DNA of 64,000 nucleotides from Pontiellaceae bacterium B12227 (lineage in GTDB: Bacteria > Verrucomicrobiota > Kiritimatiellia > Kiritimatiellales > Pontiellaceae), in the NCBI GenBank assembly GCA_029432775.1, contig JAROAZ010000003.1:186001-250000 (forward strand), read 5' to 3'. Below are positions 1 to 64,000 of the stretch, in pieces (the first letter of the stretch is position 1; each line of letters starts with the position of its first letter). The position numbers and the translations under genes were made by a program. The notes beneath the pieces are model-generated. The model had not been told where the DNA came from. It was given only the letters and a program-made list of their open reading frames with translations, and made no database searches.

Positions 1-376
1 CAACCAGCTGTTTAATGCACTTCACCAACAGGGTCAAAACGCGAATCGGCTTGTGGAAAACATGCTCGGGCCGCATACCCAGTGCCTTGAGTTCTTCCGG
101 CAGATTGTAGGAAATCGATCCGGTATGGATGATATAGCGTTGGCCGGGAAACCGCTTACTGGCCAACCGGATCAAATCTTCGCCGCTCAGGCCCGGAAGG
201 CGCAGGTCCACAATACAGACGTCAAACGGCTGCTCCATCATCAGCTCGCGCGCTTCTTCTGTGCTTCCGCAATTGCTGGTGTTAAAACCATAATCGTCAA
301 GAAAGGCGGATAAGCTGTCGCGAATGGCGGGCTCATCATCTACCACTAAAACCCGGATGTTTGAATAGTTCTGCAT
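1..376 (-). CDS. Response regulator receiver domain protein, 3' end cut by window edge
   Basis: The reverse strand from an ATG at 376 reads without a stop to base 1, giving 125 residues of a CheY-like receiver domain. The acidic pair is Asp13-Asp14 in VLVVDDEP, the phosphate acceptor is Asp57 in CIVDLRLPG, the switch Thr is at 85 and the conserved Lys is Lys109 in HKPI. Such domains take phosphate from a histidine kinase in the cytoplasm. What follows the receiver domain lies outside the window, so the output (DNA binding, enzyme or none) is unknown. The next gene in the same direction starts 55 bases upstream, so they could share a transcript. Confidence 0.85.
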   Translation of the reverse strand, partial: MQNYSNIRVLVVDDEPAIRDSLSAFLDDYGFNTSNCGSTEEARELMMEQPFDVCIVDLRLPGLSGEDLIRLASKRFPGQRYIIHTGSISYNLPEELKALGMRPEHVFHKPIRVLTLLVKCIKQLV

Positions 377-430
377 ATGCACAAATACATAGCTCAAATA
401 CCCCAAAAACCCAAGACTGTTTTTCGCCGG

Positions 431-817
431 CTAAAGGATTTCGCCGAGAATTGAGTTCAGTGCATTCAAGCCGGATGGAGTGAACAACCAGACCACAGTT
501 CCGCAATTGAGGATGAGCGTCATCCAATAGACCAACCGGAAAGAGGCCTTCTGCGATTTATGCCGCAGCGCCTGTTGTGCAATCATGGCTCCGGGCCATC
601 CACCGAGCAGGGCCAACAGATGAAGGTGCGCTTCAGGCGTGCGCCATTGCCCCTTTTGGGCTGCCCTTTTATCGATGGCGTAAATCACAAAGGTGATACC
701 GCTGATCAGCACAAAGGCCGAAACCAGCATAAGTGTCCGGTTCAGCATCCATTCCGCCATGCCCACGGCCATGAAAAATACCAGACTGATGGTGGAAGAA
801 CTGATTACTTTGCTCAT
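431..817 (-). CDS. DUF1294 small membrane protein
   Basis: A 128-residue protein with three to four hydrophobic segments. The middle carries the signature of DUF1294: YAIDKRAA, then WRTPEAHLHLLALLGGWPGA, then RHKS.K.SFR. The family is a small inner-membrane protein of unknown function, sometimes fused to a cold-shock domain, which is absent here. The ATG at 817 overlaps the stop of the upstream SGNH hydrolase gene by four bases (ATGA), so the two are probably translationally coupled. An upstream in-frame ATG at 847 would add ten residues and lie deeper in the neighbour; I prefer 817. Confidence 0.75.
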   Translation of the reverse strand: MSKVISSSTISLVFFMAVGMAEWMLNRTLMLVSAFVLISGITFVIYAIDKRAAQKGQWRTPEAHLHLLALLGGWPGAMIAQQALRHKSQKASFRLVYWMTLILNCGTVVWLFTPSGLNALNSILGEIL

Positions 818-1614
818 CGGGACAGTACCTCGTTCGGTTTGCCGCAAGCCTTTTGCGCGGCGGCTTCAAGCAGTATGCGGGTTTCGGAATCCAGCTGGAT
901 TTCCACTGGTTGGAGTTTTCCTTTTTTGCGGGCTTGCACAGTCAGCTTTTCGGGCATGTCCTGCGGGGGTTCCTCAAAGAGAGCGGCATAAAAAACCAGA
1001 GCTGTCAGGTAAGCACCTTGTGCCGCAGGGTGCGATTGGTCGCCCGCATGGAGTTTAAGAGAAGGGGTTGCTTCATAGGCTAACTTCCAGGCAATGCCGA
1101 CCGGGGCGATGTCTCCATTCGTCTCATCCGCGAGGCGGGTATAGGACTGGATCAGTTGCTCGTACATAACAGGTAGAAGCGCGGCTCCCTTTTTTGCCTC
1201 TTCGGAATCTCCCTTCATCCATTTAACCGGCCCCTTATAGGCCATCGTCAGATAATAGAGTTTTCGTGCGCCGGTTTTATCGGCCTCCGCAGCCAGGAGC
1301 TTTCCGTATTTAATCATATTGGCCGGATCGCTGACCGGTTCGAAGCTTTGGTTTTGAAATACGATGACATCGAAGGGTGTCTTCTTCATTTTTTCGACGG
1401 CCTTCTTTTCTTCCCAGTGTTGCCGGAACGTCCGGCCGCCGGGCGTTTGCTGTTCGTATTGGAGCGTATGCCCCTTGGCCTCCGCCATCGCCTTCAGGAT
1501 TTCCGGCATGCCGCACACGTAGGTGTAGCTGTTTCCCACAAACAGTACCTTAAGGCTTTTGGCGTGTGCGCCCGACAGCAGCATCAGGGTCACTAATATG
1601 AACCATCTTTTCAT
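814..1614 (-). CDS. Secreted SGNH/GDSL-like hydrolase
   Basis: This 266-residue protein begins with a clear Sec signal peptide (MKRWFILVTLMLLSGAHA, cleavage near residue 18). The mature part starts LKVLFVGNSYT, where Ser of GNS fits the nucleophile of block I of SGNH hydrolases, and near the C-terminus DQSHP supplies the Asp and His of block V. The likely role is removal of acyl groups from an extracellular or periplasmic ester, for example on a polysaccharide. The substrate cannot be read from the sequence. The fucosidase and GalM-like genes nearby suggest glycan handling, but they are not in the same operon. It overlaps the DUF1294 gene by four bases. Confidence 0.7.
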   Translation of the reverse strand: MKRWFILVTLMLLSGAHAKSLKVLFVGNSYTYVCGMPEILKAMAEAKGHTLQYEQQTPGGRTFRQHWEEKKAVEKMKKTPFDVIVFQNQSFEPVSDPANMIKYGKLLAAEADKTGARKLYYLTMAYKGPVKWMKGDSEEAKKGAALLPVMYEQLIQSYTRLADETNGDIAPVGIAWKLAYEATPSLKLHAGDQSHPAAQGAYLTALVFYAALFEEPPQDMPEKLTVQARKKGKLQPVEIQLDSETRILLEAAAQKACGKPNEVLSR

Positions 1615-1916
1615 TTTAGATCCTTGGCCTTTTTTATGAAAGGCGCATCAAAATACAACGCTTCGGCATGAATTGCAGGGCATTTCCGGCACTTGAATTC
1701 AGGGTGCCCAATGCTTGCAAAGAATTTCAAGCTGATTTCCGGAAATACACTCGATCAAAAAAAACCATTCAGGTGGCATTAATAATGCGTATTTTTTGGG
1801 GATGGCAGTACCGGGCTCTGTTGCATTTACTTTTGGTAAATGTGCTGATCAGCAGGAGGTCCGGCTGCGCTCGTGCAAATAGATCGAATTAAATAAACAT
1901 CAACATGAGGAATAGG

Positions 1917-3017
1917 ATGAAGCAATTAGTCATGAGTACCCTGTCGGCAGCAGCTTGTTTGGCCGTGGTCGGATGCAGTACCAACGGAACATCAGTCAGC
2001 AGTTTCAGTACCATCCGGGAATACACCCTGCGGAATAAAAGCGGTATGGAAGTGCGTCTGAGTAACTATGGAGCAACGATTACATCAATCGTTGTGCCCG
2101 ACCGCGCAGGAAATCCTGTGGATGTTGTATTGGGATATGACCGGGCTGAAGACTATATCAATGCCGTTGACCGCCCGTATTTCGGCAGTGTAATCGGTCG
2201 TTACAGCGGAAGTATTGCAGATGGTAAATTCTCTATTGATGAGAAAGAGTTTCAACTTCCGGTGAATGAGAGTGGAAATCATGAAAACGGCGGGCGCATG
2301 GGCTTTGATAAAGTGGTTTGGGACTCGGTGGCCAATGGGAATTCCGTTACATTTGAGTATGTTTCAAAGGATCTGGAAGAGGGCTATCCGGGCAACCTGG
2401 CGGTGAAGGTGATTTATACGCTGTATACAGGCAATGTCCTGAAGATTGAGTACTATGCGGAAACGGATAAAGCCACACCGGTCAACCTCTCGAATCGTAC
2501 GTTCTTTAACCTCGCAGGTGAGGGTAACGGCACCATTCTCGGCCATGAACTGACGATCAATGCGGAAACCTATCTTCCGGTAAATGATAAGCTGATTCCC
2601 ACAGGCGAGATGGCTCCCGTTGCAGGGACACCGTTTGATTTTCTGGCTTCGAAACCTATCGGACAGGATATTGGCAGCGAAAATGAGCAACTGCTCCTGG
2701 TTGGCGGCTATGACCAGAACTGGGTTCTGAGTAAGGGCGAAGGCGGGAACACCTATGCCGCAACGGTCTATGAGCCGGGCAGCGGTCGCTATGTGGAAGT
2801 CACCACTATGGAACCTGCTTTACGGTTTTTCAGCGGCAATGGTTTAGATGGACGCCTGCGGGGCAAGGCTGGAAAGTCGTATAAAAGGAACGGAGGTTTC
2901 TGTCTGGAAACGCAACATTTCCCCGACAGCCCGAACCAGCCCGACTTCCCGACCACCATCCTTCGTCCGGGCGAAGAATATAAGACGGTGACCGTCTATA
3001 AGTTCGGCGCAAAATAG
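1917..3017 (+). CDS. Aldose 1-epimerase-like lipoprotein lacking the usual active-site histidines
   Basis: A 366-residue GalM-fold protein. The start at 1917 is chosen over an ATG at 1905 because GAGGAATAGG lies just before it and the next residues form a lipoprotein signal ending at the lipobox AVVGC. Family landmarks are intact around NLSN.TFFNLAGEG, FSGNGLDG, the catalytic Glu in CLETQHFPDSPN, and LRPGEEY. However, three His positions typical of the family are changed: NHLHGG reads NHENGG, TNHTYFNL reads SNRTFFNL, and GYDHN reads GYDQN. Active GalM interconverts alpha and beta sugars using a His acid and a Glu base, so this copy may bind sugars without catalysis or use another mechanism. 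A good terminator follows. Confidence 0.8.
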   Translation: MKQLVMSTLSAAACLAVVGCSTNGTSVSSFSTIREYTLRNKSGMEVRLSNYGATITSIVVPDRAGNPVDVVLGYDRAEDYINAVDRPYFGSVIGRYSGSIADGKFSIDEKEFQLPVNESGNHENGGRMGFDKVVWDSVANGNSVTFEYVSKDLEEGYPGNLAVKVIYTLYTGNVLKIEYYAETDKATPVNLSNRTFFNLAGEGNGTILGHELTINAETYLPVNDKLIPTGEMAPVAGTPFDFLASKPIGQDIGSENEQLLLVGGYDQNWVLSKGEGGNTYAATVYEPGSGRYVEVTTMEPALRFFSGNGLDGRLRGKAGKSYKRNGGFCLETQHFPDSPNQPDFPTTILRPGEEYKTVTVYKFGAK

Positions 3018-3043
3018 CATTTCGTTCGCTGCGCTGAAGATGT

Positions 3044-3084
3044 CTGCCTGTTGCGGGAAAACTGCAAAGGCAGGCATTTTTTTT
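3044..3084 (+). terminator. Rho-independent terminator after the GalM-like gene
   Basis: About 27 bases after the stop, CTGCCTGTTGC can pair with GCAA-AGGCAG across a purine-rich loop, and eight T residues follow (3077-3084). This is the expected form of an intrinsic terminator on the plus strand and closes the single-gene transcript. Confidence 0.75.
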
Positions 3085-3299
3085 GCTGAGCACGCTGCGT
3101 TTCCGGGGTTCGCCGGGAGGACATGCAACATTCTGCTGAATGGGAAAATTGACAGTTTCCGTGCGCCATAAGGCATACTCTCCTCCGACCATAGAGCAGG
3201 GCCGGCAGCCCAGCCGTGCGGAATCATCTGCGATGGTGTCGCTGATCCGGTTCGTTGAAATAGCGGTGTGAGTTTTTCATATTCCAGGGATTCCCTGGG

Positions 3300-4298
3300 T
3301 TAGGAAACCTTTTCCCGGAGTCGGTGCGGCGCGGCAAGCAGGTTGCTGGTGATGAGACGGCAGGTTCTGCGCAGCCTGCCATCGAACTGATCGGACAGGA
3401 AGGTGTCGATGATATCCGCCGTTTCTGTTGCCCGGAGATAGCCATAGCTCTTGTGCGGATTGGTGTCGTCTCCGATTTGATAATCGTTGATGACCCTCAG
3501 GTCCAGTGCACGCGCACCGCGTGCATTCGGCGCATAGTCATCGCGCAAGGTTTGATCGAGTGCCACGTGATCGCGCTGATCGGATAAATTATACCAGTGA
3601 GGCCAGATGCAGTTCGGAACTTTTGGCCTCTTCAAGGCCGGTACCCACGTTCTCTGATTCTCAAAATTCCGTGCAACAATCGGCGGCAGGCCCAACGGGG
3701 AGCCGATCGTGACGAAGGTATTAATCTCAACCTGGTTGGACGGATCGGAAAGTACATCAAACGCGATGATCGATCCCATCGAATGGGTCAGCAGCAGGAT
3801 CTCGTATTCCGCATATTTTTCAAGCATCTGACGCAGTCGCTCCTGAATGGCGCCTTTGGCAGAGCAGTCCTCGTTTTCCATCGAGCGGCACTCGTCGGTA
3901 TAGTATGTATCCAGATCCGAAAAATAGCGCTCCATCATTTTGGCGCTGGCCGCCGGGAAGGTTTCCTTCAGGTTTTTGCGCAGGAAGAGGCGGTCCAGGT
4001 TCTTTTCCATGAAGCGTAGCAAAGCGAGATAGGTGCGCCGCGGTTTAGGAGCGGGCTTCGATGTGCTCGGTCTATACGGGGCTTTCAGAAAGAGCGGCGA
4101 TTCAGGATCCTTTTCCTCGGGGTCGAGCGGCTTGGGATAAGAGATATCAGCCCAGTAGACCATTTCAAACGGAACCGGGCTGCGGGGCCTGCCGAAGCGT
4201 TCAAGACCTTCATGAATGGCCTTCAGCCAGCCCTCCTGCAAAACGTCAAGAGGCGGTTTATTGCCCAGGCCATGAACGGCGATGATGATCTTCTTCAT
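3300..4298 (-). CDS. Lipase-like alpha/beta hydrolase
   Basis: A 332-residue cytoplasmic protein without a signal peptide. The N-terminus KKIIIAVHGLGNKPP is an oxyanion-hole HG motif, the nucleophile elbow is LLTHSMGS near residue 172, a likely acid Asp lies in LSDQRDHV, and the catalytic His is probably that of NPHKSYGYL. The order Ser-Asp-His fits the alpha/beta-hydrolase fold, and the spacing resembles lipase-class-3-like or PGAP1-like proteins. The substrate is unknown. The gene ends eight bases before the glycerophosphodiesterase gene begins in the same direction of reading, so the two may be cotranscribed from the fucosidase side. Confidence 0.7.
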   Translation of the reverse strand: MKKIIIAVHGLGNKPPLDVLQEGWLKAIHEGLERFGRPRSPVPFEMVYWADISYPKPLDPEEKDPESPLFLKAPYRPSTSKPAPKPRRTYLALLRFMEKNLDRLFLRKNLKETFPAASAKMMERYFSDLDTYYTDECRSMENEDCSAKGAIQERLRQMLEKYAEYEILLLTHSMGSIIAFDVLSDPSNQVEINTFVTIGSPLGLPPIVARNFENQRTWVPALKRPKVPNCIWPHWYNLSDQRDHVALDQTLRDDYAPNARGARALDLRVINDYQIGDDTNPHKSYGYLRATETADIIDTFLSDQFDGRLRRTCRLITSNLLAAPHRLREKVS

Positions 4299-4306
4299 AC
4301 CGGCGG

Positions 4307-5062
4307 TTAACCCAGTTGTTCCCGCGTCCAGCCGGGACGGTTCGTTGCCACCCCGTCAATACCGTCTTTGAACAGTTCTGCAGTCCGCACTGCATCATCG
4401 ACGGTCCAGCAGTAGCTCTTCAGATCTCGAGCTTTACATGCAGCAATGGCTGCTGCATCCAGCTGGGGGATGTTTTGAATATTAACGCCATCGAATCCAT
4501 GGTTCGCGGCGTATTCGATATTATTTTTCAACGTGCGGCGTTTTTGAGCCGGCAAATGCAGCCGTGGAAAGTCGAGCAGCCACAGGACTTCAAGGTCGGG
4601 GAAGGCGGCCCGCATTGCAATCACTGTTTCCAGATCGAACTCCATCACGATAATCCGGTCGCGGGGCAGGGTGGTGGCGTCCAGAATTTCTTTCAACCGC
4701 GGCAAGCCGGATGGGCCGACCTTGACTTCAATCAGGATCCGGCGATCGGCCGGGACAAGGTCCAGCACTTCGGGAAGGGTGGGGATTCGTGCATTCCGCC
4801 ACTTCGTTTCTTTCCAGCTTCCGGCGTCCAGTGCACCCAGTTCAGTCCGTGTCAGTTCGGCCACACGACCTGTGCCGTTGGTGGTGCGATCGACGGTGGG
4901 ATCATGAATCACCATCAGCTCGCCATCCGAGGAAAGGTGCACGTCGCACTCGATGGCGTCGGCTCGCCGGTCGAGTCCGAGCTGAAAAGCTTCCAGCGTA
5001 TTCTCCGGCGCGTCATAGGACGCTCCGCGATGCGCAATAATTTCAGGGGTGGACGATTTCAT
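4307..5062 (-). CDS. Glycerophosphodiester phosphodiesterase
   Basis: A 251-residue GDPD-family enzyme that cleaves glycerophosphodiesters to glycerol 3-phosphate and an alcohol. The signature is complete: IIAHRGASYDAPENT with the HRG and the metal-ligand Glu, IECDVHLSSDGELMVIHDPTVDRTTNGTG with the EXD pair and the catalytic His, and LIEVK in the middle. There is no signal peptide, so it is the cytoplasmic UgpQ type rather than the periplasmic GlpQ type. Its start overlaps the end of the fucosidase gene by 20 bases, pointing to coupled translation. Confidence 0.9.
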   Translation of the reverse strand: MKSSTPEIIAHRGASYDAPENTLEAFQLGLDRRADAIECDVHLSSDGELMVIHDPTVDRTTNGTGRVAELTRTELGALDAGSWKETKWRNARIPTLPEVLDLVPADRRILIEVKVGPSGLPRLKEILDATTLPRDRIIVMEFDLETVIAMRAAFPDLEVLWLLDFPRLHLPAQKRRTLKNNIEYAANHGFDGVNIQNIPQLDAAAIAACKARDLKSYCWTVDDAVRTAELFKDGIDGVATNRPGWTREQLG

Positions 5063-6416
5063 ACGGACCGGAAATGTTCAGTTCAATCACAGTGTCGATC
5101 GCATCGGGCGCTTGTTTCGGAAGGCTGATTGCCACGCTTTCCGGCCCGGTTAACACCTCGGCTTTGCTGCCGTCTGCCAACCAGGTTGCACTCAGAGCCT
5201 CCGAGGCCGCCCGCAGGCCGGGCACCATCAGTTCGCCGTTTTCCGGCCATTGGAAAACATGCAGGTAGAGTGTGGTTTTTTCTCCAGTTTTTTTCATGGT
5301 GCAACGTCCCCAATCAAGCGCGGGCAGCGGGCTGGCGGAGGTGCCGTGAATCGATGGGCCGTTCAGTTTCATCCATTCGCCCATTTCATTCAGCCGTTCC
5401 ACACTCGGCGCCGGAATCAGCCCCTCGGCTGTCGGGCCGATATTCAATAAATAGTTCCCGCCTTTGGAAGCGATGTCCACCAGATTGCGAATCAGTTGTT
5501 CGGTCGACTTCCAGTTGTGGTCAGATGCTTTATAGCCCCAGCTTTTGTTCATGGTCATACACGATTCCCAGTCGACTCCGGGGAAGCCGTTATGCGGAAT
5601 CTCCTGTTCCGGCGTGCCGAAGTCACCGCGGAAATCGCCCGCCTTATTCATGCCGGCCATGCCCTTGCGGCCTTTGTCGACCCGGTTGTTGATAATGATC
5701 GACGGTTGGATGGCGCGCAGGTAGTCATCCAGATCCGCTCCGCGTTCAGAGGTCCAGGCCTTTTCCCATTCGCCATCGAACCAAAGCACGCCGATGTCGC
5801 CGTATCCGGTCAGTAGTTCCTTCAGTTGGGCTTTCATGTAGGCCGTGTATGCATCCATGTCGGGTTCCGGATTGTCGAAATTTCCGCGCCAGGGTTTCTT
5901 GACCCCGTAGTCCGGATGCTTCCAGTCCATGATGGAATGGTAAAAGCAGAGTTTGATGCCGTGCTTTTCGCACGCATCGGCCAGCGGCTTGAGCAGATCC
6001 CTTTTATACGGGGTCGAGGCAATATCCCAGTCAGTTTCGGCCGAGTCCCAGAGGCAGAATCCGTCATGATGTTTACTGGTGATGACGATGTATTTCATGC
6101 CCGCATTTTTCGCCAGCTGCACCCAATTGACCGCATCGTATTGAACCGGGTTGAACACGTCTTTGAGCGGCTCGTATTCCGCCGCGGTAATCGGAGCCTT
6201 GGATTGAATCCATTCGGCAATGCCTTTCACCGGTTTCCCGTTCCATTCGCCGGCCGGAACTGCGTAGACGCCCCAATGTATGAACATGCCGAAGCGGGCC
6301 TCCCGCCACCATTCCATCCGTTCATCGCGCTGTTCCGGAGTTTCCCCGAATGAGACACCGCCCAATAGAAGCAGACCGGCAACCAGACTATATATTCCGC
6401 AACGAGATCCATTCAT
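5043..6416 (-). CDS. Secreted alpha-L-fucosidase, GH29
   Basis: A 457-residue enzyme that hydrolyses terminal alpha-L-fucose from glycans. The start at 6416 is chosen because AAGGAG lies eight bases upstream and the product begins with a typical signal peptide (YSLVAGLLLLGGVSFGE); the longer open frame to 6491 has no such features. GH29 landmarks are RFGMFIHWGVYA, SKHHDGFCLWDS, the nucleophile Asp in VLWFDGEW, and NYLLNIGPTAEG. A short beta-rich C-terminal domain of about 80 residues completes it. Fucosidases are common in marine PVC bacteria that degrade fucoidan, which fits the secreted hydrolase upstream. No sulfatase was seen in this window. Confidence 0.93.
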   Translation of the reverse strand: MNGSRCGIYSLVAGLLLLGGVSFGETPEQRDERMEWWREARFGMFIHWGVYAVPAGEWNGKPVKGIAEWIQSKAPITAAEYEPLKDVFNPVQYDAVNWVQLAKNAGMKYIVITSKHHDGFCLWDSAETDWDIASTPYKRDLLKPLADACEKHGIKLCFYHSIMDWKHPDYGVKKPWRGNFDNPEPDMDAYTAYMKAQLKELLTGYGDIGVLWFDGEWEKAWTSERGADLDDYLRAIQPSIIINNRVDKGRKGMAGMNKAGDFRGDFGTPEQEIPHNGFPGVDWESCMTMNKSWGYKASDHNWKSTEQLIRNLVDIASKGGNYLLNIGPTAEGLIPAPSVERLNEMGEWMKLNGPSIHGTSASPLPALDWGRCTMKKTGEKTTLYLHVFQWPENGELMVPGLRAASEALSATWLADGSKAEVLTGPESVAISLPKQAPDAIDTVIELNISGPYEIVHP

Positions 6417-6505
6417 ATCAACGCTCCTTAATGAGGTGTCTGCATTTAAAGGCAGAAGCGTAATGAATATACTCAGTTCTCTCCAGTTCAATCGCCGTTG
6501 GAATC

Positions 6506-6520
6506 TTCCAGTGTCTGGAA
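6506..6520. repeat. Iterated palindrome TTCCAR-NNN-YTGGAA, intergenic copy
   Basis: TTCCAGTGTCTGGAA is an exact match to the 15-base palindrome that recurs through the window. It lies in the gap between the divergent fucosidase and EF-hand genes, 90 bases upstream of the fucosidase start and 110 bases upstream of the EF-hand gene start. Confidence 0.8.
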
Positions 6521-6630
6521 CCGGGCTTCATGAGGTGCCGGCCCGAATTCCGGTGGTGCTCCGTTCCTTCCATTGTCCCAAACCCCGGATCGGTAGCGTC
6601 TTGTGATCACACTACTATAGGAGAAGCATT

Positions 6631-7182
6631 ATGAAGACATACCGCACACTCACCGCCCTGCTGCTGATCATATTCACCGCGACGCTCTCATCCGCCCGCG
6701 CCGATAAAGACGAAAGTCGTAAAAAACCCGAACGTGCCAAGAAAGAGCATGCGAACAAGAAGGTGAAGAAGCAGCAGGAGCAAACCTGCGTCCAATGCGA
6801 GAAAAGTGCCGAGCAGGAAAAGGCCCGCCGTAAAACGGCTGCAGAAAAGCAGAAACGTGAAACATTGAAACGGTTCGACTTCGACCGCGATGGCAAACTC
6901 TCCATGCCCGAACGGCATAAAATGCAGATCGTCATGATGGAAGAGCGCGCCCGGCTGGAAAACTTCAAGCTTTCCGAAAAGCACCGTGCGGAGTCTTTCC
7001 AGCTCAATGAAAATATGAAACAGCGCCGCGAGCAGCTGGCGATGCGCCAGAAAGCTGAAATTGAGCGCGAAAAGCAGGCTAAAATCGAAGCCCAGAAAAA
7101 GCAGGCGAAGAAGGAAGCTGAAGCAAAGAAAAAGGCCGAACAGAAAAAAGCCCCGAAGCAGAAGAAACCGGCTAAAAAATAG
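6631..7182 (+). CDS. Secreted Lys/Glu-rich protein with one EF-hand
   Basis: A 183-residue protein with a signal peptide (MKTYRTLTALLLIIFTATLSSARA). The mature part is extremely rich in Lys, Glu, Gln and Ala and is predicted to be mostly long helix or coiled coil from about residue 100 to the end. One calcium-binding loop, FDFDRDGKLSMPE, lies near residue 86, and a CVQC pair sits at about residue 53. GGAG is placed seven bases before the ATG. Single EF-hand proteins of this kind are common and poorly characterised in PVC bacteria. I do not recognise a family and propose only a periplasmic or surface calcium-responsive structural role. Confidence 0.65.
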   Translation: MKTYRTLTALLLIIFTATLSSARADKDESRKKPERAKKEHANKKVKKQQEQTCVQCEKSAEQEKARRKTAAEKQKRETLKRFDFDRDGKLSMPERHKMQIVMMEERARLENFKLSEKHRAESFQLNENMKQRREQLAMRQKAEIEREKQAKIEAQKKQAKKEAEAKKKAEQKKAPKQKKPAKK

Positions 7183-7208
7183 AACCATTGTGCTCTGGAA
7201 ATAATAGG

Positions 7209-7264
7209 GCCACAGATGAACACCGATTACTTAACTTCGGTGTTCTTCCGTGTTTTTCAGTGGC
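7209..7264. repeat. Short-word inverted repeat (CCACAGATGAACAC type)
   Basis: The left arm reads GCCACAGATGAACACCGATT, and the right arm, read on the other strand, begins GCCACTGAAAAACACGGA and continues with AACACC. Both arms are built of the ten-base word AACACNGANN. The core pairs as an eight-base stem (GAACACCG at 7218-7225 with 7238-7245). It lies between two convergent genes and could end transcription in both directions, though no long T-run follows. Confidence 0.65.
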
Positions 7265-7375
7265 TCCGGTTTTAATTTATTTGCTCTGAACACCGGTCAA
7301 AATCTCAAAGCCTGTTTCCTGTTCTTTGATGGCGGGCTTTTCTTTTTTCGGGAAAGGCTGCGCTGTTCCGGAAGG

Positions 7376-8854
7376 TCAGATTCCAATTGCCTGGCATACC
7401 TTCCGGAAATGGTGGCCATAGATGGCCAGGGTGATCGCTGTTTGAAACAGGGCCGGCCGTTTGAAGAGGGTCCAGATGATGAGGTTCCAGTACTGAACCC
7501 GTTCGCGCCCCACAATGCCCAGGCGGATGCTGGAATAGACGAGCGTTTTAAGGTTGTCCCAGCTGAAGGAGGCTTTGACCTTCGGTGGATGATATTCGCG
7601 TAGAAAAATACGGATGCGCTGATAGTAGGGTTTGGGGGCATAGATGCGGCGCAGGATACTTTTGTAGCCCCGGTTCAAAAGTTCGCGGTTCATACGCGGG
7701 ATAAAGTTGGTGGTTCCGTCCACGTTGTCTCCGGTGGGGTGGCGAAGGATACGCCCTTCCTGCTGAAGGCGCCTGTAGAGGCCTGTTTCGGGAATCGCCT
7801 GCAGCAGGCCGACCATGGCGGTAACAATGCCGCTCTTCTGAATGAACTCCACCTGCCGCTGGAAAATCGACGGAGCGTCGCTGTCGAACCCGACAATAAA
7901 GCCCGCCTGAACCTGCATGCCCGCGTTCTGTATTTTCTTTACATCATCCAGTAGATCGCGCCCGCGGTTCTGCTTCTTGCTGCATTCAGCCAGACTGAGT
8001 TCGTCCGGAGTTTCAATGCCGATGAAAACCGTCACGAATCCCGCCTCCACCATCATGCGCATCAACTCCGCATCGTCGGCGAGATTGATGGAAGTCTCTG
8101 TATTAAACGAGATGCCGGGATGCTGATTTTTCCATTGAATCAGGGCCGGGAGCAGGTCCTGTTTGAGTTGCTGTTTGTTCCCGATCAGGTTGTCGTCCAC
8201 AAAGAAGATCAAGCCCCGCCAGCCAACCTGATAGAGCCCGTCGAGTTCCCTGACGATCTGCGCGCCGGTTTTGGTGCGAGGCCGGTTGCCGAACAATGTG
8301 GTGATGTTGCAGAAGTCACAATCAAATGGACAACCGCGGGAAAACTGAACGCTCATGGTTGCATAACGCTTCAATTCTGCCAGTCCCCACATCGGAGACG
8401 GTGTTTGGTGGATGTTCGGAAATTCCGGTGAAGAGTAGATGCGCCGGGCACAGCCGTTTTCGAAATCGTTCAGGAATTCCGGAAGAAGGTTTTCCGCTTC
8501 GCACAGGATGAAATGATCAACCGTTGGAAAGGCCTCAAGCTGCGTGCTGAACAAAGGGCCGCCCGCAATGACCGTTTTTCCTGCCGCTTTACACCGTGCA
8601 ATCAGCTCATACGAAGATGCCTGCTGGGCCGCCATGGCACTGATGAGCACCACATCCGCCCAATCCAGGTCGCCATCCGTCAGCTTCCGTACATTCACAT
8701 CGATCAGGCGTTTTTCCCAGTCAGCCGGCAACATGGAGGCAATGGTCAGCAACCCCAGCGGAGGAAGGGATGCCCTCTTCCTGATAAACTTCAAAGCATG
8801 TTTAAAGCTCCAGAAAGTATCCGGAAATACTGGATATAACAGGATCGCCTTCAT
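7376..8854 (-). CDS. B12-binding-domain radical SAM protein (DUF4070 type)
   Basis: A 492-residue protein. Residues 1 to about 150 resemble the cobalamin-binding fold found ahead of radical SAM cores (LPPLGLLTIASMLP, then VLISAMAAQQ, then VIAGGPLFS). The radical SAM cluster is CPFDCDFC near residue 180, which binds a 4Fe-4S centre and S-adenosylmethionine. FFVDDNLIGN and FIGIETPDE are typical barrel strands, and the C-terminal 140 residues match the DUF4070 extension. Relatives include the hopanoid enzymes HpnJ and HpnP, but no hopanoid genes lie nearby, so the substrate is unknown. It is transcribed alone, 39 bases downstream of the next gene in the same direction. Confidence 0.85.
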   Translation of the reverse strand: MKAILLYPVFPDTFWSFKHALKFIRKRASLPPLGLLTIASMLPADWEKRLIDVNVRKLTDGDLDWADVVLISAMAAQQASSYELIARCKAAGKTVIAGGPLFSTQLEAFPTVDHFILCEAENLLPEFLNDFENGCARRIYSSPEFPNIHQTPSPMWGLAELKRYATMSVQFSRGCPFDCDFCNITTLFGNRPRTKTGAQIVRELDGLYQVGWRGLIFFVDDNLIGNKQQLKQDLLPALIQWKNQHPGISFNTETSINLADDAELMRMMVEAGFVTVFIGIETPDELSLAECSKKQNRGRDLLDDVKKIQNAGMQVQAGFIVGFDSDAPSIFQRQVEFIQKSGIVTAMVGLLQAIPETGLYRRLQQEGRILRHPTGDNVDGTTNFIPRMNRELLNRGYKSILRRIYAPKPYYQRIRIFLREYHPPKVKASFSWDNLKTLVYSSIRLGIVGRERVQYWNLIIWTLFKRPALFQTAITLAIYGHHFRKVCQAIGI

Positions 8855-8893
8855 GGCTTCAACCTGTTCCCGATCAGAGGAATAAGCAAGCTT

Positions 8894-9328
8894 TTAGACG
8901 ATGCTATCCCATAGAATTTCGGCAAGGTGGAGGAGCAGTACGGCGCTCCAGGCGATGGTGCGGAACCAGTTGGTGGCCACAATGCGTTTGACGAGCTCCG
9001 GGGTGTTGCCGGACTTCTGCAGCGCCCGGTGGCAGGGAACGGAGAGGGTGAAGGTAACACCCCAGGCAACCAGCATACATCCGGCGGCCGAAGCACCGAA
9101 CCAGGAGAATGCGGAAATCAGTCCGTACATAGTCAGAGCGGCCTGCGCGAGCATCAGCGGCATCACGACGATCGATATCGCGTTCATATAGCCGTGATGC
9201 CAGTCGCAGAAGCGGTCGGTGCGGATCTGTCCGAAAGCCGGATAGATGATCAGTTGCACCAGCCAGATCAACGTCGCGAGCGCGGCATCAACGGAGAGTC
9301 CAATTGTTTCCAGAAGGGTGGAGGTCAT
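8894..9328 (-). CDS. Four-helix integral membrane protein
   Basis: A 144-residue protein with four hydrophobic stretches at about residues 10-32, 50-72, 76-98 and 120-140. Conserved-looking polar residues within membrane parts are H44-H45 and a Pro in VVMPLML, followed by CHRALQKSG between helices three and four. This layout resembles small DUF1772-like or DUF4149-like membrane proteins, but I cannot assign a family. No clear ribosome binding site precedes the ATG. It is followed by the radical SAM gene in the same direction. Confidence 0.6.
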   Translation of the reverse strand: MTSTLLETIGLSVDAALATLIWLVQLIIYPAFGQIRTDRFCDWHHGYMNAISIVVMPLMLAQAALTMYGLISAFSWFGASAAGCMLVAWGVTFTLSVPCHRALQKSGNTPELVKRIVATNWFRTIAWSAVLLLHLAEILWDSIV

Positions 9329-9418
9329 GAAACTGAGTTAACAGGATCCGCTGTGCTCGCGTCATTCTTTTAATCAGGTGATATTGCTGATGCATCTACA
9401 CAGAATCGGGACGCTCTT

Positions 9419-9433
9419 TTCCAAAGGTTGGAA
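9419..9433. repeat. Iterated palindrome TTCCAR-NNN-YTGGAA, intergenic copy
   Basis: TTCCAAAGGTTGGAA is a perfect six-base inverted repeat around a three-base centre. It lies about 85 bases before the CIA30-like gene and about 90 bases before the divergent membrane-protein gene. Confidence 0.8.
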
Positions 9434-9516
9434 CAGGTTAGGCCGGTTCGCTTTCCCTGGCCATCGCTGTAAGGAATTCCTGCGCGCGACGAACCAACTT
9501 AAAGGAGCATAGTTTA

Positions 9517-10062
9517 ATGAGCCATTTAAAAGAAGGTTTGGGCATTGTGGTTGTGGCATTGGCGTTGACCGCAGATTCGGGAGAAACGATACAGATGAAT
9601 GAGGGTTGGTACGCAGTAAACGATGGAGTCATGGGGGGCCTGTCTCAGAGCCGCGCTGAGCAAATAGACGGCTCCTCCTTACGGTTTTCCGGCATTGTTT
9701 CTTTTGAAAACAACGGTGGATTCGCCTCTATTCGACGGTCTGCGGAAATATTTGAGCTCGAAGACTCCATGGGAATCCGACTGCGAATCAAAGGCGATGG
9801 AAAGAACTACCAGTTACGCTTCCGGACCTCGCAACGGTTCGACGGTGTTGCATACAAACATGATTTCAGCTCTGTTAAAGGAGCTTGGAGCGAGGTGGAG
9901 CTGATGTGGTCCGACTTTGTCGCCACCTTCCGAGGTCGTGCGGTACCTGGTGCTCCGGCTCTGAGCGCATCGGCCATCGAGCAAGTGGGATTCCTCATCG
10001 CAGATAAACAGGAAGGCGTTTTCTCTCTGGACATTGCTTCGCTGGACATCCTGAAAAAATGA
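9517..10062 (+). CDS. CIA30-family protein
   Basis: A 181-residue protein matching the CIA30 (complex I intermediate-associated protein 30) family: VNDGVMGGLSQS at about residue 32, FSGIVSFENNGGFASIR at about 57, RIKGDGKNYQLRFRT in the middle and a C-terminal IGFLIADKQEG-like strand. In bacteria these are stand-alone carbohydrate-binding-like jelly-roll proteins of uncertain role; the eukaryotic member assists complex I assembly. The N-terminus has a short hydrophobic stretch (GLGIVVVALALTADSG) that may be a weak signal peptide. No complex I genes occur in the window. Confidence 0.8.
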   Translation: MSHLKEGLGIVVVALALTADSGETIQMNEGWYAVNDGVMGGLSQSRAEQIDGSSLRFSGIVSFENNGGFASIRRSAEIFELEDSMGIRLRIKGDGKNYQLRFRTSQRFDGVAYKHDFSSVKGAWSEVELMWSDFVATFRGRAVPGAPALSASAIEQVGFLIADKQEGVFSLDIASLDILKK

Positions 10063-10166
10063 AGCAAAGCGACCTGTTCGGTGAGCGGACATATCAGATT
10101 TAAAAAAATAAATAGCTGCGGCAAGCACATCCAGCACTGTTGCCGTGTTCAATCATTTGATCTCAA

Positions 10167-10586
10167 TTAAAACGTGATGACTTTCCAGTCGGCCTTCAGT
10201 CGGGTGCTGAGGGGTTTGCCCATACCCTTGACGTCGAGGTTGAGTCTTTTCAGGTCCTCCACAACACCATATTTTCGGGCGCAGGCCACGCAGGCCTCCG
10301 TGACCACGCCCACCTTTTGCATCGCCTTCATTTCGGCCTGGATCGATGGGTCCTCGGCCAGCAGCTTGGCGGACGGGCCCCACACAACTATATGAACGGT
10401 ATCAAACCATCCGGCCTTTTTAGCGTTGAGCGCGTACATGAAACAGACATTCTTTGCCACGTCCGGATCGGCGCTGCTCCAGACCACGCATAGTTTGGAA
10501 GGCGCTTTTTCCGGTTCACTGTGGGCCAACCCGCAGATCAGCAGCAGGCTTGCGATGGTGAGCGTGATCGTCCTGGCTTTCATCAT
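10167..10586 (-). CDS. Periplasmic DsrE-like protein
   Basis: A 139-residue protein with a Sec signal peptide (TITLTIASLLLICGLAHSEP). The mature part fits a DsrE/DsrF-like fold: LCVVWSSADPDVAKNVCFMYALNAKK at the start, VHIVVWGPSAKLLAED in the middle, and a Cys pair in EACVACARKYGV, where DsrE proteins carry a sulfur-accepting Cys. Relatives act in sulfur relay or as peroxiredoxin-like proteins. A secreted form suggests persulfide or thiol chemistry outside the cytoplasm. It lies next to but is not obviously linked with the HigBA pair. Confidence 0.7.
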   Translation of the reverse strand: MMKARTITLTIASLLLICGLAHSEPEKAPSKLCVVWSSADPDVAKNVCFMYALNAKKAGWFDTVHIVVWGPSAKLLAEDPSIQAEMKAMQKVGVVTEACVACARKYGVVEDLKRLNLDVKGMGKPLSTRLKADWKVITF

Positions 10587-10623
10587 GATTCTTCCCTTTT
10601 CGTGTATGGCCTATGATTCGCCG

Positions 10624-10908
10624 TTAAACCGCAATCGGATGAATCTTAAGTAGTTCGCTGGATAGCTTCTGCTCTGTTTCATTGATATCGAAAAGCTCCT
10701 GCAATCCCAGCCAGAAGTCGGCGCGATTACCGAAATAACGAGCGAGCCGGACGGCGGTATCGGCGGTGATGCTGCGTTCTCCGCGCACAATTGTGTTGAT
10801 GCGACGTACTGGAACGCGTAACTCCCGCGCCAGCTGACTCTGGCTTAGACCATAGTCTTCCAGAAACTCCTGCAGGGCTTCGCCCGGGTGTACATTTATA
10901 GTGTTCAT
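10624..10908 (-). CDS. higA: HigA-family antitoxin
   Basis: A 94-residue XRE-type helix-turn-helix protein. It opens with NVHPGEALQEFLEDYGLSQSQLARELRVP, the classical HigA start, followed by the recognition helix region RRINTIVRGERSITADTAVRLARYFG. HigA neutralises the HigB ribosome-dependent mRNase and represses the operon. The start at 10908 is preceded by GGAG seven bases upstream; the longer frame to 10944 would overlap the toxin gene and lacks this. As usual for hig loci, the toxin gene comes first, here with a 13-base gap. Confidence 0.93.
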   Translation of the reverse strand: MNTINVHPGEALQEFLEDYGLSQSQLARELRVPVRRINTIVRGERSITADTAVRLARYFGNRADFWLGLQELFDINETEQKLSSELLKIHPIAV

Positions 10909-10921
10909 CGTTATCTCCAAT

Positions 10922-11200
10922 TTAGTGGTAGTCAGCAAATTCAACGTCTTCGGCTCCGTTGGACGTCCATCGAAAGCAAATCCGCCATTGCTGGTTCATG
11001 CGGACTGAATATTGACCTTTTCGGTCGCCGCTCAGTTTTTCCAGCCGGTTGTCCGGCGGGACTCGAAGATCGGTTACTTCATGCGCTAAGTGGATGTAGC
11101 GCAGTTTCAGCTGGGCCTTGCGTTGCAAGGCGGCGTCTAGTTTCGACGCCTTGCCATCCCAGATCTGGTTTGTTCGCCTGTCCTTGAATGAAAGTATCAT
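10922..11200 (-). CDS. higB: HigB-family toxin (RelE superfamily)
   Basis: A 92-residue protein with the plasmid-killer HigB pattern: MILSFKDRRTNQIWDGK at the N-terminus, RKAQLKLRYIHLA, LRVPPDNRLEKLSGDRKGQYSVRMNQQWRICFRW and a C-terminal VEFADYH. The RelE-type fold cleaves mRNA on the ribosome; the basic residues and the terminal His are the usual catalytic set. Translation starts at 11200 with AAGGGG seven bases upstream, inside the palindromic operator. Confidence 0.93.
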   Translation of the reverse strand: MILSFKDRRTNQIWDGKASKLDAALQRKAQLKLRYIHLAHEVTDLRVPPDNRLEKLSGDRKGQYSVRMNQQWRICFRWTSNGAEDVEFADYH

Positions 11201-11203
11201 CCG

Positions 11204-11230
11204 AACCCCTTGGGTATATACTTTGGGGTT
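11204..11230. promoter_or_regulatory. Palindromic operator of the higBA promoter
   Basis: AACCCC and GGGGTT are inverted around a central palindrome GTATATAC. The site lies directly before the higB start, overlaps its ribosome binding site, and overlaps the proposed -10 element, so HigA binding here would block both transcription and translation starts. This is inference from position and symmetry. Confidence 0.65.
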
Positions 11231-11255
11231 TAGCGAAAAAGGGTTAGATGGTCAA
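11227..11255 (-). promoter_or_regulatory. Candidate higBA promoter
   Basis: On the minus strand TTGACC (11255-11250) stands 17 bases before TAAACC (11232-11227). The -35 matches five of six consensus bases; the -10 is weak, which suits a promoter held off by the overlapping operator. Confidence 0.4.
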
Positions 11256-11284
11256 GCGTTATGAAAAAAGGAAGGCGATCCTGG

Positions 11285-11340
11285 TTCCAGAGATTGGAAC
11301 GTGCAGGACCGATTCCATGAGCTCACTTTCGAGATCGCGG
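11285..11340. repeat. 57-base intergenic element, copy 1 (begins with the iterated palindrome)
   Basis: The element starts with TTCCAGAGATTGGAA and aligns without gaps to 14365-14421: both continue TG.AGG.C.G.TTCC, then GAGC.C.C, and end TTCGAG.TCGCGG. Roughly two thirds of the bases after the palindrome are identical. It lies 90-145 bases upstream of the SLC13 permease gene. A single arm of an AATCCGTG-type word repeat follows at about 11352-11380. Confidence 0.5.
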
Positions 11341-11427
11341 AACCCATCCAGGTTAATCCGTGCAATCTGTGGATAAAAACGTTCGTGCAGTGTATAAAAG
11401 CTGAACACGTTCTGGTCGGGGTATTCT

Positions 11428-13257
11428 ATGAGTTATGACTCCATTCTGATTTTGGCTGTTTTGACGGCGATGATCGGCCTCTTTTTCTGGGGCCGCTGGC
11501 GGCATGATGTGGTGGCCTTCGGGGCGCTGCTGGTTTGTGTGCTGACCGGGTTGGTTCCCGCCGGAGCGGCCTTTGCCGGATTCGGACATCCCGCCGTAAT
11601 TACGGTGGCCTGTGTGCTGGTGCTGAGTCATGGGTTGCAGACGACCGGTGCGGTGGATAGCCTGGCACGCTATGTTCTGCCGCGCAATGCGGGGCCTGCC
11701 TGGACCCTGGCTGCGCTGGTCGGTGTGGGTGCGCTGCTGTCGGCCTTCATCAATAATGTCGGGGCAATGGCGCTGCTGATGCCGTTGGCCTTACAGATGG
11801 CGGTGAAGCATAACATCGCGCCGGGCAAAATCCTGATGCCGCTCGCCTTTGGAACGATTCTGGGCGGCATGACGACCTTAATCGGAACCCCTCCGAACAT
11901 GATCGTTTCCGGTTTCCGGTCGAACCTGGAGCCCGGGAGCTTCGGCATGTTCGACTTTTCGCCGGTGGGGCTGGCCATTGCCGGATCCGGCATTCTCTTT
12001 TTAGTCCTGCTGGGCCGCTTCTTTGTGCCCTCCCGGTCCGGCGTTCAGGCCGGCCAATTTAAAACGGAAAACTATCTCACTGAAGCGCGCGTTGCCGAAA
12101 AAAGCAAAGCGGTGGGTTTAACGCTCCGCGAAGCCGACGGTATCCTGGAAGAGGCCGATGCCCAGATTGTCGGCCTGCTGCGGAACGGTACACGAATCGG
12201 GGTTCAGAACCGTCGATGGGTCATACGGGCCGATGATCTGCTCTTTATTGAAGCTGATCCGGAATCCCTGACCGCTGCGCTAACCGGTCTGGGGTTAACG
12301 CTGGACGAACCGAAGGAGGATGACGCTTCTGAAAAACAGATTGAGGATGCCGGTCCGGTCGAAAGCAAAACGGAAGAAAAGGAACCCAAATCCAATGGGG
12401 AAGAGATCATGTTGGTGGAGCTTGTTCCCTTGCCGGGGGCCCGGATGGTCGGACTATCCATGGATTCGATTAAGCTCAGCACCCGGTACGACCTCAGTCT
12501 GCTGGCCATATCGCGAAAAGGCCGCCATATCGTTAAACGGCTGCGCGGTGCGTCCATTCAGGCCGGCGATGTCCTGTTATTGCAGGGATCGGAAGAAGCC
12601 GTGGCGGAATTTTCCGGCGACTTCGGTTGTGTGCCGCTGGCGACCCGTTCCATCAGCATTCCCAATAAACGCCGCGCCACGATGGCGGTGGCCATTATGG
12701 CGGGCGCCATTACCGCAACGGGGCTGGGCTGGATTCCGGCAGATATTGCCTTTGCCCTTGGCGTATTATTATTCGTGCTCCTGCGGATTATCTCCTCCCG
12801 CGAGGTGTATAAAACGGTGGATTGGTCCATCATCATTCTATTGGCCGCCTTAATTCCGGTGGCCGGAGCCATGGAAAGCACGGGTACGGCGGACGGCATC
12901 GCGCAGGGATTACTGAATGTCGTGGCTCAGGGAAATCCCATCGTGGCGCTGACCCTGATTCTCATCGTCACTATGACGCTGTCCGACTTCATGAATAATG
13001 CCGCCACCGCCGCGGTAATGTGCCCGATTGCGCTCAGCGTGGCCACGCAGCTCCAGGTGCATCCCGATGCTTTCCTGATGGCGGTGGCCATCGGCGCTTC
13101 CTGTGCTTTCCTCACGCCAATTGGTCATCAGAACAACACCTTGATTCTCGGCCCCGGCGGATTCCGCTTCGGCGATTACTGGCGCCTTGGTCTGCCCATG
13201 GAGATCATCGTCGTTGTAGTAGGAATCCCGGTCCTCCTGCACGTCTGGCCTCTTTAG
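11428..13257 (+). CDS. SLC13-family permease with two RCK_C domains
   Basis: A 609-residue inner-membrane transporter. The two halves of the ion-transporter fold (about residues 1-210 and 410-609) carry paired hairpin motifs INNVGAMALLMPLAL and MNNAATAAVMCPIAL, plus GTILGGMTTLIGTPPNMIVSG. Between them are two TrkA-C (RCK_C) domains, at about 225-295 (ending DDLLFIEADPE) and 325-395 (ending GDVLLLQGSEE), separated by an acidic linker. This is the layout of bacterial SLC13 permeases such as YfbS. They move divalent anions (sulfate, dicarboxylates) with sodium; the actual substrate is not visible. It appears to be a single-gene transcript. Confidence 0.88.
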   Translation: MSYDSILILAVLTAMIGLFFWGRWRHDVVAFGALLVCVLTGLVPAGAAFAGFGHPAVITVACVLVLSHGLQTTGAVDSLARYVLPRNAGPAWTLAALVGVGALLSAFINNVGAMALLMPLALQMAVKHNIAPGKILMPLAFGTILGGMTTLIGTPPNMIVSGFRSNLEPGSFGMFDFSPVGLAIAGSGILFLVLLGRFFVPSRSGVQAGQFKTENYLTEARVAEKSKAVGLTLREADGILEEADAQIVGLLRNGTRIGVQNRRWVIRADDLLFIEADPESLTAALTGLGLTLDEPKEDDASEKQIEDAGPVESKTEEKEPKSNGEEIMLVELVPLPGARMVGLSMDSIKLSTRYDLSLLAISRKGRHIVKRLRGASIQAGDVLLLQGSEEAVAEFSGDFGCVPLATRSISIPNKRRATMAVAIMAGAITATGLGWIPADIAFALGVLLFVLLRIISSREVYKTVDWSIIILLAALIPVAGAMESTGTADGIAQGLLNVVAQGNPIVALTLILIVTMTLSDFMNNAATAAVMCPIALSVATQLQVHPDAFLMAVAIGASCAFLTPIGHQNNTLILGPGGFRFGDYWRLGLPMEIIVVVVGIPVLLHVWPL

Positions 13258-13284
13258 GGATTTTTTATTGATCCCGTCCCATCA

Positions 13285-14259
13285 TTATTGGTTACGACTT
13301 GCGGCTTGTTGATGCGCCTCGTCAACGATCACCCGGATTGCCTTCCACTCCTGTCGGAGCAGGGTTTTAAAGGCGATGATCGCTTCCTGCTGTGGTAGAA
13401 GCCGGTCGTTGGCACGGATTACTCCGGCCGCATTCTGATAGCTCCAGAGCAGATCAATGTATTCCGCACGGCGTTCCAGCGAAATCATCAGCGGTGGTTG
13501 GCCGCATCGCAGGAGCGGAAGATTGGCAATCAACCGGGCAACGCGGCCGTTTCCATCGAAGAACGGATGAACTCGAACAAAGGTCAGGTGGGCCCATGCA
13601 TAAACATTGATCGCCTTTGTCGGGGTGGTTGCCGTGTTGAGCTTCCGGTTGAACTCTTTCAGCCATCGGGTCATCAGCTTCGGAGTATCCAGAGGCGATG
13701 CATATTCCATATAAACCGGCCTGCCGTTTTTCACGCCCGTTGTACCGTTGTAATCCTGTTTCCAGTTTCCAACGGGACGCTGGTAGTCAATCGGGCTCTT
13801 TTGCATTACGCAGCGATGCAGGTTAAACAGATCTTCGCGCTCTACCTTTTCCTTTTTGATCAGGTCATAAATCAGTTCAATGGCCTTGGCATGCCCATAA
13901 ACCTCTTCGTGATCCTTCAGCGATTTTCCGCTGATGGTCAGGCCCAGTTCCAGCACCTTTACCGTTTCGCCCAATGTCAGCGTGTTGCCTTCAATGGCCG
14001 TCGAATCATAGGTCCATAAAGAGGTAATCTGTTTCAGCAGAGACTCGCGAATATCATTCGGAAGCCCCTCATAAAACAAGCGGCCCGGTTCTCCGTTTTT
14101 TTCCAATGACTGGATAAATTTAAAAACGCCGTTATGGCTGATCGTCAGGCCATATTTCCGGTTTAGTTTTTCGGCAATGCCCCGAAAGGATTCTCCGTGC
14201 TCCCGCATGGATTTAATCTCTTCAGCATAAGGACTTAGAATGGAAGGTATTGCTTTCAT
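13285..14259 (-). CDS. Fic-domain protein with N-terminal HTH and inhibitory helix
   Basis: A 324-residue protein. The Fic motif is HPFFDGNGRVARL at about residue 218, complete with the catalytic His and the nucleotide-binding Asn and Arg residues, so it should transfer AMP or another phosphate-linked group to a target hydroxyl. Upstream, STAIEGN near residue 86 is the inhibitory motif of class II Fic proteins, so activity is self-restrained. The first 50 residues resemble a helix-turn-helix (FRGIAEKLNRKYGLTISHNGVFKFIQ). The target is unknown. The stop lies 28 bases from the converging permease gene. One near-copy of the TTCCAR palindrome lies in the gene at 14101. Confidence 0.9.
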   Translation of the reverse strand: MKAIPSILSPYAEEIKSMREHGESFRGIAEKLNRKYGLTISHNGVFKFIQSLEKNGEPGRLFYEGLPNDIRESLLKQITSLWTYDSTAIEGNTLTLGETVKVLELGLTISGKSLKDHEEVYGHAKAIELIYDLIKKEKVEREDLFNLHRCVMQKSPIDYQRPVGNWKQDYNGTTGVKNGRPVYMEYASPLDTPKLMTRWLKEFNRKLNTATTPTKAINVYAWAHLTFVRVHPFFDGNGRVARLIANLPLLRCGQPPLMISLERRAEYIDLLWSYQNAAGVIRANDRLLPQQEAIIAFKTLLRQEWKAIRVIVDEAHQQAASRNQ

Positions 14260-14746
14260 CTGGCGGGAATATGCAACTGAATAACCGATATGTCACCCAT
14301 AAAAATGGTAAAATAAGAACAAAAACAGGTTACAGGGGGGGGGCTGTTGTCCTTGGCGGCTTTCTTCCAAGATTTGGAAAAATGTAGGGCGGGTTCCTCG
14401 AGCCCGCCTTCGAGGTCGCGGACCTCGGCTACAGATTAAGCCGTGTAAACTGGAGGAACGCTGACCTCAGCGTCCGCCACACGAGCGAAATCGGTCAACG
14501 GGGTGATTGCGCCGAATAGAAGCAATCACGCGTCTACGTTTTCTGAACCTAACTGGAGGGCGACCAGTCCAGCGGTATCGTTCCAATGAATGGAAATATT
14601 TCAATGAACGGGCAGATCCCATTTCTGATCCTTTTCTTTTTGCGGCTCCTCCCAGTATCCCGAAAACGAACACTTTTATTAACTGGTTTATCCATTGAGC
14701 CATGATTTCTCTTTTCTGTCAGAGATCACTCCAGTAACTTTGGAGG
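14260..14746. other. 487-base gene-free gap rich in repeats and hairpins
   Basis: No convincing gene is present. A seven-G run lies near 14335. The second copy of the 57-base element (14365-14421) starts with the exact palindrome TTCCAAGATTTGGAA and includes a hairpin formed by GGCGGGTTC and GAGCCCGCC. A further hairpin, CGCTGACCTCAGCG, is at 14460-14473. A near-copy of the palindrome (TTCCAATGAATGGAA) is at 14581. The promoter of the DUF488 gene must lie in the last 100 bases, but I see no strong -35/-10 pair. Confidence 0.6.
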
Positions 14747-15631
14747 ATGTTTAAAAGGCAACAGGTATTATTAGGACTATTGGAGCAGTTTGGTGGTGAG
14801 CTAACTCGGACTCAGCTCCAAAAACTGCTGTTCCTCCATTGTGAAAGATCTGCTTCCCCGATTTTTGAATTTGTTCCGTATCGCTTCGGTTGTTTTTCGT
14901 TCCAGGCTTATGCAGATAAAGGCAAGTTGGCTGATCGTGGTTTTCTGGAAGATTGCAAGTCGTGGAAACTAAAGGTTGGCAACAATTGCTATCTAGAAAA
15001 ACTGGATTACGAAACCCGTCAAAACCTCTGGCAGTTGGAAAAGCGATTTGGTGGTTGGTCAGCAGCTGAACTTATTCAACATGTTTACACATCCTATCCC
15101 TACTACGCGATTTATAGTGAGATTGCCGGAAAACACTTGAATGCATCCGAATTGGAGATTGTTCAAAGCGCGAATCCCATCAACCGTGGGTTGGCGGTAT
15201 GTAGTATCGGTTACGAAGGATATTCGCTGGAAGGGTACCTCAACCAATTGATTCGGCGTGGAGTAAAGGTTCTATGCGATGTCCGTAAGAATCCTTTGAG
15301 TCGAAAATTTGGTTTCTCCAAGAGTGCACTACGCAATGCATTGGAACATCTGGGCATTGAATATAGGCATATCCCACAGTTGGGAATCGTATCTGCAAAA
15401 CGGCAGCAACTGGATTCCCAGAAAGCTTACGATACGTTGTTTTCAGAATATGAGCGAACGACGCTCCAGGCGGAAGCCCAGACGATTACCGAGCTGGTTG
15501 ATCTGCTGAAATCAAAAAAGCGTGTGGCTTTCCTTTGTTATGAAAAGTTGCCGGAACAGTGCCATCGTACACGGATCGTGAATAGCGTGTTAAAGCAGCT
15601 TGGTAAAAATGTCGCCGTCTATTCGGAGTAA
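14747..15631 (+). CDS. DUF488 protein with N-terminal Panacea/SocA-like domain
   Basis: A 294-residue two-domain protein. Residues 1 to about 135 resemble the SocA/Panacea (DUF4065-like) fold: RTQLQKLLFLHCERS, then FEFVPYRFGCFSFQAYADKGKLADRG. Residues about 148-294 are DUF488: SIGYEGYSLEGYLNQLIRRG, VLCDVRKNPLSRKFGFSKS, GIEYRHIPQLG and the closing CYEKLPEQCHR, matching the conserved Cys-His-Arg signature. DUF488 is linked in the literature to accessory and defence loci, but its chemistry is not settled. The next gene begins three bases after the stop, so they are coupled. GGAGG lies just before the ATG. The domain fusion itself is the unusual point. Confidence 0.7.
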   Translation: MFKRQQVLLGLLEQFGGELTRTQLQKLLFLHCERSASPIFEFVPYRFGCFSFQAYADKGKLADRGFLEDCKSWKLKVGNNCYLEKLDYETRQNLWQLEKRFGGWSAAELIQHVYTSYPYYAIYSEIAGKHLNASELEIVQSANPINRGLAVCSIGYEGYSLEGYLNQLIRRGVKVLCDVRKNPLSRKFGFSKSALRNALEHLGIEYRHIPQLGIVSAKRQQLDSQKAYDTLFSEYERTTLQAEAQTITELVDLLKSKKRVAFLCYEKLPEQCHRTRIVNSVLKQLGKNVAVYSE

Positions 15632-15634
15632 TCC

Positions 15635-16459
15635 ATGAATCAACGAATTCTGATTACAGTCAAAACATACCCCGCAATTTCCAAGACTTATGGTGAATTG
15701 GTATGTACGGCAGGGATTAATGAAGATGGACAATGGATTCGCCTCTATCCTGTCCCATTCAGGAAAATGGAGCAGTACAGGAAATATGAGAAGTATCAAT
15801 GGCTAACCGCCAGTATTCGCCGACGTGCTAGGGATGTTCGTCCAGAAAGCTATTCTCCCGCTGTCGATTCGATTCTACTGGAAGAGGGTATTCCAACCGG
15901 AAAAAATCGAGATTGGGAAGCGAGAAAGGATCTAATCCTGCGCAAGGGCGATGTCTATGATGACTTGGCCGACTTGATTGCTCGTGCCAAAAATAACCAT
16001 CTATCAGTTGCAACATTTAAACCTGCCGATGTCTTTGACGTGATCGTAAAGCCAGTCGAGCGTGAGTGGGATAAGGATAAGTTAGCCGCGATCGAAGCGA
16101 TGCATCGACAGGGGGATCTTTTTGCTGACGACAAGGATTTCAGTAAGCAGTTCCGCTATGTTCGCAAGCTTCCATACGAATTTTCCTATCGGTTCGCTGA
16201 TGTTAACGGTAAGGAAAGTACGCTTATGATTGAAGATTGGGAATTGGGGGCACTCTATTGGAACTGCATCGACAAACATGGCGATTCAGAGGAAGCGGCG
16301 ATTCAAAAAGTGAAAGACAAATTCATGAAGCTGTGGACGGAGCGGGATCTTTATCTATTTCTCGGAACAACTAAGGAATGGCATTTCCGTTCTCCTAACC
16401 CATTCCTTGTGGTCGGAGTCTTTTATCCACCAAAAACCGACCAGCTCAGCCTTTGGTAA
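15635..16459 (+). CDS. Partner of the DUF488 protein, possible dual-OB-domain family
   Basis: A 274-residue soluble protein. The N-terminus ILITVKTYPAISKTYGELVC, the phrase DGQWIRLYPVPFR and KYQWLTASIRR recall the family annotated as dual OB-domain proteins, which from memory are commonly encoded beside DUF488 genes. OB folds bind nucleic acids or oligosaccharides, so a nucleic-acid-binding role is a reasonable guess. No catalytic motif is visible. The C-terminus WHFRSPNPFLVVGVFYPP is also likely conserved. It is coupled to the DUF488 gene by a three-base gap and its end overlaps the converging HNH gene by 14 bases. Confidence 0.6.
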   Translation: MNQRILITVKTYPAISKTYGELVCTAGINEDGQWIRLYPVPFRKMEQYRKYEKYQWLTASIRRRARDVRPESYSPAVDSILLEEGIPTGKNRDWEARKDLILRKGDVYDDLADLIARAKNNHLSVATFKPADVFDVIVKPVEREWDKDKLAAIEAMHRQGDLFADDKDFSKQFRYVRKLPYEFSYRFADVNGKESTLMIEDWELGALYWNCIDKHGDSEEAAIQKVKDKFMKLWTERDLYLFLGTTKEWHFRSPNPFLVVGVFYPPKTDQLSLW

Positions 16460-17360
16460 TGAACTTTCTTGGCTCTGGCTCCACTTGACGGTACTGGTAT
16501 GTACGGTGATACGCCAAGTATTTTTCGGATGCGTCGTCCAAGGTAATCTGAGCCCATGAGTCGATATCGCAACTCTTGCGATCTTTGTCACACAAATCTT
16601 TCGAGCTGATTACATTCCCTTCGCTCGTAAAGGTAATCAGTCCTTTGTCAAATAGCTGATCGGCCAATGCAGAAAGCAGGACCCCGTTCGCGGGATCCAG
16701 CCTTTCGGTATTGTTGCACGCCTTCCATGGCTTGATATGAGAGGCGATCAGAAGGTCTGGATTCGTGATGCCCGTCACTGGACAAGTTGAATTGAATCGT
16801 TCCAGTAGACACTTTCGGAATTGGCCCTGTCCTTTTCGCGCCTTATGGATGTATTCCACTTCCGTTTCGGTAAGAGCGGGCGCGTGAGCGCCTGCTCTCT
16901 CAATTGCTTTTTCCGGGCACTCCCCTGCAATAAGCACATCAGGTGCGATCGGTCTTTCCAGACAGATTCTAATGCGCTTTTGTGCATTTCCTCCGGACTT
17001 TGCATTTGAGCGCCTGTGCATTCCTGCTATTGACCTGCCAAGCACTCTTCGGAACTCATCAGTATCGCATGTCGATAGGTCGACGGGGTAGTGGCGATCG
17101 AGGACCGCGATGCGGTCCTCGATGGGAAGATCTTCTACCTTTTTCGAGTCCAAGACGACTCGAGTAATCCGGACACTTGCACCAGCGAGTCTCCGTAACA
17201 CCAGTCCGACCAGTTTGTTGTAATCTGGATTACGACGAGTAACGCCGCGTGCGGGGTTTGCACCCCCGCTGCTTTCAATGATCAGGCATTGCTCACCATC
17301 GAGCATGTCGAGGCTGCACTCAGAGTCGATCAGTTGATTGTTTTCATCGAGCAAGTACAT
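16446..17360 (-). CDS. HNH endonuclease (HNH_2 type)
   Basis: A 304-residue protein. The C-terminal nuclease core runs from about residue 195: CLLERFNSTCPVTGITNPDLLIASHIKPWK, with the SH.KPW His of the metal site, then LDPANGVLLSALADQLFDKGLITF. This is the usual HNH_2 form found in stand-alone restriction-like and defence nucleases. The first 170 residues are unassigned and rich in Arg, and may recognise the target. A perfect 27-base palindrome lies inside the coding sequence at 17097-17123. The ATG lacks a strong ribosome binding site. The gene converges on and overlaps the DUF488 partner gene, so antisense interference between the two transcripts is possible. Confidence 0.8.
   Translation of the reverse strand: MYLLDENNQLIDSECSLDMLDGEQCLIIESSGGANPARGVTRRNPDYNKLVGLVLRRLAGASVRITRVVLDSKKVEDLPIEDRIAVLDRHYPVDLSTCDTDEFRRVLGRSIAGMHRRSNAKSGGNAQKRIRICLERPIAPDVLIAGECPEKAIERAGAHAPALTETEVEYIHKARKGQGQFRKCLLERFNSTCPVTGITNPDLLIASHIKPWKACNNTERLDPANGVLLSALADQLFDKGLITFTSEGNVISSKDLCDKDRKSCDIDSWAQITLDDASEKYLAYHRTYQYRQVEPEPRKFITKG
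17097..17123. repeat. Perfect 27-base palindrome inside the HNH gene
   Basis: Twelve-base arms (ATCGAGGACCGC and its complement) flank the centre GAT. It encodes IEDRIAVLD on the minus strand, so the symmetry is carried by ordinary codons. A hairpin of this strength in an mRNA would be stable. Confidence 0.85.
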
Positions 17361-17451
17361 ATATATTTAGCAGGCTCCAGCGAAGAAAAGGCCCGAATGA
17401 TACCAAACTGATGCAGCGCAGGTTGTCATTCGAGTCCTTTTCGTCAATTGA

Positions 17452-18909
17452 TTACCCCACCAATTCAATCGCCTTCTCCAAACACGCTTCGATCATCTCT
17501 ATCGTCGGTTTTTTGATGAATTCGTTCTCGATGAGGTGGTCGGTGAGGTTGCGGGCTTCGTCGATTTCCTTTTTGGCCTGGGCGTAGACTTCGTCGCCGG
17601 TCATTTCAACGCGGGCGACGCCGTCTTCGATGGCCTGCAGGGCGACGGCTTTGGCGACGGCCGGGAAGGTCTGCGGCTCATCCATGAGCGGGGCGATGTA
17701 ATCCGGGGTCAGGCCGTTGGCTTCGGCGGACTCGGCAATGGCATACGCGGCGGCAATGGCCATGTTGTCGGTAATCTTTTTGGCTTTCACCAACAGTGCG
17801 CCTTTAAGCAGACCCGGGAAGCAGAGCGAGTTATTCACCTGGTTCGGGAAGTCGCCGCGTCCGGTGGCCACAATATAGGCGCCGGCGGCCTTCGCGGCGT
17901 GCGGATAGATTTCGGGCACGGGGTTGGCGCAGACGAAGCAGATGGCTTTGTCGGCCATGGAGGAAACCCATTCCGGTTTCACGGTGTTGGGGCCCGGGCG
18001 GGAGAGGGCAATCAGCACATCGGCACCTTTCATGGCTTCTTCGATGGAGTTGATTTTGTCGGGGTTGGTGCGCTGGCAGAGGTCCCACTTTTTATAGAAG
18101 GCTTTGTCGGCCTCGATATCGGCGCGGTCGGTGTGCAGTCCACCGCGGGAGTCGCACATGACCATTTTTTTCGGATCGCCGCCGGCCTGAATAATGAGGC
18201 TGGCAATGGTGGTGTTGGACGCGCCGGCGCCGAGCATGGCGATTTTGACATCTTCCAGTTTTTTGCCGGCCACCTTTACGGCGTTAATGAGTCCGGCGAG
18301 GGTGACGCAGCCGGTGCCCTGGGCATCGTCGTGCCAAACGGGGATTTCGCACTCTTCACGGAGGGTGTCGAGCACTTCAAAGCAGTTGGGTTGGGAAATA
18401 TCTTCCAGATTCACGGCGCCGACACTCGGTTGCAGCATTTTAACAAATTCGATGATTTTCTTGGCGTCGTGTTTGCCTTCGGCATTTTTGGAATCGACGC
18501 AGAGGGAGATGGCGTCGACGCCGCCGAGGTATTTCATGAGGTATGCTTTGCCTTCCATCACGCCGAGTCCGCCGGAGGCGCCGCAGTCGCCGTCGCCCAA
18601 CACGCGGGTGGAGTCGGAGACCACGGCCACGAGGTTGCCGCGGTTGGAGAGGTCGAACGAGCGTTCGGGATTATCGCGGATTTCGGTGGAGACCTTGGAG
18701 ACGCCGGGGGAATACCAGACGTTGAACCAGTTAAAACCGTAATATCCAGCCTTTGGAACGGTCTGCATCTTTCCGCCATAGAACTCGTGCATGGTTTCAG
18801 ATACTTCTTTAAGGAAAAGGGTTTTACCTTTCGCGATCTGGTCGGGCGTGAAGTCCGCCGGGAACAGCTCGTCGAGGTTTTCGAGTTTCAGATCTTTGAT
18901 TTTAGACAT
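17452..18909 (-). CDS. NAD(P)-dependent malic enzyme
   Basis: A 485-residue enzyme converting malate to pyruvate and CO2. The malic N-domain has WYSPGVSKVSTEI, VVSDSTRVLGDGDCGASGGLGVMEGKAYLMKYLGGVDA and the metal-site phrase VWHDDAQGTGCVTLAGLINA. The NAD-binding domain has the dinucleotide loop IAMLGAGASNTTIA and the closing phrase VATGRGDFPNQVNNSLCFPGLLKGAL. Whether NAD or NADP is preferred cannot be judged by eye. GGAG stands eight bases before the ATG and a perfect 18-base palindrome lies just upstream of that. It is transcribed away from the sdh-suc-gltA operon and would feed it with, or draw from it, C4 acids. Confidence 0.92.
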   Translation of the reverse strand: MSKIKDLKLENLDELFPADFTPDQIAKGKTLFLKEVSETMHEFYGGKMQTVPKAGYYGFNWFNVWYSPGVSKVSTEIRDNPERSFDLSNRGNLVAVVSDSTRVLGDGDCGASGGLGVMEGKAYLMKYLGGVDAISLCVDSKNAEGKHDAKKIIEFVKMLQPSVGAVNLEDISQPNCFEVLDTLREECEIPVWHDDAQGTGCVTLAGLINAVKVAGKKLEDVKIAMLGAGASNTTIASLIIQAGGDPKKMVMCDSRGGLHTDRADIEADKAFYKKWDLCQRTNPDKINSIEEAMKGADVLIALSRPGPNTVKPEWVSSMADKAICFVCANPVPEIYPHAAKAAGAYIVATGRGDFPNQVNNSLCFPGLLKGALLVKAKKITDNMAIAAAYAIAESAEANGLTPDYIAPLMDEPQTFPAVAKAVALQAIEDGVARVEMTGDEVYAQAKKEIDEARNLTDHLIENEFIKKPTIEMIEACLEKAIELVG

Positions 18910-19339
18910 GGGTTTCTCCAGGGAACGGCATGCCGTTCCAGTTAATGGTATTCGTTAATTGTTAATAGACCGGGCTCCACTCGGAAGCGGTTCCTCCTAC
19001 TAACCAACAATTACCTTTTTAACGGCCGCGCAGGCGGCTCTTATAAAGTGAAACCGCTGATTATGCCCACCGCTCCCCGCAAATCAACCCAACATCGTAC
19101 GGATTACACCGAATATAGGGATTTTCTGAATAAATCATAAATAGTACTAACTAGGTCTTGATTAGATTCCGCTACGTCTTTAGAATTGAACCATAAATCA
19201 GAACAAATATGTGGTATTTGATGCATGGGTACCCTTAGAGGAAAGAAATCTAAATAAAGCGGTTTGCAAAAGCATGAAAATGTTATAGGGATAATCATCT
19301 ATACGTAATAATCGGTCCTTGAAGTAGGGAATATAAGTA
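18910..19339. other. 430-base divergent gap between malic enzyme and sdhC
   Basis: This gap must hold promoters for both the malic enzyme gene and the sdh operon. The first 20 bases contain a perfect 18-base palindrome. Bases 18950-18970 carry TTAATTGTTAATAG, an A/T repeat. The stretch 19110-19335 is strongly AT-rich compared with its surroundings and contains no open frame that I accept. I do not see an unambiguous -35/-10 pair. Confidence 0.5.
18922..18939. promoter_or_regulatory. Perfect 18-base palindrome upstream of malic enzyme
   Basis: GGAACGGCATGCCGTTCC reads identically on both strands and begins 13 bases before the malic enzyme start. It may be an operator or a leader hairpin. A related but not identical hairpin (GGAACGCA...TGCGTTCC) lies at 27054-27080, so it could also be a dispersed element. 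Confidence 0.5.
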
Positions 19340-20002
19340 ATGAGTATTAAAACATCGATTCTATCATCGATCGGTCAAAAGCTGCTGCTGGCAACTTCCG
19401 GGCTGATCATGTTCCTCCTTTTCCTCATTCCGCACATGGGGGGGAATGTGCTGTTCCTGTTCGGGCCGGATATGTTCAATTCCTATGCCCACCACCTGCA
19501 TCAGCTGGTTCCGATCGTGATCGGTATTGAGCTGCTGATGCTGACCTCGATTTCGGTTCACATGATTATGGCATTCCGGGTGGTGCTGGCCAATCGCAAG
19601 GCGGCCGACAAGCGCCACACGCTGAAATCCTCCAAGGAGCGCTCGCTGGCGGCCAGGCTGATGCCGGTTTCGGGCATCATGATTTTTATCTTTATCGTTA
19701 AGCACCTGCTCGACTTCAAATTCTACGAAAAAGCGAAAACCACGCTGCATGGTGTTGAAACCTACGATGTCTACGCCATGGTACTTTCGCGCTTTCAGGG
19801 GGACCCCGTTCATCTGGTCTTTTATGTGCTCTTCATGGTGGCGGTTGGTTTCCACCTCAGTCACGCGCTGCAGAGTTCGATCCAGACGTACGGGATCTAT
19901 GTTCCGCGCGAAGGCAGCAAAATCAAGCTCATCAGTGCGGTCGTCGGCTGGGGCATGGCCGCCACCTTCGCCATCATTCCGATCTTCGCCTTCATTAAAT
20001 AA
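19340..20002 (+). CDS. sdhC: Succinate dehydrogenase cytochrome b subunit
   Basis: A 220-residue membrane subunit with five hydrophobic helices, the single-polypeptide (B-type) anchor seen in Bacteroidetes, epsilon-proteobacteria and Bacillus. Conserved elements are [28 protein letters not shown] near the N-terminus, YAHHLHQL, and IVKHLLDF and [16 protein letters not shown], whose His residues are the likely haem b ligands. It anchors SdhAB to the membrane and passes electrons to or from quinone. Such complexes may work as succinate:quinone reductase or fumarate reductase; the sequence alone does not decide. It starts the sdhCAB-sucCD-gltA gene string. Confidence 0.92.
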
Positions 20003-20006
20003 CCAC

Positions 20007-20021
20007 TTCCAAGGACTGGAA
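20007..20021. repeat. Iterated palindrome overlapping the sdhA ribosome binding site
   Basis: TTCCAAGGACTGGAA fits the palindrome exactly. Its AAGGA (20011-20015) is also the only ribosome binding site for sdhA, seven bases before the ATG at 20023. A hairpin of the palindrome would put part of that site in the loop and stem. Confidence 0.75.
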
Positions 20022-20022
20022 C

Positions 20023-21936
20023 ATGAAACTCGACGCAAAAATTCCTGAAGGCCCGATGGCCGAAAAGTGGACCAACCACAAATTTAAAGTGAAGCTGGTA
20101 AATCCGGCCAATAAACGGAAGCACAAGGTGATTGTGGTCGGTTCCGGTCTGGCGGGTGCCTCCGCCGCGGCCACGATGTCTGAGCTGGGCTATAAGGTGC
20201 ACTGCTTCACCTATTCTGATTCCCCGCGCCGCGCGCACTCGATTGCTGCGCAGGGCGGAATCAACGCCGCCAAGAACTATCCCAACGATGGCGATTCCAT
20301 TTACCGCCTCTTTTACGACACCGTCAAAGGCGGCGACTTCCGCTCCCGCGAAGCCAACGTGCATCGTCTGGCGGAATGTTCGAACCAGATTATTGACCAC
20401 TGTGTGGCGCAGGGGATTCCCTTTGCCCGCGAATACGGCGGCTATCTGGACAATCGCTCTTTCGGCGGTGCACAGGTTTCCCGTACGTTTTATGCCCGCG
20501 GTCAGACGGGGCAGCAGCTCCTGCTCGGTGCCTACGGCGCGCTCTCGAAAGAGATTAAAAAGGGCGGCGTTACGATGTACACCCGTGAAGAGGTGATTGA
20601 TGTCGTCGTGATCGACGGGCAGGCGCGCGGAATTATTTCCCGCAACCTCGTCACCGGCGAGCTGACGCGTCATGAAGCCGATGCGGTCGTACTGGCCACC
20701 GGCGGCTACGGCAACGTGTTCTTCCTTTCCACCAATGCCATGAACTGCAACGCGAGTGCCGCATGGCGGGCCTACAAAAAAGGTGCCGCGTTTGCCAACC
20801 CTTGCTACACGCAGATCCACCCGACCTGCATTCCGGTGCATGGCGAATATCAGTCGAAGCTGACCCTGATGTCCGAGTCGCTGCGTAACGACGGCCGCAT
20901 CTGGGTGCCGAAAGCCAAAGGCGACAAGCGTCCGGCCAATCAGATTCCGGAAGACGAGCGCGACTATTATCTGGAACGCAAATATCCAAGCTTTGGAAAC
21001 CTGGTGCCGCGCGACCTCGCCTCCCGTAATGCGAAACAGGTTTGCGACGAAGGGCGCGGCGTCGGCCCGACCGGAAACGCCGTCTATCTCGATTTTGCCG
21101 AAGCTATTGAGCGTCTGGGCAAGGATGCGATTGTCGCCAAATACGGGAACCTGTTCGAAATGTATAACCGCATTACCGACGAAGATCCGTACACGACGCC
21201 GATGATGATTTACCCGGCCGTGCATTACACCATGGGCGGCCTTTGGGTGGACTACAACCTGATGACCTCGCTGCCCGGGCTGTACGCGATCGGCGAATGC
21301 AACTTTTCCGACCATGGCGCGAACCGCCTCGGAGCATCCGCGCTCATGCAGGGGCTGGCCGATGGATACTTCGTTATTCCGAACACGATTAATGATTATC
21401 TCGCCTCCAATAAAATCACCCCTGTTGGAACCGACCACGAAGCGTTTGCTGAGGCCGAAAAAGCGGCGCAGGACAAACTCGATAAACTGCTCGCGGTCAA
21501 CGGCAGCCGTACGGTCGATGACTTCCATAAAGAGCTTGGACTCCTGCTGTGGGAAAACTGCGGCATGGGACGGAATGAAAAGGGCCTGAAAGAAGCGCTC
21601 GAAAAAATTCCGAAGATCCGCGAGGCCTTCTGGAAAGACGTCAACGTTCCGGGCTCGGCCGACGATTTAAACCAGGCGCTGGAAAAAGCCAACCGCGTGG
21701 CCGACTTCATGGAGTTTGCCGAGCTGATGGTAAAGGACGCGCTGATGCGGGCTGAATCCTGCGGTGGCCACTTCCGCGAAGAGAGTCAGACGGAAGAAGG
21801 GGAAGCCCTGCGTAACGACGAAGAGTTCTGTTTCGTGGGAGCCTGGGAGTTCCAGGGATTGGAAAACGAGCCGATCCTTCATAAAGAAGCGTTGGAGTTC
21901 GAAGAGGTTCACCTGACGCAGAGGTCCTACAAATGA
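20023..21936 (+). CDS. sdhA: Succinate dehydrogenase / fumarate reductase flavoprotein subunit
   Basis: A 637-residue flavoprotein of full length. The dinucleotide loop is [17 protein letters not shown]; the FAD-linked His is in [18 protein letters not shown]; the active-site region is [19 protein letters not shown]; and the FAD-binding close is [25 protein letters not shown]. The long, Lys-poor C-terminus with [16 protein letters not shown] is typical of the Bacteroidetes-type enzyme, matching the single-subunit anchor. It oxidises succinate to fumarate or the reverse. It carries two copies of the TTCCAR palindrome, one exact (21850) and one near-exact (20984). Confidence 0.95.
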
Positions 21937-21940
21937 TGTT

Positions 21941-22026
21941 GACCACGGAATTATTTAACAGAAGAGCGCAAAGTTCGCTAAGCCCGGCTGACTTCATCCT
22001 TTGCGTACTTTGCGATCTTGGTGTGG
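21941..22026. repeat. Short-word inverted repeat in the sdhA-sdhB gap
   Basis: The left part contains GAGCGCAAAGTTCGCTAAG. The right part, read on the other strand, contains GATCGCAAAGTACGCAAAG. Both arms also start near CCAC. The word (CGCAAAGT) is repeated and inverted around an unrelated centre, as in the other elements of this class. It sits inside the operon and would form a structured intercistronic region. Confidence 0.65.
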
Positions 22027-22043
22027 AAAAATAGGAAGTAGTT

Positions 22044-22799
22044 ATGTCAAAGCAGATTAATTTAACGCTCAAAGTGTGGCGCCAGAACCGCGGCGAAGAA
22101 GGCAAGTTCGAGACCTATGAGGCGAAGAACATCGATACGGATGCTTCGTTCCTCGAAATGCTGGATGTGGTGAACGACGAGCTCACGTTGAAGGGGATCG
22201 AACCGATTGCATTCGAACACGATTGCCGCGAAGGCATCTGCGGCTGCTGCGGTTCCACCGTGAACGGTAAGACCCATGGCTCGCACGAACGCACGACGCT
22301 CTGCCAATTGCACATGCGCCATTTTGAAGACGGTCAGAATGTGGTGATTGAACCGTTCCGCGCCACGGCATTCCCGGTGATTAAGGATTTGATTGTCGAC
22401 CGCTCCGGCCTGGATGAAATCATTGCGGAAGGCGGCTATGTTTCGGTGAAGACCGGCAACGCGCCGGAAGCTTCCACGACTCCGATTAAAAAAGAAATGG
22501 CGGAAGCGGCGATGGATGCCGCCGAGTGTATCGGATGCGGTGCCTGCGTGGCGGCCTGTCCGAACGGTTCGGCGATGCTGTTCACCTCGGCCAAGGTTTC
22601 CCAATATGCCCTCCTGCCGCAAGGACATCCGGAGCGTGCACAGCGGGTGAAAAATATGGTGGCGAAAATGGACGAGCTCGGTTTCGGAAACTGCTCGAAT
22701 GAATACGAGTGCGCCGTCTCCTGCCCGAAGGGGATCGATGTGAAAAATATCGCCCGTCTCAACCGCGAATTTATTAAAGCGAACCTAGGAAAAAACTAA
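22044..22799 (+). CDS. sdhB: Succinate dehydrogenase iron-sulfur subunit
   Basis: A 251-residue subunit with three iron-sulfur clusters. The 2Fe-2S site is [15 protein letters not shown] near residue 60 and a later C in RTTLCQLH; the 4Fe-4S site is [14 protein letters not shown] near residue 158; the 3Fe-4S site uses [15 protein letters not shown] near residue 220. It carries electrons from the flavin of SdhA to the quinone site of SdhC. The gene follows the word-repeat gap and its stop codon directly abuts the ATG of sucC. Confidence 0.95.
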
Positions 22800-23978
22800 A
22801 TGAAGATTCATGAATTTCAGGCCAAGGAACTTCTGAAAGGATACGGCATTCCGATTCAGGATGGCGTTACGATCGAAGATCCGGCGCAGGCCGAAGCGGC
22901 CGTTGATCAGGTCAATAAGGAGTTTGGCGCTGAGCAGTATGTCATTAAAGCGCAGATTCATGCCGGCGGCCGCGGTAAAGGCGGCGGTGTTAAGTTTTCC
23001 ACCACCCGCGAGAGCGCGTTGGAAAATATTCAGAAGATTCTGGGTATGACACTGATCACGCATCAGACCGGAGCCGACGGCCGGCTGGTTAAAAAAGTGA
23101 TGGTTGCGCAGGCGCTCGATATCTCGAAAGAGTTCTATGCGGCCATTACGCTCGACCGGGCCTCGGGTAAAGATGTCTTCATGGTTTCGTCGGAAGGCGG
23201 CATGGAAATTGAGGAGGTGGCTAAAACGTCGCCGGAAAAAATTGTACGTGAAGCGATTGTTCCAGGCTTTGGACTGCGTCCGTTCCAGGCGCGGAATCTC
23301 GCGCGGGCGCTGGGGCTGGAAGGACAGGCGGCCAAGCAGGCCATGGGAATTTTCCAGAAGCTGTATAAACTGTATCGTGAGAAGGACTGCTCCATTGTTG
23401 AGATCAATCCGTTGGTCACGACCGAGCAGGGCGATGTGGTGGCTCTCGATGCCAAAATGAATTTTGATGATAACGCCCTTTATATGCATAAAGATATTGT
23501 TGAGATGCGCGATCTCGATGAAGAAGATCCTTCTGAAGTGGAAGCGGCAGAGTTCAACCTGAACTATATCAAGCTCGACGGCAGCGTGGGCTGCATGGTG
23601 AACGGAGCCGGACTGGCCATGGCTACGATGGATATCATCAAGCAGCGCGGCGGTTCGCCGGCCAACTTCCTGGATGTCGGCGGCGGAGCCAATGTGGAGA
23701 CGGTGAAGAACGGTTTCCGTATCATTCTTTCCGACCCGAATGTGAAAGCCGTGCTGATTAATATTTTCGGCGGCATCGTCCGTTGCGACCGTATTGCCAA
23801 CGGGATCATCGAAGCCGTCAAGGTACTCGATCTGAATGTGCCGGTGGTGGTCCGTCTGGCGGGTACCAATGCGGAGATTGCCAAGGAACTGCTGGCGAAT
23901 TCGGACGTCGATCTAATCTCCGCGGACTCCTTCGAGGACGCCGCCAACAAAGTGGTGGAAGCTGCTAGGCAGGCATAA
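22800..23978 (+). CDS. sucC: Succinyl-CoA synthetase beta subunit
   Basis: A 392-residue ATP-grasp subunit of the usual length. It begins MKIHEFQAKELLKGYGIPI, with nucleotide-binding AQIHAGGRGKGGGVKF, the ligand-rich LVEINPLV-like segment SIVEINPLVTTEQGDVVALDAKMNFDDNALY, and the glycine-rich LDVGGGANVETVKNGFRI. With SucD it interconverts succinyl-CoA and succinate with ATP or GTP. The ATG follows the sdhB stop with no gap, and its ribosome binding site AGGAAA lies in the sdhB tail, so translation is coupled. Confidence 0.96.
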   Translation: MKIHEFQAKELLKGYGIPIQDGVTIEDPAQAEAAVDQVNKEFGAEQYVIKAQIHAGGRGKGGGVKFSTTRESALENIQKILGMTLITHQTGADGRLVKKVMVAQALDISKEFYAAITLDRASGKDVFMVSSEGGMEIEEVAKTSPEKIVREAIVPGFGLRPFQARNLARALGLEGQAAKQAMGIFQKLYKLYREKDCSIVEINPLVTTEQGDVVALDAKMNFDDNALYMHKDIVEMRDLDEEDPSEVEAAEFNLNYIKLDGSVGCMVNGAGLAMATMDIIKQRGGSPANFLDVGGGANVETVKNGFRIILSDPNVKAVLINIFGGIVRCDRIANGIIEAVKVLDLNVPVVVRLAGTNAEIAKELLANSDVDLISADSFEDAANKVVEAARQA

Positions 23979-23983
23979 GAATG

Positions 23984-24057
23984 GCCACAAAGAGGCACAA
24001 AAAGCACGAAGACCATTCCCGCCGGGAGTCTTTGTGTCTCTTGTGCCTCTTCGTGGC
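23984..24057. repeat. Short-word inverted repeat in the sucC-sucD gap
   Basis: The two arms are nearly identical when one is reversed: GCCACAAAGAGGCACAAAAA against GCCACGAAGAGGCACAAGAG, both then continuing to GAAGAC or AAAGAC. About 25 of 30 bases agree. The words CACAAAGAG and CACGAAGAG recur within each arm. The arms can form a long hairpin around a centre near 24020. Confidence 0.75.
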
Positions 24058-24080
24058 GATAAAATAGGTAGGACAGGATT

Positions 24081-24959
24081 ATGGCGATTTTAGTTAATAA
24101 AGATTCAAAGATTATCGTGCAGGGAATTACGGGTTCCGAAGGGACGTTCCATGCAACACAGTGTCTGGAATACGGTGGCAATGTAGTCGGCGGCGTTACG
24201 CCGGGCAAAGGCGGACAGACGGCGCTTGAAGGTAAAGTGCCGGTGTTCAACAGCTGTGCCGAAGCGCGCGAGCAGGTCGGTGCAAATGTTTCCCTGATTT
24301 TTGTTCCGCCGCCCTTTGCGGCCGACGCGATTATGGAAGCGGCTGCGGCGGGCATTGAACTCATCGTCTGCATCACGGAGGGAATTCCGGTTGCGCAGAT
24401 GGTGGAAGTGAAGGCCTTTGTGGATACCACCGATTCCCGTTTTATTGGACCGAACTGTCCGGGCATCCTGACTCCGGAAGGTGCCAAGGTCGGCATCATG
24501 CCGGGCTTCATTGCTAAAAAGGGCTCGGTGGGCGTGATTTCAAAATCAGGCACACTGACCTACGAAGCAGTGGATCAACTGGGTCAGCAAGGGCTGGGAC
24601 AATCAACCTGCATCGGCATCGGCGGAGATCCAATCATTGGAACCACGATGAAGGATCTGCTCGAAATGTTTGAAGCCGATCCGGAGACTGAAGCAATTGT
24701 CATGATTGGAGAGATCGGCGGTTCGATGGAAATCGAAGCGGCGCAGTATGCGAAAGACCATGTAAGCAAGCCGGTGATTGGGTTTATTGCCGGGCAGACC
24801 GCACCTCCGGGCCGCCGTATGGGCCACGCCGGTGCAATTGTATCGGGGGCCGACGAATCGGCTGCCGCGAAAAAGAAACTGATGGCCGAGTGCGGTATCC
24901 TGGTGTCGGAGTCTCCGGCGGATATCGGACGGACCGTTGTGGAAGCTTTAAAAAAATAG
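24081..24959 (+). CDS. sucD: Succinyl-CoA synthetase alpha subunit
   Basis: A 292-residue CoA-binding subunit. Key parts are [20 protein letters not shown] (CoA site), [39 protein letters not shown] and the phosphorylated active His in [13 protein letters not shown] near residue 247. It pairs with SucC. It is separated from sucC by a 102-base gap holding an inverted word repeat, and is followed after 15 bases by gltA. Confidence 0.96.
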
Positions 24960-24974
24960 TTGGAGATCATTATT

Positions 24975-26261
24975 ATGAGTGAAAAAGCAATACTGGAATA
25001 CAAAGGTACCAAGCTTGAGCTCGACACCATTGTCGGGTCGGAGAACGAAATCGGAATCGATATCACTTCGCTGCGGGCGAAGACCGGTATGATCACACTG
25101 GACCCGGGGTATGGCAACACGGGTTCGTGCACTTCTGACATCACCTTCATTAATGGAGAAAAAGGCATCCTGCGTCATCGCGGTTATGCAATTGAAGATC
25201 TGGCTGCAGAGTCTTCCTTCATGGAAACAGCCTTCCTGGTGCTGTATGGCCATCTGCCGAGCGAAAGCGAACTGACTGCATTCGAAGCAGAGATTAAAAG
25301 TGAGGCCACCCTGCATTACGGAATGAAGGGCCACTTCGAAGGCTTCCCGGACAATGCACCGCCCATGGCCGTACTTTCCGCGATGCTGAATGCACTCGCC
25401 TGTTACAATACCGAACTGCTGACCACCGCGACCGAAGGTCCGGCTTTCACGATTCCGACTGCGAAGATTATTTCCAAGGTACGCGCTATTGCCGCCTGGG
25501 CCTATCGCACCTCGAACGGCAAGCCGTTCATGCCGCCGCGTCCGGATCTGAGCTATAGCGGAAACTTCCTGCATATGATGTTCTCGGAAACGTTCAGCCT
25601 GTATGAGCCCCTTCCGGAAGTGGAACGTGCGCTGGATCTGTTCTTCATTCTGCATGCGGATCACGAGCAGAACTGTTCCACCTCCACCGTACGAATGGTT
25701 GGCAGCTCGCATGCCAGCCTGTTCAGTGCGGTTTCAGCCGGTGTCGGCGCGCTGTGGGGCCCGCTGCATGGCGGCGCGAACTGTGAAGTGATCAAGATGC
25801 TGACCCATATTCATGAAGACGGTATCAGCCCGCGCGAGTTTGTTGAAAAGGCAAAAGACAAAAACTCGCCGGAAAAACTGATGGGCTTTGGTCATCGTGT
25901 CTATAAGAGCTTCGATCCGCGCGCCAAAATCCTGAAGGGACAGGTCGACAATGTATTGAAGGCGCTCAATGTTCAGGATCCGTTGCTCGATATTGCTTAT
26001 GAGCTGGAAGAGATGGCGCGTTCCGAGGACTACTTCATTGAGCGGAACCTCTACCCGAACGTTGATTTCTACAGCGGCATCCTGCTACGTGCCATCGGCA
26101 TTCCGGTGGACATGTTTACCGTCCTCTTCGCCATCGGCCGAATGCCGGGCTGGATTGCCAACTGGCGTGAAATGCACGAGCAGAGCCTGCGCATCAGCCG
26201 TCCGCGCCAGATCTATACCGGTGAAACCTTGCGTGAGTATACGCCGATGGGCCAGCGCTGA
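24975..26261 (+). CDS. gltA: Citrate synthase
   Basis: A 428-residue type I (hexameric class) citrate synthase making citrate from oxaloacetate and acetyl-CoA. The start at 24975 has GGAG nine bases upstream; an in-frame ATG at 24960 would leave no site. The catalytic residues are His in LWGPLHGGANCEVI, His in MGFGHRVYKSFDPRA and Asp in NVDFYSGILLRAIG. FILHADHEQNCSTSTVR is the other family signature. It is the last gene of the sdhCAB-sucCD-gltA string, which therefore encodes a run of citric-acid-cycle steps, and it is followed by a strong terminator. Confidence 0.96.
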   Translation: MSEKAILEYKGTKLELDTIVGSENEIGIDITSLRAKTGMITLDPGYGNTGSCTSDITFINGEKGILRHRGYAIEDLAAESSFMETAFLVLYGHLPSESELTAFEAEIKSEATLHYGMKGHFEGFPDNAPPMAVLSAMLNALACYNTELLTTATEGPAFTIPTAKIISKVRAIAAWAYRTSNGKPFMPPRPDLSYSGNFLHMMFSETFSLYEPLPEVERALDLFFILHADHEQNCSTSTVRMVGSSHASLFSAVSAGVGALWGPLHGGANCEVIKMLTHIHEDGISPREFVEKAKDKNSPEKLMGFGHRVYKSFDPRAKILKGQVDNVLKALNVQDPLLDIAYELEEMARSEDYFIERNLYPNVDFYSGILLRAIGIPVDMFTVLFAIGRMPGWIANWREMHEQSLRISRPRQIYTGETLREYTPMGQR

Positions 26262-26290
26262 TTCAGGCGTGTTGAATCCATAGGTAGGAA

Positions 26291-26316
26291 AAAGCGGCTT
26301 TCGAGCCGCTTTTTTC
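26291..26316 (+). terminator. Strong intrinsic terminator after gltA
   Basis: AAGCGGCT pairs perfectly with AGCCGCTT around a TTCG tetraloop, followed by T residues to 26315. A-rich sequence on the other side means it may also end the converging zinc-ribbon gene transcript. Confidence 0.92.
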
Positions 26317-26360
26317 TTTGGCTGAAAGGCAGATACCCCGCCGGGGCGCATCACATTCTG

Positions 26361-26813
26361 CTACTCCGCAGCCGGGAGGCTGCGCTCAAAGATGGCCTTC
26401 GAGGTGCCGTTACCGACGAGGTAGAGCCCAAGGAGGGCGAGGGCAATGCCGGCCAGATGGATCGGGCCGGCCTGAATGGATATGACGTTCACCATCCCGA
26501 TCAGGAAGTAGTAGATCGTTGCTCCCTTGTAGGCTGCCAGCGCATAGCGGGCGAGTCCGAAAGCCAGCAACAGGTTGAGCAGGGCAAGAATCAGCATCGG
26601 GCCGGGCGAGGGAAATTGCGTAGCCAGAATCAGGCCGCATATGGTGCCGATGAGGTGGCATAACGCAACCAGTAGAATTCCCCGTGCATGGAAGCGGGCT
26701 TTCTTTTCGGCAGCCGTAAGGGCCTTCGGCTCTTTTTCCGGGTCGATCCCGCAAACGGAGCACAGCCCGTTCCGTAATTCCGCTTTACTTAAGCAATGTC
26801 TGCATCGTGTCAT
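26361..26813 (-). CDS. Zinc-ribbon membrane protein
   Basis: A 150-residue protein. Residues 1-24 hold two CxxC pairs, CRHC and CSVC, forming a small zinc ribbon. After a charged linker (TAAEKKARFHARG) come four hydrophobic segments between about residues 45 and 140. This is a common build for uncharacterised bacterial membrane proteins; I cannot name a function. The gene converges on gltA and shares the terminator region. Confidence 0.65.
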   Translation of the reverse strand: MTRCRHCLSKAELRNGLCSVCGIDPEKEPKALTAAEKKARFHARGILLVALCHLIGTICGLILATQFPSPGPMLILALLNLLLAFGLARYALAAYKGATIYYFLIGMVNVISIQAGPIHLAGIALALLGLYLVGNGTSKAIFERSLPAAE

Positions 26814-27163
26814 TTCTGCTCCTCAACTTCCGGATAAAGATAAAGAAGGAACCGCGGATGCACACGGATAAACACTGATTAATACGGAGATATTTTCGGG
26901 AGGGTTCGATTCCTTCTGAGGCGATGGCAATGCGGGATAAGCCGGATTGGAACCCTGCAAATTCCAATCTCTGGAAGCTGCTGTTTTGATTTTCCGAATA
27001 TTGGAAGTTGGAATTTGTTTTAGGTTCAGCGATTGGGGATTGGATATTCCAAAGGGCGGAACGCATGGTGCGTTCCGCCCTTCGGTAAAAGGTGAACGGG
27101 CCGCCAAGGGGGAAGAGGCGACCCGTTCTGTTGGGGTGGGGTGTTTCTAGGGGAATTGGTATT
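26814..27163. other. 350-base gap packed with repeat elements
   Basis: No gene is accepted here. In order it holds a one-armed word repeat of the AACACNGAT type (about 26850-26890), a tRNA T-arm-like segment GGGTTCGATTCC near 26902, the exact palindrome TTCCAATCTCTGGAA (26962-26976), a near-copy at 26992-27006, and two hairpins (27054-27080 and 27094-27128). It lies upstream of the zinc-ribbon gene and downstream of tpx. Confidence 0.65.
27054..27080. terminator. GC-rich hairpin downstream of tpx
   Basis: GGGCGGAACGCA and its complement pair perfectly around TGG. In the minus direction it is followed by TTTGG only, so it is a weak terminator at best. A second hairpin with arms GAACGGG and CCCGTTC (27094-27128) lies closer to the tpx stop and is followed by CCTTTT in the minus direction. 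Together they probably end tpx transcription. Confidence 0.5.
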
Positions 27164-27661
27164 TTAGAGTGCTGCCAGGGCGGCCTCGTAGTTCGGTTCT
27201 TCAGTAGTTTCGGCTACCTGTTCGGTGTAGACCACTTTGCCGGCTTCGTCGATCACTACGACGGAGCGGGAAAGCAGACCGGCGAGCGGTCCGTCGGCGA
27301 AGGTGACGCCGTAGCCGCTACCGAATTCCGGGTTGCGGAATACGGAAACCGGAACTACGTCTTCAAGTCCTTCAGCTCCGCAGAAGCGGCCGAGGGCGAA
27401 GGGGAGGTCAACGGATACACAGACAACGACTGTGTTTTCCAGAGAAGCGGCTTCTTTGTTGAAGCGGGTGGTGGACATGGCACATACACCGGTGTCGATG
27501 CTGGGGAAAATGTTGAGTACGACTTTCTTGCCGGCGAGATCCGCCAGAGCACATTCCGAAAGATCGGTTTTAACTGCTGAGAACGCCGGAGCCTGTCTTC
27601 CCACTGCTGGAAGTTCGCCGACGGTGTTAAAGGGGTTTCCTTTTAATGTTACTTGAGCCAT
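27164..27661 (-). CDS. tpx: Thiol peroxidase
   Basis: A 165-residue atypical two-Cys peroxiredoxin of the Tpx class. The N-terminus VTLKGNPFNTVGELPAVGRQAPAF is typical, the peroxidatic Cys is in FPSIDTGVCAMSTTRFN near residue 60, and the resolving Cys is in RFCGAEGLEDV near residue 93. It reduces hydrogen peroxide and alkyl peroxides using thioredoxin in the cytoplasm or periplasm. A perfect 17-base palindrome about 60 bases upstream is a likely operator. Confidence 0.95.
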   Translation of the reverse strand: MAQVTLKGNPFNTVGELPAVGRQAPAFSAVKTDLSECALADLAGKKVVLNIFPSIDTGVCAMSTTRFNKEAASLENTVVVCVSVDLPFALGRFCGAEGLEDVVPVSVFRNPEFGSGYGVTFADGPLAGLLSRSVVVIDEAGKVVYTEQVAETTEEPNYEAALAAL

Positions 27662-27719
27662 TTGTTTTCCTTTTTGTTACTGACTGCGGATCAATGTAGA
27701 GATTGTACGGGGTTTATCA

Positions 27720-27736
27720 AGTACAAAATTTGTACT
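27720..27736. promoter_or_regulatory. Palindromic operator upstream of tpx
   Basis: AGTACAAAATTTGTACT is a perfect inverted repeat of eight bases around a single central base, 59 bases before the tpx start. On the minus strand a -10-like TACAAT lies just downstream, so the palindrome occupies the -35 area. The half-site GTACAA recurs in the 49.8 kb gap. Confidence 0.55.
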
Positions 27737-27777
27737 ATTTAAAATAAAGGCATATTTATTAGCAAATTCGGGGTTTT

Positions 27778-28158
27778 CTATGCAAAGAAATCTAAAATGA
27801 GTGCCAGCAGGCTGAGCAGACAGATGAAGGAATAGTTGAAGAGTTCCTTGGATCGGACGATGGAGCGAAGAATGTAGATGGTGCCTTCGCGGGTGGTTTC
27901 GTCGAGTCCTTCTGCCTGAGTTATTTTTTCGATCAGGTCGTGGTTTGTCACAACGCGTCTGCGCCTGCGACCAATAAAATAGCGGTACGCAAAAAAGATG
28001 AAGTAGCTTGCCATGGCAAACCGCCAGACCCAGACGGCGGCGGTTGGGTTGGCGCGGTTGAGCAGCATCAGGGAGCGAACGGCGATACCGGCGGTCAGCC
28101 CGATCCATAGAAACAGGTTAATCAGCCATTTAGGTAAAACTGCGAATTCTTTATTCAT
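27778..28158 (-). CDS. Small membrane protein of unknown function
   Basis: A 126-residue protein with three hydrophobic segments (about residues 10-32, 42-62 and 108-126) and a basic loop YRYFIGRRRRRVVTNHD followed by a helical, charged stretch EKITQAEGLDETTREGTIYILRSIVRSKE. I do not recognise a family. It is read in the same direction as tpx but separated by the tpx promoter region, so it is probably transcribed separately. Confidence 0.55.
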   Translation of the reverse strand: MNKEFAVLPKWLINLFLWIGLTAGIAVRSLMLLNRANPTAAVWVWRFAMASYFIFFAYRYFIGRRRRRVVTNHDLIEKITQAEGLDETTREGTIYILRSIVRSKELFNYSFICLLSLLALILDFFA

Positions 28159-28320
28159 TATCCCGCCTTTAGAAGTTTTGAGTTATCGTAATGACCATGG
28201 AGCTAAATGCAATCCCGGGGGACAGCGGGGAGTGATTATAGATGTTGACCGCACTGACTAATGGTCATAGTTTCCGACTCAGAAAGAGGAAGATACCCTA
28301 CAAAGTGGGAGGAGAAATTT

Positions 28321-28890
28321 ATGAAATTGTTTAAACGAATCTCAGTTCTCGGCATGGCGGTTGTGATATCCGGATGCGCCACATCATCGCAGGTTCAGGA
28401 AATGATCGATGCTTCCTATCGCGAACAAACGGATCGTATGGATTCGCATGGGACCTCGATTGATGTCCTGAAAACATCGGCAATGACCAACCTGGAAAAA
28501 GGTCAGGAGCATGCGGAACTTTTGGACAAACTTGAGGCCCGATTGGCTGAGCTGAGTGCGCAGGTGAAAATGAATAAAGGTTTTGCTGAAGCATCTAAAG
28601 TGATGAGTGCCGCCAATACCGTCAAGGTGGCCGAGCTGGATGAAATGCTGAAGGAAAACAGTGCCGCGGATGAAGAAACCAAAGCGCGCCTGATGGAAAT
28701 CGACCGGCTCTATGAAGGGGTAATGATTTCCCATTATCAGATGATCGCTGAGAGCGCGAATAAGGCGATTGAAGATCTTAAATCCAGTGGATGGATCGGC
28801 AGCAGCAATGCGCCGGTTCAGATTGATGAGCCGATTGAAATTGTTGCTCCAACAGCCGTGCCGATAACGAATGCGGTTCCGGCCGAGTAG
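28321..28890 (+). CDS. Coiled-coil lipoprotein
   Basis: A 189-residue protein with a lipoprotein signal peptide ending at the lipobox VISGC (Cys20). The mature chain is almost entirely charged helix with heptad spacing, for example LLDKLEARLAELSAQVKMNKG, and ends in a Pro-rich tail with VPITNAVPAE. GGAGGAG lies before the ATG at 28321, which is preferred to an upstream in-frame ATG at 28261. It probably spans the periplasm from a membrane anchor. The specific function is unknown. Confidence 0.65.
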   Translation: MKLFKRISVLGMAVVISGCATSSQVQEMIDASYREQTDRMDSHGTSIDVLKTSAMTNLEKGQEHAELLDKLEARLAELSAQVKMNKGFAEASKVMSAANTVKVAELDEMLKENSAADEETKARLMEIDRLYEGVMISHYQMIAESANKAIEDLKSSGWIGSSNAPVQIDEPIEIVAPTAVPITNAVPAE

Positions 28891-29024
28891 AGGACGAACT
28901 TATTTACGTTCTCCTGTATACGGAATGAAGCTGCAGGATTTTTTTCCTGCCTCTGGAAAGCCGGGTTTCAGACTTGATGGGGGCCGTGGACGCTCGTAAG
29001 TTATCGCGAAACAAAGGAAACGAT

Positions 29025-29633
29025 ATGGAACAGGCGCGGACATCGCACATCGAACGGAACACGAAAGAAACCCAGATTGACCTTACGCTGAATGTTGACG
29101 GGAAGGCGAATTATGAAAATTCGACCGGCGTTCCGTTTTTTGACCATATGCTTGACCTGCTGGCCAAGCATGCGCTGTTTGATCTGAAGGTCAAGGCCAC
29201 CGGCGATATTGATGTGGATTATCATCATCTGGTTGAGGATGTGGGAATCGTTCTCGGCGAAGCGCTGAATGAAGCGCTGGGCGACCGGAAAGGAATTAAC
29301 CGCTATGGATTCTGGGTGCTTCCGATGGATGAAGCGCAGGCGCAGGCAGAGGTCTGTCTCGATCTGGGCGGGCGGCCATTCTTTGTTTATAAGATGGAAC
29401 ATGAGCAGAAATATATCCGCGATTTCGACGTCATCATTATCAAACATTTCTGGCGCTCGTTCTGCGATTCGGCAAAAATGAACCTGCATATTGAGCTGAA
29501 GTTCGGCGAGGATCTGCACCATTGCATCGAAGCCATCTTCAAGGCTGTGGCCCGCGCGCTGCGTGTGGCATGCGATTCCGATCCGCGGGCGCTGGATCTG
29601 TTGCCTTCCAGTAAGGGGCGTATCGGCGCATAA
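29025..29633 (+). CDS. hisB: Imidazoleglycerol-phosphate dehydratase
   Basis: A 202-residue enzyme for the sixth step of histidine synthesis. The manganese-binding His clusters are visible: [49 protein letters not shown] and [14 protein letters not shown]. It lacks the N-terminal phosphatase domain found in enteric HisB. The start at 29025 follows AAAGGAAA; the longer frame is not supported. The stop is three bases before the next gene, a permease, so it is cotranscribed with an unrelated gene, and the other his genes are scattered (hisH lies 2.3 kb away). Confidence 0.95.
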
Positions 29634-29636
29634 ACC

Positions 29637-30425
29637 ATGGAATTTTTAGCCGCGTACTCGTTTCCTGATCTGTTCTGGATCGGGCTGAGTCTTTTTCTGA
29701 TCGGTATGAGCAAGGGTGGTTTCCCGGTGGGTGCCATTGCGTTGCCGGTTCTCATTCTTGTATGGCCGTCGCAGGCCCATGCCGCCCGTTCGGCGGTGGG
29801 CTTTATGTTGCCGATGCTTTGTCTGATGGATGTCATCGCGCTGTGTTTCTATTGGAAGCATGTGAAGTGGGGGCGGTTGATCTATCTGATTCCGGCGACC
29901 ATTCTCGGAGTGGTTGTGGCAAGTTATCTGTTCGTATCGGACTCCGCCATGATCTCAGTTTCAGACAAAGCACTGAAGTTGCTGATCGGCTTGCTCGGCA
30001 TTGTTTTTGTGGTCTACTTTGCGGCGAAGAAATGGATTCTGCGCCACATCCATGCTTCACAGCCCGGCTGGGGGAAGGGGACCGTGTTCGGTTTCGGCGC
30101 CGGCGTTACTTCCACGTTGGCGCATGCGGCCGGGCCGGTGATGCAGATGTATCTGCTGCCGCAGCAGCTCGATAAGAAAAGCTTTGCGGGAACCAGTTGT
30201 GCCTTTTTCTGGATGCTGAACCTGATCAAACTGATTCCTTTTGCCATGCTGGGACGTATCCAGCCGGATAACCTGAAACTGGGCGCGGTTCTGCTTCCTG
30301 TGATTCCGTTGGGCGTGGGCCTCGGCTGGTGGCTGACCCATAAAACGGAGCAGAAGCACTATACGATCCTGATATATGGTGTGCTATTGATCACTTCAGT
30401 GACCCTGATCCTCAAGGCTCTCTGA
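29637..30425 (+). CDS. TauE/SafE-family permease
   Basis: A 262-residue inner-membrane protein with about eight helices. The two family repeats begin FLIGMSKGGFPVGAIALPVLIL and FGFGAGVTSTLAHAAGPVMQMYLLP, with the conserved Gly-rich and Pro-containing phrases in each half. Members export sulfite, sulfoacetate and other organosulfur anions. The substrate here is unknown. It follows hisB after three bases and converges on the next gene with a one-base gap. Confidence 0.88.
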   Translation: MEFLAAYSFPDLFWIGLSLFLIGMSKGGFPVGAIALPVLILVWPSQAHAARSAVGFMLPMLCLMDVIALCFYWKHVKWGRLIYLIPATILGVVVASYLFVSDSAMISVSDKALKLLIGLLGIVFVVYFAAKKWILRHIHASQPGWGKGTVFGFGAGVTSTLAHAAGPVMQMYLLPQQLDKKSFAGTSCAFFWMLNLIKLIPFAMLGRIQPDNLKLGAVLLPVIPLGVGLGWWLTHKTEQKHYTILIYGVLLITSVTLILKAL

Positions 30426-30426
30426 C

Positions 30427-31401
30427 TCATTCCTGCCCGCGCAGGAGCTGTCCCGCCATTTGGAATTGAGCCAGCTGCATATCCGTGGTGGCCTGCAGGC
30501 TGGCCTCGAAAGCGGCGAACTGTTCCGCTGAAAGGATGTTCCGGGCGGCGTCAAAGATCTGTTTGTTCAGGCGGGATACATCCTCCGTGTGTTTCTGCAT
30601 ATTGTCTTCAGAAAAGCGTTCGGCACTGACATCGTTCTTATCTTGATCGTGCAGATCAGTGGTCCAGTCAAAGTCCTCTCTTTCCTGATGCATCATATCA
30701 AGGAGTCCCCGATAGGATTCATCAGAGAGGGGCTGTTCAATCGCGGCGAGTTGCTGGTCCATCTGTGAAAGGGCCATGCGTTCGGTCATCGTTTTTTCGT
30801 AGAACTCGAACTCTTCATAATCTTCGGGGCTGTTCAGGAACGTTTTCATCTGTTCCTTCATTTCGACATTCACCTCTTTGAGATGGGCAGCCATTTCCTG
30901 TTTTTTTTCCGGCGAGAGCTGTCCGGACATCAGCTTCATCCCGAAGTCCACGTTTTCCATCTGCCGGTACATGAGCAGATCCATGAAATACCTGGTTTCA
31001 TCATCGTTGAGATTCAGGTAGTCCATCATGTCGGCATAAAGGGCACCCATGGTTCCCCGCTGGCTGGCCTCGATAACCTTGTTCATGGTGGGGTTGTCGC
31101 GCATGTTGGCGATCGACGACATGATGCGCTGTTGGTTCTGTAGGGTATTTTCAACAATGGCGGCATTGACCTCATTCGTCTCAATGGCTTCGTCCTCAGC
31201 TTGGACATACGCCTTTTGCCGGGGCTGGACTGCGGAGATTTTTTGCGGCTCTTTCGTCGGGGCAGCCACGGCCGGAGGCGCCTCTGCAACGGCCTTCAGT
31301 TGCTGTTTCAGCCGATCGATTTCGCGGTTTGCATTCAGGAGCATGAAGGCCAGCACGGCACAGACTAGAATGATCGCGATGGTCGGCAGTTGTTTCTTCA
31401 T
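30427..31401 (-). CDS. Membrane-anchored helical protein of unknown function
   Basis: A 324-residue protein with one N-terminal transmembrane segment (TIAIILVCAVLAFMLL) and the rest exposed to the periplasm. Residues 25-40 look coiled coil, then a Pro/Ala linker, then a long helical domain rich in Met, Gln and Glu containing MSGQLSPEKKQEMAAHLKEV and ILSAEQFAAFEASLQ, which recall the LTxxQ-type repeats of Spy-like chaperones. I offer only a loose resemblance. It is a single gene between convergent and small neighbours. Confidence 0.55.
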   Translation of the reverse strand: MKKQLPTIAIILVCAVLAFMLLNANREIDRLKQQLKAVAEAPPAVAAPTKEPQKISAVQPRQKAYVQAEDEAIETNEVNAAIVENTLQNQQRIMSSIANMRDNPTMNKVIEASQRGTMGALYADMMDYLNLNDDETRYFMDLLMYRQMENVDFGMKLMSGQLSPEKKQEMAAHLKEVNVEMKEQMKTFLNSPEDYEEFEFYEKTMTERMALSQMDQQLAAIEQPLSDESYRGLLDMMHQEREDFDWTTDLHDQDKNDVSAERFSEDNMQKHTEDVSRLNKQIFDAARNILSAEQFAAFEASLQATTDMQLAQFQMAGQLLRGQE

Positions 31402-31496
31402 GTTGTACTCCCCGTTGGTGAGGGTGAAAGCTTTAGCACGTTACTCGGAGAGAGATAATTATAACTTTCCCAACCGTTTATAAAGCATACGGTGAA

Positions 31497-31715
31497 TCAG
31501 ATGTTATATTTCTCAAATAATTCTTTTCTGACCGGGCAGGTACAGATGAAACAGCTGCCGAAGGGTTGCTGATAGGAGCATCCGCCCAGGCAGCGTGTTG
31601 AGCAAAACAGTATGGTGCCGCCAACGGTTCCCGTCACTGTGCAATGCGATGACATGCCCGTTTGAAGGCATCGGGACTTATTTTTGCACTCTGGGGCTTT
31701 GGCTTCTATTTCCAT
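31497..31715 (-). CDS. Small Cys-rich protein
   Basis: A 72-residue protein with nine Cys residues in 51 positions: CKNKSRC, HC, FC, RC, GGC, SC and CTC. The spacing suggests a metal or iron-sulfur cluster site or several disulfides. There is no signal peptide, so metal binding in the cytoplasm is more likely. No family is recognised with certainty. The gene stands alone between the helical protein gene and hisH. Confidence 0.55.
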   Translation of the reverse strand: MEIEAKAPECKNKSRCLQTGMSSHCTVTGTVGGTILFCSTRCLGGCSYQQPFGSCFICTCPVRKELFEKYNI

Positions 31716-31892
31716 ATAATCCTATCTCGATTATCAGGATGAAGACTAGAGGGTGTCTACTGTCTGGACGACTTATTTTTTCTAGCATTATGTACTAGAC
31801 GCTTTTGCGGTGGGTTTTATGAATTCCTCTCGTTTTTAGATTCCTTTGATACGTGGGGTGGATACACTGTTCGCTCAATTAAAGGACAAGGT

Positions 31893-32513
31893 ATGATCGG
31901 CATAATTGATTACGGAATGGGAAATCTCGGAAGTGTAACCAACGCATTCCGATTTTTGGAACTGGATGCAAAGATTGTCTCCCGGAAACAGGAGATGGAT
32001 GACTGCCGCGCACTCATTCTTCCTGGAGTCGGAGCCTTCGGCGACTGCATGGCCCATTTGGTGGAGCATGATTTCGTAGACGCCATTACCGGCTGGGTCG
32101 ATGCCGGCAAGCCATTGATGGGCATCTGCCTCGGGCTTCAGGCGCTGTTCCAGAGCTCGGAAGAATCGCCGGATGTTTCAGGCCTTAGAATCTTTGACGG
32201 GACGGTGAAAAAATTCGATCTTCCCAAAGAGCTGAAGGTGCCGCAGATCGGTTGGAACCGCATGCGCGAGGTTAAACCTGACTGCCCCATGTTTGACGGC
32301 ATTGAGGATGAATCCTTTTTCTATCTGGTTCACTCCTTCTATGTCTGCCCGTCTGATGAGGGCATTGTGGCAGGGCGTACGGAATACGGCATTGATTACT
32401 GCACAGCGGTCTGGAAAGACAATGTCTTTGCAACGCAGTTTCATCCGGAAAAATCGCAGGCGGCCGGATTGCGGCTGTTGCGGAATTTCCAAACCTGGGC
32501 CGATTCCCAATAA
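31893..32513 (+). CDS. hisH: Imidazole glycerol phosphate synthase glutamine amidotransferase subunit
   Basis: A 206-residue class I glutamine amidotransferase. It opens IGIIDYGMGNLGSVTNAF, the nucleophile is Cys in PLMGICLGLQALF near residue 79, and the His-Glu pair is in TQFHPEKSQAAGLRLL near residue 186. It supplies ammonia to HisF, which is not in this window. The protein has the HisH phrase VPQIGWNRM and YLVHSFYV. AAAGGACAAGG precedes the ATG. Confidence 0.95.
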   Translation: MIGIIDYGMGNLGSVTNAFRFLELDAKIVSRKQEMDDCRALILPGVGAFGDCMAHLVEHDFVDAITGWVDAGKPLMGICLGLQALFQSSEESPDVSGLRIFDGTVKKFDLPKELKVPQIGWNRMREVKPDCPMFDGIEDESFFYLVHSFYVCPSDEGIVAGRTEYGIDYCTAVWKDNVFATQFHPEKSQAAGLRLLRNFQTWADSQ

Positions 32514-32606
32514 GGCCGATGGAAACGAATTAAATTGTAATCATTTTAAACGTGTTGCCGGTTTTTTAAGTGCTAATCTTAATTTATCTATACCAAAGGG
32601 TAAACT

Positions 32607-34070
32607 ATGAGCTTAAAGCAGAAAATCCTGGGAATCATTTTTGCAGCCTCTGTGGCTTCGGCTGTCATTACGGGAGCATTGCTGATCTTTGTTCTCCGAC
32701 TGATGGGTTTGCTGGGTGATGATGCAACATCGGTTCCCATCATTTGTGCAACCGTCGTTTACATGGTCAGCGGACTTTTCGTTTTAGTTCTGCTGAATAT
32801 CCTGCTCAGTAAAAATGTGATTATGCCGGCGGTGGAGCGTGAGATGCTCGACAACGAGCGGGAAATGCTGAACGAACAGCTGCACCATTCGCAGAAAATG
32901 GAAGCGGTCGGCCGGCTGGCCGGCAGTATTGCGCATGACTTCAATAACCTGCTGACCATCATCGATGGATATTCCAGTCTGATTGTTGCCGACCCGAAAG
33001 GCGCAGAGACGGGGCAGAATGCTCAGGAAGTGATTGCGGCGGCCCGTAAGGCTTCGTTCATCACCCGGAAGCTGCTCAGTTTCAGCCAGAAGGAAAAAAC
33101 AGAACCGGTTACGCTCGATCTCAACAGTACGTTGCAGGATACGGATAAAATGCTGACCCGGCTCATCGGCGAAAAAACAACGCTCGTCACCAAGCCGTAT
33201 GATGACCCGATCTATGTCCGGGCCGACCCTGTTCAGATGGGGCAGGTGCTCATGAACCTCGCCGTTAACGCGCGCGATGCCATGCCGAACGGCGGCCGGA
33301 TTACAATCCGCGTTGGCTGTCGAACCATTGCCCATGGCGAATGCCAGAAGCCCGATAGACTGAGCGAAGGGAAATATGCCGAAATTTCCGTTCACGATAC
33401 CGGGCACGGTATTGATGAAGAGACGATCGATAAAATTTTCGAAGCCTTCTTCACCACCAAGGCTTCCGACAAAGGAACGGGACTGGGGCTTTCCATTGTT
33501 AAAAGCATCATGAAAGAAAACGATGGGTTTATCGATGTTGCCAGCAAAGTCGGCAGTGGTACCACATTCCTGCTCTACCTCCCCGTCAGTGATTTGTCGG
33601 ACGACACGTTCCACGAGCAGCATAAGCTGAAGCTGGAAGAGGAGGAAATTCAGGAGCCGCTCAAAGTGGCCCGGAAACCGGAAACCACGGAATCCTCCTC
33701 CACATCTGCTCCGACGATTCTACTGGTGGAAGACGACCCGATGATCCGCACGTTGGTTGCCCAGACCCTGGAAATGCAGCACTTTAATGTGGTGCTGGCG
33801 GAAGAGGGCTGGGAAGGAATCAAGGTTGCCCGCAACCATAAGGGCAAGATCGACCTGCTGTTTACCGATGTGGTCATGCCGGGGCTCGGCGGCGCCGAAC
33901 TGGCCATTGCGGCCAAGGAACTGTATCCGGAAATCAAAGTTCTCTTTATGTCGGGCTATTCCCGTTCACAGCTCGAAGAAGAGGGCATCCCTCCCGATGC
34001 CGCGGTGCTGGAAAAGCCCTTTACGCCCGACAAGGTGGTGGCAAAGGTCCGTCAGCTGCTGGCCGGTTAG
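32607..34070 (+). CDS. Membrane histidine kinase with C-terminal receiver domain
   Basis: A 487-residue hybrid kinase. Two N-terminal helices (about 7-35 and 45-70) anchor it without a recognisable sensor. The phosphoacceptor His is in GSIAHDFNNLLTIIDGYSSLI near residue 111; the ATPase domain has NLAVNARDAM, DTGHGIDEE and KGTGLGLSIVKSI; the receiver (about 370-487) has LLVEDDPMIR, phosphoacceptor Asp in LLFTDVVMPGLGG and EKPFTPDKV. No DNA-binding output gene adjoins it. Its stop codon overlaps the stop of the converging batE by three bases. Confidence 0.92.
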   Translation: MSLKQKILGIIFAASVASAVITGALLIFVLRLMGLLGDDATSVPIICATVVYMVSGLFVLVLLNILLSKNVIMPAVEREMLDNEREMLNEQLHHSQKMEAVGRLAGSIAHDFNNLLTIIDGYSSLIVADPKGAETGQNAQEVIAAARKASFITRKLLSFSQKEKTEPVTLDLNSTLQDTDKMLTRLIGEKTTLVTKPYDDPIYVRADPVQMGQVLMNLAVNARDAMPNGGRITIRVGCRTIAHGECQKPDRLSEGKYAEISVHDTGHGIDEETIDKIFEAFFTTKASDKGTGLGLSIVKSIMKENDGFIDVASKVGSGTTFLLYLPVSDLSDDTFHEQHKLKLEEEEIQEPLKVARKPETTESSSTSAPTILLVEDDPMIRTLVAQTLEMQHFNVVLAEEGWEGIKVARNHKGKIDLLFTDVVMPGLGGAELAIAAKELYPEIKVLFMSGYSRSQLEEEGIPPDAAVLEKPFTPDKVVAKVRQLLAG

Positions 34071-34840
34071 AGCGCAACGCTTTCGGCCGCATTGGCCGGA
34101 ATCCAGCAGGTCTGTCCGTCGGCCAGCCGAATGTGCCACCAGCTGCCGCGCTCTTCCAGGCATTGGAACTCGGTGCCCGAATGCAGCGGATCCAGAAATG
34201 CCGGGGCATACATGGTGCCGTCGCCCTTGCGCGCAACCATCTCTTTGGCGACAATCACGCCGGGTCGAGCACGGTGTTTCATGACGCTTTCCGTAATCAG
34301 CGAAGCCAGCAGCACAAGCGAGAGTGCACCGGTTGCCGCAAAAGTAATCCGCACTTCCTTCCGGGAGGAGCGCTCCATCCAGAACCACGAGCCCCACAGG
34401 ACCAGCCAAAGCGCGGCAAAAAGCCACCATCTGAATGCGGTGGATGTGTTCAGGTGCCAGCCCAGCAGTTTATCGGCCAGCGGGTGCGGTTCCTTTGCCG
34501 GAATCAGATCGGTTCGCAGGTCCAGCGCAGTCTTGAGGTTGTGTTTCAGGTCCGCATTGTTCGGCATATACGTTTCCGCCCGGCGATAGTTCAGAATGGC
34601 GCGGCCCACATCGCCCGCCATGAACCAGCTGTTTCCGAGTGTGTAGAAAAGCTGACCGTTGCGAATGCCCTCTTCCTCAACCAGGAATTCATACTGCTCG
34701 GCCGCCTGGGCATAGCCCGCAGAATTCGTAGCCGACCGGAATTTTGTATGGGCAATTTCCAGGGTCTGGGTTTGGTAATCTTTTCCAACCGCTGGAAGCG
34801 CGGCCAATGCAATGAATAGGAGGGTGACTCGAAAACTCAT
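34067..34840 (-). CDS. batE: BatE-like TPR and SH3-domain protein
   Basis: A 257-residue membrane protein closing the Bat operon. It has a signal peptide, TPR-like helices (YAQAAEQYEFLVEEEG, then GQLFYTLGNSWFMAGDVGRAILNYRRAETYMPNNAD), two transmembrane segments (about 140-160 and 170-190) and a C-terminal bacterial SH3 domain with GSWWHIRLADGQTCWIPA. This is the BatE arrangement. It overlaps batD by four bases (ATGA). It contains two exact TTCCAR palindromes, one in the signal-peptide codons (34783) and one in the SH3 region (34154). Confidence 0.8.
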   Translation of the reverse strand: MSFRVTLLFIALAALPAVGKDYQTQTLEIAHTKFRSATNSAGYAQAAEQYEFLVEEEGIRNGQLFYTLGNSWFMAGDVGRAILNYRRAETYMPNNADLKHNLKTALDLRTDLIPAKEPHPLADKLLGWHLNTSTAFRWWLFAALWLVLWGSWFWMERSSRKEVRITFAATGALSLVLLASLITESVMKHRARPGVIVAKEMVARKGDGTMYAPAFLDPLHSGTEFQCLEERGSWWHIRLADGQTCWIPANAAESVAL

Positions 34841-36642
34841 TTCAATTTCCTCTCAACAGTTTTAACAATGCGGGTTGCTTCGCGGACGATTTTGCGGGCC
34901 TCGCCTTTTTCATCGTAGCTGGTGGTAAAGCGGTAGGCCTCGCACAGCGCAAACAGGTGTTTGAGTTCTTCCAATGTCTGGAAGTCCGCTCCGGCCTCAA
35001 TCAGTGCACCTTCGGCGTCGCGATAGGAAAGAGCGCCCGGAGTCAGGTGCAGCCGATCGCCGAGATAGGCGCGCAGCACCTGATCCAGATCTTCATAAAT
35101 TTCGCTCTTCATTGAATGGGTGCAAATGTGAGCCGCATTCTTTTTGAACACCTTAAAGGCCCGGGCCGCCTGGGCGGTGCGGTGAATGTGGTGCTTCTTT
35201 TCTCCCAGCAGAGAAATCAATGAAAAGCCGATGAACAGCAGGGGCGGCAGGAGCAGCAACAGCAATACGGCGAGCGGACTCGCCCAACCGAACAGCGGGC
35301 GCCGCTGCGGATGCAGCATATCCGGATTTTCATAGTTGTGGCGGATACCCTCATCCACAGTACGCAGGCGGTTCTGATAGGTCGTTCCGCCAAACACCCC
35401 GATCTCTTCCGCCGGCGTTACCGTGATGGGAATAGCGGCTGACTCAATGTTGACATACTGATTGGAAGCCGGATTAAAAAAGGCCAGCTGTATCGGCGGG
35501 ATTTCGTTGTTGCCGGTGGAGAGGGGCCGAATGGTCTGGGTGTAGATTTTTGATTTACCTTCCCGCTGAGGCAGAGAGCGGTCGGACGGAATCTCAAACC
35601 GGTTCACCAGATAAGGCTGATACCGCAGCGGTTCAAAGAAGATATTCTCCATATAACCGGCGGCCGTAATTTTCACCGTCAATGTAATCGGTTCGCCCAC
35701 GCGCACCTGCGTCGGTTCGGCCGAAACGGCAATGGAATAGTCGCCGACCATGCCGTTAAAGAGGTCGGGCCGGCCTTCGGTCGGCAGCGGTTTGACTTCA
35801 AGTTCAATCGGTTTGGATTCGGTGAAGATGCGGGTCCACTTATCGCCCGCCACATTCTGATCGAAGAACGTATTGTCGAAATAAGCCGGATACTGGAATG
35901 CCGAGCGGCGGGTCTTGCTGTTCACCACTTTTTCATTCTCGGCCGCGCAGAGGAGGGTGGCGGGGGAAATTACAATCTGACCACTCTTCTTGGGGATGAG
36001 CAGTTTGCTGAAGTTCAGCGCCTGGTGTTGGGTGCCTTCAACCTGATAACTTCTGCGGGTGGCCAGCACGCGTGTGCCGTGAACCGGAAGCCCGGTCGTC
36101 TGGGCACCCTTTTCTTTCTGCGGCTCGTAGAGTTCCAGAATCTGGAAACGGTCGTCGTTCAAAATCGGAAAGTGGAAGTCGACCGCTTTAATGGCGCCGA
36201 ACTGATAGGTGCTGTCCCAGCTGGTAGTCAGCAGAACCGGTTCGCCCACATAGACCGACCGGGCTTCAACGGTCTGTTCCAGCTTCATCCGGTCGGAGCT
36301 TTGCGGTTTATTGGCTTTAATGGAAACGGGCTTGGTATAGGCCTGACCGAAACGCAGCGCAGGCACCGAAAGGCTGCCCTCCTGTTTTGCCCGCAGCGCA
36401 AAACGGTAGAACCAGGTATTGGTTTCGCTGGTCTTCTGTCCGTTGATGATCGTGGTGGCGTTGAAGTCCGGCATCATTACTTTGGGCAAACCGGGTTGCT
36501 GGTCGGCTTTGACCACCACATCCAGATTGAAGATCTGCCCGAGATACACATTGGTTTCCGATGCCGTCGCGACGGCATAGAAATTGGTTGAGGCCGAAGC
36601 TGTCCCAGTTACCAGTGCTAATATTAAGAATAGCCTTTTCAT
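34837..36642 (-). CDS. batD: BatD-family oxygen-tolerance protein
   Basis: A 601-residue protein. The start at 36642 gives a clean signal peptide (MKRLFLILALVTGTASAS); the open frame upstream to 36933 is an artefact overlapping the TPR gene. Tandem immunoglobulin-like domains follow (VATASETNVYLGQIFNLDVVV, VEARSVYVGEPVLLTTSWD, ISAEPTQVRVGEPITLTVKI), then a transmembrane helix near residue 460 and a cytoplasmic tail. BatD is thought to assemble with BatA and BatB at the membrane. It starts one base after the TPR gene stop. Confidence 0.88.
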   Translation of the reverse strand: MKRLFLILALVTGTASASTNFYAVATASETNVYLGQIFNLDVVVKADQQPGLPKVMMPDFNATTIINGQKTSETNTWFYRFALRAKQEGSLSVPALRFGQAYTKPVSIKANKPQSSDRMKLEQTVEARSVYVGEPVLLTTSWDSTYQFGAIKAVDFHFPILNDDRFQILELYEPQKEKGAQTTGLPVHGTRVLATRRSYQVEGTQHQALNFSKLLIPKKSGQIVISPATLLCAAENEKVVNSKTRRSAFQYPAYFDNTFFDQNVAGDKWTRIFTESKPIELEVKPLPTEGRPDLFNGMVGDYSIAVSAEPTQVRVGEPITLTVKITAAGYMENIFFEPLRYQPYLVNRFEIPSDRSLPQREGKSKIYTQTIRPLSTGNNEIPPIQLAFFNPASNQYVNIESAAIPITVTPAEEIGVFGGTTYQNRLRTVDEGIRHNYENPDMLHPQRRPLFGWASPLAVLLLLLLPPLLFIGFSLISLLGEKKHHIHRTAQAARAFKVFKKNAAHICTHSMKSEIYEDLDQVLRAYLGDRLHLTPGALSYRDAEGALIEAGADFQTLEELKHLFALCEAYRFTTSYDEKGEARKIVREATRIVKTVERKLK

Positions 36643-36643
36643 T

Positions 36644-37747
36644 CTACCAATCCTTATCGACGGCTTTATATTCGCCGGCCTTTTTCTCTTTGCGGCGCTC
36701 CTGATTCCGGACCTCTTCCGCAAGGATGTCCATTTCGGTCTGGTTGGGAGGGGGCACGCCGCGGATCTCTTCGTATTCGGAGAAATCGCCGAACGGGTCG
36801 GCCTCCTCATACATATCGGCGTCTTCGTCCGACTCCTCATATTCCATGTCATAGTCTTCGTAGTCTTCCGACTCCTCGTCGGATTCGCCGTCCTGCTGGT
36901 TCGGATCTTCCGGCGCCGAGCCCAGTGCGGCAATCAGCTCGGCCAGGGCCGTCGGCTGATCCGGAACGAGCATGGCATCCGCTGCTTTAACCGTATGTTC
37001 CCAGGTCTCTTTCAGCGGGCCCGGAACGGCCGTGCCGTCGGGTAGCGGAATATCGGTATGCAGGCCCGATTGTTCCATCACAACCGCCAGTGCCCGTGTT
37101 TCTTTTTCCAGTGCCTGCTGCGGCGCGCCGGTATCGTTCAGTTCCAACAGCTTCGTCTGCCGCTCAATAAACTCCTGCAGTTTTTCACGGATATAGGTGA
37201 TGAGCTCGTTCTGCTGCTGCTCTTCCTCTTCCTTCTGACGGATCTCCTCCTCAATGCTGGCTGCAATCCGCTGTGTCATTTCCAGATTATAAGCTGCATT
37301 AGCAAATTCTGCATCGTAATCGAGCGCCATGCGGTAGAACCAGGTGGCCTGCATGCAATAGCCCGCCGCCGCCTGGGGATCTGTTTCGCGGATAGCCTCG
37401 CCGGTCTTCACCATGCAGTTGCCGATGTTATACCAGCTACGGCTGCGCATGGAGTCGGTCTCCGCCATCGACGCGGCATATTCATACGATGCGGCGGCTT
37501 CTTCAAAGACGCCTAACCGGTATTGAGCCGTTGCCAGGTTATAATAAATGCCGGCCTCTTCCGGCGCGTCGGCAACCGCTTCGTGATACGCATCAATCGC
37601 CTCTTCATACCGTTCTGCTGCCAGTGCCTTATTGCCCGCCTTGAACAATTTGGCAGGATTCCCTCGAGCAGGAATCAGGCATGCGAGAACCACTCCAATC
37701 AGGACTGATTTTTTTGACAGGATTACAGGATGGACAGGATTGATCAT
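36644..37747 (-). CDS. BatC/BatB-like TPR protein, N-terminus encoded by a repeat
   Basis: A 367-residue TPR protein of the Bat operon. Repeats run from about residue 30 (KLFKAGNKALAAERYEEAIDAYHEAV, YYNLATAQYRLGVFEEAAASYEYA), then a Glu/Gln-rich coiled coil and a long acidic segment (about 285-330) with EESEDYEDYDMEYEESDE. The first codons, MINPVHPVILSKK, are exactly the left inverted repeat of the GxxExxY element, and no good ribosome binding site precedes this ATG. The original start may have been lost when the element arrived; a GTG 18 codons in is an alternative. It may be translated by coupling to the GxxExxY stop four bases upstream. Confidence 0.75.
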   Translation of the reverse strand: MINPVHPVILSKKSVLIGVVLACLIPARGNPAKLFKAGNKALAAERYEEAIDAYHEAVADAPEEAGIYYNLATAQYRLGVFEEAAASYEYAASMAETDSMRSRSWYNIGNCMVKTGEAIRETDPQAAAGYCMQATWFYRMALDYDAEFANAAYNLEMTQRIAASIEEEIRQKEEEEQQQNELITYIREKLQEFIERQTKLLELNDTGAPQQALEKETRALAVVMEQSGLHTDIPLPDGTAVPGPLKETWEHTVKAADAMLVPDQPTALAELIAALGSAPEDPNQQDGESDEESEDYEDYDMEYEESDEDADMYEEADPFGDFSEYEEIRGVPPPNQTEMDILAEEVRNQERRKEKKAGEYKAVDKDW

Positions 37748-38208
37748 CTTGTTAATCAGATCCCCTTAAGTTGCGTACTTTTCGTTTAATTTCTACCTTT
37801 GACTCGGAGAAGTTCAAAATTAATCCGACCTCCATTCCGGTGGCAGTCAAATAATTGACTAGTTGGACTTCATGGGCGTTAACGATTTGGCGCACCGACT
37901 TCAGATCGAGTATTACAGAGCCTTCAACCATGATATCGGCGATGAATTCACCAACATTTTCTCCGTCATAAAGAACGCTGACCGGAACCTGTGATTCCGC
38001 TTGGAGTCCTGCTTTTTTCAATTCGATCAACAGGCATTTTTCATATACCGATTCCAGATATCCGTATCCCATTGCGTTATACACCTTATAGGCGTATCCA
38101 ATGATATTCTCTGTCAGTTCTTCATGTTTCATTTTTCCACCTTCACCGGAATGTGGTTTTTTCTGTTTATACAGTCAGAATCCTGTTCATCCTGTAATCC
38201 TGTCAAAA
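37712..38208. mobile_element. 497-base unit: GxxExxY gene between 30-base inverted repeats
   Basis: The left end (37712-37741) begins TTTTGACAGGATTACAGGAT and ends GACAGGATT. The right end (38179-38208), reversed, is the same except for one base (29 of 30). The ends consist of a repeated word, ACAGGATT/ACAGGATG. Between them is a single gene for a GxxExxY protein. The unit interrupts an otherwise tightly packed Bat operon. No flanking target duplication is visible and no transposase is present, so it would have to be moved in trans or by recombination. Confidence 0.65.
37752..38132 (-). CDS. GxxExxY protein (PDDEXK_3 family)
   Basis: A 126-residue protein with the family name motif in YKVYNAMGYGYLESVYEKCLLIEL, where Gly, Glu and Tyr are spaced as expected. 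The nuclease-like core has VGEFIADIMVEGSVILDLKSVRQIVNAHEVQLVNYL, giving D, then E/D.K (LDLK) and a downstream Gln, as in PD-(D/E)XK enzymes. The C-terminus is NFSESKVEIKRKVR. Family function is unproven, and it may be a nuclease or a relic of one. It lies between batB and the TPR gene and has no place in the Bat pathway. Confidence 0.88.
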   Translation of the reverse strand: MKHEELTENIIGYAYKVYNAMGYGYLESVYEKCLLIELKKAGLQAESQVPVSVLYDGENVGEFIADIMVEGSVILDLKSVRQIVNAHEVQLVNYLTATGMEVGLILNFSESKVEIKRKVRNLRGSD

Positions 38209-38214
38209 CCCCTT

Positions 38215-39201
38215 TCACATTCGTCTCCAACGGTTGGAAATCAGCAGGATGATGACCGCCGCGGAAAGGAACAGATGGAACTTTTCTTCGTAGCGTTCCA
38301 TGACCTGTTTGTCGGTCGAGGCCTGCAGGGCATTCTCCATGATCTGGCGATAGATCTGAGCCAGGTTAAAGGGACCGCCGGCGACATCAAAATAGATCCC
38401 ATCGGCCGTTGCAGCCGTCATGCGGCGCAGGGTTTCGGAATGCAGTTTGGTCCACACTTCGGTGTTGCCGTGTTTCATGAAGGAGCGGGTGCCGGTTTCT
38501 TCGTCTTCAAGCGCAATGCGGCTGCCCCGCGACCGGTCGCCAATGCCGATGGCAATGAAGCGGACTCCGGCGCCTTCCAATGCCCGGACTGCATCCACTT
38601 CGTCCGGTCCGTCAATCATATCCTCGCCATCGGTAATCAGAATCAGGTCCTGCATGCCGGCGTTTTCCGGGTTCACCAGTTTTTCAACCGTGCGTTCGAT
38701 GGCATGCGCAATCATGGTGCCGCCGGCGCCAATGCTGTCCGGGGAGGCCTGACGCAGGGCCATTCTGAAATAGTCATAGTCCACAGTTAACGGACAGCGG
38801 ATCTCGGCCGATCCCGCAAACAGGACCAGCGCCACGCGGTCGCCTGAAAGGTCTTCAACACAGTCGAGGATGGCTGTCTTCGCATTTTCCAACCGGCTTG
38901 GATGCATGTCTTCGGCCAGCATACTACGCGAGACATCCAGCAGAAAAATTACATCGCGCCCCGATTCCTGAAGCTGTTGCTCCTGCAGATCCCAGGCCGG
39001 TTGGGCCAGAGCGAGGACTACCAGCGCAATGGCTGTGCAGCCGCCCACGGCTTCGCGTTTGCGGCTGATGTAGAGCGCTCCCGCGCCAAAGGCCTGAATG
39101 GCCTTCTTGCGTTTCACGGCGGCATAGATGAAGAGTGCGGCTGCGGCCGGAACCAGCCAGAGCCAGTAGAGCATCTGGGGATTGTAAAAATAGATCGGCA
39201 T
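38215..39201 (-). CDS. batB: BatB-like VWA-domain membrane protein
   Basis: A 328-residue protein with two N-terminal helices, a von Willebrand A domain and a C-terminal helix (LFLSAAVIILLI). The metal-ion-dependent adhesion site is DVIFLLDVSRSMLAED near residue 95, with the distal Thr in GAGGTMIAHA and Asp in LILITDGEDM. It would form a membrane complex with BatA. The gene overlaps batA by one base (TGATG). Directly after the stop comes the right inverted repeat of the GxxExxY unit. A near-copy of the TTCCAR palindrome ends the gene. Confidence 0.85.
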   Translation of the reverse strand: MPIYFYNPQMLYWLWLVPAAAALFIYAAVKRKKAIQAFGAGALYISRKREAVGGCTAIALVVLALAQPAWDLQEQQLQESGRDVIFLLDVSRSMLAEDMHPSRLENAKTAILDCVEDLSGDRVALVLFAGSAEIRCPLTVDYDYFRMALRQASPDSIGAGGTMIAHAIERTVEKLVNPENAGMQDLILITDGEDMIDGPDEVDAVRALEGAGVRFIAIGIGDRSRGSRIALEDEETGTRSFMKHGNTEVWTKLHSETLRRMTAATADGIYFDVAGGPFNLAQIYRQIMENALQASTDKQVMERYEEKFHLFLSAAVIILLISNRWRRM

Positions 39202-40232
39202 CAGGGAATCCTCCTGAGCCAGGTGGTGGTCAACAGGGTGTGAAGCATGAGTAGCAGGAGTCCGGCTGCTGCAAAGGGCTGGAAGATTTCTTTATAGGTA
39301 TGGTAGCGCTCGGATTCAATTTCAGAGGTTTCCATGGCATTGATCTCTTCATAGACATCCCGCAGCGATGCTTCATCGGTGGCGCGGCGGTAGATCCCTC
39401 CGGTGGTTTCGGCCATTTTTTCGAGGATTCGTTCCTGCACCAGCGGTTCGGCTTCGATTTCCACGGGGCCTTCCGGGGTTTGAATAGTTTTCATTTCGGG
39501 CGGGTCGGTGATGGCGATGGTATGGAGGCGAATGCCCCAGTGCTCGGCCAGTGCGGCTCCTTCCATGGGGAGGTGCCGGCCGCAGTTGTTGTTGCCGTCG
39601 GTGAGCAGGATGATGACCTTGCTTTTGATTTCATAGCCGGCGTCTTCGTCCTCCTGGCTGTAGCGTTCCTCCGCGGTTTTCAGCCGGGCGGCGGCCAGTG
39701 TGACCGCATCGCCGAATGCGGTGCCGTCTTCATTGGGGCGGGATTCAATTTCCAGATCGCGGATATAGAAGAGCAGCGAGTCGTGACTGAGGGTCAGCGG
39801 GCAGACGGTGTCGGCATATCGCGCAAAGGTGATCAGGCCCAGCAGATCGTTCGGACGCTCGCCGGCAAACTGTTCAACCACCAGTTTGGTCACATCCATG
39901 CGGCTCATGGTGGTGTCCTGGAACGGCATGGAAATATCCATAGAGCTGGAGATGTCGACGACCATTTCAATGGCCACGCCTTCTTTTGGAATACCCTGCG
40001 TCATATCCCGCATCTGCGGCCGGGCCACGGCGAGAATCAGCAGCATCAGTGCAAGCAGCTGCAGCCAGAAGAGCAGGGGCATGGCACGCTGCCGTGTGGT
40101 GGGCGAAACTTTTTTGAACGAGGCCAGCGTTGAAAACTGCAACGAGGCCCGCGTGCGTTTGCGGAAATGATTGATCACCATTTTCAGCAGCGGAAGCAGC
40201 AGCAGGAAGGCCCATGGAAGAGCGAATCTCAT
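39201..40232 (-). CDS. batA: BatA-like VWA-domain membrane protein
   Basis: A 343-residue protein. Two N-terminal helices surround a basic cytoplasmic loop (MVINHFRKRTRAS), the VWA domain begins IEMVVDISSSMDISMPFQ near residue 90 with an intact metal site, and a C-terminal helix (AAAGLLLLMLHTLL) closes it. IILLTDGNNNCG is the second VWA landmark. Bat proteins are associated with oxygen and stress tolerance in Bacteroides and Leptospira. It overlaps the upstream gene by four bases and batB by one. Confidence 0.87.
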   Translation of the reverse strand: MRFALPWAFLLLLPLLKMVINHFRKRTRASLQFSTLASFKKVSPTTRQRAMPLLFWLQLLALMLLILAVARPQMRDMTQGIPKEGVAIEMVVDISSSMDISMPFQDTTMSRMDVTKLVVEQFAGERPNDLLGLITFARYADTVCPLTLSHDSLLFYIRDLEIESRPNEDGTAFGDAVTLAAARLKTAEERYSQEDEDAGYEIKSKVIILLTDGNNNCGRHLPMEGAALAEHWGIRLHTIAITDPPEMKTIQTPEGPVEIEAEPLVQERILEKMAETTGGIYRRATDEASLRDVYEEINAMETSEIESERYHTYKEIFQPFAAAGLLLLMLHTLLTTTWLRRIP

Positions 40233-41161
40233 GATGGCTCCTCCGGTGTTTCGTTGATGAATTTAATGGTGAACTGTTCCATCTCTTCGGGAAAGTGGTC
40301 TGAAACGATATGCGAATAGCGGGCCTGCTCGCTGATGGTCAGGAATTCCTCGAGCTTGATCCGGCGCCCGAGCAGCGCTTTTTTGGGAAGGGCGGCACAC
40401 ACTTCGCCCAGCGTTTTTCCAGCCATTGAAACGTTGAAATAGTTTTCGACGAATGCCAGGAGAATTTCATTGAGAGCCTGAATTTTTTCCATCTCGTCAT
40501 GCGGCAGCTCCTGCAGGGCTGCGCGGGCCTTCTGGTGCGGGGTGAGCACCACCATGCGTTTCGGGCGGCGAATCAGTTTGATGCTGAAGATCAGGAGGAT
40601 CAGGCCGGCGGCGGTGGCGCCGGCAATGAGTCCGAGCTGTTTGCGCTGCTCTTCCTCGGGCAGCAGCTCCAGTGGATCCGTAATGTCCTTGATCTCGAAC
40701 CCTTCCACTCCGTCCGGGAGCAGGGAGGTCACGTGTACATCGACCGGTGCGGTTTCGAGGGTGATCGTGCCGGCGGATATTTCGAGTGGCTGGAGGCGAA
40801 CGCGGCCGGGCAGGGCGGGCAGCAGGGTCCAGACCTGGCGGTGCAGCACTTTTTTATTCGGCAGGCTCTGAACCGGTTCGGAATAGGAGTCTCCGATGGA
40901 GAGCGGGGCCACCAGACTTCCAAGGTTCGGAAGTATGACCTCGGTGTCGGCCGGTGCATGGACATCGACCATCAGCTGAATTTTTCCAGAGGTTGGAATA
41001 TTGGTTTCGCTGAGAGTTACAATGGCGGTGATGGAACGATGGCGGTATTGCTGGGAATAGACCGGCTCGGAAAACGTCGGCGTGACCTTTTCTTTTTCCG
41101 GCAGACAGCCTGCGAGCAGGAGCGCGGGGATGAGCAATAATCTGTGGTTCCAGATGGACAT
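40229..41161 (-). CDS. DUF4381-like lipoprotein of the Bat operon
   Basis: A 310-residue protein with a lipoprotein signal ending LLLAGC, an extracytoplasmic beta-domain (residues 25-165), a transmembrane helix near 180 (LGLIAGATAAGLILLIFSI) and a cytoplasmic helical tail with ALQELPHDEMEKIQALNEILLAFVENYF. Proteins in this operon position are usually DUF4381-like partners of BatA. The lipobox followed by an internal helix is unusual topology and may simply be a signal peptide with a chance Cys. It overlaps neighbours by four and one bases. Confidence 0.65.
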   Translation of the reverse strand: MSIWNHRLLLIPALLLAGCLPEKEKVTPTFSEPVYSQQYRHRSITAIVTLSETNIPTSGKIQLMVDVHAPADTEVILPNLGSLVAPLSIGDSYSEPVQSLPNKKVLHRQVWTLLPALPGRVRLQPLEISAGTITLETAPVDVHVTSLLPDGVEGFEIKDITDPLELLPEEEQRKQLGLIAGATAAGLILLIFSIKLIRRPKRMVVLTPHQKARAALQELPHDEMEKIQALNEILLAFVENYFNVSMAGKTLGEVCAALPKKALLGRRIKLEEFLTISEQARYSHIVSDHFPEEMEQFTIKFINETPEEPS

Positions 41162-42051
41162 TAGAGAGTCTGCCTCCGGTCGCGGCTCTGGAAAAAACGC
41201 ACAAGGTCGTGCACATAGTCCCGGTCGGTGCGGACATCGATCTGGTCGATGTTCAGTCGGCTGAGCAGGGCTTTGAGTTCAAGCCTGCGCGCCTGCGCGG
41301 CTATGTTGAAGTTTTTGCGGGCGGTGGTACTGGCGGTGTCGACGAGGATCTGCTCGCCGCTTTCGGCATCGGTGAGTTCAACGAGCCCGGCGTTGGGCAG
41401 TTCGAGTTCGCGGGGATCGGTGACGGAGATGGCAATGAGATCGTAATGAATGGCCGCGAGTTTCAGCTGCTTTTCATATTCCGAATCCTGGAAGTCGGAA
41501 ATCAGGAAGGTGACGCATTTGTTTTTGACCATCTTGCCGAGATAATCGAGCGCGCAGGCAATGCAGGTGCCTTTGCCGCGGGGCTCAAAGGCGAGGATTG
41601 CGCGAATGATATGCAGCACATGGATCTGCCCTTTGTCCGGGGCAATGAACAGTTCCACTTCGTCAGTAAAGATAATGAGTCCGACTTTATCGCTGTTTTT
41701 AATGGCGGAGAAGGCCAGCAGACCGCACAGCTCGGCGGCGACTTCGTTTTTCGATTTTCCGGCTGAGCCGAAGATGCCGGAGGCGGACATATCGACGAGG
41801 AAGAAGAGGGCCTGTTCGCGCTCTTCAATGAAGCGTTTAACGAACGTTTTTCCGGTTCGTGCGGTTACATTCCAGTCGATGGTGCGGACTTCATCGCCGG
41901 GCATATATTCCCGAACCTCGTCGAATTCCATGCCGCGGCCTTTGAATACACTTTTGTATTCTCCGCCCAGGAGTTCGGTGACCACCTTCCGACTTTTAAT
42001 GTCGATCTGGCGGACCTTTTTAAGAAGATCGGATTGGCTTTGTTTAGGCAT
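41161..42051 (-). CDS. DUF58 protein
   Basis: A 296-residue cytoplasmic protein of the MoxR-linked DUF58 family. The signature is GRGMEFDEVREYMPGDEVRTIDWNVTARTGKTFVKRFIEEREQALFFLVDMSAS, leading into a VWA-like fold (FLISDFQDSEYE). It is the usual partner of MoxR ATPases and may present substrates to them. It overlaps the next gene by one base (TAATG) and lies 62 bases from moxR. Confidence 0.9.
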   Translation of the reverse strand: MPKQSQSDLLKKVRQIDIKSRKVVTELLGGEYKSVFKGRGMEFDEVREYMPGDEVRTIDWNVTARTGKTFVKRFIEEREQALFFLVDMSASGIFGSAGKSKNEVAAELCGLLAFSAIKNSDKVGLIIFTDEVELFIAPDKGQIHVLHIIRAILAFEPRGKGTCIACALDYLGKMVKNKCVTFLISDFQDSEYEKQLKLAAIHYDLIAISVTDPRELELPNAGLVELTDAESGEQILVDTASTTARKNFNIAAQARRLELKALLSRLNIDQIDVRTDRDYVHDLVRFFQSRDRRQTL

Positions 42052-42113
42052 GGGTATGCACCGTGACGATTGAGCCGCGAAAGAAAAGATGGCTCAGAAT
42101 TCACTCATCATGT

Positions 42114-43103
42114 TCAGGGAACCACAACGGTATCGAGAATCAGACGAAGGATGTCTTCGGAGCTTTTTTCCTCTGCCGCCGCTTCGTAGGTGAGGAGGAC
42201 CCGGTGCCGGAGCACGTCGAGCGCGACATCTTTGACGTCCTGGGGAACCACGTAGCCGCGGCCGTTGAGCATGGCGCGGCCGCGTGCGGCCACGGAAAGG
42301 AAGATCGTGGCGCGCGGGGATGCGCCGTAGCGAATCATATCGCCGCAATCGATGCCGAAGTGCGCGGGATGGCGGGTGGCCTGCACGAGATCGAGAATGT
42401 AGTGCTCAAGTTTTTCATCCATGAATACTTCATCCACCATTTTGCGCAGGCGGTTGATATCATCGATTTCGATGACCGGGTTAACTTCGATTTTTACATT
42501 GGTCTTGCCCATCCGCTTCAGAATGCGGTGCTCCTCTTCTTTAGTCGGATAGACGACATCGAGCTTGAACATGAAACGGTCCACCTGAGCTTCGGGGAGG
42601 TGATAGGTGCCTTCCTGTTCGACCGGATTCTGCGTGGCCAGCACGAGAAACGGTTCATCCAGTTTGTAGGTCTGATCGCCGATGGAGACCTGATGTTCCT
42701 GCATGGCTTCGAGCAGCGCGCTTTGCACCTTGGCGGGGGAACGGTTGATTTCGTCGGCCAGAATGATGTTGGCGAAAATGGGTCCCTTGTGCGGAGTGAA
42801 CTCATTAGTTTTCGGGTTATACATCATGGTTCCGAGCAGGTCGCCGGGAAGCAGGTCCGGTGTGAACTGGATGCGGTTGAAGCCGGCATGCAGCGTTTGG
42901 GAGAGCGTTGTGACGGCCAGTGTTTTCGCCAGACCGGGAATGCCTTCGATTAATACATGCCCATTGCAGAGCAGGGCAAGCAACAGCGCTTCAATCAGGT
43001 CTTCCTGCCCGATAATTACTTTGCCGACTTCATCGCGTACCTTCTGGAGGATTTCGCTTTCGGCCTGATAGCGCTCATTCATTTTTACAATATCTTCGTG
43101 CAT
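42114..43103 (-). CDS. MoxR-family AAA+ ATPase
   Basis: A 329-residue ATPase. Walker A is EGIPGLAKTLAV near residue 58, Walker B is IILADEINRSPAKVQSALLEAMQE near 120, sensor 1 is VLATQNPVEQEGTYHLPEAQVDRF, and the C-terminal lid has GASPRATIFLSVAARGRAML. It is the first gene of the Bat operon (moxR, DUF58, DUF4381-like, batA, batB, TPR, batD, batE) and likely acts as a chaperone that assembles metal or VWA protein complexes. AAAGG precedes the ATG at 43103. A terminator-like hairpin ends only 15 bases upstream of that start. Confidence 0.93.
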   Translation of the reverse strand: MHEDIVKMNERYQAESEILQKVRDEVGKVIIGQEDLIEALLLALLCNGHVLIEGIPGLAKTLAVTTLSQTLHAGFNRIQFTPDLLPGDLLGTMMYNPKTNEFTPHKGPIFANIILADEINRSPAKVQSALLEAMQEHQVSIGDQTYKLDEPFLVLATQNPVEQEGTYHLPEAQVDRFMFKLDVVYPTKEEEHRILKRMGKTNVKIEVNPVIEIDDINRLRKMVDEVFMDEKLEHYILDLVQATRHPAHFGIDCGDMIRYGASPRATIFLSVAARGRAMLNGRGYVVPQDVKDVALDVLRHRVLLTYEAAAEEKSSEDILRLILDTVVVP

Positions 43104-43117
43104 AATTTTTGCCTTTC

Positions 43118-43148
43118 AAAAAAGAAACGAGGCAATATAGCCTCGTTT
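43118..43148 (-). terminator. Intrinsic terminator between uspA and moxR
   Basis: AAACGAGGC pairs perfectly with GCCTCGTTT around a six-base loop, and on the minus strand it is followed by CTTTTTT. It sits 119 bases after the uspA stop and 15 bases before the moxR start, so it either ends uspA or acts as an attenuator for the Bat operon. Confidence 0.8.
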
Positions 43149-43267
43149 AGCTTAACCAACACTAAAGAAACGCATGAAAATACAGCCCTTGGACACTTCG
43201 GCCTGCCTGGCGCCGTGGATCTGGTGAGTTATCGGGAAATATTAGAAAAACAGGCTTCTTTGTTTTC

Positions 43268-43762
43268 TTACGGTTTGTCTGCTTCCTTGGGGGGGACGAT
43301 CAGCACATTGCAGGCGGCATTGCGGATGATTGATTCGGAAACGCTGCCGAGCAGGGCTTTGTGCAGAATTCCGTGGCCATGAGAACCGAGAATAATCATT
43401 TCGGCTTCAAGTTCGTCTGCTTTATCAATGATCAGGCGTGACGGGTCCCCTTTCAGCAGAAGTGCCTGCGTCTCAATGCCGTCATTCCGAAGTTTGGCAG
43501 ATATTCCGAGCAGTTCACGATGTTCCCGTTTGAGTTCTTCGGCACTGATGTCGCGGGCCAGCTGAACATCATTGGTCATGTTGAGCATATCGGGGGCATA
43601 GTCGGTATATTGCGTGGTATCGAATGCATAAGCACTGGCGCCGGTTGATGTCACATGGATTATCCAGAGTTTTGCATCGAGTGCTGTGGCGAGTTCGGCC
43701 GCCTCAGCCAGAACAGCGTTGGTGAATTTTGAAAAGTCTACGGCAACGAGCAGGTTTTTCAT
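43268..43762 (-). CDS. Universal stress protein (UspA family)
   Basis: A 164-residue protein. The N-terminus MKNLLVAVDFSKFTNAVLAEAAELA and the C-terminal ATP-binding signature GSHGHGILHKALLGSVSESI (G-2-G-9-G-S/T) mark an ATP-binding Usp, followed by CNVLIVPP. Such proteins respond to stress and bind nucleotides in the cytoplasm. The gene is monocistronic, with AGGAGG before the ATG and a terminator before moxR. Confidence 0.9.
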   Translation of the reverse strand: MKNLLVAVDFSKFTNAVLAEAAELATALDAKLWIIHVTSTGASAYAFDTTQYTDYAPDMLNMTNDVQLARDISAEELKREHRELLGISAKLRNDGIETQALLLKGDPSRLIIDKADELEAEMIILGSHGHGILHKALLGSVSESIIRNAACNVLIVPPKEADKP

Positions 43763-43822
43763 CAGGACCTCCTTGATTCAACAAAGCTATTCTAGTCCGT
43801 GTCGGCGGTTTGGCAAGCCTGC

Positions 43823-44035
43823 TTAAGGATGTTTGCCGCGCTGCGGTTTGATCCCGAGCTTATCCATCCGGTAGCGTAAAATGCGACGGGTTGTTCCCAG
43901 GTGCCGCGCGGCACGGGTTTGGATCCCGTTACATTTTTCCAATGCCTGGACAATCAGATTGCGTTCGAATTCGCTGACGGCTTTTTCGAGGTTCACCGGT
44001 TTTTCCGATGAGTGGATTTGATCTGAATATTTCAT
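43823..44035 (-). CDS. Stand-alone Fis-type DNA-binding protein
   Basis: A 70-residue protein consisting almost only of an HTH_8 (Fis) domain: FERNLIVQALEKCNGIQTRAARHLGTTRRILRYRMDKLGI. This is the DNA-binding end of NtrC-type regulators without the receiver or AAA+ parts. It overlaps the upstream histidine kinase gene by four bases, so it is part of the ketosynthase-kinase-kinase operon and is probably its output. How kinases control a protein without a receiver domain is not evident; the receiver protein at 51245-52435 is a candidate partner. Confidence 0.85.
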   Translation of the reverse strand: MKYSDQIHSSEKPVNLEKAVSEFERNLIVQALEKCNGIQTRAARHLGTTRRILRYRMDKLGIKPQRGKHP

Positions 44036-46023
44036 TTCTCCTCCTCCATGGCCGGCAGGATAATCGAAACGGTGGTTCCGCCGGAACTGGTGTCGATATC
44101 GATTTGCCCGTTGTGGTCGATGACCGCACGTTTGGCAATCGGTAGGCCGAGGCCGAGGCCGCGGGCTTTTATGGTGCTGAACGGGGAGTATACCTTGTCT
44201 CTCACTTTTTCATCGATGCCGCTGCCGTTGTCCGTGATCATGATGTAGAGACTGCCAATGTCTCTTTCCGGAGTGCGGCCTTTCACGGACACGTTGATGC
44301 GCGATCCCGGTTTGTTGGCCAGATTTTCCGCGGAGTTTCTGAGCAGGTGGTAGATGCCTTCCTCCAGTGAGCGGGCATCCCCGTTGATCTGCAGTGCAGA
44401 GTCGTCGGCTGAGAGGTGGATCTTGAGATTGTCATGGTCCAGTTCGTTCTGGATTCGGGTCACGGCGTGTTCAATGGGTTTGCGCACATCCAGCGGTTGG
44501 AAGATCGGTTTGGGCGGATTCGCAAATTCATTAATTTTATCGATGATATGGTTGAGCTGATCCACTTCGGTCGTGACCTGTTCGCTGAATTCCGCACGGA
44601 AGTCGGGGTCTTCATAGCGTTGTGGCAGGAGCTGGGAGAAGGTTTTAATGGCCACGAGGGGATTCCGTATTTCGTGACTCATGCTGGATGCCAGTTCATT
44701 CCAGAAGGAGGCGCGTTCGAGTTGGTCCTCTTTTTCTTTCAACAATTTGGCACCGGTGACGTCGCGGATCATCATCATGGCCCCCACGCATAGCCCGTCT
44801 GTAACCAGGCAGCGGGTTTCAGCCGATACCGTGAGTTTGGTCCGGTTGTCGGTCCATTCGCGGATGTCATGAACGGTGCGGTTAGCGACCGCTCTGCGAA
44901 AGAGGTCGGCAATGCGACTGCCTAATACTTCGGCCCGTTGGCCAATGACTTCTTTTTCATCCGGTTGGAGAATTTCATGTGCCGTTGTGTTAAACCAGCG
45001 AATGGTCGCATTTTCGTCGCAGGCAACGATGCCGAAGGGGATGGAATGCAGTACGGTTTCCGCCAGCGCTTTCTGAAGTGCGGTTTCTTCGTATTGAAAG
45101 GCTTTTTCCAACGTAGTTGAAATGTGGTCGGCCAGGCCGGTCAGATCTTCGAGATCCGCAATGTCGAATGGGATACCGGTTGAACGCTGCCCGACAAAGA
45201 TCCAGCCCTTGATGCTGCCATTGGCATAGAGGGGAATGATGATCTCCGCTCCCAGCGAGTCGAGCATCTGCTTGAGCATCGACCGTTCCTGAGGATCCGC
45301 AATATTTTCCAGCGTTTTGCGCGAAATCAGGTGGGTGTTCATTTCCAACCACCGGACAAACGGGGCATCTGATTTGATGATCAGTTGTTCGGTGGCGGAA
45401 AGGCAGCGGACCCCGGCTTGAAAGGCATAGTCCGAGATGGTGTCCGGTTGTACAAAGATGCCGGCGCGCGAAACCCGGGCCGTTGCGACGAGCCCTTCCA
45501 CGACGCTTTCAAACAGCATGTCTACATTGTCAAAGTTCCGCTGAGCTTTAGAGAAGTTCTGCAACGGGGCTGAAAAGAGAGTGCGCGGCTCCGGGCGGTG
45601 CTCAACCTTCCGTGCATTAAGCGTGGCCAGTTCATCTTCTAGAATCTTGTTTTTCTGGCGGAGCAGCAGGCATTCGACCGCCTGCCTCAATAAGGTCTGG
45701 AACTCCCGCCGGTCCGGTTCGAGCGAGATCGCTGCGAACGGCTCCAGCGTTTCCGCTGCCAGCATGGGGTCGGAGCGATCGGCTCCGAGCACAATTACGA
45801 TGGTTGCCGGCCGTTCACGCCGCAGAGCGGCAATAACATCCAGGCAGTTCGGTGCGCGGAGATCTGCAAGCAGTACGGTGTCGCCAAACTGGGTAAACCA
45901 TTGCTCAAGCTCGATTTGTTCCGCGATCGTTTGAAGGGCTGCAATGGATGTAGTGATGCGTATCAGTCGCGCTACCAGAGGTTCATCGCGGGAGTACAGC
46001 AGGCAGGAGGACATTGTCTTCAT
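44032..46023 (-). CDS. Soluble sensor histidine kinase with pseudo-receiver, GAF and PAS domains
   Basis: A 663-residue kinase. Residues 1-125 look like a receiver fold with a candidate Asp in VLLADLRAP but no conserved Lys (ISLEPDR), so probably inactive. A GAF domain (about 165-315) has GAEIIIPLYANGSIKGWIFVGQR; a PAS domain (about 320-430) has IPFGIVACDENATIRWFNTTAHEIL. The phosphoacceptor His is in SMSHEIRNPLVAIKTFSQLLPQRY near residue 450, followed by an ATPase domain with ITDNGSGIDEK and GLGLGLPIAK. No membrane segment. Its transmitter is close in sequence to that of the next kinase, suggesting duplication. Confidence 0.9.
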   Translation of the reverse strand: MKTMSSCLLYSRDEPLVARLIRITTSIAALQTIAEQIELEQWFTQFGDTVLLADLRAPNCLDVIAALRRERPATIVIVLGADRSDPMLAAETLEPFAAISLEPDRREFQTLLRQAVECLLLRQKNKILEDELATLNARKVEHRPEPRTLFSAPLQNFSKAQRNFDNVDMLFESVVEGLVATARVSRAGIFVQPDTISDYAFQAGVRCLSATEQLIIKSDAPFVRWLEMNTHLISRKTLENIADPQERSMLKQMLDSLGAEIIIPLYANGSIKGWIFVGQRSTGIPFDIADLEDLTGLADHISTTLEKAFQYEETALQKALAETVLHSIPFGIVACDENATIRWFNTTAHEILQPDEKEVIGQRAEVLGSRIADLFRRAVANRTVHDIREWTDNRTKLTVSAETRCLVTDGLCVGAMMMIRDVTGAKLLKEKEDQLERASFWNELASSMSHEIRNPLVAIKTFSQLLPQRYEDPDFRAEFSEQVTTEVDQLNHIIDKINEFANPPKPIFQPLDVRKPIEHAVTRIQNELDHDNLKIHLSADDSALQINGDARSLEEGIYHLLRNSAENLANKPGSRINVSVKGRTPERDIGSLYIMITDNGSGIDEKVRDKVYSPFSTIKARGLGLGLPIAKRAVIDHNGQIDIDTSSGGTTVSIILPAMEEEK

Positions 46024-48527
46024 GCAACAGCTCCTTCTTCAAGAATCGGAATGTAAATATAGAAGGTGGTTCCCCGGCCCGGTTCACTTTCTACCTCAAT
46101 AATTCCATGGTGTTCAGTGATAATTCCGTGGGCGACTGAAAGTCCCATGCCGGTGCCCTCGCTTTTGTTGGTAAAGAACGGGTCGAAGATTTTCTGCAGA
46201 TGTTCGCGCTCGATGCCTTTGCCGGAGTCTGAAATCTGCAGACGAATGCATTTCTTAGTGATTGCTTTATCGGGCTGGTCTCCGTTGGCAAAGCGGTGTG
46301 TGCAGTTCGTTGTGCCTATCGTAATGTTTCCATCTTCTCCGATGGCTTCGGTGGCATTAAGAGTCAGATTAATCAGGACCTGAGAAAACAGCTTTGCATC
46401 GCCGAATATTTCCGTTTTTCTGGCTCGGCAGTTATTTTTGAGCGTAATGTTTTTCTGGCTAAGCTGTTCGTGAATCAATTTCAGAGTCTGGTCGATGGTG
46501 GTCTGAATATCCATCGGAATCAAGTGGGGTTTGGCTGGTTTCGAGAAGCTCAGCAGTTCGTTCACAATGCCGTCAATTCGGGAGACCTCATGAGCAACGA
46601 GGGCCGAGAAATCGTTTCGAAATTCATCATCCGCATATCGCTGGGGCAGGAGCTGCGTGAAGGTTTTGATGGTCACGAGCGGGTTTTTAATTTCGTGGGC
46701 CATGCCGGCGGCCAATGTGCCGACGCTGGAAAGCTGATCTGAACGACGAACCTGTTCTTCCAGTCCTTTCAGCTCGGTGACATCGGTAAAGACCAGCAGG
46801 GCTCCCATGGGTTTCCCATCATGCCCAAACAGGAAGGCGGAGCCCATGCGAATATTCTTTGAACTCTCTTCGTCGTCCTCTCTCGGGAAGAGAGAGGCAT
46901 CGATATTCCGGACGCCGTTTTTATTTTCCAACGTCACTTCGAGTGCCAGATAGATTTCCCGAGGAAGAATGGCGATATTCTGCCCGATGGCCGCTTTGTC
47001 GTTGATCCCGGTAATGGACTGGGCTTCGTGATTGAAGAGGGTAATTTCCCGGTCCGGGTTCGCAACAATCACTCCGCTGACCAGTTGGTCCAGCATGATT
47101 TCATTCTGGATTTTACTGTCCTGCATTTTGGTATAGAGCCGGGCATTTTCGAGTGCAACAGCAAACTGGTTACATAGAATTTGCAGGGCATCCTGTTCGG
47201 AACGGTCATAAATCCCCCCATTCTTTTTCGAGCCAACCAGGAGGATGCCTATTAGCTCTCCCTTCTGGAAGATTCCTGCAGCGACTAAGGCTGACAGGGA
47301 TGTCATTTCTTGAATAACACACTTGCTGTATTTCGTTTCTTTGATTCTCGAAAGGGTGTCAATGCTCACAAGATCTTTGGTTGAGGTAAGCATCTGGGCG
47401 GTGTGGCTTTTTTTATTCAGCTTAGGTGCCTTCTTATTCGATGCGGAGTGCTGCATTATGTATTCGTCGTCGTTTAGTTCCAATAGGGTTATGGACCTTG
47501 CATGGAGAGCATTTTGTGCAAGGGTTGAAAACTGAGACAAAAGTTGATCGAGCGTGGTGACCGATTGAAAGATGGAAGATGCCTCTTTCATTGTCGCTGC
47601 GACATTCATGGATTTTGTGGAAATCAGTTTGCTGGTGGCCGCGTGTATATTGTGCTGAATCGGGCTGAGGCATAGAAGGGAGATGACAGTGGCAATGACC
47701 TGTGAAACCATTGCCGGATTAGATAGAAGATCACTTGTCAAATAGCGAACAACATTCCAGCTTGCCAGATAAATAACCGTGAGAAATCCAGCAAGAAGCG
47801 CATAGGCGATTGCTTGGCGAAGTACTTTCTCGATGCCTAAAATCCTGCGTGTTGCAATGCCGTATGCAATCACAAGGTTCATAGGAATAATGCATAGAGG
47901 GCCGTACAACTGCGGCTGAGAACTATTTAGGATTACCGCTAGAATGTGAGTAAACATCGCTACAGGAAGCGCAATGGACATTCCTGCAAGAGTAAATTGC
48001 ATTTCCAACCGGGGCATCCCGTGAGATGAGCGAAGGGTTTTGTAAAAAATATAGAGGGTTCGGCCGATGACGACAGAAAAGAACGCGATGAAGAGAGGAA
48101 AGCCCGGCCCGTAATCGGCTTCTGGATATTGAATGTTATTTCCTGAGGAGGGTAAGGTTACTCCTTTGAGAAAGTAGGGCGTTAAGCACATGATGGAAAC
48201 TGCGAGTCCAAGAAGCAGAATAAATTTTGATTTTACGCAGAGTTTCCAGACGCTCAGCTTGGGTTCCGCAATGGTGAGGCAGAACAGATAGAAGGTTACC
48301 GGAACAGCACCACCGGCAATAGATGCACCCCTTATGGATACCGCAGTCCAGGATTCGGATGAGTAATTGATTATGCCTAGAACAAATGCAACCCATACCG
48401 CCAGGCTGAGGGAGAAAAAGAGAAAAAGTTTGTTTTGGGAGCGTTTGGGGTTTGTAAAAAATACCACCATACTCACAACAATATTAGTCATGAGGATGAG
48501 GAGAAGGATGAATTCGTCTGGAGACAT
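46020..48527 (-). CDS. Membrane sensor histidine kinase with GAF and PAS domains
   Basis: An 835-residue kinase. The first 310 residues hold about eight to nine transmembrane helices, similar to the seven-helix N-terminal module of some bacterial kinases. A GAF domain (about 325-480) has KGELIGILLVGSK; a PAS domain (about 490-600) has LVSGVIVANPDREITLFNHEAQSI. The phosphoacceptor His is in AAGMAHEIKNPLVTIKTFTQLLPQRY near residue 613; the ATPase has NLTLNATEAI, DSGKGIERE and EGTGMGLSVAHGI. It overlaps the downstream kinase by four bases and the ketosynthase gene by one, tying signalling to lipid synthesis. Confidence 0.9.
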   Translation of the reverse strand: MSPDEFILLLILMTNIVVSMVVFFTNPKRSQNKLFLFFSLSLAVWVAFVLGIINYSSESWTAVSIRGASIAGGAVPVTFYLFCLTIAEPKLSVWKLCVKSKFILLLGLAVSIMCLTPYFLKGVTLPSSGNNIQYPEADYGPGFPLFIAFFSVVIGRTLYIFYKTLRSSHGMPRLEMQFTLAGMSIALPVAMFTHILAVILNSSQPQLYGPLCIIPMNLVIAYGIATRRILGIEKVLRQAIAYALLAGFLTVIYLASWNVVRYLTSDLLSNPAMVSQVIATVISLLCLSPIQHNIHAATSKLISTKSMNVAATMKEASSIFQSVTTLDQLLSQFSTLAQNALHARSITLLELNDDEYIMQHSASNKKAPKLNKKSHTAQMLTSTKDLVSIDTLSRIKETKYSKCVIQEMTSLSALVAAGIFQKGELIGILLVGSKKNGGIYDRSEQDALQILCNQFAVALENARLYTKMQDSKIQNEIMLDQLVSGVIVANPDREITLFNHEAQSITGINDKAAIGQNIAILPREIYLALEVTLENKNGVRNIDASLFPREDDEESSKNIRMGSAFLFGHDGKPMGALLVFTDVTELKGLEEQVRRSDQLSSVGTLAAGMAHEIKNPLVTIKTFTQLLPQRYADDEFRNDFSALVAHEVSRIDGIVNELLSFSKPAKPHLIPMDIQTTIDQTLKLIHEQLSQKNITLKNNCRARKTEIFGDAKLFSQVLINLTLNATEAIGEDGNITIGTTNCTHRFANGDQPDKAITKKCIRLQISDSGKGIEREHLQKIFDPFFTNKSEGTGMGLSVAHGIITEHHGIIEVESEPGRGTTFYIYIPILEEGAVA

Positions 48528-49732
48528 TATTCTATTTCACCCATAGCAATACTGCAGTTGCTTCTTCCAAAACCATGTGAATTGACTAAGGCTGTCTTAA
48601 TTTTTCGTATACGGCTGGTTTGCGGAACATAGTCCAGGTCGCAATCCGGGTCAGGGCATGTATAGTTTGTGGTCGGAGGTATTTCGCCATTCCTTATCGT
48701 CAATGCAGTGGCGATCAGCTGTTGTACGCCTCCTGTTCCCATTGCATTGCCACAGGAACCCTTAATCGATGTGATCGGAATGTCATATGCCTTTTTTCCA
48801 AAAACATTTTTGATGGCATCGCTCTCCGTTACATCCATATATTGGTCGCCGGGGCCATGGGCCGATATGAAGTCGACGGCATTCTCGCTCTTTCCGGCAT
48901 TTTGGAGGGCCAGTCGCATAGAGTCTTCAAGGCCCGACCCTTCAGCTGATCCGGCAGGGTCAATGGACCGCCCAAAAGAGAGAACTTCACTATATATAGG
49001 GGCAGCGCGTTCGATAGCCTGTTCTAGACTTTCCAGGACAATTATACCTGATCCTTCGGCTATCACGCCCCCCGCCCGGTTAAGGTCAAAAGGTCGGCAC
49101 GCATTCGCAGGGTCATCGTTTCTTGTTGATACCTTTCGGGACTTACACATGCACTGGTAGACATATTCTGTGATGGTGGAGTCGCTACCGCCTGCAATGG
49201 CAATATCTGACTTTCCAGTGCTGATCTGATTGAAAGCATGAGTAATAGCATCTAAACTAGAAGCGCAGCCATTTGAAATGGTCTGAATCTGGGCGTTCAG
49301 TCCGTGGGTATAGGCAATGGTGCTGGATGCTGCATTGGGAATGCCGGTTACGGCCGAATAGGATGTAGCAGGCATAGCCCGCAAATCCATTGCGGTGGTG
49401 CTCACACCCATCATAATAGGAAGACCTTCGACTGCACGAAGGTCGTCCATTTCAAGTTGGGCGTCTTTGACGGCCTCTTCAAATGCAACGAGAGCCAACT
49501 GGGTAAAGCGACCCATGCGCCTGGCTTTCTGTTGAGGAGAAAAGAAATTTTTCGGGTCGAATCCCGGGACCTCCCCGCCAATCTGGCAGGACATATTGGA
49601 GGCGTCGAAAAGTGTAATCTTTCTTATCCCGGACTCCCCCGCAAGAAGGGCCTTCCAAAACGCATCTTTTCCAATGCCGTTGGCCGCAAGAACACCTAGG
49701 CCTGTAATGACTACTCTATTTCTGCCAATCAC
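48527..49732 (-). CDS. FabF-like beta-ketoacyl synthase
   Basis: A 401-residue condensing enzyme. The active Cys is in TISNGCASSLDAI near residue 160, the first His is in ISAHGPGDQYMDVTES, and the conserved Lys is in TSIKGSCGN. The second His of the Cys-His-His triad (usually in KSMTGH) reads Asn here. The end DYVPQTSRIRKIKTALVNSHGFGRSNCS fits the FabF fold. Translation starts at a GTG with GGGGAG nine bases upstream. It heads an operon with two kinases and the Fis-type protein, so it is unlikely to be the housekeeping FabF; a special fatty-acyl or secondary lipid is more likely. Confidence 0.85.
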   Translation of the reverse strand: MIGRNRVVITGLGVLAANGIGKDAFWKALLAGESGIRKITLFDASNMSCQIGGEVPGFDPKNFFSPQQKARRMGRFTQLALVAFEEAVKDAQLEMDDLRAVEGLPIMMGVSTTAMDLRAMPATSYSAVTGIPNAASSTIAYTHGLNAQIQTISNGCASSLDAITHAFNQISTGKSDIAIAGGSDSTITEYVYQCMCKSRKVSTRNDDPANACRPFDLNRAGGVIAEGSGIIVLESLEQAIERAAPIYSEVLSFGRSIDPAGSAEGSGLEDSMRLALQNAGKSENAVDFISAHGPGDQYMDVTESDAIKNVFGKKAYDIPITSIKGSCGNAMGTGGVQQLIATALTIRNGEIPPTTNYTCPDPDCDLDYVPQTSRIRKIKTALVNSHGFGRSNCSIAMGEIE

Positions 49733-49969
49733 GTATATCTCTCCCCTGAACCCTAATCAGCGTATCTCTCTCGCGTACAAACTGATACCCGCGCAACAAG
49801 TATAACGGTACTGTCAAAATGGACTGTTGTACAATTTTGTACACTAAATATCAATATGTTGTATATATCAAGAGTTTTTATACAACCTATAGATAGTTTC
49901 TTGCTGACAAATGGCATATCTAATGCTAATTATAAACGTAATTTACTTCATTTATCGTAAGGGGCACTC
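49733..49969. promoter_or_regulatory. AT-rich divergent control region between the ketosynthase and FadL genes
   Basis: Two operator-like inverted repeats stand in this gap. GTACAA-TT-TTGTAC lies at 49829-49842. GTTGTATA (49858-49865) is inverted as TATACAAC (49879-49886) around 13 bases. On the plus strand CTGACA near 49913 and TAATTA 17 bases later could be a promoter for the FadL gene, which has AAGGGG as its ribosome binding site. The positions suit a regulator that controls both directions. Confidence 0.55.
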
Positions 49970-51235
49970 ATGAATAAGAATTACAAAAAGGGCGCAACTC
50001 TGTTGTGCTGCTATGCCACGTCGATCGCATCGATTCATTCGGCTTTTGCTGATGGTTACCGAAACCCGCCACCCACAGCGGAAGGCATCGCCAAATCCGG
50101 AGCTAATTCTGTCTGGGTTGATGATGCATCGGCGATCTCGTACAACCCGGCAAATTTAGCCCTGCAGACGAATGCTTCGGTGGTCATCTCGACAACCTTT
50201 GCCCAGGTTGACAATACCTATCAAAATCCGTTGGCCGCTTCTTCTTTTGAGTCGGACGGAGATTGGAATTTCTTAGGAAATTTCTATTACGGGCAACCCA
50301 TTGGGGATTCTAGATGGGCAGTCGGCCTAGGCATTACCACACCTTACGGGCAGGGAATATCTTGGGATAAAGCTGATTTTGAGCCTTTTGTTGGTCCTGC
50401 ACCAGGAATACAGCAAGGTATGATTCCCTATGAAGCATCGGTTATATATTTGAACTTTAATCCGACAGTGGCTTATCAGCTCTCCGATTCTCTATCACTG
50501 GGTTTCGGGTTGGATTTCGCGTATTCTGAACTGGAATTAAAAGCTTTGCTAGACCCTTCAGCCTTTGGCGCTCCGCTTTTGCCTGACGTCCATGAAGCGA
50601 AGGCTACAGGAGATGGCTTCGGATTCGGAGCAAATGCCGGTCTCACGTGGTTGCCTGTCGAGGGACACCGATTGGCTCTGACTTATCGAAGTCAGACAAA
50701 AATTACTTATAAAGGTGACTTTGAGGCACCGACCGTTCCTCCAGCAGGATTAAATGGAGATTTTGAAACAGAGATCAAATACCCGGACATGGTTTCTCTT
50801 GGATACGGCGTTCAGCTTTCGGAGCGCGTTTTGGCCGAGGTCATGGTCGAATGGATGAACTGGTCCGTGAATGAAAGCCAGCCATTGGATATTGAAGGTG
50901 TTCCTGCTCCTGATCTGGAAAACAATTGGGATGACACATTTACCTTTGGATTGGGCGGCAGCTGGCAGGCGCTGGATTCACTGGTAGTTCGTGCGGGATA
51001 TGCGTTCATTCCTACGCCGATTCCCGATGAAACTATTACACACCTGCTGCCTGATGCCGACCGTCATGCGATTAGTTTCGGTTTGGGCTATAGATTTTGG
51101 GATGCTCATACGTTGGATTTGGCCTATACCATCAGTATTTACGAGGATAGAAGTGCTCCAATTACGGGTGCAGGTCCGGGCACTTATGAGATTGATTCCA
51201 ACCTCATCGGTCTGACATACTCTGCCTCTTTCTAG
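49970..51235 (+). CDS. FadL/OmpP1-family outer-membrane protein
   Basis: A 421-residue beta-barrel protein with a signal peptide ending SIHSAFAD. The family start is NPPPTAEGIAKSGANSVWVDDASAISYNPANLA, the hatch region of FadL. The chain then shows alternating hydrophobic strands and ends with a terminal Phe (IGLTYSASF), as needed for outer-membrane insertion. FadL members pass long-chain fatty acids or other hydrophobic compounds. It stands opposite a ketosynthase gene and heads a string with a receiver protein and a flavin oxidase. Confidence 0.9.
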   Translation: MNKNYKKGATLLCCYATSIASIHSAFADGYRNPPPTAEGIAKSGANSVWVDDASAISYNPANLALQTNASVVISTTFAQVDNTYQNPLAASSFESDGDWNFLGNFYYGQPIGDSRWAVGLGITTPYGQGISWDKADFEPFVGPAPGIQQGMIPYEASVIYLNFNPTVAYQLSDSLSLGFGLDFAYSELELKALLDPSAFGAPLLPDVHEAKATGDGFGFGANAGLTWLPVEGHRLALTYRSQTKITYKGDFEAPTVPPAGLNGDFETEIKYPDMVSLGYGVQLSERVLAEVMVEWMNWSVNESQPLDIEGVPAPDLENNWDDTFTFGLGGSWQALDSLVVRAGYAFIPTPIPDETITHLLPDADRHAISFGLGYRFWDAHTLDLAYTISIYEDRSAPITGAGPGTYEIDSNLIGLTYSASF

Positions 51236-51244
51236 GGAGTTGTT

Positions 51245-52435
51245 ATGATTGCGGAAGGTAAGGAAAAGCTTGGTCAGGTATTAGTGATCGATGACGAGCG
51301 CGGGCCGCGGGAAAGCCTCCGCATGGTGCTTAAATACGATTATGAGATGATTCTGGCAGAACGCGTGGATGCCGGGATTGAACTTCTCCGCCAACACGAT
51401 CCGGATCTGGTGATCATGGATATCCGTATGCCGGAAAAGAGCGGAATTGAAGGCCTTCAGGAAATTCGCGAAATCAATTCCAATGTCTCCATTGTCATGC
51501 TCACGGGGTATGGCGATCTTGAAACTGCGCAGCAGGCGATTCGTTTCGGAGCCAATGATTATCTTCAGAAGCCGTTTGATACGGATGAAATTCAGGCGGT
51601 GGTAAAAAAATATGTCGACCGCACCCGACTTCATTCCCGAAAGAAGCAGGCGCAGGAAGAATTGAATAAAATGACCCAGTCGCTCAGTCGCGAAGTGGGA
51701 AAAACCAATAAACTGACCTCCCTTGGAGCAGCCTCCTCAGAACTCGTGCGCGACCTTCGCAATCCGCTGACCATCATCCGGGGCTATCTCGATCTCCTGA
51801 ACTATGAGTTGAAAGAGAAGCAGGAAACCACTTCGGATGAAATGGGCGAATATCTGGATCAGATCGAGCATAACGTTGAACGTTGTGCAGAATTGGTTGA
51901 ATCCTGGCGCGCACTCGGTCGGTTTGATTTCTCGCAGATGCAACGCTTGAATCTGCCCAAACTTCTGAACGATTGTTTTCGCGATGCCGCGGCCCATTCA
52001 GATATTTCGTTCTCGGTTCAAGTGGATGGAATTGAAGATCAGTATGAGATGCTCGGCGAACGTCTTCAGGTGAAACGCGCGATGCAGAATCTGATCGATA
52101 ATGCCGTGACTGCCGTGGATGGTGAAATCGCTCCGAGCATTACGGTTCTCTTTTCCATGACGAATAACGACATGGATGTGAAAGTGAAGGACAACGGATG
52201 CGGTGTTGATGTGCAATCGTTACGTTGGATTTTTGAACCGCTGGATAATACGGCCTCCATTGACAAGGGAGCCGGGCTCGGACTTTTCATAACCAAGAAG
52301 GTTATTGAAGAACACCGCGGTTCTATGGAATTTGAAAGCCGTATCGGGGAAGGCAGTATTGTCACGGTGCGTGTTCCACAGGCTCACACGGCGCTGGGTT
52401 ATTTTTCCAGCCCCGAATCTCTTGTACAGGCCTGA
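51245..52435 (+). CDS. Receiver domain fused to a degenerate histidine kinase
   Basis: A 396-residue protein. The receiver (residues 10-125) is intact: LVIDDERGPRE, phosphoacceptor Asp59 in VIMDIRMPE, Thr in MLTGYGD and Lys109 in LQKPFD. The kinase part begins near 155, but the H-box reads LVRDLRNPLTIIRGYLDLL, with Arg169 where the phosphorylated His belongs. The ATPase domain looks complete (NLIDNAVTAV, KDNGCGVD, KGAGLGLFITKK). It may act as a phosphate sink, an allosteric partner of the two kinases, or a phosphatase. It starts nine bases after the FadL gene. Confidence 0.85.
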   Translation: MIAEGKEKLGQVLVIDDERGPRESLRMVLKYDYEMILAERVDAGIELLRQHDPDLVIMDIRMPEKSGIEGLQEIREINSNVSIVMLTGYGDLETAQQAIRFGANDYLQKPFDTDEIQAVVKKYVDRTRLHSRKKQAQEELNKMTQSLSREVGKTNKLTSLGAASSELVRDLRNPLTIIRGYLDLLNYELKEKQETTSDEMGEYLDQIEHNVERCAELVESWRALGRFDFSQMQRLNLPKLLNDCFRDAAAHSDISFSVQVDGIEDQYEMLGERLQVKRAMQNLIDNAVTAVDGEIAPSITVLFSMTNNDMDVKVKDNGCGVDVQSLRWIFEPLDNTASIDKGAGLGLFITKKVIEEHRGSMEFESRIGEGSIVTVRVPQAHTALGYFSSPESLVQA

Positions 52436-52440
52436 TTAGA

Positions 52441-54042
52441 ATGAATTTTTCCGAGGCCATTAAACTCTGGAAAAGTGAAGTCGGGCCCGATGCTGTCATC
52501 GACAACTTCGAGGCAGTGAAGGTTTATACGCGGAGTGTCTGCGCTTCCCGGCGTGAAGTGATCGCAGTTCTTAAGCCTCAGTCTCATGAGCAGGTTGAAA
52601 AGATTGTCGAGATAGCGAACCGTTTCGAAACTCCACTTTATCCCATCAGTTGTGGAAAGCAGTGGGGCATGGGATCGAAACTCCCTGTTAGAGATGGTGC
52701 GGCCATAGTCGATCTTTCTGGGATGAAGCGGATTATCGAAATTTCAGAACAGTTTCAATATGTAATTGTAGAGCCGGGGGTGACTCAACGTCAGTTACTG
52801 GATTATATTAAAGAGAAGAACCTTCCATTGATGCTTAACGTTACGGGCTCCTCTTCTGATACCAGCTTGATCGGGAATGCAATGGATCGGGGTGTTGGAT
52901 ATTTCAGCACCCGGGCGGATGAGATTCTGAATATGAGAGTCGTTCTCGGCAGTGGTAGATCGATTCGGACAGGTTTTGGGCATATAGAGGATGCTAAGAC
53001 CAAAAATTTATATTCCTACGGCACCGGCCCTTCGTTAGATGGTATCTTTATGCAGGGAAATTTTGGTATTGTAACAAGTGCATGCATAGGGTTGATGCCG
53101 ATGCCTGAGTGTAAAACAACGGTAGCAATAACCATCCAACGGGAAGATGATCTGCAGAAGTTGGTTGATGCGTTGGTAGGCCTCAGGAAGCACGGACATA
53201 TCCGGACAATTGCCCATATTGGTAACAAAGAACGGTCACATATATCCTTTGCACCACATATTTATGAGGAGTTGGTGAAGGCAGGTGATCTTCATGGCAA
53301 GGATCTTCTTGCTAAGACGGACTCTATTCTTAAAGAAAGTGGCTTTGGTCCCTGGTCAGCAGGCATCGGCATTATTGGATCTAAAAAAGTGGTGCAGATG
53401 ACAAAGAAAGAGATCCGGAAAGCTGTCGGAGGATTTGCCAAGGTTACCTTTTTGGATGAGTGGCTGATTAGGATGTTGAAATTCGTTGCATCATCTTTTT
53501 CCTGGATTCCCGGCATTTATGAAAAAGGGATACTGTTGAGATCGATCTTGCCGGTTGCCGGTTTTGCTCAAGGCCAGACTACAGATGCTTCATTGAAAAC
53601 TGTTTATTGGCCTGCCGGTGATTTGGAGAATCTGCTGACTTTGGATCCGGACCAGACGAATAGTGGAACTTTATTTTGTTTGCCATTAATTCCGGCTTCG
53701 GGTGTAGATGTCCGCAATGTTGTTCGCGAAACGGTTCGCGTATTTTCAGAATATGGTTTTGCCGTTGCGATAACGGTCAATGTTATGAATTCAAAGTGCC
53801 TAGAGGGTGTCGTGAGTCTCGCATTCGATCGGCGAGACGAAGATCAGGTGAAAAAGGCTCATGCTTGTATACAGAAAATGGAGGGACGGTATATGGAAAT
53901 GGGTTATCCCCCTTATCGGGTTGGAATTAACTCAATGCATCATATTGTTGCTGAGGATGAGTATTGGCATACTGTAAAAGATTTAAAGCGGGCTCTGGAT
54001 CCCAATAACATAGTGGCACCGGGAAGATACAATCTAGTTTAG
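52441..54042 (+). CDS. FAD-linked oxidase of the vanillyl-alcohol oxidase type
   Basis: A 533-residue flavoenzyme. The PCMH-type FAD domain has VIAVLKPQSHEQVEKIVEIANRF, LYPISCGKQWGMGSKLPVRDGAAIVDLSGM, VEPGVTQRQL and the phrase YGTGPSLDGIFMQGNFGIVTSACIGLMP. The closing LDPNNIVAPGRYNLV matches VAO and 4-cresol dehydrogenase relatives. These enzymes oxidise phenols or long-chain alcohols and polyols; the substrate is open. It follows the receiver protein after five bases and its 3' end overlaps the converging SDR gene by four bases. Confidence 0.82.
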   Translation: MNFSEAIKLWKSEVGPDAVIDNFEAVKVYTRSVCASRREVIAVLKPQSHEQVEKIVEIANRFETPLYPISCGKQWGMGSKLPVRDGAAIVDLSGMKRIIEISEQFQYVIVEPGVTQRQLLDYIKEKNLPLMLNVTGSSSDTSLIGNAMDRGVGYFSTRADEILNMRVVLGSGRSIRTGFGHIEDAKTKNLYSYGTGPSLDGIFMQGNFGIVTSACIGLMPMPECKTTVAITIQREDDLQKLVDALVGLRKHGHIRTIAHIGNKERSHISFAPHIYEELVKAGDLHGKDLLAKTDSILKESGFGPWSAGIGIIGSKKVVQMTKKEIRKAVGGFAKVTFLDEWLIRMLKFVASSFSWIPGIYEKGILLRSILPVAGFAQGQTTDASLKTVYWPAGDLENLLTLDPDQTNSGTLFCLPLIPASGVDVRNVVRETVRVFSEYGFAVAITVNVMNSKCLEGVVSLAFDRRDEDQVKKAHACIQKMEGRYMEMGYPPYRVGINSMHHIVAEDEYWHTVKDLKRALDPNNIVAPGRYNLV

Positions 54043-54878
54043 TGGCCATATGGAGGAAGTTTGCTACACAGAATTCGGTCCCTTAAAAAGGTCGGAAACT
54101 GTGCGATCAGACTGAGGATTCTTGTATCGATTCCAACTGTATATCTAGCTTTTGGGTGTCGACTGGATAAAGCCCGTTCTATTTTCTTTGCCACATGAAA
54201 GGGCTCAATCGATTTTCGGCCGGCATGCCCGGTTGCTAGATCATATACGGGTTTGTACAACTCGGTTTCATTCTCATCCAAAGTCGCCAGATTGGATTGC
54301 AAAGTTTTCAATGCTTTCTCCCGGATTTTACTTTTTACATTGCCGGGCTGAATGATCGAGACTGAGATATCCCAAGGCTTGAGCTCGACCCGAAGGGCAT
54401 CCGCAACAGCTTCCAGAGCAAACTTGGAAGCGCTGTATGGGCCCTGAAAGGGCAGGGCAATTCGTCCACTTATTGAGCTGATAAAGACGATGCGGCCTCT
54501 AGTAATACGAATCAGCGGTAAAAATTGTTGAATCACACGCATATTGCCAAGAACATTCACATCTAGCAGCTGGCTGAATTTGTCTATATTTATCTGTTCA
54601 ATGGGCCCGGCCAATGGAATTCCTGCATTGCACACGAGGCCTGATAAGCCTTTAGAACTGATCTGTCGGATTACATCGCTAAAAGCTTGGTTGATGGATT
54701 CGCGATTCGTTACGTCCAGCAAAAGCGGGTCAATATTGGCCCGCTCAGCGATAATTCCGGTTTCGGCATCCGTCTTGTTCCGGATGCATGCAAACACGTG
54801 GAAGTTCCTTTTGCTGAGATAGTCGACGGTTTCCAGTCCGATTCCTGAAGATGCGCCTGTTACTAAAATAGTTCTCAT
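54039..54878 (-). CDS. Short-chain dehydrogenase/reductase
   Basis: A 279-residue classical SDR. The cofactor loop is TILVTGASSGIGLETVDYL, followed by LLLDVTNRE, CNAGIPLAG and the catalytic Ser, Tyr, Lys set in VFISSISGRIALPFQGPYSASKFALEAVADALR. IQPGNVKSKI is typical of retinol-dehydrogenase-like members, which act on hydrophobic alcohols and ketones. That fits the fatty-acid and flavin oxidase genes around it. It is read towards the oxidase gene and overlaps its end. Confidence 0.88.
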   Translation of the reverse strand: MRTILVTGASSGIGLETVDYLSKRNFHVFACIRNKTDAETGIIAERANIDPLLLDVTNRESINQAFSDVIRQISSKGLSGLVCNAGIPLAGPIEQINIDKFSQLLDVNVLGNMRVIQQFLPLIRITRGRIVFISSISGRIALPFQGPYSASKFALEAVADALRVELKPWDISVSIIQPGNVKSKIREKALKTLQSNLATLDENETELYKPVYDLATGHAGRKSIEPFHVAKKIERALSSRHPKARYTVGIDTRILSLIAQFPTFLRDRILCSKLPPYGH

Positions 54879-55043
54879 ATTTTGATGTCCTACTTTCTGT
54901 TGGAGACATCTTATTTTATAGACTGGGGATTCGCAATCGGCTTTACGACTCTTTCTGAATAAACAGATGTCTTTGATATCAAGTTGAAAAATAGTTGTAT
55001 CCTGTTACTCTGTAATCACTATGCCAATACTGGGGAGTGTAGG

Positions 55044-55634
55044 ATGACAGGCAAAGACATCATATGTATCATTATGGCGTACCTGCTGGGGGGCATGTGC
55101 ACGGGATATTACCTTGTTCGTCTAAAACTGAAACAGGACATCCGCGATCATGGAAGCGGGGGTGTTGGAGCACGTAATGTCGGGCGCCTGCTCGGGAAGC
55201 CCGGATTTGTTCTGACCATGCTGGGGGATGCCCTCAAAGGCGGCATTGCAATCCTGTTGGCTCGAAAATTTGATATTGCGGCACCTGCTGTATCGCTCGT
55301 TCTTGTGGCGGTCATCGCCGGGCACATCTGGCCGCTTCCCCTGCAGTTTCGCGGGGGGAGGGGTATTGCCACCGCCATCGGTTCTTATCTCATATATGAT
55401 TTCAATCTTGCTCTGATACTGTTGGGCCTCACGGTGGTGCTGATGGCATTCCGGCGCGGTTTCATTCTCAGCGGTCTTGCGGCTTTTCTGCTGTTGCCGC
55501 TGGTCGCCTATGCGTTGAAGCTGCCCGGCCATGAGGTGGCCGCGCTGGCCGGCGCCTCGGCCATCATTCTATTTGCGCATCGCGAGCGCCTTCGCAAGGT
55601 CTTCGCAGAAATTTATCCCCAAAAGGAGGCATAG
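55044..55634 (+). CDS. PlsY-like acyl-phosphate:glycerol-3-phosphate acyltransferase
   Basis: A 196-residue membrane protein with about five helices. Three PlsY motifs are recognisable in altered form: DHGSGGVGARNVGRLLGKPG (usually SGNIGATN), LGDALKGGIAILLA, and IAGHIWPLPLQFRGGRGIATAIG (usually GHMFPVFLKFKGGKGVAT). The start at 55044 has GGGGAG upstream. PlsY acylates glycerol 3-phosphate using acyl phosphate. The changes suggest a divergent paralog with another acceptor, and no plsX is in the window. It directly abuts the GNAT-aminotransferase fusion gene. Confidence 0.8.
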   Translation: MTGKDIICIIMAYLLGGMCTGYYLVRLKLKQDIRDHGSGGVGARNVGRLLGKPGFVLTMLGDALKGGIAILLARKFDIAAPAVSLVLVAVIAGHIWPLPLQFRGGRGIATAIGSYLIYDFNLALILLGLTVVLMAFRRGFILSGLAAFLLLPLVAYALKLPGHEVAALAGASAIILFAHRERLRKVFAEIYPQKEA

Positions 55635-57257
55635 ATGGGTTTGCTGGATGGATTTGTATTTAAAGTCGCGGAGCAGGAGTGGGAATTTGAGGCAATTCAT
55701 GCTTTGAATTATAAAACATTTGTAGAAGAAATTCCGCAGCACGGCACCAACCAGGAAAAGAAACTGGTTGATAAATTCCACGATCAAAATACCTATATCC
55801 TCTGCGTTCACGAAGAGCGCAAAGAGCTCGCCGGAATGATTGCCTATCGCGATCAGCGGCCCTTCTCGCTCGACAGTAAGCTGGAAAATATCGATTCCTA
55901 TCTTCCCGATGCCAATAAGATTTGTGAAATCCGGCTGCTTTCCGTGGAGGAAGCCTATCGCTACACCCGAATCTCACAAGGGCTGATTGCTTTGCTGACA
56001 GAATACGCGGATGCCCAGGGGTGCGACCTCTTTATCATTTCAGGAACCGTGAGGCAGATTAAGCTGTATAAATATCTCGGTTTCAAGCCGTTCGGTCCGC
56101 TGGTGGGAAGTGAAGGGGCTGAGTATCAGCCCATGTACGCCCCCATCGACGCCTATGAGGATCTGCAGAACCGTTCACGTTCCTTCAGTAAAGGAATGCC
56201 GGAACTCGCAAACGACGACACCATGCTTTTCAACTTCCTGCCCGGCCCGGTCGATTTCGGGAAGCAGGTGCTGGATGTCTATAATGATAAACCGTGCTCC
56301 CATCGCGGCGATGTCTTTGTGGGCGACTTCCAGAAAGTCCGTAAATTACTGTGCGATCTTTCCGGGGCCGAACAGGTCCAGGTGCTCATGGGACCGGGCA
56401 CCTTGGCAAACGATGCTGTGGCCGGGCAGATTTCTCTGCTGTGCTCCACCGGGCTGATTCTGATCAGCGGTGAGTTCGGCCGGCGGCTGGTAAGGAATGC
56501 CAATGGTGCCAAGCTGTTTTTCCATACCTTGGAAATCCCGGAAGGTCAGGCCTTCCAACGTTCGGAAATCGAGAAAACCCTGAAGGATCATCCCGAGATT
56601 GAGTGGATCTGGGGAACGCACTGTGAAACCTCCACCGGAGTGCTCAACGATATTGAGATGCTTCAGGAAGTCAGTAATGCGCATGGTGCGAAACTCTGCC
56701 TCGACTGCATCAGCTCGCTCGGAACCGTACCCGTCGACCTTTCAGGGGTCTATCTCGCTTCCGGTACCAGTGGAAAAGGCCTCGCGTCAATCGCCGGGCT
56801 CTCCATGGTTTTTCATAATCACGACCTTGAATCTGCGCCCGACGACCTGCCCTGTGTGCTCGATCTGGGGTACTATCAGGAACACGCCGGCATTCCGTTC
56901 ACGATTCAATCGAATCTGGTGTATGCGTTGCTCGCCGCGCTCCAGTCGCATAACTGGGATGAGCGCTTCGAAGAGGTGCGCGGCTGGTCAAAGAGCATTC
57001 GCCGGAAGCTAGCCGAAATCGATGCTCCCATTCTTGCGCCCGACTCCTGTGCCATGCCGGCCGTCGTAACCATTGCGCTGCCGGAGGTCCATTCATCATC
57101 GAGCATCGGCGACATACTGAAAAGCCACGGCGTTTTAATCAGCTACCGAAGCCACTACCTGCTGGAGCGCAACTGGATTCAGGCCTGTATGATGGGCGCC
57201 GAACACAAGCCCACTGAAAAGTTTGTCCGCCTGCTCAAAAAAGAGCTGAAGAAGTAG
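55635..57257 (+). CDS. GNAT acyltransferase fused to class V aminotransferase
   Basis: A 540-residue two-domain protein. Residues 1 to about 170 resemble the acyl-carrier-using GNAT group (NYKTFVEEIPQ, DKFHDQNTYILCVHE, ICEIRLLSVEEAYRY, YKYLGFKPFG). Residues about 195-540 are a fold-type I aminotransferase: FLPGPVD, GPGTLANDAVA, GTHCETSTGV, CLDCISSLGTVPVDLS and the cofactor Lys381 in ASGTSGKGLASIAG. It starts directly after the PlsY-like stop, with AAAGGAGG just before. The pairing suggests that an amine made by the second domain could be N- or O-acylated by the first, to give an amino-lipid. That is inference. Confidence 0.8.
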   Translation: MGLLDGFVFKVAEQEWEFEAIHALNYKTFVEEIPQHGTNQEKKLVDKFHDQNTYILCVHEERKELAGMIAYRDQRPFSLDSKLENIDSYLPDANKICEIRLLSVEEAYRYTRISQGLIALLTEYADAQGCDLFIISGTVRQIKLYKYLGFKPFGPLVGSEGAEYQPMYAPIDAYEDLQNRSRSFSKGMPELANDDTMLFNFLPGPVDFGKQVLDVYNDKPCSHRGDVFVGDFQKVRKLLCDLSGAEQVQVLMGPGTLANDAVAGQISLLCSTGLILISGEFGRRLVRNANGAKLFFHTLEIPEGQAFQRSEIEKTLKDHPEIEWIWGTHCETSTGVLNDIEMLQEVSNAHGAKLCLDCISSLGTVPVDLSGVYLASGTSGKGLASIAGLSMVFHNHDLESAPDDLPCVLDLGYYQEHAGIPFTIQSNLVYALLAALQSHNWDERFEEVRGWSKSIRRKLAEIDAPILAPDSCAMPAVVTIALPEVHSSSSIGDILKSHGVLISYRSHYLLERNWIQACMMGAEHKPTEKFVRLLKKELKK

Positions 57258-57310
57258 AGCAATGCTCCAGCTTCATTCCTGTTTGCAAAGAGTCGAAGCA
57301 GAACTTCAGC

Positions 57311-58411
57311 CTATGCGGTAGTCGGGCGGTCGGCCACCCACTGCTTCATCGCTTCTTTTGTTTTCTTCCACTCTTTTTCATCATTGCGTTCATTAACAAA
57401 CGCGCTGTAGAGGTGGAAAAACATCTGGCGGAAGGTTTCCATGAAAACCATGCGTTCCTGGAACTTACCGATGCGGTCAAAGTTCTCGGTCTGCGGCAGC
57501 TTCAGGCTGCGGAAAACAAATTCATCAGCATCAAACGTAAATTCAAACACCTCTTCGCCGCGGGCAAACTGAACCTTGGATTTTTTCAGCTTCTTTCCGC
57601 TGATCAACGCGCTCTTCAGTTCGGCGCTCAGCATGGGCTGGCCTTTTTTCAGGGTGATTTCATGGGCGCCTTTGCCTTCCATCACAAAGGTCAGCGGGCC
57701 TTCAACCATGTAGGCAATCTCACCCACGTCCGGCACCTGCATAATGCCGTCGCGTTTTTCAGAGCAATACCAGAGCCACATCAGGAATTCACGTCCGGCG
57801 GTGCCATCCACCATACCGTCTTCGAGTTCATCGGAAAAACTGGCCGGCCCCCAGGTCTGAATGTTCACATTATCCACCCGCATGGCCAGCGTTTCCGGAT
57901 CGGCCGCCGCGGCTGAGCAACCGGTGGTCTGCATCAGGCTGAGCACGAACGCATCGACCTGTTTCTCGGAGGTGCCGGTGGCGTAAATCATGTGGGAGCG
58001 TTCATCGAAAACGAAATCAATACCCTTAAGCTGTGGCGGCATATCCGGTAACAGGCGCTCTTTGACCTGCTTCTTGATTTCCGAGCGTTGGGTCTGGTTC
58101 AGGTACTGTTTATCATCCGCTTCCATCACGGCCATTTCTTCCACCGCGCATTCGGCCTGCAGCAACGAAGAGGGAACGGTTTTTTTCGCCTGGGTCAGCG
58201 TGAGACGCAGATAACCGCCTAGAAAAGCATTTTCTTCCGTCAGGTTCCGATCGAGCAGATGGCGACCGGCCACCCAGCCATGCACTTCCTCTTCGGCCAG
58301 TGTGCTCAACGGCGGCAACGCTTGCGCGGCAAATTTTTCAACGTCTTCCACACCCAGATCGCGCGCCGCAAAGAACATGCGGAAACTCACAGAACCTTTT
58401 TCAAAACCCAT
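57311..58411 (-). CDS. RdgC-like recombination-associated protein
   Basis: A 366-residue protein. The middle is the part that recalls RdgC: TQRSEIKKQVKERLLPDMP followed by GIDFVFDERSHMIYATGTSEKQVDAFVLSLMQTTG, and the N-terminus GSVSFRMFFAARDL is compatible. RdgC binds double-stranded DNA as a ring and restrains RecA. The C-terminal 120 residues are Lys-rich and differ from enteric RdgC. The start at 58411 follows GAGG; an upstream frame to 58603 is mostly a word repeat and is rejected. It is the last gene in the direction of the biotin operon, but separated by that repeat. Confidence 0.65.
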   Translation of the reverse strand: MGFEKGSVSFRMFFAARDLGVEDVEKFAAQALPPLSTLAEEEVHGWVAGRHLLDRNLTEENAFLGGYLRLTLTQAKKTVPSSLLQAECAVEEMAVMEADDKQYLNQTQRSEIKKQVKERLLPDMPPQLKGIDFVFDERSHMIYATGTSEKQVDAFVLSLMQTTGCSAAAADPETLAMRVDNVNIQTWGPASFSDELEDGMVDGTAGREFLMWLWYCSEKRDGIMQVPDVGEIAYMVEGPLTFVMEGKGAHEITLKKGQPMLSAELKSALISGKKLKKSKVQFARGEEVFEFTFDADEFVFRSLKLPQTENFDRIGKFQERMVFMETFRQMFFHLYSAFVNERNDEKEWKKTKEAMKQWVADRPTTA

Positions 58412-58440
58412 CTCAAAATCCTCAATCAAACTTATTATTC

Positions 58441-58513
58441 CCCTCGCAGAGATGCAGAGGGCGCAGAGTTTATATGATTTATTCCTCCGCGGGCTCTGCG
58501 CCTCTGCGAGGAA
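58441..58513. repeat. Short-word inverted repeat between the TonB-type gene and rdgC
   Basis: The left arm reads CCTCGCAGAGATGCAGAG and then GGCGCAGAG. The right arm, reversed, reads CCTCGCAGAGGCGCAGAG. The word GCAGAG recurs three times on the left and twice on the right. The centre (about 58470-58492) is unrelated AT-rich sequence. It would form a long hairpin in the intercistronic RNA. Confidence 0.7.
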
Positions 58514-58521
58514 TATTCTTG

Positions 58522-60180
58522 TTACCAACCAATGGCAATTCCGGTGAAAAGCGTGGCGGGTCGCGGCTTCAGGCCGGGAACGGACTGAAAGTTGGAGCCC
58601 CACAGGTTATCCACCAGAAACGAAAGACGCACATTTTTGGCGAAGCGCGGATCATAATGCAAGCCCAGTGATGCGATTGCCCCGAAATCATCGCTCGTCC
58701 GCACCGCATTATCGGCCTGCCAACGGGTCGTCTGCGCAAACTGAACCGCAAATTCATTCAGGAACTGCCAATAGGCGGAAAGGTTCAGCATGTGCTCCGG
58801 ATAGTCCGTTTCATAGAGGCCGTTCTCAAGCTCGTTGTCTTTATGAATCCACTGATAATAGGCCTTCAGCTGCAGGTTTTCGGAAGGATAGTAGCTGATG
58901 GCGGAATCGATGCCGGCCACATTCAAACGTCCGAGATCGGTCGCCGTTCCACCGATCCAGTCGTTGGCATTTTCCAGGGTTCGGAAAAAAGTGCCCACCC
59001 GCCAGTCGCAGCTCGCCGAAAGAAAGTGCTTAAAACCCAGCTCCGTATTCTGCGACTGCTGTTGCTGAAGAGCAGCATTTCCAGTCATAAACGGCGTTGC
59101 GGCATACAGCAGCTGATAATCCGGCTGCTGTTCGGTTTCAGAGTAGGAAAGATAAAGCCGCCCGTTATCCGAAACAAACCAGTCAATTCCGGCCATTGGA
59201 AGGAAGTCCGCACTTTCCGAGGTCTGGAAAACGGAGTTCAGTCCGGCCTTCAACGTAACCCGTTCAAACCGCACTTCCGGCATAACCAGAAAAGAGCTGC
59301 GGGTGCGGTCGTCCTTCTTCGTGTCGCCGCTGACCCGTTCATGTTCCAGATCGCCGCGCAGATTCAGCGCAATGTTCTGCACCTCCATCGTCCGGCCTTC
59401 AACCGCGAAGCCGGCATTGCGCGAGGTGATATCCTGATAAAATGCAGAAGTTGGAACCGTATATTGATCCCGCAGGTCGCGATAGGAGGCCGTGGCCCGA
59501 AAATAGGCATCGTCCAGGTCGCCTTTGGTCGCGCTGCCAAGAATAAGGCCGTCGTCAAGCTGCTGTTCGGCCTCGACGGTCGATGGGGCCTCGTAATAAC
59601 CCTGCGCACCGAACTCTTTCGACTGGCTGGCCAGCATGGCATCGAACTGCCAGTCATCGTCCGTGATAAATTGCAGGAAAGCCCCGCCGGTAAAACGCTC
59701 CAGGTCATTCGGTGAGTAGTCAACCCGCCGCGCCTTTTCCCAGTCGAGATAGCCGCCCACATTTTCAGCGCTGCCATACGTCGTTGCCGCATAGCGTTCC
59801 TCTGTTCCAACGCCCACGGCATGGTGGTTTGCATAGCTCAGCGGCTGGGTGTTGAAATGTGCGGTGCCGACCAGATGCCCCGAGACATTGTTCAGCCCGG
59901 TTCCAAGGGTTGGAACCGAAAGCTGACTTCCAATCATTGGAAGTTCGGAATTATAGTGGCTCGACCACGCGCTTTTCAACCGAAGTCCGTTAATTGCCAG
60001 CCCGGAACCGGTATAACTCCCGCCACGAATTGAAAGATCGTGCTGTGCCAGCCCCTGCGAATTGACCAGAATTTCCGGTTGTTCATTCAGTTTCTGATCT
60101 ATCGTTCGGACATCGGCAAACTGCGCGAGGCAGGATGTCACTCCGAGCAGGCAGAATGAAAAAGCACGGCGGATCGTCAT
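58522..60180 (-). CDS. TonB-dependent-receptor-like outer-membrane protein in the biotin operon
   Basis: A 552-residue beta-barrel with a signal peptide (SFCLLGVTSCLAQ). The N-terminus has a plug-like region (TIDQKLNEQPEILVNSQGLAQHDLSIRGGSYTGSGLAINGLRL), then alternating barrel strands and a C-terminal aromatic residue (LFTGIAIGW). It is short for a TonB-dependent receptor (usually over 600 residues) and no clear TonB box is seen. The ATG overlaps the bioA stop (TAATG), so it is cotranslated with biotin synthesis and may import biotin or a precursor. Two exact TTCCAR palindromes lie 27 bases apart at 59901 and 59928. Confidence 0.75.
   Translation of the reverse strand: MTIRRAFSFCLLGVTSCLAQFADVRTIDQKLNEQPEILVNSQGLAQHDLSIRGGSYTGSGLAINGLRLKSAWSSHYNSELPMIGSQLSVPTLGTGLNNVSGHLVGTAHFNTQPLSYANHHAVGVGTEERYAATTYGSAENVGGYLDWEKARRVDYSPNDLERFTGGAFLQFITDDDWQFDAMLASQSKEFGAQGYYEAPSTVEAEQQLDDGLILGSATKGDLDDAYFRATASYRDLRDQYTVPTSAFYQDITSRNAGFAVEGRTMEVQNIALNLRGDLEHERVSGDTKKDDRTRSSFLVMPEVRFERVTLKAGLNSVFQTSESADFLPMAGIDWFVSDNGRLYLSYSETEQQPDYQLLYAATPFMTGNAALQQQQSQNTELGFKHFLSASCDWRVGTFFRTLENANDWIGGTATDLGRLNVAGIDSAISYYPSENLQLKAYYQWIHKDNELENGLYETDYPEHMLNLSAYWQFLNEFAVQFAQTTRWQADNAVRTSDDFGAIASLGLHYDPRFAKNVRLSFLVDNLWGSNFQSVPGLKPRPATLFTGIAIGW
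59901..59942. repeat. Two exact copies of the iterated palindrome, 27 bases apart
   Basis: TTCCAAGGGTTGGAA (59901-59915) and TTCCAATCATTGGAA (59928-59942) lie within the plug region of the TonB-type gene. On the coding strand they encode VPTLGT and LPMIGS, in the same frame. Confidence 0.85.
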
Positions 60181-61439
60181 TAGCAGAATTCCTCGATCGT
60201 CTGTTTCAGAGCATATACTGCACCCTTCAGCTCATCGTCGGAAATCACCAACGGCGGCATCAGGTAGAACATCGTGCCGAGCGGGCGGAAAAGATATCCC
60301 TGTTCAAAGAGCGATTGCTTCATTTGGGCAATCAATGGCTTGGTTTCCGGTTTGAGCTCCACCACGCCGATCATACCGAGGAAGCGCAATTCCTCTACAC
60401 AGTCCAGTTCCGCCATCGGCAGCATCCATTGTTTCATCTTCTTTGCCATTTCTGCGCCGCGTTCGACGGTGCCTTCGGCCTCGTAGATATCGAGTGCCGC
60501 CAGCGCGGCCGCACAGCCGATCGGATGTCCTGCATAGGTGTTTCCGTGGTAGAAGGTGCAGTCTTTTTCGCCTTTATCCGTAAAGGTGTTGTAAATGGAA
60601 TCCTTCACGACGGCCGCGCTGAGCGGCATGTAACCCGCCGTCAGCCCTTTGCCCATGCAGACAATATCGGGATCAATGTTCGCGTGATTGAAGGCGAAGC
60701 GTTTGCCGGTGCGCCCGAAGCCCATTGCCACTTCGTCGATGATCAGCAACACGTCGTTTTCGGCACAGCAGTCGGCCAGTTGTTTCAGATATTCGGCCGA
60801 ATAGATCTTCATGCCGGCCGATCCCAGACAGAGCGGCTCAACAATCACGGCCGCCAGTTGGTCGGCATGTTTTTCAATCACGGTTCGGCTCGGCTCAAAA
60901 CCGGTCGGATCTTCCTTCGTCGGAACCGGGAAGGGGAGCTTGGCCGGATGGGAGGTCACTTTTTCATACGGTTTATGAAAATCATCCACAAATCCAACCC
61001 CGAGTGCGCCGAGCGAGTCGCCGTGATATCCCTGGTCCATCCCGATCATCCACGTCTTTTCCGGGCGTCCGATGTTATACCAATATTGAACCGCCACTTT
61101 CAGCGCCGCTTCGACCGCACTGCAACCATCGCTCGCAAACACCGAGTGCCGATCCGGTGTCGGCATCAAATCCGCCAGTCGTTCCGCCAGCGCCAATACA
61201 TTCGGATGTGTCAGACTACCGGTAATCGAATGCTGCAGAATGCCGGCCTGCTCCTGAATGGCTTTCACTACTTTCGGGTGACTGTGCCCCAGCGCGCAGG
61301 CCCACCAGCTCGATACAATATCGACGTATTTATTGCCCTCATCATCGAAGAGATAAATCCCCTCGCCCCGAACCATATTCGGCAGCTTGTTTTCTAGGGC
61401 AGAGAACGTTGTGTAGGGATGGAAAATTTTATTGGTCAT
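60180..61439 (-). CDS. bioA: Adenosylmethionine-8-amino-7-oxononanoate aminotransferase
   Basis: A 419-residue class III aminotransferase for the third-last step of biotin synthesis. Diagnostic parts are DIVSSWWACALGHSHPKVVKAI, SDGCSAVEAALKVAVQYW, GYHGDSLGALGVG, LIIDEVAMGFGRTGK, the cofactor Lys in CMGKGLTAGYMPLSAAVV and FYHGNTYAGHPIGCAAALA. It uses S-adenosylmethionine as the amino donor. The start at 61439 lies 11 bases inside the end of the upstream nuclease gene, and the stop overlaps the TonB-type gene start. No bioB, bioF or bioC is seen in the window. Confidence 0.95.
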   Translation of the reverse strand: MTNKIFHPYTTFSALENKLPNMVRGEGIYLFDDEGNKYVDIVSSWWACALGHSHPKVVKAIQEQAGILQHSITGSLTHPNVLALAERLADLMPTPDRHSVFASDGCSAVEAALKVAVQYWYNIGRPEKTWMIGMDQGYHGDSLGALGVGFVDDFHKPYEKVTSHPAKLPFPVPTKEDPTGFEPSRTVIEKHADQLAAVIVEPLCLGSAGMKIYSAEYLKQLADCCAENDVLLIIDEVAMGFGRTGKRFAFNHANIDPDIVCMGKGLTAGYMPLSAAVVKDSIYNTFTDKGEKDCTFYHGNTYAGHPIGCAAALAALDIYEAEGTVERGAEMAKKMKQWMLPMAELDCVEELRFLGMIGVVELKPETKPLIAQMKQSLFEQGYLFRPLGTMFYLMPPLVISDDELKGAVYALKQTIEEFC

Positions 61440-62541
61440 GAGTTGTTCCAAGTTCTTTGATCTGCGTTTCGAGGAAGTCCTGAAGCTGTTCGGTTTTCGG
61501 CAGTTCCAGCTGATATTTGGAGACGAAGAGGTTGTTGTCCATGCCGGCGAGGGCATATTCCACCAGCGGATGGTCTTTCTGCGTGCAGAGCAGCAGACCG
61601 ATGGGAGGATTATCGCCTTCGGTCATCATATTTTTCTTGTACCAGCTGACGTAGGTATTGAGCTGCCCAATATTTTCGTGGCTGAATTTTTCGAGTTTGA
61701 GATCGATCAGCACATGGCACTTCAGAATGCGGTGATAGAAAACGAGGTCGATGAAGCCATACGTGTCTCCAATCAGAATTCTTTTTTGGCGATCTTCGAA
61801 ACAAAAGCCGTGCCCCAGCTCCAGCAGGAAGTCCTGCAACTTATCGAGCAACCCATCCTCCAGATCGGATTCGCCCATCACCTCTTTGGATTTCAGTCCC
61901 AGGAACTCAAAAATATACGGATCGCGGATCGCCAGTTTGGGTTCAGCGACTTCCGCACCGGACTTCACCATTTCCGCCAGCTTCTCCTTGTTGTTCGAAA
62001 GTCCCGATCGCTCATAGTACAGGCTGGCAATCTGCCGCCTTAATTCGCGAACAGACCAACAGCCTTTAATACACTCTACTTCGTAATAGGTTCGCTTAAG
62101 GTTGTCCTCGACTTGGAACAGTTCTGTTAGATGGCTGTACGAAAGGCGGTTCAGTAGTGTTTTTACAGGAACCTGCAATTGTGCAGACACTGACTGCACA
62201 ATTTCTATTCTTTCCGGTAGAAGGTGTTGTAATTGTGCAGACGCTGTCTGCACAATTTGTGGATAGGTTTTGTAGAACAGGTGAAAGTTATGCAACTGCC
62301 GTTTCCCGATATCCTTTATTTCAGCTGATTTCAATGCGGTGGCAAGCGAGGAAAACAGTTGCTTTCCATACTCCGCCCGGTCGGCTCCGTTCAGTTCATA
62401 CTCGGCGATATAGCAGCCAACAATCCAGTTTCGGAGGGTCAGGCTGACATTGACGGCCTTGCTTGCCTGGGCAGCCATCTCTCCATGGACCAGTTGGATA
62501 GAGTCGACCAGCTTGCCGAATGTCATTTCCTTTTTGCTCAC
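61429..62541 (-). CDS. DUF1016 (YhcG-type) PD-(D/E)XK nuclease protein inside the biotin operon
   Basis: A 370-residue protein. Residues 1-180 are the DUF1016 N-domain (VNVSLTLRNWIVGCYIAEYEL, LFSSLATALKS, KRQLHNFHLFYKTYPQIVQT). The nuclease core follows: GFCFEDRQKRILIGDTYGFIDLVFYHRILKCHVLIDLKLEKF, with Asp in FIDLVFYH and the D-x-K of LIDLKLEKF, then GQLNTYVSWY. Residues 96-105 and 114-123 (IVQTASAQLQ and IVQSVSAQLQ) are an internal repeat encoded by two 27-base palindromes. It starts at a GTG one base after the bioD stop and overlaps bioA, so it is fully embedded in the operon. No biotin-related role is known. Confidence 0.88.
   Translation of the reverse strand: MSKKEMTFGKLVDSIQLVHGEMAAQASKAVNVSLTLRNWIVGCYIAEYELNGADRAEYGKQLFSSLATALKSAEIKDIGKRQLHNFHLFYKTYPQIVQTASAQLQHLLPERIEIVQSVSAQLQVPVKTLLNRLSYSHLTELFQVEDNLKRTYYEVECIKGCWSVRELRRQIASLYYERSGLSNNKEKLAEMVKSGAEVAEPKLAIRDPYIFEFLGLKSKEVMGESDLEDGLLDKLQDFLLELGHGFCFEDRQKRILIGDTYGFIDLVFYHRILKCHVLIDLKLEKFSHENIGQLNTYVSWYKKNMMTEGDNPPIGLLLCTQKDHPLVEYALAGMDNNLFVSKYQLELPKTEQLQDFLETQIKELGTTHDQ
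62177..62257. repeat. Two 27-base palindromes inside the DUF1016 gene
   Basis: The copy at 62231-62257 has perfect 12-base arms around GCT. The copy at 62177-62203 has perfect ten-base arms (AATTGTGCAG and its complement). They start exactly 54 bases apart, so they add whole codons, and each encodes IVQ..SAQLQ. Confidence 0.9.
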
Positions 62542-62542
62542 T

Positions 62543-63307
62543 TTAGATTCTCAGCTGGTTCACGATCTTTTCGACTTCCGCGACGACGGGGATCGGGAGG
62601 TCGTTGTATTTGGGGGCGGGGTTGGCGAGTTGTGGGCAGTAGGGGATGGTTCCAAGGATTGGAACTTTGCCGAACTGCTCGATGGTGTTGCCGTTATCCT
62701 CTTCGATAAAGGTGAATTCCTGATCGGTACTGGCCACAAAAACCACGCCGGCAATATCAAGCCCGTCGGACCGGAGGGTCCGGATGGAAAGCAGCGTGTG
62801 GTTAATGGTGCCGAGACCCGGACGGGCCGCAATCAGTATGGGAAGGCGCAAGGCCTGCATCAGGTCGAGCATGGTTTCACGACGGTTGAGCGGAACCACA
62901 ATGCCGCCGGCTCCTTCGGCCAAAACAAACTCATAGTCCGCAGCCAGTGTGCGGGCTGCAATTACCATTTCGGCGATCTCGATTTCAGTTCCGGCCATCT
63001 CAGCGGCCAGATGCGGCGAGCACGCCGGTTGAAATTGATAGGGCGACATATTTTGATACTCTTCCGGCGATACGTTCATCGATGCCATTGCAAGGCTGTA
63101 GTCAAGGTCGGGGACGGAGAAAGCTGGAAACTTGACGCTTGATGCTTGGTTTTCCGAGTGTCCAGTATCCAGTTTCAAGCATCCCGTCTGCGCCGGTTTC
63201 ATGGGGGCGGCATTGATTTTACGGCATCTCAACTCGGCCAGCAGCAGGGCGCTCAGGGCCGTTTTTCCAACATCCGTGTCCGTTCCGGTAATAAATAGTC
63301 CGTTCAT
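62543..63307 (-). CDS. bioD: Dethiobiotin synthetase with an in-frame repeat insert
   Basis: A 254-residue enzyme closing the ureido ring of dethiobiotin with ATP and CO2. Walker A is FITGTDTDVGKTALSALLL, the substrate Lys is in APMKPAQTG (Lys37), SPHLAAE and LAEGAGGIVVPL follow, and GTINHTLLSI is typical. Between TGC and VPDLDYSLA there are about 20 extra residues (43-63), encoded by a short-word inverted repeat, that I do not expect in the family. The start at 63307 is preferred to 63316. The next gene, the DUF1016 nuclease, starts one base after the stop. One exact TTCCAR palindrome lies at 62650. Confidence 0.93.
   Translation of the reverse strand: MNGLFITGTDTDVGKTALSALLLAELRCRKINAAPMKPAQTGCLKLDTGHSENQASSVKFPAFSVPDLDYSLAMASMNVSPEEYQNMSPYQFQPACSPHLAAEMAGTEIEIAEMVIAARTLAADYEFVLAEGAGGIVVPLNRRETMLDLMQALRLPILIAARPGLGTINHTLLSIRTLRSDGLDIAGVVFVASTDQEFTFIEEDNGNTIEQFGKVPILGTIPYCPQLANPAPKYNDLPIPVVAEVEKIVNQLRI
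63123..63184. repeat. Heptamer-word inverted repeat inside bioD
   Basis: On the plus strand three seven-base words run GGAAACT, TGACGCT, TGATGCT. On the opposite strand four words run GGATGCT, TGAAACT, GGATACT, GGACACT. The two word groups face each other around about ten bases. The insert keeps the reading frame and contains no stop in the frame used. Confidence 0.75.
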
Positions 63308-63373
63308 GGGGACCAATTAACACGATTTAGTAACTGGTGCTCAAAACAATTCGGAGTCTGTCGGGAGACGAGA

Positions 63374-64000
63374 TCAGATGTGGCGGCCGATGAAACGGAG
63401 TGTGTCGCGAAGATGTTCAATCCAGTATTCCCACGCATGCTCGCCCGGAAATTCCTGATAACTATGCTCAATTCCGGCTGCTTCCAGCTGTTGATGTAGC
63501 TCCCGGTTTTCTTCGATTAAAATATCATCCACACCGCAGTCGAACCGCAAAGGGGGCAGTTGATCCCGATTGGTTTGCATCCAGTGAATTGCGGACAGGC
63601 CCCGATCGCCCGCCAGTTTATAGTCGGTCAGCGGCTCCTCCACAAATTTTTCCAACTGTTGGAAGTCGGTAATGGAAGAGTGGGCTGAAATGGCGGAATA
63701 CTGCTCCGCATATTTTGCACCGAGCCGCAACGCGCCATAGCCACCCATCGAAAGGCCGGCGATAAAGTGCTTCGAGTTCCCGGAAACAGCCGGACAGTCT
63801 TCCATGACCGCCGCCGGAACGTCATCAACAATCCATGATTCGTAGTCGGCCATTTTATGGGGCAGATATCCGCTGCCCTCGCGCCAAAGCCCGTCGGAAG
63901 GCATGGCGATGGCAATCGGCCGGATTTCTCCACTTTGGATCATTTCATGGGCCGTCACATGCGCGCCGCCCTTGAACGGCCAGACCCAGTGGCTTCCATA
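63374..64000 (-). CDS. Esterase of the alpha/beta-hydrolase fold, 5' end cut by window edge
   Basis: The frame is open to base 64000, so the start is outside the window; the GTG at 63958 is internal. The visible 208 residues have the putative-esterase pattern of S-formylglutathione hydrolase or feruloyl esterase relatives: GLSMGGYGALRLGAKYAEQYSAISAHS with the nucleophile Ser, FDCGVDDILIEENRELHQ with the acid Asp, and FPGEHAWEYW with the His. The segment WPFKGGAHVTAHEMIQSGEIRPIAIAMPSDG precedes these. The substrate is likely an acyl ester. One exact TTCCAR palindrome lies at 63650, encoding FQQLE. Confidence 0.85.
   Translation of the reverse strand, partial: YGSHWVWPFKGGAHVTAHEMIQSGEIRPIAIAMPSDGLWREGSGYLPHKMADYESWIVDDVPAAVMEDCPAVSGNSKHFIAGLSMGGYGALRLGAKYAEQYSAISAHSSITDFQQLEKFVEEPLTDYKLAGDRGLSAIHWMQTNRDQLPPLRFDCGVDDILIEENRELHQQLEAAGIEHSYQEFPGEHAWEYWIEHLRDTLRFIGRHI

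Follow-up and report, generated by a model that had tools for sequence, protein, structure and literature searches.

The gapped palindrome TTCCARNNNYTGGAA is retained by selection on the DNA itself and not through the proteins that it happens to encode, and, with a little better than even confidence, we take it to be the operator of a putative homodimeric, cooperative, chromosome-wide and probably nucleoid-associated binding protein. The window, i.e. the whole 64-kb stretch of DNA that was analysed, belongs to the genome labelled G000 and holds 16 exact copies, as compared to 0.01 expected from dinucleotide shuffles. Across the 6,294,789-bp genome there are 2,106 copies versus 3 for the control pattern, in which the motif is reversed (read backwards). 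A preliminary description of the window had called the palindrome highly iterated, while allowing that the genome-wide count could fall near expectation; the counts bear out the former, all 16 exact copies were found in place, and every one of the nine near-copies that it named is a single mismatch from the pattern. The sites in the window are as follows.

6506..6520, strand., exact palindromic site TTCCAGTGTCTGGAA, outside called genes
9419..9433, strand., exact palindromic site, outside called genes
11285..11299, strand., exact palindromic site, upstream of CitMHS transporter gene
14365..14379, strand., exact palindromic site, outside called genes
14581..14595, strand., TTCCAN5TGGAA site without Y at position 10
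20007..20021, strand., exact site directly before succinate dehydrogenase flavoprotein gene; missing in all 14 genus members aligned there (G001 not in that set)
21850..21864, strand., exact site within succinate dehydrogenase flavoprotein gene
26962..26976, strand., exact palindromic site, outside called genes
34154..34168, strand., exact site, genic; G001 and G027 retain half-sites with altered spacer
34783..34797, strand., exact site, genic; G001 and G027 retain half-sites with altered spacer, the peptide being altered too in G001
34969..34983, strand., exact site in BatD-like gene; half-sites retained in G001, not in G027 or G024
36133..36147, strand., exact site in BatD-like gene; half-sites retained in G001 and G024, not in G027
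40984..40998, strand., exact palindromic site, identical in G001
56520..56534, strand., TTCCAN5TGGAA site off the R/Y consensus; G001 retains half-sites
59901..59915, strand., exact site; half-sites altered in G001
59928..59942, strand., exact site at a distance of 27 bp from the adjacent one, off helical phase; retained in G001
62650..62664, strand., exact palindromic site, identical in G001
63650..63664, strand., exact palindromic site

Counting mismatches, the window has 16 sites with none, 24 with one and 20 with two, versus 0, 1 and 7, respectively, for the control AAGGTYNNNRACCTT. The refined consensus is tTTCCA(A/G)nSn(T/C)TGGAAa, with C or G at the centre in 94% of sites and A scarce immediately flanking, and both features recur across seven data sets, viral contigs included (C/G centre 92-100%, outside A 0-12%). 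The five-base gap alone is enriched: TTCCAN5TGGAA occurs 18 times in the window, while gaps of 0-4 and 6-11 bases give 0-1 each. Among sites with one mismatch, the largest excess over control is at position 1 (T to A, C or G) and position 5 (A to G or C); within the core TCC, two of the nine possible changes, T2 to C (9 sites) and C3 to A (6 sites), are about fourfold above control. One site-bearing duplex of the palindrome has the sequence TTTTCCAATGATTGGAAAA.

When two genus members are aligned, 40 of 44 sites retain all ten half-site bases, as compared to a background of 11%, while the non-central spacer bases and the flanking five bases to left and right are conserved at 0.61-0.75 versus an average of 0.78. 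In a comparison for peptide-independence, sites were kept in 21/21 and 14/17 cases against backgrounds of 20.6% and 3.3%, 14/17 against 3.3% being the result for sites where the encoded peptide has changed. Because the half-sites persist to this degree, even where the peptide differs, the palindrome cannot be ascribed to an effect on protein, just as the preliminary description had argued; a codon preference for FQxLE, which it had named as an account that would overturn this view, does not explain the copies, since that peptide arises in frame 0 only. Its claim that copies fall both in genes, in several frames, and in gaps also holds, as 112 of 156 copies in 450 kb sampled lie within called genes, in frames 58/36/18, and 44 lie outside. 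The latter number is an upper bound, because the simple gene caller that was used misses some genes, and a four-site "intergenic" stretch of G000 that holds some of the 44 contains an uncalled open frame of 394 codons. By eye, this frame is glycosyltransferase-like. Retention at the DNA level across the genome points to a protein with binding sites throughout the chromosome.

Neighbouring copies are often whole helical turns apart, with a period near 10.4 bp. The phasing is pronounced in G028 (31 pairs, R=0.92) and G037 (17 pairs, R=0.93), family and order members, weak in the window's genome (17 pairs, R=0.47, p=0.02) and absent in the genus member G001 (18 pairs, R=0.10, p=0.83); with four genomes pooled the offset is near zero and p is ~3e-14, as calculated after the period had been seen. 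Pairs 30-32 bp apart occur in 18 of 20 chosen genomes, with 0 for the reversed control, and three-site clusters in 7 of 10, again with 0 for the control. The 31-bp arrays are present in other families and in some viral contigs, a number of the viral ones being situated near terminase genes. Such arrays look like cooperative operators, and it can be hypothesized that the motif is the operator of a conventional transcription regulator with a greatly expanded regulon. In G000 and G001 the top density is indeed in divergent gaps (1.33 per kb vs 0.55-0.87), but the majority of their sites lie inside genes, and the favoured gap type varies from genome to genome. G028, with 37 of 55 sites outside called genes, is densest in convergent gaps (5.6 per kb, 11 sites) and not in divergent ones (1.5 per kb, 3 sites), while the convergent gaps of G161, G064 and G219 have 0 sites in 2.5 kb. 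Moreover, 20 genes adjoining arrays were scanned and have no function in common, and the leftover sites in sparse genomes, viewed as unannotated ORF maps, reveal no core regulon. A classical promoter regulon is unlikely, and we give the overgrown regulon only a slim chance.

Some intergenic arrays appear to have spread by copying, because spacers recur among the arrays of G057 and two G219 arrays have common flanks. This copying, like the preference of G028 sites for convergent gaps, would suit an element that is copied, or selected at the level of the transcript, as an RNA hairpin, a REP-like unit or a terminator. However, RNA folding of five sites was only slightly better than that of shuffles (z -0.6 to -1.8), and the optimal G-C pair at positions 6/10 is scarce (5/156), with position 6 and its mirror varying roughly independently (AT 81, GT 37, AC 24, GC 5). 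The half-sites stay identical between the two genus members, with no covariation; the coding sites of the window differ from those of relatives by substitution, gaps being found in 2 of 26 comparisons; and three genomes have the site-free convergent gaps noted above. Neither the window nor L018 gave a match when scanned for Rfam families and tRNAs. The five folds, the pair counts and the identity in place of covariation do not support a stable RNA hairpin under structural selection, and an origin of this kind seems very improbable.

Enrichment has a patchy distribution inside a single class, and the sampled members of other classes lack it. Citrate synthase gave no match above 60% identity among named genomes, and the labels of those matches were mixed, so that a placement in Verrucomicrobiota would be a guess. 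Within one genus the density ranges from 0.8 to 387 sites per Mb; in dense genomes, of which G000, G001, G009 and G027 are examples, a site occurs about every 2-3 kb, while G004, G014, G015 and G018 are sparse. In the 4.1-Mb single-contig relative G024, 20 samples gave 29 sites, 11 of which came from the 6 samples nearest the skew-defined terminus; in this small sample of one genome, the sites are neither depleted at nor confined to the terminus, and they show no pattern on the scale of the chromosome.

A check of ParB, Fur, ComEC and PF01555 proteins, by presence only in 28 genus genomes, with the 11 densest contrasted with the other 17, did not yield the binder. Since the site resembles a 7-1-7 Fur/PerR box, PF01475 was searched in all 28. 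A second Fur paralogue, defined as a match spanning ~95-100 positions of the profile in addition to a fuller Fur match (that of G010 being partial), was so read in 10/11 densest and 0/17 other genomes (Fisher p=8e-7; rank test p=4e-5), an association confounded with genome size (p=0.009). The sole candidate in G025 is a weak 80-aa match, and a single weaker Fur match, left unclassified, was obtained in each of G011, G016 and G019. Five of the ten paralogues were read as proteins (L268, L269, L270, L274 and L276). Their neighbours include, by eye, a KatG-like frame in L276 and a rubrerythrin-like frame in L268, the L268 paralogue has upstream of it what is presumably a PerR-type box, and the motif is absent from the five 260-bp upstream stretches. 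For these reasons the paralogue was provisionally rejected as the binder; it is a correlate of density, perhaps reflecting oxygen tolerance. A Noc-like second chromosomal ParB was likewise rejected, as it does not track motif density across the 28 genomes: 27 have one strong ParB_N match, G002 (72% complete) has none, and extra, weaker matches occur in G004 (sparse), G005 and G021 only.

ComEC, too, fails to track density, being present in 10/11 densest and 14/17 other genomes. It was of interest for the reading of the palindrome as a DNA uptake sequence, i.e. a word favoured by a competence receptor and spread by molecular drive, which the density, core-gene location and turnover of the sites would resemble. 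That reading would leave the phased arrays and the dyad preference unexplained, and uptake words are not known to be palindromic; we consider it quite improbable. In a HIP1-like alternative, an orphan DNA methyltransferase or an R-M system would read the site, which would be retained through selection or repair tied to methylation. The inner CCAN5TGG is a known restriction-type gapped palindrome, and PF01555 methyltransferases above cut-off are found in 8/11 densest versus 3/17 other genomes (Fisher p=0.006), this link being confounded with genome size (p=0.013). However, among dense genomes a match is lacking in G005, falls below the cut-off in G009 and G007 and in G000 is limited to a partial one of 73 positions; sparse G015, in contrast, has four, two of them above cut-off. 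Outside the full site, CCAN5TGG occurs 265 times versus 179 (sd 49) for the control, just 1.5-fold, and methylation would be unlikely to yield the dyad and spacer preferences or the phasing. In cyanobacteria, HIPs are reported to track methyltransferases (PMC4390886); for the present palindrome we consider such an origin unlikely. Among the options raised by the preliminary description (nucleoid, methylation, repair, regulatory, uptake or segregation), a nucleoid or chromosome-wide protein fits best, a promoter regulon and uptake are not favoured by the data above, and methylation is left with a family that is commoner in dense genomes but lacking or doubtful in several of the densest.

If the palindrome is the operator of a chromosome-wide protein, each copy would be bound by one predicted homodimeric sequence-specific protein, contacting two identical half-sites (TCC core, with outer T and inner A favoured) that face adjacent major grooves to either side of a C/G dyad. 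This protein would sit on the chromosome about once per 2-3 kb in dense genomes, within and between genes, and dimers on the same helix face would touch when separated by a whole number of turns, so that clusters and 31-bp arrays would become cooperative patches. Its likeliest role would be chromosome-wide, as a nucleoid-associated, architectural or segregation protein and not a promoter-by-promoter regulator. Sites would be created and maintained by point substitution under selection, and would fade once the need for them was lost in a lineage. We infer the dimeric protein, its cooperativity and its chromosome-wide role from the observed enrichment, specificity profile, DNA-level conservation, phasing in some genomes and patchy distribution. 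It is odd, and counts against an essential architectural protein, that density should vary so widely in one genus; array genomes and dispersed genomes might employ related yet distinct proteins. More tentatively, and with less than even confidence, we suggest a class-wide cooperative homodimer unlike known nucleoid proteins, with high-specificity sites of 15-19 bp about once per 2-3 kb in dense genomes, turn-spaced clusters and repeated gain and loss within a genus, and exploited by array-carrying viruses. This highly iterated palindrome gives mechanical clues in its fixed half-site spacing, S dyad, phasing and peptide-independent conservation, and one genus spanning such densities is a natural comparison set. 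Should the responsible protein be found, it would allow a test of whether dense sequence-specific sites organise some bacterial chromosomes.

The sites of Noc, SlmA and MatP are palindromic operators of chromosome-wide DNA-binding dimers, as is proposed here, but they come in tens of copies and, where known, either mark the terminus or are kept away from it, whereas the present palindrome has ~2,000 copies, with no terminus avoidance or marking in the 29 sampled sites, and, unlike with Noc, no second chromosomal ParB follows it. In layout, the arrays of several palindromes found between genes in sister families recall REP/BIME. REP units are extragenic and form strong RNA hairpins, while the present unit makes a weak hairpin, is phased in the manner of operators and also occurs as single copies within genes. 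Another comparison is with the 18-nt palindrome of Caldithrix abyssi, likewise over-represented in a non-model bacterium and not embedded in a longer repeat; its exact copies number 38, lie essentially between genes and show a strand bias (PMC5317091), as compared to thousands here, mostly genic in the window's genome. Highly iterated palindromes have long been without an agreed mechanism, and the likeness to cyanobacterial HIP1 (GCGATCGC) drawn in the preliminary description stands as far as behaviour is concerned: both are short iterated palindromes over-represented genome-wide in genes and gaps, patchy among relatives and unsettled in function (PMC4390886). The likeness does not extend to make-up, since the word is neither GCGATCGC nor a close derivative but TTCCAN5TGGAA, which is gapped, of odd length, 15-19 bp long and centred on S; the methyltransferase link is partial, for the one family examined (PF01555), and the clusters are, in some genomes, helically phased.

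All 16 exact copies of the palindrome TTCCARNNNYTGGAA listed in the preliminary description were found in the window where it had placed them, against 0.01 in shuffles, and the excess that it had noticed holds genome-wide, with 2,106 copies in the window's own genome (G000; 6,294,789 bp in 206 contigs) against 3 of the backwards pattern used as control. The enrichment is confined to a gap of five bases between the half-sites TTCCA and TGGAA: the window has 18 copies with gap 5 and 0-1 for each of gaps 0-4 and 6-11, and 450 kb from two contigs hold 156, every other gap up to 39 giving at most 6. Among those 156, the flanking base is preferably T and rarely A (4%), position 6 is A (73%) or G (23%), and the centre is C or G in 94%; a similar profile recurs in a second genus member (G001), a family member (G028), an order member (G037), array-bearing genomes of other families and viral contigs (centre S 0.92-1.00, outside A 0-0.12). 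Among sites one base off, enrichment over other-gap controls was strongest at position 1, where T became A (16.5-fold), C (6.9) or G (4.5), and at position 5, where A became G (11.8-fold), C (4.3) or T (2.4). In the TCC core, two of the nine possible changes showed some excess, T2 to C with 9 sites (4.7-fold) and C3 to A with 6 (4.5-fold), the remaining seven lying at 0.4-2.2-fold. We take this spectrum as a putative profile of binding specificity, not as the remains of decaying copies. That the palindrome acts as an RNA hairpin is unlikely, as both position-pair counts and folding of five sites speak against it.

Alignment of G000 (450 kb) to 200 kb of a single G001 contig covered 86 kb at 78% identity, and all ten half-site bases were kept at 40 of 44 sites, compared to 11.3% for the same layout elsewhere. 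Identity was 0.91 at the centre, 0.61-0.73 in the rest of the spacer and 0.61-0.75 in the five bases nearest the site on each side. A further count, over 45 sites split by coding status and peptide change, found all ten bases kept at 21/21 coding sites with an unchanged peptide (background 20.6%), at 14/17 with a changed peptide (background 3.3%) and at five of the seven others. The sites that stayed intact despite a changed peptide exclude protein codon preference as the cause, and bear out the earlier proposal that selection acts on DNA, not protein. In the reverse direction, 39 of 56 G001 sites are retained in G000, and in two more distant genus members all ten bases are kept at 12/23 sites (G027; background 7.3%) and 4/12 sites (G024; background 6.7%). 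Five coding sites at 21850-36147 of the window gave 26 comparisons with relatives, all with substitutions and two also with a gap; for the non-coding site at 20007, none of 14 relatives has a site that could be aligned with it.

Called genes of G000 and G001 contain 203 sites (0.36 per kb; frames 107/71/25), and their gaps 0.55-1.33 per kb, divergent gaps being highest. For the first five stretches of G028, 37 of 55 sites lie outside called genes. On small numbers, the preferred gap type is convergent in G028 and divergent in G000 and G001, and three array-bearing genomes (G161, G064 and G219) have no sites in convergent gaps. A Fic/DOC-domain protein (window 13285-14259) adjoins two motif copies. 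Along the single contig of G024, where GC skew puts the terminus near 1.2-1.4 Mb and the origin near 3.3-3.5 Mb, 11 of 29 sampled sites fall within the 6 of 20 samples flanking the terminus.

Adjacent copies 16-110 bp apart were scored for helical phasing (R) against simulations. Pair spacings in G028 were 21/22, 30-32, 42/43, 52, 62, 71/73 and 105 bp, with R=0.92 at 10.45 bp (31 pairs), and those in G037 were mostly the same (R=0.93, 17 pairs); for each, 0 of 100,000 simulations were as high. Phasing was weak in G000 (R=0.47, 17 pairs, p=0.02) and absent in G001 (R=0.10, 18 pairs, p=0.83), and G027 and G024, having 1 and 2 adjacent pairs, offered too few for the test. With the period picked after inspection, these four tested genomes pooled (83 pairs) gave p about 3e-14, or about 3e-6 minus the 30-33 bp class. 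Pairs spaced 30-32 bp occurred in 18 of 20 chosen genomes, the sole exceptions being G012 and G023, both of the window's genus, and the reversed control had none in all 20. Three-site clusters in a short span were found in seven of ten genomes searched (none in G027, G024 and G006; control 0).

Stretches read from the array genomes, mostly chosen for holding sites, have arrays of 2-7 units, and most of their sites fall outside called genes (80, against 10 within). Site placement makes a promoter regulon unlikely, as does the lack of a common function among 20 array-adjoining genes, which include SecA, EF-Ts, QueF, shikimate kinase, RNase P and one Fur-domain protein. The arrays of G161 (67-69% GC; L119, L121, L124, L125) are AT-rich, and their spacing, 22 bp at the start, and at the end where they are long, versus 30-31 bp inside, suggests capped multi-site elements. 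Two arrays of G219 (L134, at 6976 and 8488) have common flanking sequence, so some arrays were copied from one another. Helically spaced arrays of this palindrome also occur on viral contigs (nine stretches, L209-L217, on eight contigs). A scan of ten proteins from five of these stretches (L209, L210, L213, L214 and L217; the 422-aa frame after the L210 array was not among the ten) returned one terminase family match each in L209, L214 and L217, lying 0.8 kb from the array, 1.7 kb from it and directly adjoining it, respectively.

Copies per genome range from 1 to 2,106 among the 28 genomes of the genus, reach 1,555 in the 3.3 Mb of G028 and number 162-1,049 in 14 genomes of the same order. Across a phylum sample of 387 genomes the enrichment is confined to the window's class, where it is patchy; other classes have at most 9 copies, one genome (G138) having 52 of the control and 0 of the motif, and 18 named outgroup genomes have 0-2 each. 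The TCA-cycle cluster of the window (17452-26261) comprises malic enzyme, SdhA, SdhB, SucC, SucD and citrate synthase. On a midpoint-rooted tree of 27 genus genomes, built on about 7 kb of TCA-operon DNA with incomplete coverage (G015, with no coverage, left out), dense and sparse genomes interleave, which suggests repeated loss or gain of motif density.

Candidate partners were compared between the 11 densest genus genomes and the other 17. A second, PerR-like Fur paralogue (L268-L270, L274, L276), present in 10/11 and 0/17 as classified here, correlates with density but is more plausibly an indicator of lifestyle. Frames recognised by eye as peroxide-defence-like adjoin it in L268 and L276. 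Within the genus, the distribution of Noc-like ParB paralogues does not follow density, and ComEC is present in 10/11 and 14/17. It is possible that a shared PF01555-family methyltransferase is tied to the motif, being over cut-off in 8/11 dense versus 3/17 other genomes, an association (p=0.006) that genome size confounds, but it is absent or doubtful in the dense genomes G005, G009, G007 and G000.

We favor the interpretation that the motif marks the sites of a candidate homodimeric HTH-type protein, since the half-sites are equal and one turn apart, with dyad preference, edge tolerance and same-face spacing; such a protein, touching its neighbours, would be the source of these features. Its job would be chromosome-wide, because there is one site per 2-3 kb, mostly within genes in G000 and G001. 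A full-text literature search with motif spellings and instances, including TTCCANNNNNTGGAA and TTCCAN5TGGAA, found no paper, nor did a literature search for over-represented palindromes in Verrucomicrobi-. Repeated A/T tracts have reportedly been described for a Kiritimatiella genome.
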